A stretch of DNA of 43,377 nucleotides from Alistipes sp. (lineage in GTDB: Bacteria > Bacteroidota > Bacteroidia > Bacteroidales > Rikenellaceae): positions 1-43,377 of the forward strand of contig JAFQHI010000014.1 of the NCBI GenBank assembly GCA_017398045.1, in the 5' to 3' direction. Under the pieces are notes generated by a model, which worked only from the letters and a program-made list of their open reading frames with translations, was not told where the DNA came from and did not search any database. Every line of letters begins with the position of its first letter. The stretch's first letter is position 1. This document shows positions 1-43,377 of this stretch, in pieces. A program made the translations under genes and the position numbers.

Positions 1-28
1 CCTGAGCCAGGATCAAACTCTCCATTGT
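1..28 (-). rRNA. 16S rRNA, 5' end only
   Basis: The reverse complement of the first bases contains the universal 16S 5' motif AGAGTTTGATCCTGGCTCAG. The gene runs leftward out of the window, so only about 28 bases are present. The exact mature 5' end is uncertain by a few bases. Confidence 0.93.
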
Positions 29-187
29 AAAAAAAATAATGTTTTGTTAGAGTCCTGACTATTTCGCTTCTTTCAAAGTTAAAAGAATTGACAGATAAAT
101 ACTACATTCCTTTTCTCTCAAAATATAACCAGTAAATCAAAGAACCAGTTTGAAAATGTTCGTCGTTTTTGTGACGCGAACGGATTG
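29..187 (-). other. 16S rRNA leader region
   Basis: AT-rich, non-coding stretch of about 160 bases between the proximal rRNA promoter and the 16S 5' end. It is expected to be the transcribed pre-rRNA leader that is removed by processing. No open frame of note lies here on either strand. Confidence 0.6.
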
Positions 188-219
188 CAAAGGTAAGGCA
201 AGAATTTTAATCTTGCAAA
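188..219 (-). promoter_or_regulatory. rRNA promoter P2 (proximal)
   Basis: Read on the minus strand: -33 TTTG (reverse of 216-219), a 20-base spacer and -7 TACCTTTG (reverse of 188-195). This matches the Bacteroidetes vegetative consensus TTTG/TAnnTTTG. It lies about 160 bases upstream of the 16S gene. Confidence 0.75.
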
Positions 220-302
220 TTTTTTCGCAACTTTTTTTCAAGAACTTTGCATTTCAGATTTTCGACCTCGTCGTGAGAGGCGTTATTTCTCAAACGCGGA
301 TG

Positions 303-333
303 CAAAGGTAGCGACTTTTTTTGAACCTGCAAA
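303..333 (-). promoter_or_regulatory. rRNA promoter P1 (distal)
   Basis: Minus strand -33 TTTG (reverse of 330-333), a 19-base spacer and -7 TACCTTTG (reverse of 303-310). The -7 octamer is identical to that of the proximal promoter. The next 40 bases upstream are very AT-rich, like an UP element. Confidence 0.75.
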
Positions 334-387
334 TATTTTTTAAACTTTTTTCAAAATAATTTTCTTACCTATATATAATAATAAAAG

Positions 388-415
388 GGCCCGTGCGACA
401 AACAACACACAGGCC
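388..415 (-). terminator. Probable terminator of the DUF975 gene
   Basis: Imperfect stem (GGCC 388-391 and GTG 393-395 with CAC 408-410 and GGCC 412-415, one mismatch) followed on the minus strand by TTTTATTATTA. It sits just past the stop codon at 442. The stem is short, so confidence is moderate. Confidence 0.45.
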
Positions 416-441
416 TCATAAAAACTCTTACAATCAACAGA

Positions 442-1074
442 TTATGCCTCTCCAGCGGCCTCACCCTTCAACTCCGTGTAAAATTTGGCAAGAGCCACCA
501 TGTAGTACGATTCAATCCAAAGCCAGGCAATACCGAAGGTCAACAGACCGAGCAGCAACCAGCCACACATGCCCAGAATCATCTTAAAGAGTTGCCAGCG
601 ATGACCGCGCATCATGGCCATGCTCTTCTCGATAGCCTCGTTGCAACCCAGCTCCGGCTCATCGGCGATGATGTAGGGGGTCATGGCATACTCCAGGCTC
701 TTGATGATGCCCGGGATGATGAGCAGCAACGTCCAGAGGAAGGTGTAGATATTCATCAAAAGGAGCGTACCCATCGCGCTGCGGTGATAGCGACGGCTGA
801 AGGCAGCAAAGAGGGTCTTGATTTCGGGATGCTCACCCGTGCGCACCAAGCGCAACCAAATCATCGAAAAGCCCACCTGCAAGGGGAAGGCAATCACAAC
901 GAGCGCGAGTAAATAGAACAGCGAGCCGAACGCCGAAGGCTCCTCGGAGGTGCGTTGGATGGCGGACAGCAGGCCCACAATCAAAAAATAGACCAGCGTA
1001 ATCACCACACCGGCCAGCCACTTGCCACGAAGAATCTCGCGGGTCTCCTGGCGAATCTGTGCGTTGTTTTTCAT
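442..1074 (-). CDS. DUF975 family membrane protein
   Basis: A 210-residue integral membrane protein with no signal peptide. The N-terminus (IRQETREILRGKW) followed at once by a hydrophobic segment is typical of DUF975 proteins, which begin with an R...L.GkW motif. About five membrane segments are visible: roughly residues 19-39, 47-75, 98-125 and two in 160-195. A conserved-looking segment YAMTPYIIADEPELGCNEAI lies in a loop at about 128-147. The gene follows the sirtuin gene by 60 bases with no recognisable promoter between them, so it may be the last gene of that operon; a weak terminator follows it. The molecular function of the family is unknown. Confidence 0.8.
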   Translation of the reverse strand: MKNNAQIRQETREILRGKWLAGVVITLVYFLIVGLLSAIQRTSEEPSAFGSLFYLLALVVIAFPLQVGFSMIWLRLVRTGEHPEIKTLFAAFSRRYHRSAMGTLLLMNIYTFLWTLLLIIPGIIKSLEYAMTPYIIADEPELGCNEAIEKSMAMMRGHRWQLFKMILGMCGWLLLGLLTFGIAWLWIESYYMVALAKFYTELKGEAAGEA

Positions 1075-1134
1075 AATGGGGAAGTTTTAAGGATTAAAAA
1101 AGGTAATAAGGGGTGTTAAGGGCGTTAGGATAAT

Positions 1135-1854
1135 TTAACTTCTTTGCTCGTCGCGCTCTCCTCTTTGCTCTTCCAACAGCCGCTCGACAAGCTTTCGCAT
1201 ACCCACCGTAGCCTTCTCTTTAATGTGGTGGAGCGGATTGCGAATCATGCGCGTATCGGGGTCTCCCGGGTCGATGAGATAAATCGGCACCTCGGGGCGG
1301 GCATAGCGCACGAGCATTGCCGCGGGATAGACAGCGAGCGACGTCCCCACAACCACCATCATATCGGCCGTGGCAGCAATTTCGCACGCGCGGTCAAACA
1401 TCGGCACCGACTCGCCAAAGAAGACGATGTGGGGGCGCAGCAACGCTCCATCGGGTCCTCGTTGCTCCAAGCCCTGCTCTGTCCCCTCCAACTCGACAAT
1501 GAGGTCGGGATTGCGCATCGAGCGGAGTTTTCCCAGCTCGCCATGCAGGTGGGTGATGCGACTCGAACCGGCCCGTTCGTGCAGGTCATCCACATTTTGC
1601 GTCACCACCTCGACATCGAACCACTGCTCCAACTCGGCCACAGCACGATGGGCAGCATTGGGCAGGCACTTGGCGGCCTCCCGACGACGCATATTGTAGA
1701 ACTCCACCACCAGCGCACGATTTCTCGCCAACGCTTCGGGGGTGCAGACATCCTCGATGCGATATTCGGCCCAGAGGCCGTCCGAATCGCGGAAGGTTTT
1801 CAGGCCACTCTCGGCCGAGATGCCTGCTCCGGTAAAGACAACGATTTTTTTCAT
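1135..1854 (-). CDS. Sir2-family NAD-dependent protein deacylase (class III, zinc-less)
   Basis: A 239-residue sirtuin that would use NAD+ to remove acyl groups from protein lysines in the cytoplasm. The Rossmann motif GAGIS is at residues 9-13, QNVD at 86-89, the catalytic His in HLHGEL at 104 and GTS further on. YxxR (Y53-N-M-R56) is the pair that in CobB/SIRT5-type enzymes binds succinyl- or malonyl-lysine, so a desuccinylase preference is inferred. The usual four zinc cysteines after HLHGEL are absent (residues 105-150 contain none). The start overlaps the preceding gene by 4 bases (ATGA), indicating translational coupling. The last dozen codons fall in a degenerate 7-bp repeat, giving an EEQRGERDEQRS tail that may be an addition to the fold. 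Confidence 0.9.
   Translation of the reverse strand: MKKIVVFTGAGISAESGLKTFRDSDGLWAEYRIEDVCTPEALARNRALVVEFYNMRRREAAKCLPNAAHRAVAELEQWFDVEVVTQNVDDLHERAGSSRITHLHGELGKLRSMRNPDLIVELEGTEQGLEQRGPDGALLRPHIVFFGESVPMFDRACEIAATADMMVVVGTSLAVYPAAMLVRYARPEVPIYLIDPGDPDTRMIRNPLHHIKEKATVGMRKLVERLLEEQRGERDEQRS
1140..1174. repeat. Degenerate heptanucleotide repeat inside the sirtuin 3' end
   Basis: Five consecutive 7-bp units on the plus strand: TTCTTTG, CTCGTCG, CGCTCTC, CTCTTTG, CTCTTCC. The unit resembles the CTCTTTG arrays at 33302-33378 and 33461-33488. Here it is coding on the minus strand. Confidence 0.55.
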
Positions 1855-2378
1855 AGCGTATTCAGTTTTTCGAGTCGTTTCTGCCGCTCATAGCGTCGCC
1901 ACAGCTGTTCCTTCTCCTCCTCGATTTCGCGTTTCAAACAGCGGAACCGCCACACAGCGTAGCCAAAGAAGAGGAGCGACAGCACGGCAAGCACTATAAA
2001 GAGCATGAGAATGGTCATATAAACCTCCTCCTGCGTATCCAGCCATAGGGCCACCGGCACGAACAGGAATATCAACACACCAAGCCCCGAAATTAGCATC
2101 ACCTCGCGCCACTTGCGACGAGGCGCACGCTCCTTCAGGCGCAGGAATTCCCCGACCAACAGCGTCAACACCAGCAAGGGCATCACATATTCGACAGCCC
2201 AAGCCCCCTTGAAGTAGAAGTCCGCCAACGCGCCAAAGAGGAGATAGGCCAAACCTATTCCCGCAACAACCAGCTTCTTCACTTTTCGGGCAGGATTCTC
2301 ACGGTCGAGCCGCTTGCCGATTTTTTGAGCCAGGCGATTTCGTCGCGCAGCCTTTATGTTAAACAAGTTGATTTTCAT
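1851..2378 (-). CDS. Small membrane protein with basic ends (unknown function)
   Basis: A 175-residue protein not recognised as a named family. A basic N-terminus (to about residue 36) precedes four hydrophobic segments, roughly 37-55, 63-78, 92-112 and 121-143. The C-terminus is a charged helix rich in E, K and R, probably a coiled coil on the cytoplasmic face. It resembles the next upstream gene product in size, layout and C-terminal ending (ERQKRLEKLNTL against EQRRKKLEML), so the two look like tandem paralogs. It overlaps its neighbours by 4 bases on both sides, placing it firmly within one operon with the SPFH and sirtuin genes. Function unknown. Confidence 0.75.
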   Translation of the reverse strand: MKINLFNIKAARRNRLAQKIGKRLDRENPARKVKKLVVAGIGLAYLLFGALADFYFKGAWAVEYVMPLLVLTLLVGEFLRLKERAPRRKWREVMLISGLGVLIFLFVPVALWLDTQEEVYMTILMLFIVLAVLSLLFFGYAVWRFRCLKREIEEEKEQLWRRYERQKRLEKLNTL

Positions 2379-2896
2379 AGCATTTCGAGTTTTTTACGTC
2401 GTTGTTCGCGACGTCGGATACGCTCCACCTCCTCTTCGGTCTCGCTCTTCACGCGGCGATACATCACACGGCCCACCACATAGAGCATCGCGAAGAGCAG
2501 CGCACCGCCCCACATCAGGTAGTAGAAGTCTGCCTTGTCGGGATTCCACCCGTTGAAGAGCATCACCACGAAGGGGATAACGAGCATCGTCAGGGCAGCT
2601 ACGCCGGCCTTCGAGCGCACATTGCGCCAACGGGTCAGGGGTGCCTTCTGCCGCCAGACGAAGAACGACACCACGAAAAAGGCAACAATGGCCGCCCAAC
2701 TGATTAGGCCATGCCAAATGCCCGGCTCATCAACCTTCAGCGGCAGAATGATGAGCGCAATAATCACAGCGGCCACCACCTGGCGGGCGATGTTGAGCTT
2801 CTTGTTGCGCTTCTCGATGCGCTCCATCCGCTCCACGATGCGGTTCGTCTCGCGCATCGTCTGACGCATCTTGTCAAGACTTGGTATCGGTGCCAT
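2375..2896 (-). CDS. Small membrane protein with flanking coiled coils (unknown function)
   Basis: A 173-residue protein. Residues 5-38 form a charged, helix-prone segment (MRQTMRETNRIVERMERIEK), four hydrophobic segments follow (about 38-53, 62-80, 95-113 and 125-143), and the tail is a second charged helix (EEEVERIRRREQRRKKLEML). It shares its layout with the product of 1851-2378. Its start lies 23 bases inside the upstream RHH gene and its stop overlaps the next start by 4 bases, so expression is likely coupled. The coiled ends suggest homo- or hetero-oligomers at the membrane, perhaps with the SPFH protein (inference). No enzymatic motif is visible. Confidence 0.75.
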   Translation of the reverse strand: MAPIPSLDKMRQTMRETNRIVERMERIEKRNKKLNIARQVVAAVIIALIILPLKVDEPGIWHGLISWAAIVAFFVVSFFVWRQKAPLTRWRNVRSKAGVAALTMLVIPFVVMLFNGWNPDKADFYYLMWGGALLFAMLYVVGRVMYRRVKSETEEEVERIRRREQRRKKLEML

Positions 2897-3071
2897 CGCT
2901 CTGCTTCTTTTTCGCTTTCTTCACGCGCCCGCTACGACGCAACGCCTCGGCGATGATCCACTGGAGCTGGCCGTTGACCGAACGAAATTCGTCCTCGGCC
3001 CACCGCTCCAGTTCGTTCATCGTCGCCGCGTCGATGCGTAACACGAAACTTTTCTGTGCCTCTTTTGCCAT
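2874..3071 (-). CDS. Arc-like ribbon-helix-helix DNA-binding protein
   Basis: A 65-residue protein with an Arc/MetJ-type fold. Residues 8-13 (SFVLRI) form the beta strand that would insert in the major groove, and two helices follow (about 15-28 and 32-45, the second containing VNGQLQWIIAEALRR). A lysine-rich tail follows. It probably binds DNA as a dimer and regulates its own operon, though no operator was located. It sits between the SPFH gene (43-base gap) and the paired membrane-protein genes (23-base overlap). There is no toxin-like partner, so a toxin-antitoxin role is not suggested by the context. Confidence 0.8.
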   Translation of the reverse strand: MAKEAQKSFVLRIDAATMNELERWAEDEFRSVNGQLQWIIAEALRRSGRVKKAKKKQSDGTDTKS

Positions 3072-3074
3072 TTT

Positions 3075-3109
3075 TGAAATTCAGAATTGAGAATTCAAAA
3101 TGAAGAGTC
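3075..3109. repeat. Heptanucleotide repeat array (NNRAATT type)
   Basis: In the SPFH-RHH gap: TGAAATT, CAGAATT, GAGAATT, CAAAATG and a degenerate AAGAGTC, in exact 7-bp register. The same unit type recurs at 24473-24500. Confidence 0.6.
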
Positions 3110-3114
3110 AGTTT

Positions 3115-4071
3115 TTAATGATGTAAGGTACCTGCATTCACCACCGGCGTAGCGGCCTCATCGGCACACAGCACCACCAGCAGATTCGAGACCATAGCGG
3201 CCTTGCGCTCCTCGTCCAGCTCGACAATCTCCTCCTCCGAGAGCTTCTTCAGGGCCATATCGACCATCGACACAGCACCCTCGACAATCTTTTCGCGGGC
3301 AGCAATGATGGCATCGGCCTGCTGACGACGCAGCATCACGGCAGCAATCTCGGGGGCATAGGCCAGGTAGTTGATTCTGGCCTCCATCACCTCGATACCG
3401 GCCATCGCCAGACGCTCGTTGAGCGTGCGCTCCAACTCATCGTTAATCGCCTCGCTGTTCGAGCGGAGGGTCAGCTCCTCGCCCTTCGAACCGTTGTCGT
3501 CGTAGGCGTAGCAACCGGCCACCTGACGCAGGGCGGCATCCGACTGCACCGAGACAAAGTTCTCGAGGATATTCATGCGCTTCGAGGCCGAAACGGGCGT
3601 ACCATCAGCCGTGGCGGCATCAATTTCGAAGACCGCCTTATAGATGTCGGCCTGCTTGATGCGCCAAACCAACACCAAACCAATCATAATCGGGTTACCC
3701 GTCTTATCGTTCACCTTAATCGGGTCCACATTGAGGTTGCGGGCGCGCATCGAAATCTGCTTGGCCGAGAGGAGCGGATTGACCCACCAATAACCCGTCT
3801 CGTAGAACGTACCGCGATACTCACCGAAGAAGAGCATCACACGTGCCTGGTTCGGCTCCAAAAGCATATAGCCACCCAAGCAAACCAGGGCAACGATAAA
3901 AAGCACAATACCCGTAGCGAGCAATGCTCCGCCATAAGGCTCACCCATATCAAGACGCATACCACCCTTGATAATAGCCCAGACAGCTGCGGCCAAAGCC
4001 ACCAAATTCAGCAACAAGGCCATGAGGCCGCTGCATTTCCAACCCTTGTACTCGTAATTCTTATTCTCCAT
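3115..4071 (-). CDS. SPFH/band-7 domain membrane protein
   Basis: A 318-residue protein of the stomatin/prohibitin/flotillin/HflK superfamily, which forms membrane-anchored oligomers that organise lipid domains or control proteases. Two hydrophobic segments lie at about 14-34 and 48-70. The band-7 domain follows ([27 protein letters not shown]), through [21 protein letters not shown] to the [20 protein letters not shown] segment. A long helix with repeated AA motifs (about 250-275) is the usual SPFH coiled coil. It is the first gene of a minus-strand operon and has a well-formed promoter at 4120-4152. The partners (RHH regulator, two coiled membrane proteins, sirtuin) suggest a membrane-stress module, but that role is inferred. 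Confidence 0.9.
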
Positions 4072-4119
4072 GGTTTTAAGGATTAAAGTGTAATTTATTT
4101 TAATATCATTTTGATATCA

Positions 4120-4152
4120 CAAATTTAATACACAAAAATCCAAATCTCCAAA
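4120..4152 (-). promoter_or_regulatory. Promoter of the SPFH-sirtuin operon
   Basis: Minus strand -7 TAAATTTG (reverse of 4120-4127) and -33 TTTG (reverse of 4149-4152), with a 21-base spacer. It fits the Bacteroidetes consensus and lies about 50 bases before the SPFH start codon. Confidence 0.65.
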
Positions 4153-4182
4153 TTTTTTTCCTGATTTTTTTAGCGCGAACCG

Positions 4183-4220
4183 ACAAAAAAAGGTTGCCCA
4201 ACAAACTTTGTTGAGCAACC
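4183..4220 (-). terminator. Terminator after the transglutaminase-like gene
   Basis: Strong stem: GGTTGC and CAACAAA (4192-4205) pair with TTTGTTG and GCAACC (4207-4220), with one mismatch. The A run at 4185-4191 becomes the U tract on the minus strand. Confidence 0.85.
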
Positions 4221-4273
4221 CCCTTGTGTAGAAATTGCATAACCGGGGCCTTTAGGACTGCGATGCGCGACAC

Positions 4274-5869
4274 CTATAACGCCACGATGACACCGGGCGA
4301 AGCCGCATAACAGGGCATGGTCTGCCCTATCGTAGCGTTGATATAGGTCGGGTCGCACATCACGTAACGACGTCCCCTGTGCATAAAGCTGTCGCCCGCA
4401 ACCTCCTCGTCAAAAGCCACGGCGCAGGCGATGTGGGCCACCCCGTTGCTCTCGGCATTGCCCTTGAAGCGCACGGCAATAACCGGCAGTCCGACAAGCT
4501 CCTTCACCAAATAGGAGAAGACCCCGACACGGTCTTTGCAGTTGTTGCGCCCGAAGAAGAAGGACTCCTCGATAAAGAGTTGCTTTTGGCGACCGAAGGC
4601 CTCGTCGTCGGTCACATAGTCAAAGCCATGCTGCACCAAATCGAGCAACCAGGCAACCGCCTCCCTATTATTCATACCGCGCACGCGCGCACGCAAAGGC
4701 GAGAGGATGGCCTCAGCAAACTCCTCGTCGAGTTGCTGACGGTAGTAGAGCTGATTATCCACAATGGGATAGTAATACATCAGGGCCAAATTACCCAGTC
4801 GCATCGGAGCCGACACCTCGACCCCGGCACGCGCGCTAAATCGTTCAAACGGCACCTGCTTCTTTTCGCCAATCTTCATCCGCCCGTCCATGTGCAACGA
4901 AAGTTGCTTGGTGGCATAACTAAATTTGTTGTCATAGGTGCGATAGCCCGCCGAGCGGTGGTGGCCATAGCTGTAAATGTAGTAGCGGATTCCGTCCAGC
5001 TCCAGATAGGGAACCGAATAGACCTGCTCTTTGAAGGGGAGCAACAACACAAGCGCATTGCCCGACGTAGCCACCTGCGCCCGATATTTGAGTTGCGACA
5101 GCAGATAGGCCTGCAACGCAATTCGCTCGTTGGAGCGGGACTCGTCATACAACGCCTCGCTGGTCTTTTTCACCAGCTGATAGCAACCCCAGCCATTCAG
5201 ACCGAAGTCTTCGATTTGACGGCTCAACTCGCCCACCATGCGCTCCGTGCAACGGCTAAAGGCACTCCAAATGGCACTAAAACCATTTTCATCGACCCCT
5301 CCGAGGCGGGGCATCGACCGCTTCTCGCACGCAAAAAAGAGCTGTTCGCCAAAGAAATCGACCGCCACACGCGACCCGTTATAGTCCGATGCAGGCTTCG
5401 ATACCGGAGCAGGGGTCGGGCGCGGGGCAGGGGCAGGAGCAGGTGTCGGACGCGGAACCGGGGCAGGCGTCGGGCGCGGTGCAGGGGCAGGCACAGGCAT
5501 CGGCACCTCCGGCGTTGGCACGGGGATGGTCGGCTCGGGCAGCGTCAAGTCAGGCAGCGTCGGCTCGGGCAGCGTCGGCTCGGGTTGGGGGCGCGGCGTC
5601 ACACGCTCCGGAAGCGGAGCCACGGGAGCCGTGGGCATTACATCCGGAATGGGGGCCTCCTCGGCCTCTCGGAGCTGATAACTGCTCCAGCTCTGCTTCA
5701 GGAATTCGGCAAACTCCCGATTGGCACGCTCCAAAAAGTCATCATAGCTCTTGCGTTGTTGCTGCACGAAACGCTCATACTCGGCCCGCATATTGCCGAA
5801 TTGCGCCTCCACGCGACCCACGGTCAGCAGAAGCAACAAAAGCAACACGTATCGTCTTACGGTTTTCAT
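4274..5869 (-). CDS. Secreted transglutaminase-like protein with Pro-rich linker
   Basis: A 531-residue protein with a Sec signal peptide (hydrophobic core LLLLLLLTV, cleavage near VEA-Q at about 22-23). Residues 25-75 are helical. Residues 80-165 are a low-complexity Pro/Ala/Thr linker built of PEPTLP and PRPTPAPV units. The rest is a folded domain ending in a transglutaminase-like core with a Cys-His-Asp triad: C444 in NNCKDR, H479 in VAHIACAV and D506 in MCDPTY. The family includes peptidases and transamidases, so the reaction is not known. The gene has its own promoter 22 bases upstream and its own terminator, so it is monocistronic. The linker resembles TonB-type spacers and could let the C-domain reach across the periplasm (inference). 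Confidence 0.82.
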   Translation of the reverse strand: MKTVRRYVLLLLLLLTVGRVEAQFGNMRAEYERFVQQQRKSYDDFLERANREFAEFLKQSWSSYQLREAEEAPIPDVMPTAPVAPLPERVTPRPQPEPTLPEPTLPDLTLPEPTIPVPTPEVPMPVPAPAPRPTPAPVPRPTPAPAPAPRPTPAPVSKPASDYNGSRVAVDFFGEQLFFACEKRSMPRLGGVDENGFSAIWSAFSRCTERMVGELSRQIEDFGLNGWGCYQLVKKTSEALYDESRSNERIALQAYLLSQLKYRAQVATSGNALVLLLPFKEQVYSVPYLELDGIRYYIYSYGHHRSAGYRTYDNKFSYATKQLSLHMDGRMKIGEKKQVPFERFSARAGVEVSAPMRLGNLALMYYYPIVDNQLYYRQQLDEEFAEAILSPLRARVRGMNNREAVAWLLDLVQHGFDYVTDDEAFGRQKQLFIEESFFFGRNNCKDRVGVFSYLVKELVGLPVIAVRFKGNAESNGVAHIACAVAFDEEVAGDSFMHRGRRYVMCDPTYINATIGQTMPCYAASPGVIVAL

Positions 5870-5890
5870 GGGTTAAAAATGGGGTTTTCA

Positions 5891-5921
5891 CAAAGTTAGC
5901 CCTATTTTTTCACTCGTCAAA
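5891..5921 (-). promoter_or_regulatory. Promoter of the transglutaminase-like gene
   Basis: Minus strand -33 TTTG (reverse of 5918-5921), a 19-base spacer and -7 TAACTTTG (reverse of 5891-5898), an exact consensus match. The leader would be only about 15 bases long. Confidence 0.75.
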
Positions 5922-5955
5922 CTTTTCAGGCCGAAGTTTTCGAAGGACCACCCAC

Positions 5956-5990
5956 AAAAAAAACAGAGGTGCCTCCATCCGAGGCACCTC
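5956..5990 (-). terminator. Terminator after the NagB/PIG-L gene
   Basis: Perfect 10-bp stem GAGGTGCCTC (5966-5975) / GAGGCACCTC (5981-5990) with a 5-base loop. The A run at 5956-5963 gives the U tract on the minus strand. Confidence 0.9.
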
Positions 5991-6034
5991 ACTACCAATC
6001 CAAAAAAGCTGTTTATAAAGGGTGCGAAGTCCCT

Positions 6035-7993
6035 CTAAAACATCTTAACAAAAACCTCAATGGCCTGATATTCGGCCATACCTAACTGATCGTAGAGCCA
6101 AGCCGTGTGTTGCGTGCGTTCCTCGGCACGCTGCCAAAACTCGCGCGTATCGCTGCCCGGGAAGGGGACAATATCCTTCTGCGAAACGTGGCGATAGATG
6201 GCGTGGCGTTTCTTAATCAACTCGTCGGGCGAGAGGGGTACAGCCATATCGACCATGCCCAAATCCCACTCCATCCAGGCACCGCGGTAGAGCCACATAT
6301 GGCACTTTTTGAGCCACTCATCCTCCTTCACGACCTCCAAGGCCGCCAATACGGCCTCGATGCAGACGCGGTGCGTGCCATGCGGGTCGGCCAAATCGCC
6401 GGCAGCGTAAATCTGGTCGGGCTGAATCTCGCGCAGGAGCTTCACGATAATCTCGACATCGGCCTCCGACAACTCGCCCTTCTTGATGCCGCCCGTCTCG
6501 TAGAACGGGAGGTTCAGGAAGTGGGCATGAGAGGCCGGAAGACCAAACGAACGCACAGCCGCCTTGGCCTCGGCGCGACGAATCGCCCCCTTCAGCTCGA
6601 GCAGGGCGCGGGGTTCGGGTTCCGTGTCGCTCTTCGAGCGAATCAGCTCGGCCACCTCCTCGTAGCGGTCGCCAAAGCCCAACTCCGAGGCGGTGTCGAT
6701 GTGTTGCAACACCACGTCGTCATGCACGGCCACATTGCCCGACGTCTCGTAGGCCACATGAACGTCGTGTCCATGCTCCACCAGACGGATAAAGGTACCA
6801 CCCATCGAAATCACATCATCGTCGGGGTGGGGCGAGAAAATCAGAATCTTCTTCGGGAAGGGCGACGAGGGGACGGGGCGCGTCGAGTCGTCGGCATTGG
6901 GCTTACCGCCCGGCCAACCCGTGATGGTGTGTTGCAGGTCGTTAAAGACGCGGATATTTATCTCGTTGAAGGTACCGACCGCCTCCAGCAACTCGCCCAG
7001 GGCATTCTCGATATAGTCGTTGTGCGTGAGCTTCAAAATCGGCTTCTGCACCTTACCGCAGAGCCATACCACCGCCTTGCGCACAAAACGGGGCGTCCAC
7101 TCGCAGGGACCCACCAACCAGGGAGCCACCTCGCGCGTCAGCAGGCCGGCCGCATTCTCATCCACGACCACCTCCACGTTGTTGTGGCGTTGCAGGAGCG
7201 ACGCAGGCACCTGATTCGTCGCATCGCCCTCGACAATCTGATGAACCACCGAAGCCTTACCCTCGCCCCAGGCCATCAAGACCACCTTATCGGCACGCAT
7301 AATGGTCCCGATGCCCATCGTAATCGCCATCTTGGGCGTCTCGCCCATGTTGCGGAAGAACTTCGACTGCACCTTGCGCGAGTTGTGCGAGAGCTGCACG
7401 AGGCGCGTGCGCGATTTCTCATACGACCCCGGCTCGTTGAAACCGATTTGTCCCTGCTCACCCACACCGATAATCATCAGGTTGATGCGGCCCATCTTGT
7501 CATAGACCTCCGAGTAGTGGGCAATGTCCTCCTGCGACACACTGCCGTCGATGATGTGGATATTCTCGGGACGAATGTCGATATGGTTCAGAAATTCGTT
7601 GTGGATGCGGTAGTTGCGGCTTTGGGGGTTGCTCCGCTCGATGGGATAGAACTCGTCGAGGCTATAGACCACCACGTTGCGGAACGAGACCTCGCCCCGC
7701 TCGTAACGCTTCACCAACTCGCGGTAAAGTCCGACAGGGGTACGGCCGGTCGTAAGACCCAGCACAAAGGGGTTGAAATCCTCGTAAAAGTCGTCCTGAC
7801 CATGCAGTTCATTATGCCGGTTGAGCATCTGCACAATCATATCGGCCAAATAATTGACACCGGCCTGCTCGGTCTGGAAGACGCTTGTCGGCATCTTTTC
7901 GTAGCGGTGCAGCAGGTCGCGCGGCAGGGCTTTTTCAATCAGTCCGCCATCCTTCGGTAATGCGTATTTACCCTCCATAATTTTTTGAATCAC
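6035..7993 (-). CDS. NagB-like / PIG-L deacetylase fusion (annotated as glucosamine-6-phosphate deaminase in relatives)
   Basis: A 652-residue cytoplasmic two-domain protein. Residues 40-300 are NagB-like: TTGRTP at 81-86, SLDEFYP at 111-117 and GVGEQGQIGFNEP at 176-188. In canonical NagB the last motif is GxGxDGHIAFNEP. Here the Asp and His are both Gln (Q180, Q182) while the Glu (E187) is kept, so ordinary GlcN6P deaminase chemistry is doubtful. Residues 383-652 are a PIG-L/LmbE zinc deacetylase with HPDDD at 389-393 and DPHGTHR around H538 and H541. Similar long fusions are common in Bacteroidales. It lies between a terminator and a hairpin-rich gap, and no clear promoter was found. It probably handles amino-sugar phosphates or deacetylates amino sugars for the adjacent PUL (inference). 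Confidence 0.85.
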   Translation of the reverse strand: MIQKIMEGKYALPKDGGLIEKALPRDLLHRYEKMPTSVFQTEQAGVNYLADMIVQMLNRHNELHGQDDFYEDFNPFVLGLTTGRTPVGLYRELVKRYERGEVSFRNVVVYSLDEFYPIERSNPQSRNYRIHNEFLNHIDIRPENIHIIDGSVSQEDIAHYSEVYDKMGRINLMIIGVGEQGQIGFNEPGSYEKSRTRLVQLSHNSRKVQSKFFRNMGETPKMAITMGIGTIMRADKVVLMAWGEGKASVVHQIVEGDATNQVPASLLQRHNNVEVVVDENAAGLLTREVAPWLVGPCEWTPRFVRKAVVWLCGKVQKPILKLTHNDYIENALGELLEAVGTFNEINIRVFNDLQHTITGWPGGKPNADDSTRPVPSSPFPKKILIFSPHPDDDVISMGGTFIRLVEHGHDVHVAYETSGNVAVHDDVVLQHIDTASELGFGDRYEEVAELIRSKSDTEPEPRALLELKGAIRRAEAKAAVRSFGLPASHAHFLNLPFYETGGIKKGELSEADVEIIVKLLREIQPDQIYAAGDLADPHGTHRVCIEAVLAALEVVKEDEWLKKCHMWLYRGAWMEWDLGMVDMAVPLSPDELIKKRHAIYRHVSQKDIVPFPGSDTREFWQRAEERTQHTAWLYDQLGMAEYQAIEVFVKMF

Positions 7994-8024
7994 TCATTAA
8001 CTTTTCCCTCATCCGAGGGGTTGA

Positions 8025-8045
8025 TTAGGGCGTATAACACCCTAA
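8025..8045. promoter_or_regulatory. Inverted repeat upstream of the NagB/PIG-L gene
   Basis: TTAGGG (8025-8030) and CCCTAA (8040-8045) form a 6-bp inverted repeat with a 9-base loop. It lies about 30-50 bases before the start codon and could be an operator or leader hairpin. No TAnnTTTG box was found in this gap. Confidence 0.3.
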
Positions 8046-8089
8046 AAAAGGCCGTGAATACTCCGTGAGGAGGCCTCACAGCCCTTTTT
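8045..8089. terminator. Bidirectional terminator-like hairpin
   Basis: Outer arms A5-GGC-GTGA (8045-8057) pair with TCAC-GCC-T5 (8076-8089) with small bulges. An alternative inner stem GTGAGG (8065-8070) / CCTCAC (8074-8079) is also possible. The A run on the left and T run on the right allow termination in either direction. Confidence 0.6.
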
Positions 8090-8095
8090 GTTGTA

Positions 8096-8123
8096 CCCAT
8101 AGCCCCAACCAAGGGGCTATGGG
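8096..8123 (-). repeat. Conserved hairpin after the surface-lipoprotein gene (copy 1)
   Basis: Perfect 11-bp stem CCCATAGCCCC (8096-8106) / GGGGCTATGGG (8113-8123) with a 6-base loop, followed on the minus strand by TACAA. A closely similar hairpin, also followed by GTACAA, stands after the paralogous gene at 22741-22766. There is no T run directly after it, so it is not an ordinary terminator. Confidence 0.75.
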
Positions 8124-8154
8124 TTAAAAATTTCTTTTTAAGTAGATTTTTCGA

Positions 8155-10314
8155 CTATTTGTCGAGGCAGTCAACGCGAACGCAGCTTACTACATTATTG
8201 GTAAGGAGGACATATACATACATGTAAACACCATCCTTCGAAGCACGCATTGCGCAATCGGACGAACCCGCACCAGCAATCCACTCAGTCACGCCGAACG
8301 AAGTACCAGGATAGAAAGCCAAACCAGCCTTGAAATTATCCAGCGTCGTCACATCAGCCAAAGTAGCACCATACAGCGGTGTCCACCAGTGGTTGTCGTT
8401 GATCGCCATCAAATACTTGGCATTATTAAACTCCTCAACATCGAGAGCAGTAACAGCATCGTTACCGTTGGTTACCGTACCATCGGCCGTCGTGGGAACC
8501 TGAACATACTGAGCAACACCACCCTCAGCCCAAGCAATGTTGTTAGCCGAGTAACCGGTAATGAAATAGGGAGCACCGACACCCATATCACGGTAAATAA
8601 CATCACCATTATTGTTGTTAATCGTTGCACCGGTATCGCCTGCCGTAATCTTCGACCAAGAACCGCCATCGGCTACACCACCGCTTACCTGGTAGAGCAG
8701 GTGACCCGTCGTACCCGACGACCAAGGCGAGTACATCAGCGTAATGCGGGCATCGCCATAAACATCACCCACTACCGACATATCCTTACCATACTCGGCC
8801 GAAGCGCGCTCGATAAATACCTCCGGCGTATCGGTAATCGACTTCATACGAGCAATGCGGAAATTGCCATTCTCGTTGAAGGTGCTGATAACAATATTAC
8901 CTGCATCGTCTGCCGTGAGGGCCGAGTTATAGCCGGCCATATCACCCACGTTCAACGTACCTACATACTCACCGGTCATGGCGTTCAGCACAACGGGGGT
9001 CACACCCGTGCCACCAACAACCAAATACTCGTGCGTAGCTGCAATGAAGTTGGTCGAAGACATGCCAAGACCCGAAGTCGGGATCGACCACAACAGGGTC
9101 TCCGAACCTGCGCGGAAACCATACGGCAGGAGCTTCACGCCCTCGGCCTGATTTACGGTAATCACAACCTCGTTGCTCTTGGCCACGAGCTTAATCGTAC
9201 CCGTGCGGGCAGCACCCGAGTTGGCAGCAACCGTAATCGAAGCAACACCATCGGCAACCGTACCCGAAATCCAGGCATCGACAGCCTCTACCGTCACCTC
9301 ACCGTCAGCCGTGTAGGGAACCTCATAGGTAGCCTCCTCGGCCGTAGCCTCGATGGTCATATCCTCCTCGGCAACCGAAACATAGGCACCAATCTGCACC
9401 TTCAGCGTAACAACCGAGCTGCGGTTCTCATCACCGAAGTAGATAATCGAAACCTCACCCTCCTTATCGGCGCAAGCAGCATGCTCGGCCGTGGGAGCGG
9501 TAATCGTCCAAGCCATCGTCTCCTTATCATACGAAGCCTTCCACTCGTCGGGGGTCGTTACGACGGTCTTCAGTACACCGGCAGCCTCCATCTCGAAGGT
9601 CTTCGTCTCGCCGTACTTGAAGTCAGCGGTCTCGACAGCCTCACCCTTGAAGTTGATATAGAGGTCGCTACCCATCGGAATCTCAATCGTCTTGCCATTG
9701 AGGAAGACGAAGATAGCCGTATTGGTCTCCGTATCCACATAAGCATCCTTGAACAGGCCACCTGCACCACCCGACGTGGTTACAGGCGTACCATCCTCCA
9801 GCAGAATACGCTCCCACGTTTCACCGTTGTCGTAGCTGGCCTCCCAGTAGCCGGTCTCGCCCTCCATTACAACGCGCATGAGCGGGGTGTTACCCTTCTC
9901 ACCCTTCACGGGGAGCTTGTTGCCGTTGTCGTCGAGCAGGAAATCGGTCTTACCGTCCTTCGTTACGCCCCAATAGTAGGCACCATCCTCGTCCAGCAGC
10001 ACAGTCACCGTCACGCCATCCTTACCGGCCTCACCGGCCTTACCGTCAGCGATCGTGATCTTCTCGCCATTGGTGAAATAGACCTCATAGCCCGTCTCAC
10101 CCTCGACGATTTTCGATACATAGACATTGTTCTGCATAGCCTCGACAAGGGTACGCACACCGACAATGTCCTGATTCAGGGCAGCAATCGTCTCCTCCAA
10201 CTCCAACACGCGGTTCTCGAGGTCGTCAACGCGGTTGTAGATATCCGCATCGTCATACTCGCAAGCGGTGAAGAGCATACCGACGGCAGCCACCAGATAG
10301 AGTAATTTTTTCAT
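8155..10314 (-). CDS. Surface lipoprotein, DUF4988/BACON-like, paralogous to the PUL surface protein
   Basis: A 719-residue lipoprotein (lipobox LFTAC, Cys18, followed by EYDDAD, an acidic run like Bacteroidetes surface-export signals). Residues 25-65 are a coiled coil (DDLENRVLELEETIAALNQD). A DUF4988-like beta region with GEAGKDG and KGEKGNTP turns follows, then a BACON-like domain at about 315-400 (ANSGAARTGTIKLVAKSNEVVITVNQ). The C-terminal 310 residues match the product of 21005-22729: shared motifs include GDVYGDA, TPE(V/L)FIE, GYSAN and a C-x-x-(V/F)-D-C ending. It has its own promoter and is divergent from the ROK regulator. It is probably a surface glycan-binding protein or a cryptic enzyme of the neighbouring PUL (inference). 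Confidence 0.8.
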   Translation of the reverse strand: MKKLLYLVAAVGMLFTACEYDDADIYNRVDDLENRVLELEETIAALNQDIVGVRTLVEAMQNNVYVSKIVEGETGYEVYFTNGEKITIADGKAGEAGKDGVTVTVLLDEDGAYYWGVTKDGKTDFLLDDNGNKLPVKGEKGNTPLMRVVMEGETGYWEASYDNGETWERILLEDGTPVTTSGGAGGLFKDAYVDTETNTAIFVFLNGKTIEIPMGSDLYINFKGEAVETADFKYGETKTFEMEAAGVLKTVVTTPDEWKASYDKETMAWTITAPTAEHAACADKEGEVSIIYFGDENRSSVVTLKVQIGAYVSVAEEDMTIEATAEEATYEVPYTADGEVTVEAVDAWISGTVADGVASITVAANSGAARTGTIKLVAKSNEVVITVNQAEGVKLLPYGFRAGSETLLWSIPTSGLGMSSTNFIAATHEYLVVGGTGVTPVVLNAMTGEYVGTLNVGDMAGYNSALTADDAGNIVISTFNENGNFRIARMKSITDTPEVFIERASAEYGKDMSVVGDVYGDARITLMYSPWSSGTTGHLLYQVSGGVADGGSWSKITAGDTGATINNNNGDVIYRDMGVGAPYFITGYSANNIAWAEGGVAQYVQVPTTADGTVTNGNDAVTALDVEEFNNAKYLMAINDNHWWTPLYGATLADVTTLDNFKAGLAFYPGTSFGVTEWIAGAGSSDCAMRASKDGVYMYVYVLLTNNVVSCVRVDCLDK

Positions 10315-10380
10315 AGTTTGAAAGTTTTTATAAAGTTTAGGTATTTTTCCCTTGCATTATATATAATAGGTAACGGCCAA

Positions 10381-10409
10381 CACCCGCACCTTCTCGGTGC
10401 AAGCGGGTG
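10381..10409 (-). promoter_or_regulatory. 5'-UTR hairpin of the surface-lipoprotein gene
   Basis: CACCC-GCACC (10381-10390) pairs with GGTGC and GGGTG (10396-10400, 10405-10409), with a 4-base bulge. It lies in the untranslated leader, about 70 bases before the start codon, and could act on stability or translation. Confidence 0.45.
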
Positions 10410-10429
10410 GCAGTAACACATTACGAGAG

Positions 10430-10462
10430 CAAAGATAATAAAAATAATATCTGAATTGCAAA
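10430..10462 (-). promoter_or_regulatory. Promoter of the surface-lipoprotein gene
   Basis: Minus strand -7 TATCTTTG (reverse of 10430-10437) and -33 TTTG (reverse of 10459-10462), with a 21-base spacer. Transcription would start near 10423, giving a leader of about 110 bases. Confidence 0.65.
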
Positions 10463-10476
10463 AAATAGAGAAAAAT

Positions 10477-10490
10477 ATTTTAGCTAAAAT
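10477..10490. promoter_or_regulatory. Candidate ROK operator palindrome
   Basis: A perfect 14-bp palindrome, ATTTTAGCTAAAAT, lies between the two divergent promoters and just upstream of the minus-strand -33 box. A related but broken sequence, TTCAGCTAAAC, lies upstream of the PUL promoter at 13339-13349. A role as binding site for the adjacent ROK regulator is inferred. Confidence 0.35.
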
Positions 10491-10562
10491 GCAAATCTTG
10501 CTAAAAAAGTTTAGGATGTTTTGATTTCCATGGCTCAAAAATTGCCAAAGAGGGGCCAAAAA

Positions 10563-10593
10563 TTCGGTTTTTGAAACTTTTTTCGTAACTTTG
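10563..10593 (+). promoter_or_regulatory. Promoter of the ROK-MFS operon
   Basis: -7 TAACTTTG (10586-10593) is an exact consensus match. The -33 element would be TTCG (10563-10566) at a 19-base spacing, one mismatch from TTTG. The leader would be about 65 bases. Confidence 0.6.
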
Positions 10594-10666
10594 CATCAAA
10601 TAGGCGTAAAAAAGCATCGCGTATTGCGCCCCTTTTTATGCCCGAACCACCAACTAAACTACGAAA

Positions 10667-11872
10667 ATGGTAAAGACATCCTCGTTAGACGCATTGACAA
10701 GCGGCAAAAAATCGGCCCAACTCAAGCGCGAAATTCTGCGCCGCTATACCCAAAATGGCGGCGAGAGCATCGCCGACTTGAGCCGCGAACTGGGATTGAG
10801 TGTCCCGACGCTTACCAAAACCGTGAGCGAACTCATTGAGGAAGACCTCGTTACAGACCTCGGCAAGCAGAGCGCAACGGGCGGTCGTCGGCCGAGCATC
10901 TATGGCCTGAATCCCTCGGCCGGTTACTTCATGGGGGTCGATATCAAGCGCGACGTGATTGTGATGGGTATCATCAACTTCCGTGGCGACATGGTCATTT
11001 CGCGCCAATACGACTGCCACATCCAGAATACGCGCCAATCGTTCGACGAGCTGTGTAACCACATCACCCAATTCATCACCACATCGCGCATCCGTCGCGA
11101 CAAACTGCTGGCCATCGGCATCAACCTTTCGGGTCGCGTGAACCCCGAAACGGGCTATTCATACTCCTACTTCTTCTTCGACGAGAAGCCGCTGACGGTC
11201 GTTCTGGAGGAGCGTTTAGGCTACCGCGTATTTATCGAAAACGACTCACGCGCAATGACTTACGGAGAGTATATGTATGGCGTTGGCAACAACGAGCAGA
11301 ACATGATTTTCCTGAATTTGAGCTGGGGTTTCGGCATCGGTATGATTCTGGGCGGTGAGCTGCACTACGGCAAATCGGGCTTCTCGGGCGAGTATGGCCA
11401 CTTCCCCTTCTTCGACAACGAAATCATCTGTTCGTGCGGCAAGCGCGGCTGTCTCGAAACGGAGGTGTCAGGATGGGCGGCACACCGCCAATTTGTCGAA
11501 AAACTCAACCAGGGCAACATCTCGATGCTCTCTAAGCAACACGAGGCCGGACAACAGATTACCCTGGGCGACATTCTCGACGTGTTGGCCAAGGAGGATA
11601 TGCTGGCCATCGAGGTGATGGAGCAAATCGGTTCGCAGCTCGGAAGAGCCATCGCCGGACTGATTAACATGTTCAATCCGGAGGTGGTCGTACTTGGCGG
11701 AACACTCTATGAGGCAAAGGATTACCTACTGCTCCCCATCAAGAGTGCCATCAACAAATATGCCCTTAATTTCGTCTCGAAAGACACGGCCATCAAGGTC
11801 TCTAAATTGGGCGAATCGGCCGGACTTATCGGCATCTGCGCCATCACGCGCAACAAGATGCTGGGGCTGTAA
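10667..11872 (+). CDS. ROK-family (NagC/Mlc-like) transcriptional regulator
   Basis: A 401-residue cytoplasmic regulator. A winged helix-turn-helix occupies about residues 15-75 (SIADLSRELGLSVPTLTKTVSELI). The ROK sugar-binding fold follows, with ENDSRA at 191-196, GEYGH at 241-245 and the zinc motif CSCGKRGCLE from 255. The nucleotide-binding DIGGT motif of ROK kinases is replaced by VDIKRD (91-96), so it is a repressor/activator and not a kinase. NagC and Mlc bind amino-sugar or glucose derivatives. Here the nearby amino-sugar genes favour GlcNAc-type inducers (inference). It is co-transcribed with the MFS gene 46 bases downstream and divergent from the large surface lipoprotein, so it is the best candidate regulator of the PUL. 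Confidence 0.9.
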   Translation: MVKTSSLDALTSGKKSAQLKREILRRYTQNGGESIADLSRELGLSVPTLTKTVSELIEEDLVTDLGKQSATGGRRPSIYGLNPSAGYFMGVDIKRDVIVMGIINFRGDMVISRQYDCHIQNTRQSFDELCNHITQFITTSRIRRDKLLAIGINLSGRVNPETGYSYSYFFFDEKPLTVVLEERLGYRVFIENDSRAMTYGEYMYGVGNNEQNMIFLNLSWGFGIGMILGGELHYGKSGFSGEYGHFPFFDNEIICSCGKRGCLETEVSGWAAHRQFVEKLNQGNISMLSKQHEAGQQITLGDILDVLAKEDMLAIEVMEQIGSQLGRAIAGLINMFNPEVVVLGGTLYEAKDYLLLPIKSAINKYALNFVSKDTAIKVSKLGESAGLIGICAITRNKMLGL

Positions 11873-11918
11873 AGCAGGCGAATAAACCTATCTGAAAAAT
11901 ACCCAAATTAGTACAAAA

Positions 11919-13196
11919 ATGGAACAGGCGCAACTGAAAAAATCGCCCTTGTGGTGGGTTCCCTCGGCCTACTTCGCCATGGGACTTCCGCTCATTCTCA
12001 TCAACCTCGTAGCACCGCTGATGTTCAACGACTTCGGCATCTCGGACGCACAGGTGGCCTTCTGGACCTCGCTGCTGATTCTCCCGTGGTCGTTAAAACC
12101 CTTCTGGAGTCCGCTGATGGAGATGTACAAGACCAAAAAATTCTTCGTGGTCACCACCCAGCTCGTATCAGGTATCTCGTTGGCTCTCATTGCGATGGCT
12201 CTGCCGCTGCCGAACTTCTTCCCCTACGTGGTAGCCATCATGGCGGTCCTTGCTTTCAGCGGCGCGACGCACGATATCGCCCTCGATGGCGTCTATATCA
12301 CGGAGTTGGACAAGACCCAGCAGGCCCAATACGTAGGCTGGCAGGGGGCCTTCTACAACCTGGCAAAGGTGACCGCCATGGGCGGTTTGGTCTATCTGGC
12401 CGGCATCCTCGAGGGTAAAATCGGTGTGCTGTACGCCTGGGTAATCATCATGCTCTTGTGCGGTGTACTGCTCACGGTATTAGGACTTTACCATTGGCGA
12501 GTACTCCCCACGGGCGGAGCCGAGGCTTCGCAACACAGTTCGTTCAGCGAGACGATGCGCGAGACATGGGGCGTGATTGCGCAGTTCTTCCAGAAGAAAT
12601 ACATCTGGATTTATATCGCATGGATTGTCTTCTACCGCTTTACGGAGGGCCTGGTAATCAAGATTGTACCGCTCTTCCTGAAGGCCGATACCGCCATGCA
12701 GGGATTGGGCCTCACGAAGGACGAAATCGGCCTCTACTACGGCACGTTCGGTGTCGTAGCCTTCATCCTCGGCTCGATTTTGGGCGGTTATTTCATCTCG
12801 TGGCGAGGGCTGAAGAAGGCCATTTTCCCGCTCTGCTGCATCTTCAACATCCCCTTCGTGGTCTATGCACTGCTGGCCCTCTACCAGCCCGACAGTGCCT
12901 TCCTCGTATGCAGTGCCATCGTCTTCGAATACTTTAGCTACGGTTTTGGTTTCGTGGGACTTACCCTCTTCATTATGCAGCAGGTTGCCCCGGGCAAACA
13001 CCAGATGGCTCACTACGCATTCGGCTCGGCTTTGGCCAACCTCGGCGTGATGTTGCCGGGTATGATTTCGGGTGTTATCAGCGACGCCATCGGCTACGAG
13101 AAATTCTTCCTCTGGGCATTGGTGAGTGCCATCCCCGCCTTTGTGCTGACCTGGCTGCTCCCGTTCACCTACCCCGACCCGCAGGAGAAGAAATAA
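11919..13196 (+). CDS. MFS transporter, AmpG-like
   Basis: A 425-residue integral membrane protein with about 12 transmembrane segments, in the major facilitator superfamily. Features such as ILPWSLKPFWSPLME and GATHDIALDGVYI resemble the AmpG/PAT branch, which carries GlcNAc-anhydroMurNAc peptides or acetyl-CoA in known members. It most likely imports a mono- or oligosaccharide freed in the periplasm by the PUL enzymes; the substrate is not known. It follows the ROK regulator by 46 bases and is followed by a strong terminator, so the pair forms its own operon. Confidence 0.85.
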   Translation: MEQAQLKKSPLWWVPSAYFAMGLPLILINLVAPLMFNDFGISDAQVAFWTSLLILPWSLKPFWSPLMEMYKTKKFFVVTTQLVSGISLALIAMALPLPNFFPYVVAIMAVLAFSGATHDIALDGVYITELDKTQQAQYVGWQGAFYNLAKVTAMGGLVYLAGILEGKIGVLYAWVIIMLLCGVLLTVLGLYHWRVLPTGGAEASQHSSFSETMRETWGVIAQFFQKKYIWIYIAWIVFYRFTEGLVIKIVPLFLKADTAMQGLGLTKDEIGLYYGTFGVVAFILGSILGGYFISWRGLKKAIFPLCCIFNIPFVVYALLALYQPDSAFLVCSAIVFEYFSYGFGFVGLTLFIMQQVAPGKHQMAHYAFGSALANLGVMLPGMISGVISDAIGYEKFFLWALVSAIPAFVLTWLLPFTYPDPQEKK

Positions 13197-13223
13197 AGAA
13201 TTGCATATCAATAAATTACACGC

Positions 13224-13254
13224 AAAGAGCTGTCCATTTGGGCAGCTCTTTTTG
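13224..13254 (+). terminator. Terminator of the ROK-MFS operon
   Basis: Stem AAAGAGCTGTCC (13224-13235) / GGGCAGCTCTTT (13240-13251) with one G-T pair and a 4-base loop, followed by Ts. It ends the first unit, so the PUL needs its own promoter. Confidence 0.9.
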
Positions 13255-13415
13255 TTGCCGGCGGAAGGCTATTAAATCTTTTCGGAGACAAGAAAAGACT
13301 TTCTAAAATAATTTTATTATAAAAAATCGGGGTGAAAATTCAGCTAAACAACTCTACTACAACCAATTAAATGATTTTAAGCCAAAAATATCTTCTTAAA
13401 ATTTATTTAAAAAGA

Positions 13416-13446
13416 TTTGTAAAGTGAATAATTTTATTTAATTTAG
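13416..13446 (+). promoter_or_regulatory. Promoter of the 13-gene PUL operon
   Basis: -33 TTTG (13416-13419), a 19-base spacer and TAATTTAG (13439-13446), one mismatch from TAnnTTTG. The surrounding 150 bases are very AT-rich. Transcription would start about 25 bases before the first start codon. Confidence 0.6.
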
Positions 13447-13477
13447 CGCAAGAATATAACTATAACAACCCGATAAG

Positions 13478-14755
13478 ATGAAAAAACTACTCGTTTTAAC
13501 GATGTGTCTGGCCTGTATCGGCCTCTGTTTCAGCTGCGAAGAGGAGACAAACCCGCAGTATGTATTCCCGACGCCCGAAACGACGCCTACGGCGACCGTC
13601 ACCCCGATTGAGAAGGGTACGGATTACATCATCATCCGCATCATCTCCTACTATGCCGATGCTTGCGCCTACCTCTACACCGAGGGTGAGACGTTGAGCA
13701 AATCGCTCGACCAGGTATTCGCAGAGGGTACCCTCGTCGAGGGCGAGAAGGTGGAGGTAAAGATTGAGGGGCTGACCCCCGAGACGGCCTACACGTTCGT
13801 AGCCGCCGCCAAGGATGCCGTCCGCGGTTCGGTATGCCAGCCCGTCACGGTCATCACGGCCAGCGACGCCCCCGAATCGAACTACCCGAAGCGTATGTCG
13901 TTCGAGAAGTTCGAGCGCACCTTCTCGGATGGTGGCGTAGCCAAAGGTTACATCGTCCTTGCCGACCTGAAGGCCAACACAAAACTTCGCTTTGCCCCCA
14001 CGCACCTGAAGCCGGCCGAAACGCCGACCTCGGCCTTCAAGTCGTTCTCGTCGCTGGGCAAGGGTGTCCCCTATGCCGTTTCGAATGGCGGTTACTTCTG
14101 GGACGGTGCTTCGCTCAGCCTCTGCGTTTCGGATGGCGAAGTGAAGTCGATTGCCACCGAGTTGGCCTACCCCACGGTGAATGGCGAGCAGATTATCGCC
14201 TACCCCGTGCGTGCCGCGCTGGGTCAGATGGCCGACGGCTCGTTCGAGGCCACGTGGGTCTATTGCATCAACCAGAAGCCCTATTCGTTCCCCTCGCCGC
14301 TCGAGAACAACGAGCTGACCGAGACCTACATGACATCCGCCCCGACCGCAACGACGGCTGGAGCCTCGCTTTGGGAGCCGCAACAGGCCATCGGTGGTGG
14401 CCCGATGTTGGTCTATAAGGGCAAGAACGTCGCCATGGATTACTACTACCGCGAGATTATGCACACGGGTGGCACGGCCGGTACGTCGCGTCAGCCCCGC
14501 ACGGCCATTGGTGCCACGAAGAGCGGTAAGGTGATGTTGCTCGTTTGCGACGGTCGCGGCAAGAATGGCTCGAACGGCCTCACGTTGAGCGAAATGGCCG
14601 AAATCTTTGTCGAGGCAGGTATGGACTACGCCATCAACCTCGACGGTGGTGGTTCGTCGGCTATCGTAGGCTACGACGGTCAGCTCTGCAACGCACCGAG
14701 CGATGGCAGTCAGCGTGCCGTACCGACCGTAGTGGTTATCTCCGAGGTGGAGTAA
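13478..14755 (+). CDS. NAGPA-like phosphodiester glycosidase lipoprotein
   Basis: A 425-residue lipoprotein (lipobox LCFSC, Cys20, then EEE, a likely surface-export signal). Residues 30-130 are an Ig/FnIII-like module shared with the second GHL10 protein of this operon. Residues 140-425 form a phosphodiester glycosidase domain of the human NAGPA 'uncovering enzyme' family: NGGYF at 203-207, GGGPML at 307-312, PRTAIG at 340-345, DGRG at 358-361 and LDGGGSS at 388-394. Known eukaryotic members hydrolyse GlcNAc-alpha-1-phospho-6-mannose, releasing GlcNAc. As the first gene of the operon it may remove phosphodiester-linked sugars at the cell surface; the actual aglycon is unknown. Confidence 0.85.
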   Translation: MKKLLVLTMCLACIGLCFSCEEETNPQYVFPTPETTPTATVTPIEKGTDYIIIRIISYYADACAYLYTEGETLSKSLDQVFAEGTLVEGEKVEVKIEGLTPETAYTFVAAAKDAVRGSVCQPVTVITASDAPESNYPKRMSFEKFERTFSDGGVAKGYIVLADLKANTKLRFAPTHLKPAETPTSAFKSFSSLGKGVPYAVSNGGYFWDGASLSLCVSDGEVKSIATELAYPTVNGEQIIAYPVRAALGQMADGSFEATWVYCINQKPYSFPSPLENNELTETYMTSAPTATTAGASLWEPQQAIGGGPMLVYKGKNVAMDYYYREIMHTGGTAGTSRQPRTAIGATKSGKVMLLVCDGRGKNGSNGLTLSEMAEIFVEAGMDYAINLDGGGSSAIVGYDGQLCNAPSDGSQRAVPTVVVISEVE

Positions 14756-14799
14756 GCAAAAGAAGTTATCAATATATAATATAGGTACAACCCGAAATC

Positions 14800-16149
14800 A
14801 TGAAACATTTTCGATTCATACAGCTCGCCGTGGCAGCCCTGCTGGGCTTCACGCTCATGAGCTGCGCACCCAAAAGCACCCAGAAACCGGTCTATATGTG
14901 GGTGGACTGCGAGGCCAACTTCGCACGTATGAGTTCGCTCGACTCGATTGCCTTCTACACCGAGAAGATGCACCAAATCGGTGTTACGGACATCGTTGTC
15001 GATGTAAAGTCGATTATGGGCGAGACCCTCTACGACAGCAAATACGCCCCCTACATGGGCGAATGGGAGGGTACGGTGCGCCCGCGCGAGTATGACATGA
15101 TGCGCCACTTTATCGACGAGGGCCACAAGCGCGGTATGCGTGTACACGGCTCGCTCAACATCTTTGCCGGCGGTCACAACTTCTTTAACCGCGGTATCAT
15201 CTACCAGGAGCATCCCGAGTGGCAGTCGATTGTCTATCGTCCGGATGGAACGCTCGTCCCCATCAGCGAGATTAAGACCAACTACAACGGTATGCTCAAC
15301 CCCTCGAATCCCGAGGTGCGTGCCTATCAAAAGAATATCCTCGTAGAGTTCGTGGAGCGTTATCCCGATGCCGACGGTATCATCTTCGACCGTCTGCGCT
15401 ACGACAACATCACCTCGGACTTCTCGCCCCTCTCGCGCGAGCAGTTTGAGGCTTGGAGCGGCATCAAGCTGGAGAACTACCCCGAGGATGTATTGACCTG
15501 GGCCGACGAGAAGAACTGGAAGCCGGGCAAATACTTCAAGGAGTGGGTCGAGTGGCGTGCCACCATCATCAAGACGTTTGTCGAGGAGGCTCACGAGGCC
15601 ATTCATGCCGCAAATCCCAACATCCTCGTTGGCGACTATACGGGTGCCTGGTATCCGACCTACTATCAGCTGGGCGTAAACTGGGCCAGCACGCAGTACG
15701 ACCCCTCGGGACGTTATCCCGATTGGGCTTCGGAGAATTACCACAAGACGGGCTATGCCGAGTTGCTGGATATCTACATGACGGGCCTCTACTACACGCT
15801 CGTTACGAAGGATGAGGTGGATGCTGCTCAGGGTCGCGTCATCGGTATGCGTGGTGAGTCGGGCATGGACCCCAACGATTTGACCTACTGCTACTCGGTC
15901 GAGGGCGGTGCCGAATTGGCACAGGCCATCACCTGCGGTGTGGTTCCCGTCGTAGGTTCGCTCTATGTCGAGCAATACAAGAAGAAGGATGCCGAGGGCA
16001 ACGAGGTCGATGACCCCGAGCAGTTCGGCAAGGCCGTAGCGCAGGTCATGAAGAGCTGCGAGGGCGGTCTGATGATTTTCGACCTGGTACACATCATCAA
16101 CCACAATTGGTGGGATGTACTCGAAGAGAACATGAAGGTCGTTGAGTAA
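14800..16149 (+). CDS. GHL10-type TIM-barrel glycosidase-like lipoprotein (first copy)
   Basis: A 449-residue lipoprotein (Cys22 in LMSC-APK; no acidic run, so probably periplasmic). It lacks the Ig module and begins straight in the barrel (YMWVDCEANF at 32-41). The GHL10 signature is FDRLRYD (196-202), with D197 the probable catalytic or substrate-binding acid. Further motifs include TDIVVDVKS, GMRVHGSLN and GDYTGAWYPTYYQLGVNWAS. It is paralogous to the product of 22788-24470: both have a DR-x-R-(Y/F)-D motif and a matching GxW(Y)xTYYxxGVNWAS segment. The family is loosely related to alpha-amylase-like barrels. Specificity cannot be read from sequence. Confidence 0.82.
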   Translation: MKHFRFIQLAVAALLGFTLMSCAPKSTQKPVYMWVDCEANFARMSSLDSIAFYTEKMHQIGVTDIVVDVKSIMGETLYDSKYAPYMGEWEGTVRPREYDMMRHFIDEGHKRGMRVHGSLNIFAGGHNFFNRGIIYQEHPEWQSIVYRPDGTLVPISEIKTNYNGMLNPSNPEVRAYQKNILVEFVERYPDADGIIFDRLRYDNITSDFSPLSREQFEAWSGIKLENYPEDVLTWADEKNWKPGKYFKEWVEWRATIIKTFVEEAHEAIHAANPNILVGDYTGAWYPTYYQLGVNWASTQYDPSGRYPDWASENYHKTGYAELLDIYMTGLYYTLVTKDEVDAAQGRVIGMRGESGMDPNDLTYCYSVEGGAELAQAITCGVVPVVGSLYVEQYKKKDAEGNEVDDPEQFGKAVAQVMKSCEGGLMIFDLVHIINHNWWDVLEENMKVVE

Positions 16150-16184
16150 TCGTTTCGAAATCACAAACTTAAAACTCAATATCT

Positions 16185-19100
16185 ATGAAACATTTATCCC
16201 AGAACAGAAGGGGGGGGGCTTTGTTCGGCCGTATGCTGGCAATGCTTTTATCGCTCTTCGTGGTTTTGAGTCCGGCGATGGCTTGGGCGCAAAACAGCGT
16301 CAAGGGAACGGTCGTCGATGAGGCGGGAGAACCGGTTATCGGCGCCACGGTCATTGTTGTAGGCACCCAAACGGGTACCACGACCGACATCAACGGTCAA
16401 TTCTCACTGCAAAACCTGAAGAAGGAGAGCGTCTTGCAGATTTCGTTCATCGGTTATCAAACCGTGACCGTCCCTGTCAATGGCGCAACGAATCTGAAGG
16501 TGGAGCTTAAGAACGACGCCGAGAAGATTGACGAAGTGGTGGTCGTAGGTTACGGTGTACAGAAGAAGGCCTCGGTGACGGCGGCCATCTCGCAAATCTC
16601 GGGCGAAGAGCTTGAGAAGGCCCCGGTAGGCGACGTAACGAACATGCTGGCCGGTCGTGTGGCCGGTGTGACGGCCGTGCAGACTTCGGGTCAGCCGGGT
16701 GCCGATGGCTCGTCGATTATGGTACGTGGCCAGTCGGTGCTTTACATCGTCGATGGTGTGCCTCGTGACATCAACCAAATCAACCCCGAGGATATCGAGT
16801 CGATTTCGATTCTGAAGGATGCTTCGGCCGCTGCCGTCTATGGTCTGGATGGTAACACGGTTATCATCGTGACGACCAAGCGCGGTCAGAAGGGTGAAGC
16901 CACCATCTCGTACAAGGGTACGTTCGGTGTCAGCGCAAATGCCAACCCAATGGAGCTTTTGGACGGTCCGGGCTACGCCTATTGGTACAACAAGGCGTTG
17001 GAGTTGGATGGTCAGCAGCCCATCTTCACGGCCGACATCGTGCAGAAGATGCTTAACAAGGAGGATGGTTGGGGCAACACCAACTGGTACGACAAGGTCT
17101 TCGACGTGGGTACCACCATGTCGCACACCATTTCGGCCAACGGTGGCAACGACAATATGAACTACTTCGCTTCGGTGGGTATGTTCGACCAGAAGGGTAA
17201 CGTCGACAACTTCAACTTCCGTCGTTACACGGCACGTGCCAACCTCTCGGCCAAGATTGCCAAAAACCTCACGCTGGAGGTGGGTGTTGCAGGCCGTATT
17301 CAGGACCACGACCAGCCGACCTACTCGGCCGACCCGAATGCCTGGAACAACGTAGCCCAGCAGGCGATGCGCGTACACCCCTACGTACCGGAGAAGGTGA
17401 TGGTGGATGGCGTGGAGTACCACACCGCAACGCCGACCGCTTCGGCCACGGTAAACCCTGTAGCCGCCTACGAGGAGTCGGGTTCGTTCAAGAGCCGCGC
17501 CACCTTTATCCAGCCCAACATCTCGCTGCGCTGGGATGTACCCTGGGTGGAGGGTCTGTCGGCCAAATTCTTCGCTTCGTATGATATGACCTTCCAGCAC
17601 ACGAAGGCCCTTTCGACCCCGTATGAGTTGGCTCTGGGTCAATTCTCGTATGACGAGAACGGCTACATCAACTCGATTAACTACTCGGTGAGCAACACCT
17701 ATTCGGGTCTGGGTTCGGAGAACTCGTTGCAGGAGGCTTCGTACTACACCTATTATGGCATTACGCAGACCTCGCTCTCGTATGACAACACCTTCGGCAA
17801 GCACCGCGTGGCTGCTCTCGCGCTGATTGAGACGCGCGACAACAAGACCAACAACCACTACGGCCGTATGTACGATTTGATGTTCGAGAATCTGCCGGAG
17901 TTGAACTTCGGTGACGCCTCGAGCGACAAGCGTGCCATTGGCGGTATGAGCAACCGCTCGCGCCAGGTGGGTTTCGTAGCACGTCTGAACTATGACTTCG
18001 ACAACCGCCTCTACATCGAGCTGTCGGGTCGTTACGACGGTACGTACCTCTTCTCGGGTATGAGCGGTTCGCGCTGGGGCTTCTTCCCCGCTGCATCGGC
18101 CGGTTGGCGTATCTCGGAGGAGAAGTGGTTTGGTGCCGAGTGGGTGGATAACCTGAAGCTCCGTGGCGGTATCGGTCTGACGGGTACGTCGGCCGTGAGT
18201 GCCTACCAATACCTCAACACGATGGCCTTCTCGAGCGGCAACGCCGTAGTCATTGGCGGTATGGGGCAGCAGAGCATCTACACCTCGTCGGTGGCCAACC
18301 CCAACATCTCGTGGGAGAAGAACCTGAACTACAACATCGGTGTCGATGCTACGTTCTGGGGTGGCAAGTTGGGCGTTGAGTTCGATGCCTTCTACACCTA
18401 CAAGTACGATATGCTGGCCAGCGCATCGGGTGCCTATCCTCCCTCGGTGGGTGGTTACTTCCCCGCCTGGGAGAACAAGAACAAGCAGGATGTGAAGGGT
18501 TTCGATATCACCCTCTCGCACAACAACCGCGTGGGCGACTTCTCGTATGGCATCAAGTTCATGGGTTCGTATGCCAAGCGTCGTTGGTTGCTCTACTCGG
18601 GTGATGCTGCCAATGCTCCCGACTACCAGAAGCTGACGGGCAAGGAGGTTGGTTCGGTGATTGGTTTCATCGACCAGGGCCTGTTCCAGAGCGAGGAGGA
18701 GATTCTCAACTCGCCTACGATGGTGGGTAAGCCGATTCGCGTGGGTGATATCAAGTACCTCGACCGCAACGGTGACGGTAAGATTTCGTATGAGCAGGAC
18801 CGTGGCTATGTAGGCACGAGCGTCTATCCGAAGTTCACGGGTGGTTTGGCCTTCAATGCCGCTTGGAAGGGCATCGACCTGAACTTCCTGTTGCAGGGTG
18901 CTTTGGGTTCGACCATCGCTCTGACGGGTGTATATGACGGTGGTATCATGGACAACACGTCGATGACCAAGCCCTTCTACCACGACGGTAACTCGCCTCT
19001 CTACCTGGTCGAGAATTCGTGGACGCCCGAGAATACGGGTGCCTACTTCCCGCGTCTGTCGCTCGCCTCGAGTTCGAACAACGCCTACTCCTCGACCCGC

Positions 19101-19337
19101 TGGTATCGTCCGGGTGACTACCTGCGTCTGAAGACCGCACAGTTGGGTTACACGCTGCCCGAGCGTCTGACGCGCAAGGTCGGCATCCGCAAGCTGCGTA
19201 TCTACGTCGAGGGTTCGAACCTCTTGACCTTCAGCCACGTTGGCAAGTATAACATCGACCCCGAGCTGCCGAGTGTAAACAACGGTTACTACCCGCAGCA
19301 GCGCGTCATGTCGGTTGGTTTGAACATTACGCTCTAA
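16185..19337 (+). CDS. SusC-like TonB-dependent outer-membrane transporter
   Basis: A 1050-residue protein. Signal peptide to about A35 (AMAWA-QNS), carboxypeptidase-regulatory-like domain at about 38-115 (VKGTVVDEAGEPVIGATV), the TonB-box-like segment EVVVVGYGVQKK, plug domain at about 125-235 and a C-terminal 22-strand barrel ending in LNITL. It would import oligosaccharides, with SusD as lid, using TonB energy. The plug looks trimmed: between RGQ and LYIVDGVP only SV is present, whereas typical members carry several more residues there. YGLDGNTVIIVTTK is also slightly short. A run of nine G lies in codons 9-12 (16210-16218), in frame in this sequence. The susD gene follows by 10 bases. Confidence 0.95.
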   Translation: MKHLSQNRRGGALFGRMLAMLLSLFVVLSPAMAWAQNSVKGTVVDEAGEPVIGATVIVVGTQTGTTTDINGQFSLQNLKKESVLQISFIGYQTVTVPVNGATNLKVELKNDAEKIDEVVVVGYGVQKKASVTAAISQISGEELEKAPVGDVTNMLAGRVAGVTAVQTSGQPGADGSSIMVRGQSVLYIVDGVPRDINQINPEDIESISILKDASAAAVYGLDGNTVIIVTTKRGQKGEATISYKGTFGVSANANPMELLDGPGYAYWYNKALELDGQQPIFTADIVQKMLNKEDGWGNTNWYDKVFDVGTTMSHTISANGGNDNMNYFASVGMFDQKGNVDNFNFRRYTARANLSAKIAKNLTLEVGVAGRIQDHDQPTYSADPNAWNNVAQQAMRVHPYVPEKVMVDGVEYHTATPTASATVNPVAAYEESGSFKSRATFIQPNISLRWDVPWVEGLSAKFFASYDMTFQHTKALSTPYELALGQFSYDENGYINSINYSVSNTYSGLGSENSLQEASYYTYYGITQTSLSYDNTFGKHRVAALALIETRDNKTNNHYGRMYDLMFENLPELNFGDASSDKRAIGGMSNRSRQVGFVARLNYDFDNRLYIELSGRYDGTYLFSGMSGSRWGFFPAASAGWRISEEKWFGAEWVDNLKLRGGIGLTGTSAVSAYQYLNTMAFSSGNAVVIGGMGQQSIYTSSVANPNISWEKNLNYNIGVDATFWGGKLGVEFDAFYTYKYDMLASASGAYPPSVGGYFPAWENKNKQDVKGFDITLSHNNRVGDFSYGIKFMGSYAKRRWLLYSGDAANAPDYQKLTGKEVGSVIGFIDQGLFQSEEEILNSPTMVGKPIRVGDIKYLDRNGDGKISYEQDRGYVGTSVYPKFTGGLAFNAAWKGIDLNFLLQGALGSTIALTGVYDGGIMDNTSMTKPFYHDGNSPLYLVENSWTPENTGAYFPRLSLASSSNNAYSSTRWYRPGDYLRLKTAQLGYTLPERLTRKVGIRKLRIYVEGSNLLTFSHVGKYNIDPELPSVNNGYYPQQRVMSVGLNITL
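16210..16218 (+). repeat. G9 homopolymer in susC signal-peptide codons
   Basis: Nine consecutive G residues in the codons for R-G-G-A at residues 9-12. It is the longest G run I see in the window. Loss or gain of one G would shift the frame before the end of the signal peptide, so slipped-strand switching is possible. Confidence 0.9.
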
Positions 19338-19347
19338 TCCGAAAACT

Positions 19348-20991
19348 ATGAAAACTATGAAAACGAGAATTTTAACCTTGCTCGTGTCGTTCACGGCTCT
19401 CGGATTGACGAGTTGTAACGACTGGTTGGACCTCACGCCCACGGACCGTGTATCGGATAAGTCGGCGTGGGAATCGCAGGAGGCAACCGACCTCTATATC
19501 AACAATTTCTACGAGTATCTCCACATCTACGGTCAGTTTGGCGACCAGCAGTTCCAGGGCAACCTGACGGAGGGTCTTACCGATACGTTCAAATACGGCT
19601 CGCCGATTTTGGGTAAGCGTGCCGGTGACTCGAACCACTATGTGTTTACGCCCGAGACGATGTCGAGCGCAGGCAGTATGCTCGATTGCTGGACGAACAC
19701 CTATACGCGCATTCGCCGCATCAACGAGTTCCTCTCGGCCCAGCAGAGCTTCTCGTCCTACACGGAGGAGGTAAATACGCGCTATGAGGCACAGGCTCGT
19801 TTCTTCCGCGCCTTCCTCTACTTCCAGCTTGCGAAGCGTCACGGAGGTCAGATTATTATCTACAAGACGTTGGGCGAGACGGTGAAGAATACGCCGCTCA
19901 CGTCGGCTGCCGAGACGTGGCAGTACATCTACGACGAGCTGATGTTCGCCGCCGAGAACCTGCCCACGGAGTGGAATTCGCTCAACACGGGTCGCGTGAC
20001 GAAAGGTGCCGCCTATGCCCTCCTTTCGCGTGCCATGCTCTATGCCGAGCGTTGGGCCGATGCCAAAGCGGCTGCCGAGAAGGTGCTGGAGATGAACTAC
20101 GCGCTTACCCCGACCTACGCAGCCGCCACGAAGGGTGGCAACTCGGAGTCGATTCTGGAGTTCAACTACCTCGTAACCGGCCCGAACCACTATTGGGACC
20201 GCTATATGTGTATGTACCACGAGTACACCACGGCCGGTGGTGCTTCGCCCACGCAGGAGATGGTCGAGAGCTATGAGGCAAAAGATGGCTCGAAGGTCGA
20301 TTGGACGAAGTGGCACGCTGCCGAGGGTACGACCGAGTATCCTCCCTACGAGCAGCTTGAGCCGCGTTTTGCCGCCACGGTACTCTACAACGGTGCCACG
20401 TGGAAGGGTCAGCAGCTGGAGTGCTGCGTAGATGGCAAATATGGCACCTACGTGGACTACGGCGTCGAGCCTTATCCCTACGGCAAGACCGTAACGGGCT
20501 ACTATATGCGCAAGTTCCGCCAGGAGGAGAACACCGACCTGACGAACGTAGCCTCGACCTCGACGTGGGTGGAGATTCGTTTGGCCGAGGTGCTGCTGAA
20601 CCTGGCCGAGGCCGAGTATAAGCTCGGCAACGATGCCGCCGCCATGGGTTACATCGCCCAGGTACGCGACCGCGTAGGTCTGCCGACCGACGAGTCGCTG
20701 ACGGGTGACGCCGTCTTCGAGGCCCTCGTACACGAGCGCAAGATTGAGTTGGCCTATGAGGGTCATCTGTGGTGGGATATGCGCCGTTGGAAGCTCTCGG
20801 AGGAGGCCTTCACGGGCTACCGCGTACATGGTCTGAAAATCACGAAGGAGGGTTCGGGCTACCGCTACCAGTATGTAGATGCCGATGGTCAGGACCGCAC
20901 GTTCCTCAACCGTATGTACCGCCTGCCGATTCCCGATGCCGAGTTGCAGAACAACAACGCCATCGAACAGTTCCCCGAGTGGAATTTCTAA
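19348..20991 (+). CDS. SusD-like glycan-binding lipoprotein (RagB/SusD family)
   Basis: A 547-residue outer-membrane lipoprotein (lipobox LTSC, Cys23, then NDWLDL). The N-terminal CNDWLDLTPTDRVSDKSAW, the TPR-like helices (EAQARFFRAFLYFQLAKRHGG; WVEIRLAEVLLNLAEAEYKLGN; ALVHERKIELAYEGHLWWDMRRWKL) and the ending FPEWNF are typical of the family. It forms the lid of the SusC channel and binds the target glycan on the cell surface. Start: ATG at 19348, or at 19357 with a shorter leader (MKTRIL); both give a working signal peptide. It is followed 13 bases later by the beta-rich surface lipoprotein gene. Confidence 0.95.
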   Translation: MKTMKTRILTLLVSFTALGLTSCNDWLDLTPTDRVSDKSAWESQEATDLYINNFYEYLHIYGQFGDQQFQGNLTEGLTDTFKYGSPILGKRAGDSNHYVFTPETMSSAGSMLDCWTNTYTRIRRINEFLSAQQSFSSYTEEVNTRYEAQARFFRAFLYFQLAKRHGGQIIIYKTLGETVKNTPLTSAAETWQYIYDELMFAAENLPTEWNSLNTGRVTKGAAYALLSRAMLYAERWADAKAAAEKVLEMNYALTPTYAAATKGGNSESILEFNYLVTGPNHYWDRYMCMYHEYTTAGGASPTQEMVESYEAKDGSKVDWTKWHAAEGTTEYPPYEQLEPRFAATVLYNGATWKGQQLECCVDGKYGTYVDYGVEPYPYGKTVTGYYMRKFRQEENTDLTNVASTSTWVEIRLAEVLLNLAEAEYKLGNDAAAMGYIAQVRDRVGLPTDESLTGDAVFEALVHERKIELAYEGHLWWDMRRWKLSEEAFTGYRVHGLKITKEGSGYRYQYVDADGQDRTFLNRMYRLPIPDAELQNNNAIEQFPEWNF

Positions 20992-21004
20992 AGAAGCGAC
21001 GACT

Positions 21005-22729
21005 ATGAAAAAGAGTATAATTTGGAGCTTATTGGCCGTCGTGTTTTCCTTCGCGGCGTGCCAGGAGCCGGATGCGTTGATTCCGGCCATTGCCAACAAA
21101 GGCATCAACAACCTGACGGTCTATCCCACCTGGGAGGGCTATCACACGGCCGACCAGTCGGGTTTTAGCAGCGTTATCGATTACGAGAAGCGCGTTATCA
21201 CCATTCAGGTACCCTACAACATTCCCGTAGAGTCTGACGTAGTCACCAACATTGAGGACTACAAGAAGGTGTGGGCTTTGTTCAACCTCGACGACAACGC
21301 CACGTTGGAGCCGAATCTGACGACCCTCGATTTGACCCAGACCTACAAGGTAACCCTCACCGACCAAAAGAAGGAGAAGAGCGTATGGACGATTAAGGCT
21401 GCGCTTGCCAAGAGTTCGGGCTGCGACATCGAGAGCTTCACGATTCCTTCGCTCGGTCTTTCGGCCCTGATTGACAAATCGGCCGGTTCGGCATCGCTCA
21501 TCTATTTCGAGGAGCTGGAGAACGTCTTCGGCGAGGTGGTTCTGTCGCCCCACGCCACGATTGTTCCCGACCCCGCAAAGACCGCCTTCTGGTGCGCCCC
21601 CGGCTCGCCGAAGAAATTCACGGTCATTGCCCAGGACGGTGTAACGAGCCGCGAGTGGGTATTGCAGCAGACCGAGCCTGCCCGCGTCGAGGCCGGTATC
21701 CGCCCGAACAGCGCACAGCTCTTGTGGACGGCCAAGCTCTCGTCGTTGGGTGTCTCGACGCTCAACATGACGACCGGTATTGCCGCCACGGACGATAACC
21801 TGATTATCCACACGCGCGGCACCGACCCCATCGTAATCGATGCCAAGAAGGGTACGGTGGTCGGTTCGATTAGCCTCGGTTCGATTGGCGGTGCCACGTC
21901 GAGCTACTACATGACCTCGGACCACAAGGGCCATATCGTCATCAACAACCGCACGCCCGATGATGGCGGTGTATTCCGTGTATGGCGTATGCGTGATTTG
22001 AACTCCACGCCCGAACTCTTTATCGAATTCCCGACGACGGATGTCTATGGCGACCACATCTCGGTATGGGGCGACGTCTATGGCGACGCTACGGTACAGG
22101 CTGCCTACTGCGGTTGGACCTCGACGGGTACGACCTCGAACATCACCTGGACCGTGAAGGGTGGCCAGACGGTCGATATGAACCCCTACTGGTGCCAAAT
22201 TACGGGTATGTCCAAGGGTTGGACCAACGGTGATGCCATCCGTCTCGGCACGGATGCTACGGCCGACTACTTCGCCTGCGGTTACTCGGCAAATGAGCTG
22301 GGTTGGATCAGCGGTACGACGAACACCCTTCAGTCGTCTGTCTTTGGTGTTCTTACGAACAACGAGGGTATGAAGGCGGTTGATGCCGTTGAGTTCAATG
22401 GTGTTAAGTACGTGGGTGCTACGATGGAGACCTTCTTCACCTGGGGTGTTGCCGGTGGTATGTGGGTCATGGAGGCGAAGTATCCCCAGACCTTCAACGG
22501 CTCGCTGGAACTTGATGCTTCGCTCGACCCCGACTGCGTAGTATTTGCGCTTGATCGTGGCGACGGTGGCTACGGTATCTACGGTGGTCGTGCCAACGAT
22601 GGTGTGAACGGCAACGCTATTCAGGATGTGAAGCTCCACGTTACGTCGGACGGCTACTTCATGTACGGCTACTTCATGTTCTGCAACGGTTATGTAGGTT
22701 GCGTGCAGTTCGACTGCATCGCCCAGTAA
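21005..22729 (+). CDS. Surface lipoprotein, DUF5018-like repeats plus beta-rich C-domain
   Basis: A 574-residue lipoprotein (lipobox FAAC, Cys19). Residues 30-230 contain two DUF5018/Ig-like repeats, each ending in a strand such as TYKVTLTDQ...WTIKA or FTVIAQDGVTSREWVL. Residues 240-574 have a propeller-like beta pattern shared with the product of 8155-10314, including GDVYGDA, STPELFIE, GYSAN and a terminal GCVQFDC. The ATG at 21005 was chosen because it gives a lipoprotein signal; the frame stays open upstream into susD. Placement right after susD is where surface glycan-binding proteins (SusE/F analogues) usually lie. An enzymatic role cannot be excluded. Confidence 0.85.
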   Translation: MKKSIIWSLLAVVFSFAACQEPDALIPAIANKGINNLTVYPTWEGYHTADQSGFSSVIDYEKRVITIQVPYNIPVESDVVTNIEDYKKVWALFNLDDNATLEPNLTTLDLTQTYKVTLTDQKKEKSVWTIKAALAKSSGCDIESFTIPSLGLSALIDKSAGSASLIYFEELENVFGEVVLSPHATIVPDPAKTAFWCAPGSPKKFTVIAQDGVTSREWVLQQTEPARVEAGIRPNSAQLLWTAKLSSLGVSTLNMTTGIAATDDNLIIHTRGTDPIVIDAKKGTVVGSISLGSIGGATSSYYMTSDHKGHIVINNRTPDDGGVFRVWRMRDLNSTPELFIEFPTTDVYGDHISVWGDVYGDATVQAAYCGWTSTGTTSNITWTVKGGQTVDMNPYWCQITGMSKGWTNGDAIRLGTDATADYFACGYSANELGWISGTTNTLQSSVFGVLTNNEGMKAVDAVEFNGVKYVGATMETFFTWGVAGGMWVMEAKYPQTFNGSLELDASLDPDCVVFALDRGDGGYGIYGGRANDGVNGNAIQDVKLHVTSDGYFMYGYFMFCNGYVGCVQFDCIAQ

Positions 22730-22740
22730 GCCGATAAAAT

Positions 22741-22766
22741 CCATAGCTCCCTGACCGGAGCTATGG
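22741..22766 (+). repeat. Conserved hairpin after the surface-lipoprotein gene (copy 2)
   Basis: Perfect 10-bp stem CCATAGCTCC / GGAGCTATGG with a 6-base loop, then GTACAA. Copy 1 stands after the paralogous gene at 8096-8123 and keeps the outer CCATAGC/GCTATGG and the following GTACAA. It lies within the operon, 12 bases after the stop, so it does not simply end transcription. Confidence 0.75.
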
Positions 22767-22787
22767 GTACAAAATTTAACGACAAAA

Positions 22788-24470
22788 ATGAACTGTAAGA
22801 TGAAAAAGTTTCTGTTAAGTATTGGTCTGGTAGCAGCTTTGGCCGCCTGCACGGATGAGAAGAATCCGGTGTACGAGTTCCCCGCACGTCCCGATGTGGA
22901 GCCGATGCCTGCCGTGAGCGTGACCGCTGTAGCTGCGGACTACAACGCACTGGAGTTCACCATTACGCCCGTCAATGCCGAGGAGTGCGCCTTCTACTGC
23001 ATCGAGACGGTCGATGACGATGTGCAACTTTCGGCTGCCGAGGTGATTTCGAAGGGTACGGCCGTAGATGCCGTCGAGAGCGGGACCTACCGCACCGAGG
23101 GGCTGTTCGATGAGACGTCGTACAACGTCTATGCCGCCGTGCGCAAGGGCGACCGCGCAGCCGTGACGGCTATCAAGATGCAGACCACCGCCGCACCTGC
23201 CCCCGCAGGTCCGACGACCAACCCGATGTATATCTGGGTCGATGCCGCTGCCAACTTCCCCGACTTTGCCAACAGCACGGACAACATCCGTCGCGATTTG
23301 ACGCTTGCGAAGGAGACCGGTTTCACGGATGTGGTGGTCGATGTACGCCCCACGAACGGTGATATTCTCTTCAAGAGCGACAAGTGCCAGCAGGTTGCCT
23401 GGCTTGGTGCCTGGGTGACGGGGCAAGGATACAAGAAGATTGAGCGCACGGCCGACTTCGACTACCTGGGTGCCTTCATCGAGATTGGCCATGAGCTGGG
23501 ATTGCGCATCCACGCCGGTTTCAACACGATGGTCGGTGGTAACAAATCGAACCTCGGTGAGCAGGGCGTATTGGTACGCGACAGCGCAAAGAAGGAGTGG
23601 GCTACGGTACTCAACACGAAGAACGGCATGGTCAATACGCTCGATTCGGACGAGACGACCTTCTTCTTCAACCCCCACAATGCCGATGTACAGAACTACA
23701 TCTGCGACCTGCTGAAGGACCTGGCCGCCTACAAGGATTTGGACGGTATCATTCTCGACCGCGGCCGTTTCGACTCGATGCTCAGCGACTGCTCCGAGAC
23801 GACGCTCAAGGCCTTTGAGGAATATGTCGGTGAGACGGTTGATTTCAACAAGGATGTACTGCCCGCCGGTTTCACGGGTACGATTAACGCCGATATGCCC
23901 TACGAGCATAAGCACCTGAAGAAGTGGTTAGAGTTCCGCGCCAAGACCATCCACGACTTTATGACCAAGGCCAAGGAGGCCGTGCGCGGTGTGAATGGTG
24001 CCGTGAAGTTCGGTGTCTATGTCGGTGGTTGGTACAGCACCTACTACGATGTGGGTGTAAACTGGGCAAGCCCCAATTTCGACACCGCGGCTGCGTTCCC
24101 GCGCTGGGCGACGAAGGAGTATATGAACTTCGGCTATGCCGACCTGATGGACCATATGCTTATCGGTGCCTACGCCTCGCCGGGCAATGTCTATGGCTCG
24201 ACGGAGTGGACGATGCAGGGCTTCTGCCAGCTCGCCATGAAATATACGGCCGGTTCGTGTCCGCTCGTATGCGGTGGCCCGGATGTAGGCAACTGGGACT
24301 CGTCGGACAGCTACACCGATGCACAGGAGTTTGAGGCCATTACCAAGTCGGTGAAGGCCTGCTACGACGCTGCGAACGGTTACTTCCTCTTCGATATGAT
24401 TCACCTGAAGAAGGCCAACTCGTGGCAGTATGCCAAGGCCGGTATCGACGAGGTGAAGGCGTCGTTGTAA
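22788..24470 (+). CDS. GHL10-type TIM-barrel glycosidase-like lipoprotein (second copy, with Ig module)
   Basis: A 560-residue lipoprotein (lipobox LAAC; Cys21 from this start, Cys17 from the ATG at 22800, which gives the more usual MKKFLL leader). TDEK after the Cys suggests surface display. Residues 30-135 are an Ig/FnIII-like module like that of the NAGPA-like protein: both start C-x(2,3)-E-x-NP-x-Y-x-FP. Residues 145-560 are the GHL10 barrel with LDRGRFD (323-329; D324) and GGWYSTYYDVGVNWASP. The barrel is paralogous to the product of 14800-16149. The surface location and added module suggest that it cuts long chains before import while the first copy works in the periplasm (inference). 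Confidence 0.82.
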   Translation: MNCKMKKFLLSIGLVAALAACTDEKNPVYEFPARPDVEPMPAVSVTAVAADYNALEFTITPVNAEECAFYCIETVDDDVQLSAAEVISKGTAVDAVESGTYRTEGLFDETSYNVYAAVRKGDRAAVTAIKMQTTAAPAPAGPTTNPMYIWVDAAANFPDFANSTDNIRRDLTLAKETGFTDVVVDVRPTNGDILFKSDKCQQVAWLGAWVTGQGYKKIERTADFDYLGAFIEIGHELGLRIHAGFNTMVGGNKSNLGEQGVLVRDSAKKEWATVLNTKNGMVNTLDSDETTFFFNPHNADVQNYICDLLKDLAAYKDLDGIILDRGRFDSMLSDCSETTLKAFEEYVGETVDFNKDVLPAGFTGTINADMPYEHKHLKKWLEFRAKTIHDFMTKAKEAVRGVNGAVKFGVYVGGWYSTYYDVGVNWASPNFDTAAAFPRWATKEYMNFGYADLMDHMLIGAYASPGNVYGSTEWTMQGFCQLAMKYTAGSCPLVCGGPDVGNWDSSDSYTDAQEFEAITKSVKACYDAANGYFLFDMIHLKKANSWQYAKAGIDEVKASL

Positions 24471-24472
24471 TT

Positions 24473-24500
24473 CAAAATTTAGCATTTAGAATTCAAAATT
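24473..24500. repeat. Heptanucleotide repeat array (NNRAATT type)
   Basis: Four exact 7-bp-spaced units, CAAAATT, TAGCATT, TAGAATT, CAAAATT, in the gap between the second GHL10 gene and the SGNH gene. The unit type is the same as at 3075-3102. Confidence 0.65.
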
Positions 24501-24510
24501 GGGTGGAGCT

Positions 24511-25173
24511 ATGAAGCGTATCTTGGTTGCTTTGCTGGCGCTGATGATTGCCATTCCCGCGATGGCTCAATCGGGCTTTGGCGACTACTACGACTGCCGT
24601 CTGGCAGCCCACCGCAAGGCGGGTATGCCCAAAGGGGCGGTGGTCTGGATGGGCGACAGTCTGACGGAGCAGGCATGGTGGAGTTTCCTCACCAAGGAGA
24701 AGCCGCTTGTCAATCGTGGCATCGGAGGCGATAACACGCGCGGTATGTTGGCGCGTCTGCCGGAGATTTTGGAGTTCGCACCTCGCAAGATGTTCCTCAT
24801 GGCAGGCGTAAACGACCTCTCGGGCAACCGCCCCGTCGAGGAGGTGGTGCAGAACATCCGCAAGATGCTCGAAATGGTGCGTGAGCGCGTCCCCTCGTGC
24901 GAGGTCTATCTGCAAAGCGTCATCACGCCCAACAACGAGGTGCTGGCCTACGCCTACATCAAAAACAAGCAACACCTGATGGTGGAGCTGAACGAAAAGC
25001 TCAAAGCAATGTGCGACGAGGGGCTGGCCACATGGGTCGATTTGCGTCCGTTGCTGCACAATGAAAAGGGCGAGTTGAAGGAGGAGCTGACCAAAGACGG
25101 CATCCACCTCCACCCCGAAGCCTACGTCATGTGGGTTGACCACCTCAAAAAGATGAACTATTTGCGCAAATAG
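24511..25173 (+). CDS. Exported SGNH/GDSL hydrolase
   Basis: A 220-residue periplasmic esterase-like protein with a signal peptide (cleavage near AMA-QSG at 19-20). All SGNH blocks are visible: GDSLTE with nucleophile S50, GIGGDNTRG for the oxyanion Gly (about 72), GVND with N101, and DGIHLHPEAY with D196 and H199. It resembles the GDSL-type acetylhydrolases that remove O-acetyl groups from sugars. The start at 24511 is favoured over an in-frame TTG at 24499 because it gives MKRIL plus a signal peptide and has GGTGGAG just upstream. The DUF5009 gene follows by 12 bases. Confidence 0.85.
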   Translation: MKRILVALLALMIAIPAMAQSGFGDYYDCRLAAHRKAGMPKGAVVWMGDSLTEQAWWSFLTKEKPLVNRGIGGDNTRGMLARLPEILEFAPRKMFLMAGVNDLSGNRPVEEVVQNIRKMLEMVRERVPSCEVYLQSVITPNNEVLAYAYIKNKQHLMVELNEKLKAMCDEGLATWVDLRPLLHNEKGELKEELTKDGIHLHPEAYVMWVDHLKKMNYLRK

Positions 25174-25185
25174 CCGACACGGAAG

Positions 25186-26589
25186 ATGAAACGAGTAGCC
25201 GCCATAGATGTATTGAGGGCCTTGGCCATTATCGGCATGGTTGTTTCGGGGCAGATGCTCTGGAATGCCGAGCTGCCGGCCTTCATGTTTCATGCGCAAC
25301 TGCCACCCCCGACCTTTGCCTTCAACCCCGAGGTGCCGGGCATCACGTGGGTCGATTTGGTCTTCCCCTTCTTCCTCTTCTCGATGGGTGCCGCCATGCC
25401 GCTGGCACTGCGTCGCAGGGAGCAAAAGGGCGCAGGGCTGAAAGAGGTGGCGTGGAGTGCCATGCACCGCTTCATCTGGTTGGCCTCGTTTGCCATCATC
25501 CTCGGCAATACGCGCATGGGACGACTCACCATGCTGCAACCCTGGGCAGCGTCACTCGTAACGCTCCTGGTTTGGGGGCTGTTCTTTATGATGTTCGGCC
25601 GCCTGCCGTGGCTCAAAAAGCGGAAGAACACGCTGCTGAATTGGGGCGGATTTGCAGCACTTATCGGCCTTACGCTGCTCTACAAGCCGCTCTTCGGGGT
25701 CGAGGTTTCGCTCCATCAGAGCGATATCATCATCCTGATTTTGGCCTCGATGGCCCTCTTCGGAACGCTTCTTTGGTGGCTGACACGCCAATCGACGGTG
25801 ATGCGCATCGTGGTCATCGGAGGCATTGCCCTCCTAAAGATGGCCTCCACGGTCGAAGGGTCGTGGTGTGCGTGGCTCTGGCAGCAGACCCCTGCCGTAT
25901 GGCTCTTCCGCTTCGAATTTTTGAAATACCTCTGCCTCGTACTTTCGGGTACGCTGGCCGGTGATGTGATTTATCGCGCCCTGCAAACCAGACCCGCCGA
26001 CGACGGCCCGCAGCACAGCTCAAACGGCCCTCTGACGGGGTTGTTGGTGGCGTTGATGGCCGCCCTTATCGGGGTGCAAATGTGGGGTCTGTTTGTCCGC
26101 GAGGTGGGTTGGACGGTGTTGCTCTCGGTGGCACTTTGCGCCCTCACGGGATGGCTCATGAACCGCCTCCATTCGGCCGAACAACCGCTCCTTAAGGAGC
26201 TGTTCGTGCTGGGTGCTGCGCTGCTCTTCATCGGTTTGATTGCCGAGCCGCTCGAAGGGGGTATCAAAAAGGACCATGCCACCATCAGCTTCTTCTTCGT
26301 TACGGGCGGTTTAGCCACCTTCGTACTGATTGCCGCATTGGCATTGGAGCTGCGCTTCGGGATTCGATTCCGTATGTTGGAGGCCTCGGGTGCTAACCCG
26401 ATGTTTGCCTACACCGCCTCGAGCTACCTCATCACCCCGCTGGCAACCCTCACCACCCTCTCGGTGTGGATTGAGAAGTTCGCCACGCTCACCCCTTGGT
26501 GCGGATTTTTGCGCGGAGTCCTCTTCGCCCTCCTGGTGATGGCAATCACCTACCCCTTCACACGCAAAAACTACTATTGGAAATCGTAA
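25186..26589 (+). CDS. DUF5009 / HGSNAT-like membrane acetyltransferase
   Basis: A 467-residue inner-membrane protein with about 11 hydrophobic segments. The N-terminus AAIDVLRALAIIGMVV and the segment ITWVDLVFPFFLFSMGAAMPLAL are hallmarks of the family of human HGSNAT, which passes acetyl from cytosolic acetyl-CoA across the membrane to terminal alpha-glucosamine of heparan sulfate. In HGSNAT a His near the first loop carries acetyl; here FMFHAQ in the equivalent loop supplies a candidate His. In this PUL it could N-acetylate periplasmic glucosamine ends so that an alpha-GlcNAc-acting enzyme can proceed (inference). It is in tight linkage with the SGNH and DUF4434 genes (12-base gaps each side). 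Confidence 0.8.
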   Translation: MKRVAAIDVLRALAIIGMVVSGQMLWNAELPAFMFHAQLPPPTFAFNPEVPGITWVDLVFPFFLFSMGAAMPLALRRREQKGAGLKEVAWSAMHRFIWLASFAIILGNTRMGRLTMLQPWAASLVTLLVWGLFFMMFGRLPWLKKRKNTLLNWGGFAALIGLTLLYKPLFGVEVSLHQSDIIILILASMALFGTLLWWLTRQSTVMRIVVIGGIALLKMASTVEGSWCAWLWQQTPAVWLFRFEFLKYLCLVLSGTLAGDVIYRALQTRPADDGPQHSSNGPLTGLLVALMAALIGVQMWGLFVREVGWTVLLSVALCALTGWLMNRLHSAEQPLLKELFVLGAALLFIGLIAEPLEGGIKKDHATISFFFVTGGLATFVLIAALALELRFGIRFRMLEASGANPMFAYTASSYLITPLATLTTLSVWIEKFATLTPWCGFLRGVLFALLVMAITYPFTRKNYYWKS

Positions 26590-26601
26590 AAAAGAGCATC
26601 T

Positions 26602-27540
26602 ATGAAAATTACCGGAACCTTTCTCGACGAAATCAGCCACGATATTCCGCACCAGAATTGGGGCGAAAAGGAGTGGGATGCCGATTTTCAGCATATGCGC
26701 TCGATTGGCATCGACACGGTTATCATGATTCGCTCGGGCTACCGCAAATTTATTACCTATCCTTCGAAATACCTCATCGGCAAGGGTTGCTATACCCCCT
26801 CGACCGACCTGCTGGATATGTTCCTCCGCCTTGCCGACAAGCACGGCATGAAGTTCTACTTCGGCCTTTACGACTCGGGCCACTATTGGGACACGGGCGA
26901 TATGTCGAAGGAGACCGAGTACAACCGCTTCGTCATTGACGAGGTGTGGGAGAACTACGGCCAACACCACCCCTCGTTCGGTGGCTGGTACCTCAGCGGT
27001 GAGATTTCGCGTCGCACGAAGGGGGTCATCGAGGCCTTCCGCGAGCAGGGTGAGCATTGCAAAGCCGTTTCGGGCGGTCTGCCGACCCTCATTTCGCCCT
27101 GGATTGACGGCAAGAAGGCCGTTCTGGCCGCCTCGTCGTCGCTCTCGAAGGAGGATGCCGTATCGGTGGCCGACCACGAACGAGAGTGGGAGGAGATTTT
27201 TGCCGGCATACAGGGTGCCGTCGATGCCGTGGCCTTTCAGGATGGCCACATCGACTACGACGAGCTGGATGCCTTCTTCGAGGTGAATAAACGATTGGCC
27301 GACCGCTACGGCATGGAGTGCTGGACCAATGCCGAGACCTTCGACCGCGATATGCCGATTAAGTTCCTGCCGATTAAATTCGAGAAGTTGCGCATGAAGT
27401 TGGAGGCGGCTGCACGTGCCGGCTACGATAAGGCCATCACCTTCGAGTTCTCGCACTTCCTCTCGCCCCAGTCGAGCTACACCTCGGCACACCACCTCTT
27501 CGACCGCTATCGGGAGTATTTCCTCGGCGAGAAGTTGTAA
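26602..27540 (+). CDS. DUF4434 glycoside-hydrolase-like TIM barrel
   Basis: A 312-residue protein without a signal peptide, so cytoplasmic. The start ITGTFLDEISHDIPHQNWG followed by GIDTVIMIRSGYRKF is characteristic of DUF4434. GWYLSGEIS (about residues 132-140) holds a conserved-looking Glu at a typical barrel strand end, and FQDGHID and EFSHF follow near the C-terminal side. The family has a glycosidase-like barrel, but its reaction is not known to me. The tight 12-base gap from the DUF5009 gene, and the epimerase gene 85 bases downstream, place it among the inner-membrane and cytoplasmic steps. It may split the imported oligosaccharide before epimerisation (inference). Confidence 0.78.
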   Translation: MKITGTFLDEISHDIPHQNWGEKEWDADFQHMRSIGIDTVIMIRSGYRKFITYPSKYLIGKGCYTPSTDLLDMFLRLADKHGMKFYFGLYDSGHYWDTGDMSKETEYNRFVIDEVWENYGQHHPSFGGWYLSGEISRRTKGVIEAFREQGEHCKAVSGGLPTLISPWIDGKKAVLAASSSLSKEDAVSVADHEREWEEIFAGIQGAVDAVAFQDGHIDYDELDAFFEVNKRLADRYGMECWTNAETFDRDMPIKFLPIKFEKLRMKLEAAARAGYDKAITFEFSHFLSPQSSYTSAHHLFDRYREYFLGEKL

Positions 27541-27625
27541 CCGGGCAGGTGGAAGAGTTGTCTAAACAGAAACTGAAACAAAACGATTGGGGGGCACCCC
27601 TAACCTTAAGACTAAAAGATAAACT

Positions 27626-28807
27626 ATGATGCAGATTGATGCCTTAATCAAACAATACCACGACGAACTGCACGAGCGGGTGCTGCCCTTCTGGCTGAAC
27701 CATTCGCAAGACAAGGAGTTCGGTGGCTACTTCACCTGCCTCGACCGCGACGGTTCGGTCTTCGACACCGACAAATTCATGTGGTTGCAGGGGCGCGAGG
27801 TGTGGCTCTTCTCGATGCTTTGCAACAAGGAGGGAATTCACCCCGAATGGCTTGAGTGCGCACGTCAGGGTGCCGAGTTCATGCTCAAGCATGGCCACGA
27901 TGGTGACTACAACTGGTATTTCGCCCTCACGCGCGAGGGTCAGCCCTTGGTTGAGCCGTATAACATCTTCTCCTACACCTTTGCGGCCATGGCCTTTGCC
28001 CAGCTGCACAAGGCTACGGGCGAGGAGCGGTATGCCGAGGCTACGCGCCGCACGTTCCGCCACATCATGGAGCGTTGGGACAACCCCAAGGCGCAGTGGA
28101 GCAAGGCACACCCCGGTACGCGCGATATGCGTGCGTTGGCCCCGTCGATGATTCTGTGCAACCTGCTCCTGGAGATTGAGCATCTGATTGAGCCGGAGCT
28201 GGTCGAGGAGTCGATTGAGAAGGCACTGGGCGACGTGATGAACACCTTCTACCGCCCTGAACTGGGCCTTGTTGTCGAGCATCTGAATGCCGACGGCACG
28301 TTGAGCGATACGTTTGATGGTCGCCTTATCAACCCGGGCCACACGCTCGAGACGATGTGGTTTGTGATGGATTTGGCACGTCGTCGTGGCGACGAGGAGC
28401 TGATTCGTAAGGCCGTGGAGATTGGTCTTAATACGCTCGAGTTTGGCTGGGACAAGGAGCATGGAGGTATCTTCTACTTCATGGACCGCAAGGGATGTCC
28501 TCCGCAGCAACTCGAATGGGACCAGAAACTTTGGTGGGTGCATATCGAATCGACGATTGCCATGTTGGAGGGTTACCTCTTAACGGGCGATGAGCGTTGC
28601 AAGGCCTGGTTCGAGAAGTTGCACGACTACACCTGGTCGCACTTCCGCGACAGCGAGCATCCCGAGTGGTACGGCTACCTGAATCGTCGTGGCGAGGTGT
28701 TGCTGACGCTTAAGGGTGGCAAATGGAAGGGTTGCTTCCACGTACCGCGTGGTCTCTACAAATGCGAGTGTCTGCTGCGTGAGTTGAAACAAAAGATGGA
28801 GAAATAG
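27626..28807 (+). CDS. N-acylglucosamine 2-epimerase (AGE) family protein
   Basis: A 393-residue cytoplasmic (alpha/alpha)6-barrel enzyme. Known members interconvert GlcNAc and ManNAc, or epimerise free mannose or cellobiose, at C2. The catalytic pair is clear: H239 in NPGHTLET and H372 in KGCFHVPRGL. Supporting residues are R57 in QGREVW and E308 in WWVHIEST, which match the positions known in bacterial AGE. WYGYLNRRGE and the length are typical. With the ROK regulator, NagB-like fusion and NAGPA-like enzyme nearby, an amino sugar is the likeliest substrate. Mannose remains possible. The phosphoesterase gene follows after 2 bases. Confidence 0.88.
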   Translation: MMQIDALIKQYHDELHERVLPFWLNHSQDKEFGGYFTCLDRDGSVFDTDKFMWLQGREVWLFSMLCNKEGIHPEWLECARQGAEFMLKHGHDGDYNWYFALTREGQPLVEPYNIFSYTFAAMAFAQLHKATGEERYAEATRRTFRHIMERWDNPKAQWSKAHPGTRDMRALAPSMILCNLLLEIEHLIEPELVEESIEKALGDVMNTFYRPELGLVVEHLNADGTLSDTFDGRLINPGHTLETMWFVMDLARRRGDEELIRKAVEIGLNTLEFGWDKEHGGIFYFMDRKGCPPQQLEWDQKLWWVHIESTIAMLEGYLLTGDERCKAWFEKLHDYTWSHFRDSEHPEWYGYLNRRGEVLLTLKGGKWKGCFHVPRGLYKCECLLRELKQKMEK

Positions 28808-28809
28808 CC

Positions 28810-30237
28810 ATGAAACGCATCCTGTTGGTCGTTATCGGCCTGTGGTGGGCTTTGGCGGCATGGGCCGCAGGCCTCCGCACGCTCAAAGGAACGGTTAGTT
28901 GCGAGGGCAAAGGGGTCGCTTCGGTGGTCGTAACCGATGGCGAAAGTTTCACGCAGACCGATGCGAAGGGACGTTTCTCGTTCGCCTCGTCGGCGGATAA
29001 CAAGCTCATTTACATCACCATCCCCGCAGGCTACCGGGTCGCTTCGGAGCAGAGTGTTCCCCAATTTTGGCAGCCGATTGAGGAGGGCAAAAAGCAATAC
29101 GATTTCACCCTCCACAAAAAGGAGCAGGACGACACGCACCACGGCTTTGTGGTGATTGCCGACCCGCAGATTTGGCATAAAAAGGAGTTCCCCGCCCTCG
29201 AAGCGGGCATGAAGGATATTCACAAGACGGTCTCGGAGTACGCGATTCCCTTCCACGGCATCTGCTGTGGCGATGTGATTTCCTACGACCACACCTTCTA
29301 CCCCACCTACAACGAGGTGGCCGCCACCTCGGGACTCGATTTCTTCTCGACCCCGGGCAACCACGATATGACCCTCTACAGCCGTTCGCACGAGACCTCG
29401 ACCCGCCTTTGGGAGGAGACCTTCGGCCCTGTCTGCTACTCGTTCAACGTGGGTAAGGCGCACTATGTGGTACTCAATGACAACTTCTACATCGGACGCG
29501 ACTACTTCTACATCGGCTATCTCGACGAAAAGCAGTTCGCCTGGCTCGAAAAGGATTTGAGCTACGTCGAGGAGGGTTCGACGGTCTTTGTGGTGCTGCA
29601 CATCCCCACGACCTGCGAGGAGAGCGACCGCAAGCAGTTCAGCTATGGCAACATCGCCAACGTGATGACCAACGCCCCGCAGTTGCACCGTATGCTCGCT
29701 CCGTACAATGCCCACATTCTCTCGGGGCATACCCACACGACCTACAACCAAATCATCACCGAAAAGCTCTACGAACACGTGATTCCCGCCCTGAGCGGTG
29801 CCTGGTGGCAGGGGATGCTCTGCACCGACGGCACACCGCGCGGTTACGGGGTCTTTGAGGTCGATGGCGAGAAGGTGCAGTGGTACTACAAATCGACCGA
29901 CTTTACGCCCGACCACCAGATGACCCTCTACACCGAGCAGGATGCAGCGGGCTTTGCGGGCCAGGTGGTGGCCAACATCTGGGCTGTGGATGAAAATTGG
30001 CGCATCGAGGCGCGATTTGATGCGGGCGACGCGCAACCGATGGAGCGATTCACCTCCTACGACCCGGGGACGCAAAAGATGTATGCCGACCGCGAGAAGC
30101 TGGACCATCCGTATGTCTATCCCACCCCATCGGACCACTTCTTCCGTGTGGCGATTCCCGAAGGTGCCAAGCAGGTGACCATCACGGCCACCGACCCCTT
30201 CGGCCGGAGCTATCAAGAGAGCCTGAACATCGAATAA
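28810..30237 (+). CDS. Exported calcineurin-like metallophosphoesterase
   Basis: A 475-residue periplasmic protein (signal peptide cleaved near AWAA-GLR, about 20). Residues 22-102 are a small beta domain (MetallophosN-like). Residues 112-320 hold the two-metal phosphoesterase core: ADPQ (D118), GDV (D155), GNHD (184-186), VLHIP (H264) and SGHTHT (H307, H309). Residues 330-475 are a C-terminal beta domain. It would hydrolyse a phosphomono- or diester; next to a phosphodiester glycosidase it is a natural candidate for removing the phosphate exposed after the sugar cap is cut (inference). It is packed closely between the epimerase (2-base gap) and FAD enzyme genes (20-base gap). Confidence 0.88.
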   Translation: MKRILLVVIGLWWALAAWAAGLRTLKGTVSCEGKGVASVVVTDGESFTQTDAKGRFSFASSADNKLIYITIPAGYRVASEQSVPQFWQPIEEGKKQYDFTLHKKEQDDTHHGFVVIADPQIWHKKEFPALEAGMKDIHKTVSEYAIPFHGICCGDVISYDHTFYPTYNEVAATSGLDFFSTPGNHDMTLYSRSHETSTRLWEETFGPVCYSFNVGKAHYVVLNDNFYIGRDYFYIGYLDEKQFAWLEKDLSYVEEGSTVFVVLHIPTTCEESDRKQFSYGNIANVMTNAPQLHRMLAPYNAHILSGHTHTTYNQIITEKLYEHVIPALSGAWWQGMLCTDGTPRGYGVFEVDGEKVQWYYKSTDFTPDHQMTLYTEQDAAGFAGQVVANIWAVDENWRIEARFDAGDAQPMERFTSYDPGTQKMYADREKLDHPYVYPTPSDHFFRVAIPEGAKQVTITATDPFGRSYQESLNIE

Positions 30238-30257
30238 TTAAGAGCAAACGATAACGC

Positions 30258-32081
30258 ATGAAACGACTTATCAACTACGCCGTAACCCTTCTGGTTGCGG
30301 CGTTATTGACCGCTTGTAGCGGTGAAAAATACGACGTAGTGGTCATCGGAGGCGGCGTAAGCGGCACGACGGCCGGTATTCGCGCTGCCCGACTGGGCGC
30401 ACAGACCCTCATCGTGGAGCAAGGCCCCTGGCTGGGCGGTATGCTGACCTCGGCAGGTGTCAGTGCCACGGATGGCAACTATCGCCTGCGTGGCGGTATG
30501 TGGGGCGAGTTGCGCGACTCGCTCGAGGCCCACTACGGCAGTGCCGAAGCCCTCAAGACGGGCTGGGTGAGCAACCTGCTCTTCGAGCCGAGCGTCGGAG
30601 CGCGTATCTTCCGCGCCATGGCCGACAACGAAGAACTTTTGACCATCAAGTTCGAGACCGAGGTAACATCCATCGAGCGCACCGAGGAGGGCTGGCGCAT
30701 CCGACTCCAAGGTCCGCTGGGCAGCCAAACCATCACGGGCAAGGTGCTTATCGACGGCACGGAGCTGGGTGATGTGGCGGCATCGCTCGGGGTGAAGTAC
30801 GATATCGGCATGGAGAGCCGCTCGATGACGGGCGAGGATATCGCTCCGGAGGAGGCCAACGGCATCATCCAGGACCTGACGATGGTGATGATACTCAAAG
30901 ACTACGGCGAGGATAGAACCATCGAGCGACCCGCGGAGTACGACTCGACGCTCTTTGCCTGCGCCTGTGACAATGCCATCTGCCAGACCCCGAAAGAGGC
31001 CAACCGTCTCTGGTCGAAGCAGATGATGATGTCGTACGGTCGTCTGCCGAACGGCAAAATCATGATTAACTGGCCCATCGAGGGTAACGACTACTATGTC
31101 AATATGATTGAGATGACGGCCGAGGAGCGTGCGGAGGCGGTAGAAAAGGCGAAAAACCACACCCTTTCGTTCCTCTACTTCATCCAGCACGAGCTGGGGC
31201 TGAATACGCTCGATTTGGCCGATGACGAGTTTCCGACCGAGGATTTGATGCCGATTATCCCCTACCACCGCGAATCGCGTCGCACGCATGGCGAGGTGCG
31301 TTTCCAGCTGAACCACATCACCGCCCCGTACGATTATACGCTCTACCGCACAGCGATTGGCGTGGGCGACTACCCCGTGGACCAGCACCACACCCGCTAC
31401 ACGGGTTGGGAGGCTCTGCCGAACCTCTATTTCCACTCGGTGCCGTCGTATGGCGTACCGATGGGCGTACTGTTGCCGAAGGAGGTCGATGGGCTGATTG
31501 TGGCCGAGAAGTCGATTTCGGTGAGCAACCTTGTCAATGGCTCCACGCGCCTGCAACCTGTTGTGATGCAACTGGGTGAGGCTGCCGGCATCATGGCCGC
31601 CCTGGCCGTCAAGCAGGGCATCGAACCGCGCGAAGTGGCCGTGCGCGACGTACAGCATGAGGTATTAAACGGAGGCGGTTATCTGTTGCCCTTCCTCGAT
31701 TTGCCGGCCACCGACCCCCACTTCAAAGCCTTGCAGCGCGTAGGTGTGACGGGCATCATCGAGGGCGAGGGGATGACCGTAGGCTGGGAGAACCAGACCT
31801 GGTTCCGCGCCAAAGAGCCTATTTCGCTCGCAACACTTTCGGAAGGCTTGCACCGCTTTGATGCGAAGTTCGCACCGATTGCCGAGGAGCGCAACACCAC
31901 CCTATCGGATTTGGAGGGTTGGTTTGGCGAGGTGAACGATGCCATGTGGAATGCCTGGGGGCTGGAGAATTACAGCACGACCCGTGCGCTCACGCGCGAG
32001 GAGTGCGCCGTGGTTATCGACGCGCTGCTGCGCCCCTTCTACACCTATTCGGTAACACTTCAAGGTGAATTTGTACGATGA
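30258..32081 (+). CDS. Exported FAD-dependent oxidoreductase lipoprotein
   Basis: A 607-residue lipoprotein (lipobox LLTAC, Cys20). Only about ten residues later a Rossmann FAD-binding motif begins: VVVIGGGVSGTTAGIRAARLG (GGGVSG at 31-36), then a Glu-ending strand (LIVEQ) and the GGMLTSAG segment typical of the FAD_oxidored (PF12831) group. A late segment GSTRLQPVVMQLGEAAG is the usual second FAD contact. No twin-arginine motif is present, so the protein seems to be exported by Sec and must load its flavin outside the cytoplasm. Substrate unknown; oxidation of a sugar ring hydroxyl is one idea (inference). Its last 4 bases overlap the start of the final operon gene. Confidence 0.85.
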   Translation: MKRLINYAVTLLVAALLTACSGEKYDVVVIGGGVSGTTAGIRAARLGAQTLIVEQGPWLGGMLTSAGVSATDGNYRLRGGMWGELRDSLEAHYGSAEALKTGWVSNLLFEPSVGARIFRAMADNEELLTIKFETEVTSIERTEEGWRIRLQGPLGSQTITGKVLIDGTELGDVAASLGVKYDIGMESRSMTGEDIAPEEANGIIQDLTMVMILKDYGEDRTIERPAEYDSTLFACACDNAICQTPKEANRLWSKQMMMSYGRLPNGKIMINWPIEGNDYYVNMIEMTAEERAEAVEKAKNHTLSFLYFIQHELGLNTLDLADDEFPTEDLMPIIPYHRESRRTHGEVRFQLNHITAPYDYTLYRTAIGVGDYPVDQHHTRYTGWEALPNLYFHSVPSYGVPMGVLLPKEVDGLIVAEKSISVSNLVNGSTRLQPVVMQLGEAAGIMAALAVKQGIEPREVAVRDVQHEVLNGGGYLLPFLDLPATDPHFKALQRVGVTGIIEGEGMTVGWENQTWFRAKEPISLATLSEGLHRFDAKFAPIAEERNTTLSDLEGWFGEVNDAMWNAWGLENYSTTRALTREECAVVIDALLRPFYTYSVTLQGEFVR

Positions 32082-33142
32082 AACGACTCTTTTGGATGAT
32101 GACCCTTTGTGCGGCTTTGACCGCTTGCGGGGGTGAAAAGACCACCCCGATTGCCGATTCGCCCGCCCGCGTGGTGGGGCGCACGATGACGCTCGACGAT
32201 GGCTCCATCGCCTTCGATTGGAGCGGTGTCTATATCGATATACGCTTTCGCGGCAGCTATCTGGCCGTTGAGTTAAGTGACACGAAGCGCAACTACCTCA
32301 ACCTCTGGGTCGATGGCGAGGAGCAGGCAAAACTGACCTCCGAGGGCGACCACACAACGCTCGTTCTGTTCAACGACCCGACGGCCGAGGGCGAGCATCA
32401 CATCCGCCTGCAAAAGGCCACCGAGGCCGAGCAGGGTCGGGTGACGCTCCACGCGCTCACGACCGACGGACGACTGCTTGCGACCGAGGATTTGAAGCAA
32501 ACGCGCCACATCGAATTTTATGGCGACTCGCTCACCTGCGGCTATGGCACCGAGAGCAAATCGGGCAGTGAACCCTTCCTTCCCGAGACCGAGAATTGCC
32601 GTTACACCTATGCGGCACTGACGGCAGCGCATTTCGGAGCCGACTACAACCTGATTTCCCATTCGGGACGCGGTCTGGTGCGCAACTATGGCGACTCGTT
32701 GCAGCTCTCCGACCCGACAACCACGATGAGTGCGCGTGCCTTCCGTCTCTTTGACGAAGACCCCGCCTCGGCCTGGGACTTTACCAACAGCCCCTACCGC
32801 CCCGATGCCCTTGTCATCACACTCGGCACGAACGACTTCAGCACCCCGCCCCACCCCACCGAGGAGCAATATACGGCGGGCTATCGCGCCCTGATTGAGA
32901 AGCTGCGCACGGCCTGGGGCGAGGAGCTTCCCGTGCTGTGTGTGGTCCATTCGCCCCATGCCGTAAAGTGTGTTGCCAAGATGGTCGAGGAGATTCCCCA
33001 CACGGCCATGGCCGATATTTCGTGCAATGTCTATAACCGCACGACCGACCTCGGTGCTTCGGAGCATCCCAACCGCTACGGACAGGAGAAGATGGCCCGC
33101 ATCGTCATCGAACAATTCGCCGCACTGACCGGCTGGGAGTAA
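32078..33142 (+). CDS. CE2-like SGNH esterase lipoprotein
   Basis: A 354-residue lipoprotein (lipobox LTAC, Cys17; followed by GGEK, so probably periplasmic). Residues 30-140 form a jelly-roll domain (WSGVYIDIRFRGSYLAVEL), followed by an SGNH domain: GDSLTCGYG with S151, SGRG, GTND with N252 and EHPNRYGQ with H330. This order matches carbohydrate esterase family 2, which removes or transfers O-acetyl groups on sugars. The residue before the catalytic His is Glu and not the usual Asp-x-His, as in dyad-type CE2 enzymes. It is the last gene of the PUL, overlaps the FAD gene by 4 bases and is followed by a terminator. Confidence 0.83.
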   Translation: MKRLFWMMTLCAALTACGGEKTTPIADSPARVVGRTMTLDDGSIAFDWSGVYIDIRFRGSYLAVELSDTKRNYLNLWVDGEEQAKLTSEGDHTTLVLFNDPTAEGEHHIRLQKATEAEQGRVTLHALTTDGRLLATEDLKQTRHIEFYGDSLTCGYGTESKSGSEPFLPETENCRYTYAALTAAHFGADYNLISHSGRGLVRNYGDSLQLSDPTTTMSARAFRLFDEDPASAWDFTNSPYRPDALVITLGTNDFSTPPHPTEEQYTAGYRALIEKLRTAWGEELPVLCVVHSPHAVKCVAKMVEEIPHTAMADISCNVYNRTTDLGASEHPNRYGQEKMARIVIEQFAALTGWE

Positions 33143-33161
33143 TCCCCCGCCCTCGAACCAT

Positions 33162-33196
33162 ACGCCCCGCACCTGGAAAGGTTGCGGGGCGTTTCT
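33162..33196 (+). terminator. Terminator of the PUL operon
   Basis: Stem ACGCCCCGC-ACC (33162-33173) / GGT-GCGGGGCGT (33180-33192) with one bulged base, followed by TTTCTGTTT. It lies 20 bases after the last PUL stop codon. Confidence 0.85.
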
Positions 33197-33240
33197 GTTT
33201 ATGCAAGCGGGCTGAAGAGCGGAAAAGGCGGATATAGGGT

Positions 33241-33270
33241 TGCTAAAGGGGACTAAAGGCAACTAAAGGA
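33241..33270. repeat. Three 10-bp repeats (NNCTAAAGGN)
   Basis: TGCTAAAGGG, GACTAAAGGC, AACTAAAGGA in exact 10-bp register between the PUL terminator and the heptamer array. No gene is seen here. Confidence 0.6.
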
Positions 33271-33301
33271 ACTTTACTCTTTTAACTTTTAACCCGCTTT
33301 G

Positions 33302-33378
33302 CTCTTCACTCTTTGCTCTTTGCTCTTCGCTCTTTGCTCTTCACTCTTTGCTCTTTCCTCTTCGCTCTTTGCTCTTTA
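33302..33378. repeat. Heptanucleotide repeat array, 11 units (CTCTTYN)
   Basis: Eleven contiguous 7-bp units starting CTCTT (CTCTTCA, CTCTTTG, CTCTTTG, CTCTTCG and so on), each varying only at the last two positions. Short open frames across it are artefacts of the repeat. Confidence 0.9.
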
Positions 33379-33460
33379 ACCTGCCTTCGGCAGCTTGACT
33401 TTGCTCCGCCTCGGCATAGTCCGCAAGCGGCCTCTGCTCTCGGCTTAATCGCAAAGTTAT
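33379..33460. other. Spacer between the two heptamer arrays
   Basis: About 80 bases with a small perfect hairpin CTGCC-TTC-GGCAG (33381-33393) and GC-rich CCGCAAGCGG and CTCGG pieces. It looks like part of a dispersed intergenic repeat; no gene is supported. Confidence 0.4.
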
Positions 33461-33488
33461 CTCTTTGCTCTTTGCTCTTTCCTCTTCA
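33461..33488. repeat. Heptanucleotide repeat array, 4 units (CTCTTYN)
   Basis: CTCTTTG, CTCTTTG, CTCTTTC, CTCTTCA in exact register; same unit as the 11-unit array 83 bases to the left. Confidence 0.85.
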
Positions 33489-33529
33489 AAAAAGTGGTCG
33501 GACAGCGAAGAGAGAGAGGCTGTCCGACC
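33488..33529 (-). terminator. Terminator of the fimbrillin-CotH operon
   Basis: Perfect 11-bp stem GGTCGGACAGC (33496-33506) / GCTGTCCGACC (33519-33529). A runs lie on both sides; the left one (33488-33493) gives the U tract on the minus strand. Confidence 0.85.
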
Positions 33530-33635
33530 GAAAAAAGAGAGGATATGTTGATAGCTTCGATGAATCGTAGGCCTCCGAAACATCTTGGCCCATCAACCGA
33601 AAGAATACGGAGCCTATGTGGCTTCCGGCCTGTTT

Positions 33636-36221
33636 TTACAACGCGTTAATCGCTGTATTCATGGCTTGCAGGCGTGCCATGTAAACGGACTTGAAGTTCT
33701 CGACCAACTCGTCGTGGGTCATAAACTCATCGCCCGCATAATCGATATACCAGCTGTAAGTGGTACGCTCGGAGGAGTCGAAGGGCCACATCGCCACATT
33801 CGATGCATCTGCAAGGCTCACCAAACGACCTTGCTCCTCGATATAGGTGGTCAAGGCAAGCAGGCTGCTATACACCGAGTTCCAACGACTCTTCAGACGG
33901 GCCACGAAGGTCGCATCGTTGAAGAGCAACGGATACCATACAGCCGGCTCGGTCGGGGTAACAAGCGTTGAGCTGCTAATGAATTGGCTGTAGGTCATCG
34001 TGTAATTTCCCTGACCAAAACGCGTGTTAATCTCGTTAATCTTCGTGGGGTTCGGGAAGGTCTGATAGTCGAAGTCCCACACCGGACCGGCAAAGAGTTT
34101 ACCCGCACCATCACGATAGTAATAAACACTCTTCGGATGGCGATACTCGGCATTCATGGCCAGCTCATAGACAATCCACCAATCGATGACCGAGTTGATA
34201 TCGAGGCTGTTGTAGGCCTCCGAGTAGTTGCCGGAAATAAGATTTTGCTCAATCGCATCGATAAAACTCTTCATGGTCGATTGATAGTCCGAAGGCACAT
34301 CATCCTTAAACATGAAGGGGACATAACGCTGCGACGTCTTGAACTTACAGTTCTCGTCATAGTTGTCGTCACACTCCATCAGGAAACCACACTCCTCGAA
34401 GGCTTGCTTTTTCGTCTCATCGTACTCACCCTGAATATTCAGACGATTATCATCAATCTTAATCTGCTCGCAGAGGAAATAGCTTCCCACATGGACACCA
34501 TTCAGCACCAACTCCACATTGACGCCGCTCGGATTCCACACAAGTCCATAGCCATCCTCTGCACCCTCTGCACCCGTAAAGTGGTTTTGGAGCGTGTTGG
34601 CAATTTTGAATGCTACGGCGTTACGCATCAGCGAACGGTCCGTCCACGAGGCCAACAGACACCAACGCTTGTGCTTCTTCATGCCGAGAACCTCCGACTT
34701 ATCTTTGAGTTTGATGGCCATCGGTTTCTTGGGGAAGTTGGCCGTCGAATTACCACGCATACGGAATCCGCAGGTTGCATCCAGCGAAGCAACTCCCTGT
34801 TCATAAATTTTAATCGTCGAACTACCCTTCTCCAACAACATATCGAAATCGGTCAGTTTGCAGGGAATCGTCGTACCCAACATGGTATGTTCAGTCAAAT
34901 AGGTAGTATAGCCATCCTGAGAGATGGAACCGTTCTCGGTATAGACATTGTTCGGGTCGTTCTGCGTTAACACCACAACGGGGATACCGTTGTTGGTCAC
35001 CGTCACCGTGTAGTTGTGATCCACGCCCTCGGCCGAACGCACCGTGTAGGTAACGGGTTGCGAGAAATCCTGCACGCTTTTTCCGCTCGTCTGCTGTTGA
35101 TTGCCAACCCACACCGTGGCACCCTCGGTCACCTCGAATGTGGGGGCTAACGAGAAGTTGTAGAGGTAGGGAATTACACCCTGCACGGCATCTGCCTCCT
35201 CGTCGATGGTCATCGTAAAGTCGATGTAATCGGTCGAGGTAGTGGTCGTGGTCTTCGAGCCGTTATAGTAAGCAGCCTTGGTCAGCATGGCACCCGAGTC
35301 ACTGTTGTTGGCGGCCTCGAACTTAAAGGCGGTGAATTGGGCCTGTTCGCCGGCCGGTTCAACCACCAGGTCGTTCTCCTCTGTGGCGTGACGAAGCACC
35401 AGCGGCACATCGTAGCAAGTTCCGGCTACGAAATCGACACGCGCAGTCACGCGGCAACTAATCTTTGTTTGATTCGTCTGCACCAAGACCTCGACCACAT
35501 CACCCTGGGTGATTTCGGGGGCAACCATTGCATAAATCGGCACCTCAACCGCCTCGGCCAAGGTCATAGGCTCGGCAAAGGTGATGGTCACCTTCGACTC
35601 GCTCATATCCACTGCCTCCAACGTGGCATTGCTCTGCGTAAGGTCAACCGTGTAGTTACCCGTCCAGGCACCCTGCGTGCTGCTCAAAGTTATCGAGCGC
35701 AGCTGCTCGGTCATGGCGACACCATCGACCTCTGCTGCATCGAGATTCAGGCTGAGCAACGTCGTGAGTGAGCGAAAAGTTGTGCTGAAAGCATTCGCCT
35801 CACCCGACATTTGGCGCGACACGCGCACATCGCCCTGTAAAGCACCCCCTACCGAGAATGTTTGCACGGTAGGCACTTCGACCATCACCTCCGTTTCGGA
35901 AGTTGACTTGCTGTTATAGGGGAAGTAGGCATACTGCGGCGTATCGCCCGAGGTCATGGCACCCGAAAAGAGTGCAGTAGCTGCCGGTTCCGAAATCGAG
36001 GCCACAAAATTGGCATTCTTCGTATTTTCGCCAAAGACGCCGATCGCATCGCCGACCGACCACCACAACTGCGTCGTATTGGCAGTTGCCTCGCCTACCA
36101 CGGTACGTGTGACAGCTTCGGATTCGCCCTTGAGGGTCATCTTTACAAGCGGGTCACCTACATTTTCTTTTACGCAAGCGGCCGCCAAAAGTACGCTGAT
36201 TACAATAAAAAATCTCTTCAT
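33636..36221 (-). CDS. Fimbrillin-like / CotH-kinase fusion lipoprotein
   Basis: An 861-residue lipoprotein from the ATG at 36221 (lipobox LAAAC, Cys16); an in-frame ATG at 36245 gives a poorer leader. Residues 25-285 look like the Mfa-like fimbrillin domain of Bacteroidetes (VTRTVVGE, WWSVGDAIGVFGEN, AYFPYNS, VPIYAMVAP). Residues 290-410 form a beta region ending in YTVRSAEGVDHNYTVTVTN. Residues 415-800 are a CotH domain with FRMRGNST (486-493), KKPMAIKL, CEQIKIDDNRL and PVWDFDYQTF. CotH-type proteins are secreted kinases in known cases. The metal-binding DFD is present; activity is inferred. It lies 39 bases downstream of the large fimbrial lipoprotein gene and is followed by a terminator. 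Confidence 0.85.
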   Translation of the reverse strand: MKRFFIVISVLLAAACVKENVGDPLVKMTLKGESEAVTRTVVGEATANTTQLWWSVGDAIGVFGENTKNANFVASISEPAATALFSGAMTSGDTPQYAYFPYNSKSTSETEVMVEVPTVQTFSVGGALQGDVRVSRQMSGEANAFSTTFRSLTTLLSLNLDAAEVDGVAMTEQLRSITLSSTQGAWTGNYTVDLTQSNATLEAVDMSESKVTITFAEPMTLAEAVEVPIYAMVAPEITQGDVVEVLVQTNQTKISCRVTARVDFVAGTCYDVPLVLRHATEENDLVVEPAGEQAQFTAFKFEAANNSDSGAMLTKAAYYNGSKTTTTTSTDYIDFTMTIDEEADAVQGVIPYLYNFSLAPTFEVTEGATVWVGNQQQTSGKSVQDFSQPVTYTVRSAEGVDHNYTVTVTNNGIPVVVLTQNDPNNVYTENGSISQDGYTTYLTEHTMLGTTIPCKLTDFDMLLEKGSSTIKIYEQGVASLDATCGFRMRGNSTANFPKKPMAIKLKDKSEVLGMKKHKRWCLLASWTDRSLMRNAVAFKIANTLQNHFTGAEGAEDGYGLVWNPSGVNVELVLNGVHVGSYFLCEQIKIDDNRLNIQGEYDETKKQAFEECGFLMECDDNYDENCKFKTSQRYVPFMFKDDVPSDYQSTMKSFIDAIEQNLISGNYSEAYNSLDINSVIDWWIVYELAMNAEYRHPKSVYYYRDGAGKLFAGPVWDFDYQTFPNPTKINEINTRFGQGNYTMTYSQFISSSTLVTPTEPAVWYPLLFNDATFVARLKSRWNSVYSSLLALTTYIEEQGRLVSLADASNVAMWPFDSSERTTYSWYIDYAGDEFMTHDELVENFKSVYMARLQAMNTAINAL

Positions 36222-36260
36222 AAATTGGATTGGTGTTTGATTCATTGGAGATTTAGTCGA

Positions 36261-39140
36261 TTATTCGATGCCGAAGCCCGTACCGCCATTCGGCATTTCA
36301 CCCTCCTCGACTGAAGACGAAGCCTGCTCAACGGCTACATCGCGCACAAAACGGAGCGAAGCATAATCGAATGAGCCGTAGCGCAGATACGGATATAAAC
36401 CACTTTGACAAAAATAGTGGAAAGTATAAATCGCTGCACTATACACATCACTATTGGAATAGAACGTCGAACAAGCAAAACCCGGCTGACCTTCAACATT
36501 AGTCGAATATGGGAAAGGACCATCCAACAGTGCCATCAACATCAACTCACGCTGATTCGGCACACGCCACTTGGTTCCCGTATTTGAGACATCATTATTA
36601 AATGTATCGGCCGCCTCATTATAGGCATCTATAACATCGGCTTGGGTCGCGTAAGATTTCACATAAACGGAAGAGTTAAAATAACCGTCATTAACAGGTG
36701 CCACCTCAAAAGACAAAGGCAGTAAGTTATAATCCTCACGCTCATGATGCACGGGGTAATAGCCGTCGTAATAGGTCAGACGAACATTCTGCACACCCGA
36801 AACCGAAATCACATAGTTACCGGCACTATTCGTAGCAATCGTTGCGGGGAATGTGGGGTTGGCTTGATAGACCGAAGCATTATTGCCGTGCGTCGCAGCA
36901 CCCTGCGCGCCGAGATTGCGAATGCAACGTACGTTGTTTCGGGTTCGTTGATTCGCACGCCAGCCTTCTGCTCCCCAAACAGCACCCTGGTCCTGCCAAT
37001 AGAGTCGCTCGGCCTCATTACCACTTGATGTGAATAACTTGCTGCCATATTCAGCTTCATCTAATGACATTGCTGCCACCTCCTCCTCGGTAACCAATTT
37101 GGTGTCTTCATACAATAAGTCTTGACCGAGCCACAAGATCAAATACTGCTGCACGGCAGGCAAATACCACTTCAGCTCATCGGCCTCGATGACACCCGAA
37201 CCGTCCACATCGCGGTTGCGGGCATAGACGGCCAGCATGGCATTATCGAAATCTGCGGCGTTGGTCCAGATGTGTGACGACTTCGAGTTATCGGTCACCG
37301 ACTCCAAATAACCGGCACTGGTCAAAGAAGAATTATCAGCATTGATTGTAATAACTTGACGGAAGTCGTTGGTATTTGCCCAACCATCGACACGTGTACC
37401 TCCATGGCTTAAATTGGTAGCAACACCATACTCCAACTCACCCGTCTCGTCCCACGTCTCGATACCGAAGGGGTTAATCGAACTGTCGTTCAGCACATAG
37501 GTACTCTTAATCGAACGCTGGTTGAGCTGCATGGTACAATCGGCCTTGAAGATAGACTCACCATCGTACGAGGTGTGAATCGGGTGGGGGTTGAGAATAA
37601 ATACGCGATTGGTAACATTTACAAAGTCACTGAGCGGCAAATCCTCGTAGAAGAACTCATCGACAAAGGCCACCGAATAGTAGTAGTCCGTACCACCTTC
37701 ATTTACCTTCAGGGCATAGGTCTCGGGATCCTTGCAAAGGTCGTAAATCGTACCATAGGTGGTAGCTCCGTAAATCGGGAACGAGGTGGTGTTCTCCGGC
37801 TTCTGGAACTGAATCCAACCATAGTCACCCTCGGGAGCCGTATCACCGGAGAGCGAAATAGTCACGCCATCGGGATGTTTAGGCGAGAAGATTTGCACTT
37901 CGTTCGTCATCGTCACGGTCTGGCCATCCTGCTCGTACGTGTGCGTACCGTCGATATGGCTCTTCGGAATCTTCACCATGACCGTCTCGTAGTGGGCATC
38001 CAGCACGAAGAGATTAGAGCCTTTCGAGGTAATCTCACCCGAAACACCCGGAGTCTCACCCTCTTTCTGCGCCTCTACAATCAGGTCACTCACGCCGTTG
38101 ATGGTCACCGTATAGATGTGATGCTCATTGCGATTTACGGCAAAGTTATCCATCTTGGCCGCATCGGTCGAGCTGCTCGAACCGAAATCACCCAGGTGAA
38201 TCAGGAAACTGATGGTACCGCGATAATCATTGTCCTCATAGGCACCCGAAATGCGCAAGAAGGTAGCGTGCTCGGGAGCATAAACAAAGGCCGTCTTCGC
38301 ATCATTTACCTTATCGCGCTTCTTATAATCGCCTCCGGTCGTCTGCTTTGCGGTCTTCACATTCTCCAACATCATGAACTCAATCACGCCACTACCGGGG
38401 ACCGATTGATTGGTGATATTGAAATACTCCGTTGACTGCACCAAATCAACATCCGATAACCCCTCGATGTTGTGCATCAGACCCGCCGTCTTGGGCAGAT
38501 TATAAACCGCATAGGTCTCGGGCTGGAAATTGGGGTTGTTACTCGTGGTGCCGTTTTGGAACTTAAACTCGACACGCGACACGGCACGACGCAATGAAAG
38601 CTTGAATGAGGTGCTATTGTCCGCATCATCGGCAGGATAAATCACCACACCGGGCGCGTAACTGCTCATGGGCAGTGAGCGGCTACCCGACTGGAAATAC
38701 TGCTCGTTATTGAACATCTGGGTCTGTTTCAACTCCGCCTCACTCATGGCGGCCAATTGCTCGGCCGTAAGGTTCGAGAAGAGTGACGACCAGTTGGCCA
38801 CGGCATAGACATTCCAATTACCACTTGCCACAGGAACCGCTTCGGCAAGCGTATAGGTGCGATAGCCATTAGCTACATCGGTGGTCCCGGAAATCAATGT
38901 GGTAGAATCGGTCAGATTGACAACCTGCTTGGTGCTTCCGTCAAACATAATGAGCATCAACTCATTAACCACACTTTCCAGCTCGGAAATAGCACGTGTC
39001 TCCACCCGATTGGGTACGGGTACATCAATCGACAACGACAAATAGGCCTTTCGACCCGACTCCTCGGGCGACAATGCGCCCTCGCTCTTTGCGCACGCGG
39101 TCAAAACCAGCGCACAAAGCATTGCATAAAATAAACACAT
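36261..39140 (-). CDS. Large fimbrial lipoprotein, DUF4906-like
   Basis: About 959 residues from the ATG at 39140; the frame is open to an ATG at 39236, and the true start is uncertain. The lipobox LVLTAC is clear, but the stretch MCLFYAMLC before it has no basic residue, which is unusual and leaves room for the longer start. The N-terminal half is fimbrillin-like (KAYLSLSIDVPVPNRVETRA, SRVEFKF). Later a Ca-loop-like DVDGSGVIEADELKWYLPA and KWRVPNQRELMLMAL match the DUF4906/fimbrial-tip group, whose C-terminal part resembles C-type lectin-like folds. It may be an adhesin displayed at the tip of a Mfa/Fim-type pilus. It shares an operon with the fimbrillin-CotH gene. The mobile element lies just upstream and may have altered its 5' region. 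Confidence 0.78.
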   Translation of the reverse strand: MCLFYAMLCALVLTACAKSEGALSPEESGRKAYLSLSIDVPVPNRVETRAISELESVVNELMLIMFDGSTKQVVNLTDSTTLISGTTDVANGYRTYTLAEAVPVASGNWNVYAVANWSSLFSNLTAEQLAAMSEAELKQTQMFNNEQYFQSGSRSLPMSSYAPGVVIYPADDADNSTSFKLSLRRAVSRVEFKFQNGTTSNNPNFQPETYAVYNLPKTAGLMHNIEGLSDVDLVQSTEYFNITNQSVPGSGVIEFMMLENVKTAKQTTGGDYKKRDKVNDAKTAFVYAPEHATFLRISGAYEDNDYRGTISFLIHLGDFGSSSSTDAAKMDNFAVNRNEHHIYTVTINGVSDLIVEAQKEGETPGVSGEITSKGSNLFVLDAHYETVMVKIPKSHIDGTHTYEQDGQTVTMTNEVQIFSPKHPDGVTISLSGDTAPEGDYGWIQFQKPENTTSFPIYGATTYGTIYDLCKDPETYALKVNEGGTDYYYSVAFVDEFFYEDLPLSDFVNVTNRVFILNPHPIHTSYDGESIFKADCTMQLNQRSIKSTYVLNDSSINPFGIETWDETGELEYGVATNLSHGGTRVDGWANTNDFRQVITINADNSSLTSAGYLESVTDNSKSSHIWTNAADFDNAMLAVYARNRDVDGSGVIEADELKWYLPAVQQYLILWLGQDLLYEDTKLVTEEEVAAMSLDEAEYGSKLFTSSGNEAERLYWQDQGAVWGAEGWRANQRTRNNVRCIRNLGAQGAATHGNNASVYQANPTFPATIATNSAGNYVISVSGVQNVRLTYYDGYYPVHHEREDYNLLPLSFEVAPVNDGYFNSSVYVKSYATQADVIDAYNEAADTFNNDVSNTGTKWRVPNQRELMLMALLDGPFPYSTNVEGQPGFACSTFYSNSDVYSAAIYTFHYFCQSGLYPYLRYGSFDYASLRFVRDVAVEQASSSVEEGEMPNGGTGFGIE

Positions 39141-39280
39141 AGCGAAAAAGTAAATTTGGGTAAAACGTAGCGAATTAGCTGATACAGCGTTCGTTACGCT
39201 TTGTTTTTCTATGGGACAGAGCCAACGAAATACCACCTCGAAGCCAAACAGCGCAGAAGTTCAGTTACCACCTCATTACC

Positions 39281-39291
39281 CCCGTAACGGG
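39281..39291. promoter_or_regulatory. Palindrome upstream of the integrase promoter
   Basis: CCCGTAACGGG, a 5-bp inverted repeat around one base, about 45 bases upstream of the integrase -7 box. It could be an operator or part of the element end. Confidence 0.35.
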
Positions 39292-39332
39292 TGTGAATTT
39301 CTTGCTAAATGGTTCTGTTTCTGCGATTTGCG

Positions 39333-39340
39333 TAATTTTG
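39333..39340 (+). promoter_or_regulatory. Integrase promoter, -7 element
   Basis: TAATTTTG matches TAnnTTTG exactly. No exact TTTG was found at the right spacing upstream; TGGT at 39310-39313 is the nearest. Transcription would start about 50 bases before the integrase gene. Confidence 0.55.
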
Positions 39341-39397
39341 CATAGCAGTCGGTAACTCACTAATAACTAATTTTGTAACCAAAAAAAGGAGTGAGTT

Positions 39398-40630
39398 ATG
39401 CGTAGTACATTCAAGGTATTATTTTACGTGAAGAAAGGCAGCGAGAAGCCGAACGGCAACCTGCCTTTAATGTGCCGTATCACGGTGGACGGCGAGATTA
39501 AACAGTTCAGTTGCAAGATGGACGTTCCCCCACGGCTGTGGGACGTGAAGAACAACCGTGCTTCGGGCAAGAGCGTCGAAGCGCAGAGAATCAACCTTGC
39601 GGTAGATAAAATCCGTGTGGAAGTAAACCGCCGCTATCAAGAGTTAATGCAGACGGACGGTTATGTTACCGCCGCCAAACTCAAAGACGCCTATCTCGGT
39701 ATCGGCGTCAAGCAGGAAACTTTGCTGAAGCTGTTCGAGCAGCACAACGCCGAGTTCGAGAAGAAAGTCGGGCACAGCAGGGCGCAGGGTACATTTACCC
39801 GTTATCGGACGGTCTGCAACCATATTCGGGAGTTCCTGCCCCATACCTACAAGCGTGAGGATATTCCATTAAAGGAACTCAACCTCACGTTCATCAACGA
39901 CTTCGAGTATTTTCTGCGCACGGAGAAGAAATGCCGCACCAATACCGTGTGGGGCTACATGATTGTGTTGAAACACATCGTTTCCATAGCGAGGAACGAC
40001 GGGCGTTTGCCCTTTAATCCCTTTGCGGGATATATCAACTCTCCCGAAAGCGTGGACAGGGGCTACCTCACCCAAACGGAGATACAGACGCTCATGAACG
40101 CACCGATGAAGAACGCCACCCACGAGCTTGTACGGGACTTGTTCGTCTTTTCTGTTTTCACGGGTTTGGCGTATTCGGACGTGAAGAACCTCACCGCCGA
40201 CCGCCTGCAAACATTCTTCGACGGCAACCTGTGGATAATCACCCGAAGAAAGAAGACCAACACCGAATCGAACATCCGCCTTTTGGACGTTCCCAAGCGT
40301 ATCATCGAGAAGTACAAGGGGCTGGCAAGGGACGGTCATGTTTTCCCCGTTCCGAACAACGGCAGTTGTAACAAGATACTCAAAGATATAGGCAGACAAT
40401 GCGGCTTCAAGGTACGCTTGACCTACCATGTCGCACGCCACACGAACGCCACGACCGTACTTCTGTCGCACGGCGTACCCATCGAAACGGTGAGCCGCCT
40501 TTTGGGGCACACGAACATAAAGACCACCCAAATTTACGCCAAAATCACCGCCCAGAAGATAAGCCAAGACATGGAAACCTTGTCGCACAAGTTGGAAGAT
40601 ATGGAGAAGAATATCTGCCGAGCCATCTAA
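39398..40630 (+). CDS. Tyrosine site-specific recombinase (integrase)
   Basis: A 410-residue integrase. Residues 1-100 are an arm-type DNA-binding domain (FKVLFYVKKGSEKPNGNLPLMCRI), 105-205 the core-binding SAM-like domain, and 225-395 the catalytic domain. Active-site residues are K285/K286, H344 and R347 in YHVARHT, H371 in LLGHTNIKTTQIY and nucleophile Y380. The first catalytic Arg, normally in TGLR, is Ala (TGLA, A258), as in many Bacteroidetes integrases related to IntDOT. A clear Shine-Dalgarno AGGAG lies about 7 bases before the ATG, uncommon among genes of this window. It would insert and excise the element. Confidence 0.92.
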   Translation: MRSTFKVLFYVKKGSEKPNGNLPLMCRITVDGEIKQFSCKMDVPPRLWDVKNNRASGKSVEAQRINLAVDKIRVEVNRRYQELMQTDGYVTAAKLKDAYLGIGVKQETLLKLFEQHNAEFEKKVGHSRAQGTFTRYRTVCNHIREFLPHTYKREDIPLKELNLTFINDFEYFLRTEKKCRTNTVWGYMIVLKHIVSIARNDGRLPFNPFAGYINSPESVDRGYLTQTEIQTLMNAPMKNATHELVRDLFVFSVFTGLAYSDVKNLTADRLQTFFDGNLWIITRRKKTNTESNIRLLDVPKRIIEKYKGLARDGHVFPVPNNGSCNKILKDIGRQCGFKVRLTYHVARHTNATTVLLSHGVPIETVSRLLGHTNIKTTQIYAKITAQKISQDMETLSHKLEDMEKNICRAI

Positions 40631-40647
40631 TTAAGAACAGAATACCG

Positions 40648-41040
40648 ATGAAAGAAGAAAGGAACATTATCACGATGGACGGGCAGGGCAATATCTCCCT
40701 GCCGAGCGATATAGGCGCAACCGCCATGACCGAGCGGGAAATCTGCGAACTGTTCGGGGTTATCGCCCCGACGGTTAGGGCAGGGATAAAGGCACTCTGC
40801 AAAAGCGGAGTTTTATCTATATATGACATAAAGCACATTATCCGCCTATCGGACAAATACAGCGCGGAGGTTTACAACCTCGAAACGATAGCCGCCCTCG
40901 CTTTCCGTGTCGAATCGTTCGGGGCGGCGAAAGTCCGCAGGGCATTATTAGAGAGGATTATACACGGGCGAAAAGAGAAAACGACGGTATTCGTGTCGGT
41001 TGTTTCGGACGGCAAGCCCAACAGCCGTTGGAAAGCATGA
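40648..41040 (+). CDS. RhuM-like N-terminal HTH protein of the mobile element
   Basis: A 130-residue protein starting at the ATG 17 bases after the integrase stop; the frame is open further upstream, but that part overlaps the integrase gene. Residues 24-58 (AMTEREICELFGVIAPTVRAGIKALCKSG) form a helix-turn-helix. EVYNLETIAALAFRVES resembles the conserved part of RhuM/Fic-associated proteins. The toxin or catalytic part of larger RhuM proteins is missing, so it may be a regulator of excision or mobilization (inference). The tandem 8-bp repeats start 4 bases after its stop and are a possible binding site. Confidence 0.65.
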   Translation: MKEERNIITMDGQGNISLPSDIGATAMTEREICELFGVIAPTVRAGIKALCKSGVLSIYDIKHIIRLSDKYSAEVYNLETIAALAFRVESFGAAKVRRALLERIIHGRKEKTTVFVSVVSDGKPNSRWKA

Positions 41041-41044
41041 TGAT

Positions 41045-41100
41045 ATACCAACATACCAACATGCAAACGTACCAGCATACCAGCATGCAAACATGCAAAC
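41045..41100 (+). repeat. Seven tandem 8-bp iteron-like repeats
   Basis: Exact 8-bp register over 56 bases: ATACCAAC, ATACCAAC, ATGCAAAC, GTACCAGC, ATACCAGC, ATGCAAAC, ATGCAAAC. The units fall into an ATACCARC class and an ATGCAAAC class. Small open frames here arise from the repeats. Confidence 0.9.
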
Positions 41101-41234
41101 CTATCACTATGGTGATATATATTGCAGGGTCTATTTCTCTTTTCAGAGGAAAGCGGAGCAATCGTTTTCGTTTACAAAGGCAAAGCAAGCACGGGGCTTT
41201 ACGTCGGCTAAAAGGTCAGGCGGCTGCGCCGTTT

Positions 41235-41279
41235 CCCAATAAATCTTCCTCTCGCTTCGCTGCGAGCGTATTTATCGGG
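41235..41279. repeat. Long imperfect hairpin between HTH and mob genes
   Basis: CCCAATAAAT (41235-41244) pairs with ATTTATCGGG (41270-41279) with one mismatch, enclosing an inner stem CTCGC (41251-41255) / GCGAG (41262-41266). Possible transfer-region structure or terminator of the HTH gene. Confidence 0.6.
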
Positions 41280-41471
41280 AAAACCTTGTATCCGACCGCC
41301 CCGTGCAAAAGAGCCTTTGAAAACGGAAACGACCGCCCCGCCACCCACCGACCGAAAGGAAAAAAATAAGGTGGGGTTACGGGCAAGCAGGCGGCAGGGA
41401 CAGCCATAGCCGAAAGGCAGACGGGCAGGCAGACGGCACGCCGCAGGGTATTTACGGAGAAAATACCGTAG

Positions 41472-41577
41472 CTTATTAGGGAATTTTCCGAGCCGCAATA
41501 CTACGTATCGCTGAAAATTCCCCAATAAGGCAAGGGGTAAGCCCCTCTGCACACCCCATCGGGGACGGCATTTGCCG
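41472..41577. other. Candidate origin of transfer (oriT) with inverted repeats
   Basis: A 17-bp inverted repeat with one mismatch (41472-41488 / 41513-41529) around a 24-base loop. Three small hairpins follow: AGGGG/CCCCT (41533-41546), CCCC/GGGG (41554-41564) and CGGCA/TGCCG (41566-41577). It lies 56 bases upstream of the MobV gene, where MobV elements usually carry oriT. The nick site is not identified. Confidence 0.55.
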
Positions 41578-41632
41578 CCCCGAAGATACGAAAAATCATT
41601 GTTTCACAAGTCAAGGAAGAAAGGAAAAATAT

Positions 41633-43000
41633 ATGGGTTTCGTAGTTTTACACATGGAAAAGGCGCACGGCAGCGACAGCGGAACGACCGCACATATCGA
41701 GCGTTTCATCATACCGAAGAACGCCGACCCCACACGCACGCACCTAAACCGCAGGCTTATCGAATACCCCGACGGGATAAAAGACCGTTCGGCGGCTATA
41801 CAGCAGAGATTAGAAGAAGCGGGGCTGACACGCAAAATCGGAAGCAACCAAGTACGGGCAATCCGCATCAACGTATCGGGAACGCACGAGGACATGAAGC
41901 GGATAGAGGAAGAGGGGCGTTTGGACGAGTGGTGCGCCGACAATCTGAAATACTTCGCCGACACGTTCGGAAAGGAGAACATCGTGGCGGCTCACCTGCA
42001 CAGGGACGAGGAAACGCCGCACATACACGTTACACTCGTCCCCATCGTCAAGGGAGAGCGCAAGCGCAGGAAAAGGGAGGAACAGACGAAGAAGCGATAC
42101 CGCAAGAAGCCGACCGACACCGTGAGGCTGTGCGCAGACGATATTATGACACGGCTGAAATTGAAGTCCTACCAAGATACCTATGCCGTGGCGATGGCGA
42201 AATACGGGCTGCAAAGGGGCATAGACGGCTCGAAAGCTCGCCACAAGTCCACGCAGCAGTATTATCGGGATATACAGAAACTCTCCGACGACCTCAAAGC
42301 GGAAGTGGTGGATTTGCAGCAGCAGAAAGAAACGGCACAGGAGGAACTAAGACGGGCGAAAAAAGAAATACAGACCGAGAAGCTGAAAGGGGCGGCAACC
42401 ACCGCAGCCGCCAACATCGCCGAGAGCGTCGGTTCTCTTTTCGGCAGTAACAAGGTCAAGACGCTGGAAAGGGAGAACACCGCCCTGCATAAGGAGGTAG
42501 CCGACCACGAGGAAACCATCGAAGCCCTGCAAGATAGGATACAGACCATGCAGGCAGACCACAGCAGGGAGATACGGGAAATGCAGCAAAAGCACGGCAG
42601 GGAGATAGCCGACAAGGACACAAGGCACAAGCAGGAAATATCGTTTCTGAAAACGGTAATCGCAAGGGCGGCAGCATGGTTTCCCTATTTCCGTGAAATG
42701 CTCCGTATCGAAAACCTCTGCCGCCTTGTCGGGTTCGATGAAAGGCAGACCGCAACGCTCGTCAAGGGAAAGCCGTTGGAGTATGCAGGGGAACTCTACT
42801 CGGAGGAACACGGACGGAAATTCACGACCGAAAGGGCAGGTTTCCAAGTGCTGAAAGACCCCACGGACGGGACTAAATTGGTTCTTGCCATCGACCGAAA
42901 GCCCATTGCCGAGTGGTTCAAGGAACAGTTCGAGAAGTTAAGGCAGAACATACGCCGACCTATACAACCGCAAAGGAAAGGCAAGGGATTCAAGCTATAA
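41633..43000 (+). CDS. MobV-family relaxase (plasmid recombination/mobilization protein)
   Basis: A 455-residue relaxase that would nick oriT and lead the strand into a recipient through a helper's conjugation pore. Motif I HIER (H21-x-x-R24) and motif III HLHRDEETPHIH (121-132) are clear and typical of MobV/Pre proteins such as pMV158 MobM and Tn5520 BmpH. Residues 215-345 are a long coiled coil (LQQQKETAQEELRRAKKEIQ; ENTALHKEVADHEETIEALQ). The C-terminus is basic. The start has an AAGGAAGAAAGG stretch upstream. Arg codons AGG and CGG are common, unlike the PUL genes, consistent with transfer from another host. Confidence 0.93.
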   Translation: MGFVVLHMEKAHGSDSGTTAHIERFIIPKNADPTRTHLNRRLIEYPDGIKDRSAAIQQRLEEAGLTRKIGSNQVRAIRINVSGTHEDMKRIEEEGRLDEWCADNLKYFADTFGKENIVAAHLHRDEETPHIHVTLVPIVKGERKRRKREEQTKKRYRKKPTDTVRLCADDIMTRLKLKSYQDTYAVAMAKYGLQRGIDGSKARHKSTQQYYRDIQKLSDDLKAEVVDLQQQKETAQEELRRAKKEIQTEKLKGAATTAAANIAESVGSLFGSNKVKTLERENTALHKEVADHEETIEALQDRIQTMQADHSREIREMQQKHGREIADKDTRHKQEISFLKTVIARAAAWFPYFREMLRIENLCRLVGFDERQTATLVKGKPLEYAGELYSEEHGRKFTTERAGFQVLKDPTDGTKLVLAIDRKPIAEWFKEQFEKLRQNIRRPIQPQRKGKGFKL

Positions 43001-43025
43001 ATGTTAAATCCTGCCCGATTTGCCG

Positions 43026-43067
43026 AAAAAAGTGCGGTACGCTGTTCGTGGTGTACTGCACTTTTTT
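43026..43067. terminator. Bidirectional terminator after the relaxase gene
   Basis: AAAAAAGTGC-G-GTAC (43026-43040) pairs with GTAC-T-GCACTTTTTT (43053-43067), 14 of 15 positions. T runs occur on both strands, so it can serve the relaxase gene and the minus-strand gene to the right. Confidence 0.88.
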
Positions 43068-43102
43068 TATATTTGTTCGCAAGGTGATATACTTGAAGAA
43101 AA

Positions 43103-43123
43103 TAACAGCCGATTTCGCTGTTA
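43103..43123. repeat. Inverted repeat near the element's right end
   Basis: TAACAGC (43103-43109) / GCTGTTA (43117-43123), a perfect 7-bp stem with a 7-base loop. Its place between the relaxase terminator and the next gene makes it a possible part of the element end. Confidence 0.35.
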
Positions 43124-43197
43124 GCACAATGTTATGCGGCAGCTTAAAAGACGACACCAAACCAGAAAAATCATCTTGACAACCACCCGACTTTGAA

Positions 43198-43377
43198 CTA
43201 CGAAGGATGAAATTTTTCAGGGACAACTTCCAGCATTTCCAAAAAACAGTTTACCCATTGACTTGGAGACAAACAAACAATTTGAGCATTAAGGTTTAAA
43301 CCGAATTTTTCCGAAATTGACCTGACCTGACTTTTCCTGAAAATCGACTTTAAAGCTGTTTTTACAGATAAATCAGG
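43198..43377 (-). CDS. 3' end of an unidentified gene
   Basis: An open frame enters from the right edge and runs 59 codons to a TAG at 43198-43200. The translation is protein-like (KSIFRKSQVRSISEKFGLNL, then SPSQWVNCFLEMLEVVPEKF) with charged and hydrophobic residues spaced as in helices. The start is outside the window and I do not recognise the family. The relaxase terminator at 43026-43067 could also end this gene. It may belong to the element or to the chromosome. Confidence 0.4.
   Translation of the reverse strand, partial: PDLSVKTALKSIFRKSQVRSISEKFGLNLNAQIVCLSPSQWVNCFLEMLEVVPEKFHPS

Follow-up and report, generated by a model that had tools for sequence, protein, structure and literature searches.

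We describe 13 co-directional genes at positions 13478 to 33142 of the window (the whole stretch of DNA analysed, 43,377 nucleotides) which, by their Pfam and NCBIfam profiles, form a Sus-type polysaccharide utilization locus (PUL) of an uncultured Alistipes-like gut bacterium. Its predicted service in amino-sugar catabolism is well supported by homology. With about even confidence we propose that its target is an O-acylated, amino-sugar-rich glycan, probably bearing a HexNAc-1-phosphodiester. Gene content, homology, conserved motifs and recurrence in relatives are the observed basis, from which we infer the enzyme steps. If the phosphodiester reading is true, Bacteroidota would possess a set of genes with which to consume glycans joined by sugar-phosphate links, and bacterial NAGPA, DUF5009, DUF4434 and DUF4985 proteins would share a pathway.

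Layout and recurrence of the locus

The SusC and SusD genes are adjacent and the carbohydrate-active genes are co-directional (Table 1), the arrangement by which Sus-type PULs are recognised. Intergenic gaps within the run are at most 85 bp, with one 4-bp overlap. The genes named in the original prediction are open and lie where they were placed, with Pfam scores over the curated cut-offs, and the ROK regulator and carrier do lie upstream; the span additionally holds SusC/D, DUF5018, GDSL, CE2 and FAD oxidoreductase genes. The likely start of the DUF5018 gene, by inspection, is 21005 and not 20879. Pfam scans covered 28 window proteins, 40 from related loci and 8 from elsewhere in the own genome.

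Table 1. Features of the locus and its surroundings
Feature	Position	Strand	Evidence
NagB-PIG-L fusion (GlcN-6-P deaminase-like + PIG-L), outside operon	6035..7993	-	NF002557 847 vs 384
ROK-family regulator, NagC-like	10667..11872	+	Pfam ROK 2.4e-56, HTH_24; NCBIfam NagC 200 vs cut-off 650
MFS carrier, distantly AmpG-like	11919..13196	+	MFS_1 1.5e-22; AmpG subfamily 144 bits vs 350
NAGPA-type phosphodiester glycosidase, lipoprotein-like	13478..14755	+	PF09992 5.7e-31
GHL10a + DUF4985, lipoprotein-like	14800..16149	+	PF02638 2.7e-21, PF16373 3.4e-35
SusC-type TonB-dependent transporter	16185..19337	+	Plug and CarboxypepD_reg domains
SusD-type lipoprotein	19348..20991	+	PF07980 4.7e-56
DUF5018 lipoprotein, probable surface glycan-binding protein	21005..22729	+	PF16410 1.2e-76
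GHL10b + DUF4985, lipoprotein-like	22788..24470	+	PF02638 7.7e-13, PF16373 2e-31
GDSL/SGNH esterase, secreted	24511..25173	+	PF13472 2.1e-24; start by inspection
DUF5009, HGSNAT/NagX-like membrane acetyltransferase	25186..26589	+	PF16401 6.7e-59
DUF4434 protein, presumed cytosolic hydrolase	26602..27540	+	PF14488 6.5e-85
AGE, N-acyl-D-glucosamine 2-epimerase	27626..28807	+	PF07221 1.9e-77; NCBIfam NF052547 659.4 vs 600
Metallophosphoesterase (MetallophosN/C), exported	28810..30237	+	PF16370 4e-44, PF16371 3.7e-25
FAD-dependent oxidoreductase, lipoprotein-like	30258..32081	+	PF12831 4.4e-92
CE2 carbohydrate esterase, lipoprotein-like	32078..33142	+	PF17996 3.3e-23, PF13472 9.8e-12

On inspection the carrier gene is followed by a hairpin and T run that resemble a terminator, so the ROK and carrier genes and the run from NAGPA to CE2 are probably two separate transcription units. 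The carrier, predicted as AmpG-like, is an MFS protein, and because it falls under the AmpG subfamily cut-off that name is a loose label; the ROK protein is below the NagC cut-off. A ROK operator shared by the ROK, NAGPA and NagB-PIG-L genes was dropped as a candidate, since their upstream regions hold no convincing common repeat. The SusC/D pair, the lipoproteins and the operon layout are those of Sus-type PULs, in which the regulator is usually of the HTCS or ECF type; this locus differs in its ROK regulator and in having few genes of established carbohydrate specificity.

A search for the gene set in other Bacteroidales had been suggested, and related sets do recur, in rearranged order, in several Bacteroidota families (Tidjanibacter, Dysgonomonas, Bacteroides and others). 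Neighbouring genes were labelled by their best phmmer matches above 40-60 bits, the queries being the window proteins plus a small number of neighbours annotated by Pfam; low scorers may belong to other subfamilies. Nearest are nine same-family genomes besides the own one, with NAGPA identities of 48-74% across at least 220 residues; one (G336), its locus split at contig ends, was excluded, leaving eight for the counts. Their loci contain GHL10 (8/8), ROK and SusC/D (7/8), DUF5009, phosphoesterase, DUF4434 and AGE (6/8 each), GH20 (5/8) and NagB-PIG-L (2/8).

Among 247 Bacteroidales genomes, own included, DUF4985 is present in six, DUF5009 (>100 bits) in six and both in five. Without the own genome the figures are five, five and four of 246 (p 1.7e-7); as the sampled genomes are non-independent (G059 and G165 belong to one genus), a genus-level value was added (p 1.9e-5). 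DUF5009 adjoins NAGPA in two (G059, G238) of the five other Bacteroidales genomes with NAGPA above 70 bits. We also examined loci anchored on DUF4434 with 10 kb flanks, the best 80 of 592 relatives, 69 of which lie outside the near relatives. In these 69, GHL10 accompanies the phosphoesterase in eight of the ten loci that bear it (p 1.7e-4), and no GHL10 enrichment was seen with DUF5009 (3/5, p 0.11), FAD (p 0.40), AGE (p 0.99), CE2 (p 0.17), GDSL (p 0.26) or ROK (p 0.19). NAGPA above 60 bits was found in one of the best 80, the 10 kb flank stopping short of it in the nearest loci.

NAGPA-type protein, metallophosphoesterase and GHL10 barrels

The NAGPA-type protein scores 108.4 bits against PF09992 (curated cut-off 25), the Pfam family of the animal mannose-6-phosphate uncovering enzyme. 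Solved NAGPA chains, which we take to be the animal enzymes, share RTAIG and NLDGGGS with it, and chain 6pku matches at 1.4e-8 across only about 75 residues (74; phmmer). The core motifs RT..G, DGR/DGQ and LDGGGS are conserved, and R341, T342, G345, R360, D389, G390-G392 and S393 are invariant in 15 of 15 NAGPA sequences. Unlike animal NAGPA, the window protein is lipoprotein-like, encoded in a PUL and equipped with an N-terminal domain in common with GHL10b (30% identity, E 2e-10). Metallophosphoesterases bind metal through the motifs DxH, GD, GNH(D/E), H and GHxH; GD, GNHD, H and GHxH are invariant here (14/14 sequences), and the first motif reads DxQ where DxH is usual.

NAGPA and the phosphoesterase share a locus in six of the eight near relatives. 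By comparison, in the 12 other sampled Bacteroidales genomes matching both NAGPA and MetallophosC (nine exceed the MetallophosC cut-off), the two lie near each other in only two: G059, where they are 3.2 kb apart, and G209, where the NAGPA match is weak (44 bits). Part of PMC11488536 records NAGPA domains fused to calcineurin-like phosphoesterases. Of the pathway originally predicted, for a phosphodiester-linked amino-sugar glycan, the amino-sugar catabolism is well supported, through AGE, DUF5009 and the genes of relatives; the phosphodiester part is plausible, with the conserved NAGPA and phosphoesterase motifs and the pairing in near relatives in its favour and the two genomes in 12 against it.

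A rival reading, possible but not probable, denies the NAGPA-like protein phosphodiesterase activity: an ordinary amino-sugar glycan would be eaten and the phosphoesterase would act on another ester. The short alignment to solved enzymes and the two genomes in 12 fit such a reading, as do the 11 of 15 related loci outside the eight near relatives that are without NAGPA above 40 bits; against it speak the invariant core motifs, the pairing in near relatives and the short distance in G059. For bacterial NAGPA or DUF2233, the open literature, which mostly omits subscription papers, yielded neither activity data nor useful reports. Judged from titles and the opening lines of abstracts, none of the NAGPA papers listed linked it to a PUL, and the papers retrieved for DUF and GHL family names do not mention DUF4434 or DUF4985.

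The two GHL10 proteins score 76.4 and 48.7 bits (cut-off 27.9). Their best solved match, and the sole characterised one, is the peptidoglycan lytic transglycosylase Cwp19; GHL10b, searched on its own, matched no solved structure. Asp196 of Cwp19 is proposed, in a section of PMC5765458, to be catalytic or stabilising. With the DDY stretch of the alignment as guide, the equivalent residue among 21 aligned sequences is Arg (13) or Tyr (8). The window proteins share the barrel with Cwp19 and differ from it by Arg in place of Asp196 (Arg198 in GHL10a) and by the extra DUF4985. Because the proposed key Asp is replaced, the peptidoglycan activity of Cwp19 was rejected for both, and these GHL10-DUF4985 proteins, lacking a Cwp19-type Asp, could have a novel specificity or mechanism. 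The expectation that the locus holds no well-characterised GH family has to be amended: GHL10 includes the characterised Cwp19, although its proposed key residue is exchanged here. DigH may be a second GHL10 peptidoglycan enzyme; passages of PMC12288456 on it do not name its family.

Wall teichoic acids carry a ManNAc-GlcNAc-1-P linkage, and HexNAc-phosphate capsules exist. A bacterial envelope phosphoglycan with ManNAc and a GlcNAc-1-phosphodiester (wall-teichoic linkage unit, capsule or secondary wall polymer) is an alternative target that we hold to be unlikely. NAGPA would then cut the sugar-phosphate bond, the calcineurin-like enzyme would act like a teichoic-acid phosphodiesterase and AGE would take ManNAc. 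The match to Cwp19 agrees with this, as do a SpoIID and an AmpG-like gene beside one related locus (L207), a YkuD gene after AGE in another (L068) and, weakly, the presence of the genome's only AGE match in this locus together with a scan that revealed no clear sialic-acid route. Likewise, the teichoic-acid-degrading PhoD is of calcineurin type, as stated in part of PMC11488536. However, the proposed Asp of Cwp19 is replaced in 21 of 21 sequences, the 28 window and 40 neighbour proteins contain no amidase, muramidase or MurQ family, and the sialidase, GH89 and GH97 of relatives point elsewhere. The fuller version appears decidedly unlikely: a gut Bacteroidota PUL that eats other bacteria's phosphodiester envelope glycans, surface NAGPA cutting the HexNAc-1-phosphate bond, GHL10-DUF4985 barrels with a new active site cutting the glycan, NagX-like DUF5009 acetylating GlcN ends and AGE converting ManNAc. 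A search of the open literature for teichoic acid in PULs listed nothing relevant.

Amino-sugar genes and host glycans

The AGE protein exceeds the NCBIfam equivalog cut-off for N-acyl-D-glucosamine 2-epimerase, matches the solved AGE 2gz6 at 1.6e-154 and is the sole detected match in its genome. In DUF5009, D8, R11 and H36 are invariant (10/10), giving the DxxR motif and His also present in NagX and HGSNAT, transmembrane GlcN N-acetyltransferases; the window protein differs from these in lying in a PUL with a phosphoesterase and NAGPA. Judged from the motif, His36 presumably corresponds to the catalytic His of HGSNAT. Five bacteria require NagX to use glucosamine, and the protein was proposed to N-acetylate GlcN (part of PMC9007349); passages of PMC12423673 show DUF5009 intermixed with the HGSNAT clade and describe its function as without experimental confirmation. 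Together with the NagB-PIG-L, GH20, GH89 or sialic-acid genes that some related loci hold, AGE and the NagX/HGSNAT-like protein form the case for amino-sugar catabolism.

The same genes would suit a host sialo- or mucin-type glycoconjugate, a target we think possible but not probable, with AGE turning sialic-acid-derived ManNAc into GlcNAc (the NanE-II route) and sialidase, GH20 or GH89 pruning the glycoconjugate in relatives. One survey gives NanE-II as the main Bacteroidetes sialic-acid route (PMC5583593). In G059, a single co-directional run joins NAGPA, DUF5009, phosphoesterase and GHL10 genes to a BNR sialidase, a GDSL-SASA-NanM protein and a DHDPS-family lyase (Pfam), and by similarity to GH20 and AGE; moreover, GH89 adjoins NAGPA in G290 and in L100, where NAGPA matches at only 42 bits. 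In the own genome we counted four BNR_2, three DHDPS and one GH20 protein. The window shares AGE with the NanE-II pathway, but its 28 proteins include no sialidase, Neu5Ac lyase, GH20 or GH89, and no mannosidase or sulfatase family occurs in these or the 40 neighbour proteins. The G059 sialidase matched none of the four own-genome BNR_2 regions (tblastn). Two of the three DHDPS proteins scored 129 and 119 against a NanA cut-off of 281, a weak test because the G059 lyase also misses it (136). Two of these proteins, both on contig C31, look pectin-related from their surroundings: one DHDPS protein has GH28 as its neighbour, and a rhamnosidase is joined to the top BNR_2 protein. Another DHDPS gene is beside a sodium symporter (C39) and the third is on C29. 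This BNR_2/DHDPS scan, a weak test, showed no clear sialic-acid route elsewhere in the genome.

A heparan- or heparosan-like target, for which DUF5009 would acetylate terminal alpha-GlcN ahead of an alpha-N-acetylglucosaminidase, seems very improbable. In Bacteroides ihuae (L167), DUF5009 has close to it a gene called GH89-like from its similarity to a protein that Pfam confirms as GH89, but the window and neighbour proteins scanned contain no GAG lyase or sulfatase family and the window no GH89.

Proposed route

For the O-acylated amino-sugar glycan that we favour, NAGPA and GHL10b, with their common N-terminal domain, would cut the polymer at the surface, and SusC/D with DUF5018 would import the fragments. 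In the periplasm, GDSL and CE2 may strip O-acyl groups, the metallophosphoesterase would take off phosphate, GHL10a may trim the fragments and the FAD enzyme could oxidise some group on the glycan. DUF5009 would N-acetylate periplasmic GlcN from cytosolic acetyl-CoA, and the MFS carrier would bring the product into the cytosol. The originally predicted order of uncapping, dephosphorylation, re-acetylation and epimerisation is likewise putative. DUF4434, in which no signal peptide was seen and whose solved relative 4h41 (3.9e-169) was deposited as a putative alpha-L-fucosidase, may hydrolyse the imported product; we know of no reaction for it or for the FAD enzyme. AGE would then interconvert ManNAc and GlcNAc towards NagB-PIG-L, with the ROK protein as putative sensor of the amino sugar. 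The NagB-PIG-L fusion is a possible downstream step for the product of the locus, and two genomes (G320 and G330) carry it within their related loci. As to NagA, the own genome encodes three Amidohydro_1 proteins.

Make-up and surroundings of the operon

The operon comprises 13 genes on a single strand, with gaps of at most 85 bp and one 4-bp overlap, in a draft genome of 2.36 Mb (56 contigs, 91.5% complete). All genes named in the original prediction are present, as confirmed with Pfam and NCBIfam. The observation is thus confirmed but needs enlarging, since SusC, SusD, a DUF5018 lipoprotein, a GDSL protein, an FAD oxidoreductase and a CE2 protein had been omitted. Upstream lie a ROK gene and a distantly AmpG-like carrier, a pair followed by a terminator-like hairpin as judged by inspection. 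For searching, the DUF5018 start was set at 20999; its likely Met is at 21005. Downstream, the tyrosine integrase and the Mob_Pre protein point to a possible mobile element close by.

Features of the window and of related loci (L-numbers)
Location	Strand	Feature	Remark
8155-10314	-	DUF4988+DUF5018 protein	divergent from ROK; same layout in genome G333 (L161)
13478-33142	+	13-gene operon	NAGPA, GHL10a, SusC, SusD, DUF5018, GHL10b, GDSL, DUF5009, DUF4434, AGE, phosphoesterase, FAD, CE2
14800-16149	+	GHL10a	
22788-24470	+	GHL10b	
27626-28807	+	AGE	
33636-36245	-	CotH-kinase-family protein	convergent to operon
36261-39236	-	991-aa protein	convergent to operon; no Pfam match at 0.001
39398-43000		tyrosine integrase, Mob_Pre protein	Arm-DNA-bind_5, SAM-like, Phage_integrase
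L035:9900-16575		DUF4434-to-CE2 block	
L060:3817-5427		ADP-ribosylglycohydrolase family	
L105:12333-13874		ADP-ribosylglycohydrolase family	
L207:8366-9796		SpoIID-domain protein	then AmpG-like carrier; beside GHL10a/SusC locus
L068:13798-15363		YkuD (L,D-transpeptidase)	Pedobacter frigoris; after AGE

Conservation and co-occurrence

Taking DUF4434 as anchor, we kept the best 80 of 592 stretches. The closest of these 80 come from MAGs that bear the name Alistipes or Rikenellaceae and in many cases derive from ruminants; the 11 closest loci are at 88-97% identity. A search for the same gene set and order in other Bacteroidales had been proposed; order up to CE2 is kept in 9 of these 11, eight from SusC onward and one (L032) from DUF5018, where its contig ends. 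Also among the 11, L042 is without AGE, and L035 is a natural variant keeping only DUF4434-AGE-phosphoesterase-FAD-CE2, whose homology to the window starts at the DUF4434 start codon, which places a breakpoint between DUF5009 and DUF4434. Judging by these two variants, the gene set is modular. An MFS sugar carrier is found in 63 of the best 80 (of 592) DUF4434 loci, so DUF4434 itself appears to belong to a module for import and cytosolic steps that many loci have taken up.

NAGPA at 48-74% identity over at least 220 residues is encoded by 9 of 100 other genomes of the same family. Loci of eight of these near relatives were fetched (G336, split over contig ends, was omitted; the G338 contig measures merely 11 kb). 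They hold GHL10 in all eight, ROK and SusC/D in seven each, DUF5009, phosphoesterase, DUF4434 and AGE in six each, GH20 in five and NagB-PIG-L in two (G320, G330). A NAGPA-like gene (118 bits) is also found in Dysgonomonas sp. 25 (L067), next to GHL10a, GHL10b, ROK, DUF5009 and DUF4434. The locus is a recurring type of PUL made of known domain families, with no description found in the literature searched. Two related loci include ADP-ribosylglycohydrolase-family genes, and L048 has a gene of similar size at the matching position. The L052 contig, labelled Clostridiales, holds a Bacteroidales-type SusC/D-DUF4434 locus and is probably misbinned.

Among 247 Bacteroidales genomes, DUF4985, found in both GHL10 proteins, occurs in six and DUF5009 in 45, six of them above 100 bits; the two (DUF5009 >100 bits) coincide in five, our genome counted. 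With it removed, the counts are 5, 5 and 4 of 246 (p 1.7e-7; by genus, p 1.9e-5). Their distance is at most about 11 kb in G059 and G165 and about 86 kb in G224; in G164 they lie on separate contigs. Within 69 DUF4434-anchored loci (the best 80 of 592 minus the 11 nearest), GHL10 is present in 8 of 10 phosphoesterase-bearing (p 1.7e-4) and 9 of 17 DUF5018-bearing loci (p 0.006), and is not enriched with DUF5009 (3/5, p 0.11), CE2 (p 0.17), ROK (p 0.19), GDSL (p 0.26), FAD (p 0.40) or AGE (p 0.99).

Enzymes and their predicted location

Inspection of the N-termini reveals lipoprotein-like signals in NAGPA, GHL10a, GHL10b, SusD, DUF5018, the FAD enzyme and CE2, ordinary signals in GDSL and the phosphoesterase, and none in DUF4434 and AGE; DUF5009 resembles a membrane protein. 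In NAGPA and GHL10b the lipid Cys is followed directly by acidic residues, and the two proteins have in common an N-terminal domain that spans about 135 residues (30% identity, E 2e-10). These features suggest that both act at the cell surface.

AGE scores above the N-acyl-D-glucosamine 2-epimerase equivalog cut-off and is near the solved AGE 2gz6. Apart from the first, which reads DxQ where DxH is the usual form, the metal motifs of the phosphoesterase are kept in 14 of 14 sequences. In DUF5009, D8, R11 and H36 are kept in 10/10. One paper groups DUF5009 with HGSNAT, its function there being without experimental confirmation (PMC12423673), and in a study of five bacteria NagX is proposed from fitness data to N-acetylate periplasmic glucosamine (PMC9007349). 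Concerning the GHL10 proteins, a 21-sequence profile matches among solved structures only Cwp19 and one uncharacterised chain; GHL10b as single query matches no solved structure. Cwp19 is described as a peptidoglycan lytic transglycosylase (PMC6016235), and its structure paper proposes Asp196 as key (PMC5765458). In the aligned window-type proteins, however, this position is Arg in 13/21 and Tyr in 8/21, and Cwp19-like activity is therefore not assumable, GHL10 by profile as they are. The Asp that precedes this position and an Arg after it are invariant in all 21.

The NAGPA family core is kept in 15/15 aligned sequences. Fusions of NAGPA domains to calcineurin-like phosphoesterases are reported in PMC11488536, where PhoD is stated to degrade teichoic acids. 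NAGPA exceeds 70 bits in five other Bacteroidales genomes (G010, G026, G059, G128, G238), and DUF5009 adjoins it in two (G059, G238). NAGPA and MetallophosC both have matches in 12 other genomes, nine above the MetallophosC cut-off. Just G059 and G209 have them as neighbours, at distances of 3.2 and 1.5 kb respectively (the G209 NAGPA match is just 44 bits); they lie apart in the other ten (G010, G062, G072, G096, G128, G166, G212, G223, G224, G238); the NAGPA-phosphoesterase link therefore rests mainly on near relatives. Because of this count, confidence that the locus is a PUL for an O-acylated amino-sugar-rich glycan, probably carrying a HexNAc-1-phosphodiester, was lowered slightly, to an even balance, and the rather unlikely alternative that the NAGPA-like protein is no phosphodiesterase was raised slightly. 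The original prediction had the cell uncap a phospho-glycan, remove phosphate, re-acetylate GlcN ends and epimerise the product. This interpretation is partly supported: its amino sugar is supported, the phosphodiester is plausible and the order of steps is an inference.

Substrate of the locus

Hints on the substrate from relatives conflict, and the present data assign the locus to no one glycan. Host-type glycans are favoured by the G059 locus, which also holds a BNR sialidase, a GDSL-SASA-NanM protein and a DHDPS-family lyase (Pfam) and a GH20 (similarity); NanA models are closest to this lyase, which scores below their cut-offs. Likewise, GH89 adjoins NAGPA in G290 and a weak NAGPA match (42 bits) in L100, and is near DUF5009 in Bacteroides ihuae. 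In our own genome, the four BNR_2 proteins give no tblastn match to the G059 sialidase. Two of its three DHDPS proteins were scored, both below the NanA cut-off, but the G059 lyase is likewise below, so the genome may still have a sialic-acid route. One full and one partial GH20 lie outside the locus, and the single AGE match is within the operon. If the genome is without a sialic-acid route, ManNAc or GlcNAc would come from the locus substrate, which may then be a bacterial phosphoglycan; the SpoIID gene near L207 and the YkuD gene found in L068 hint faintly at wall material.
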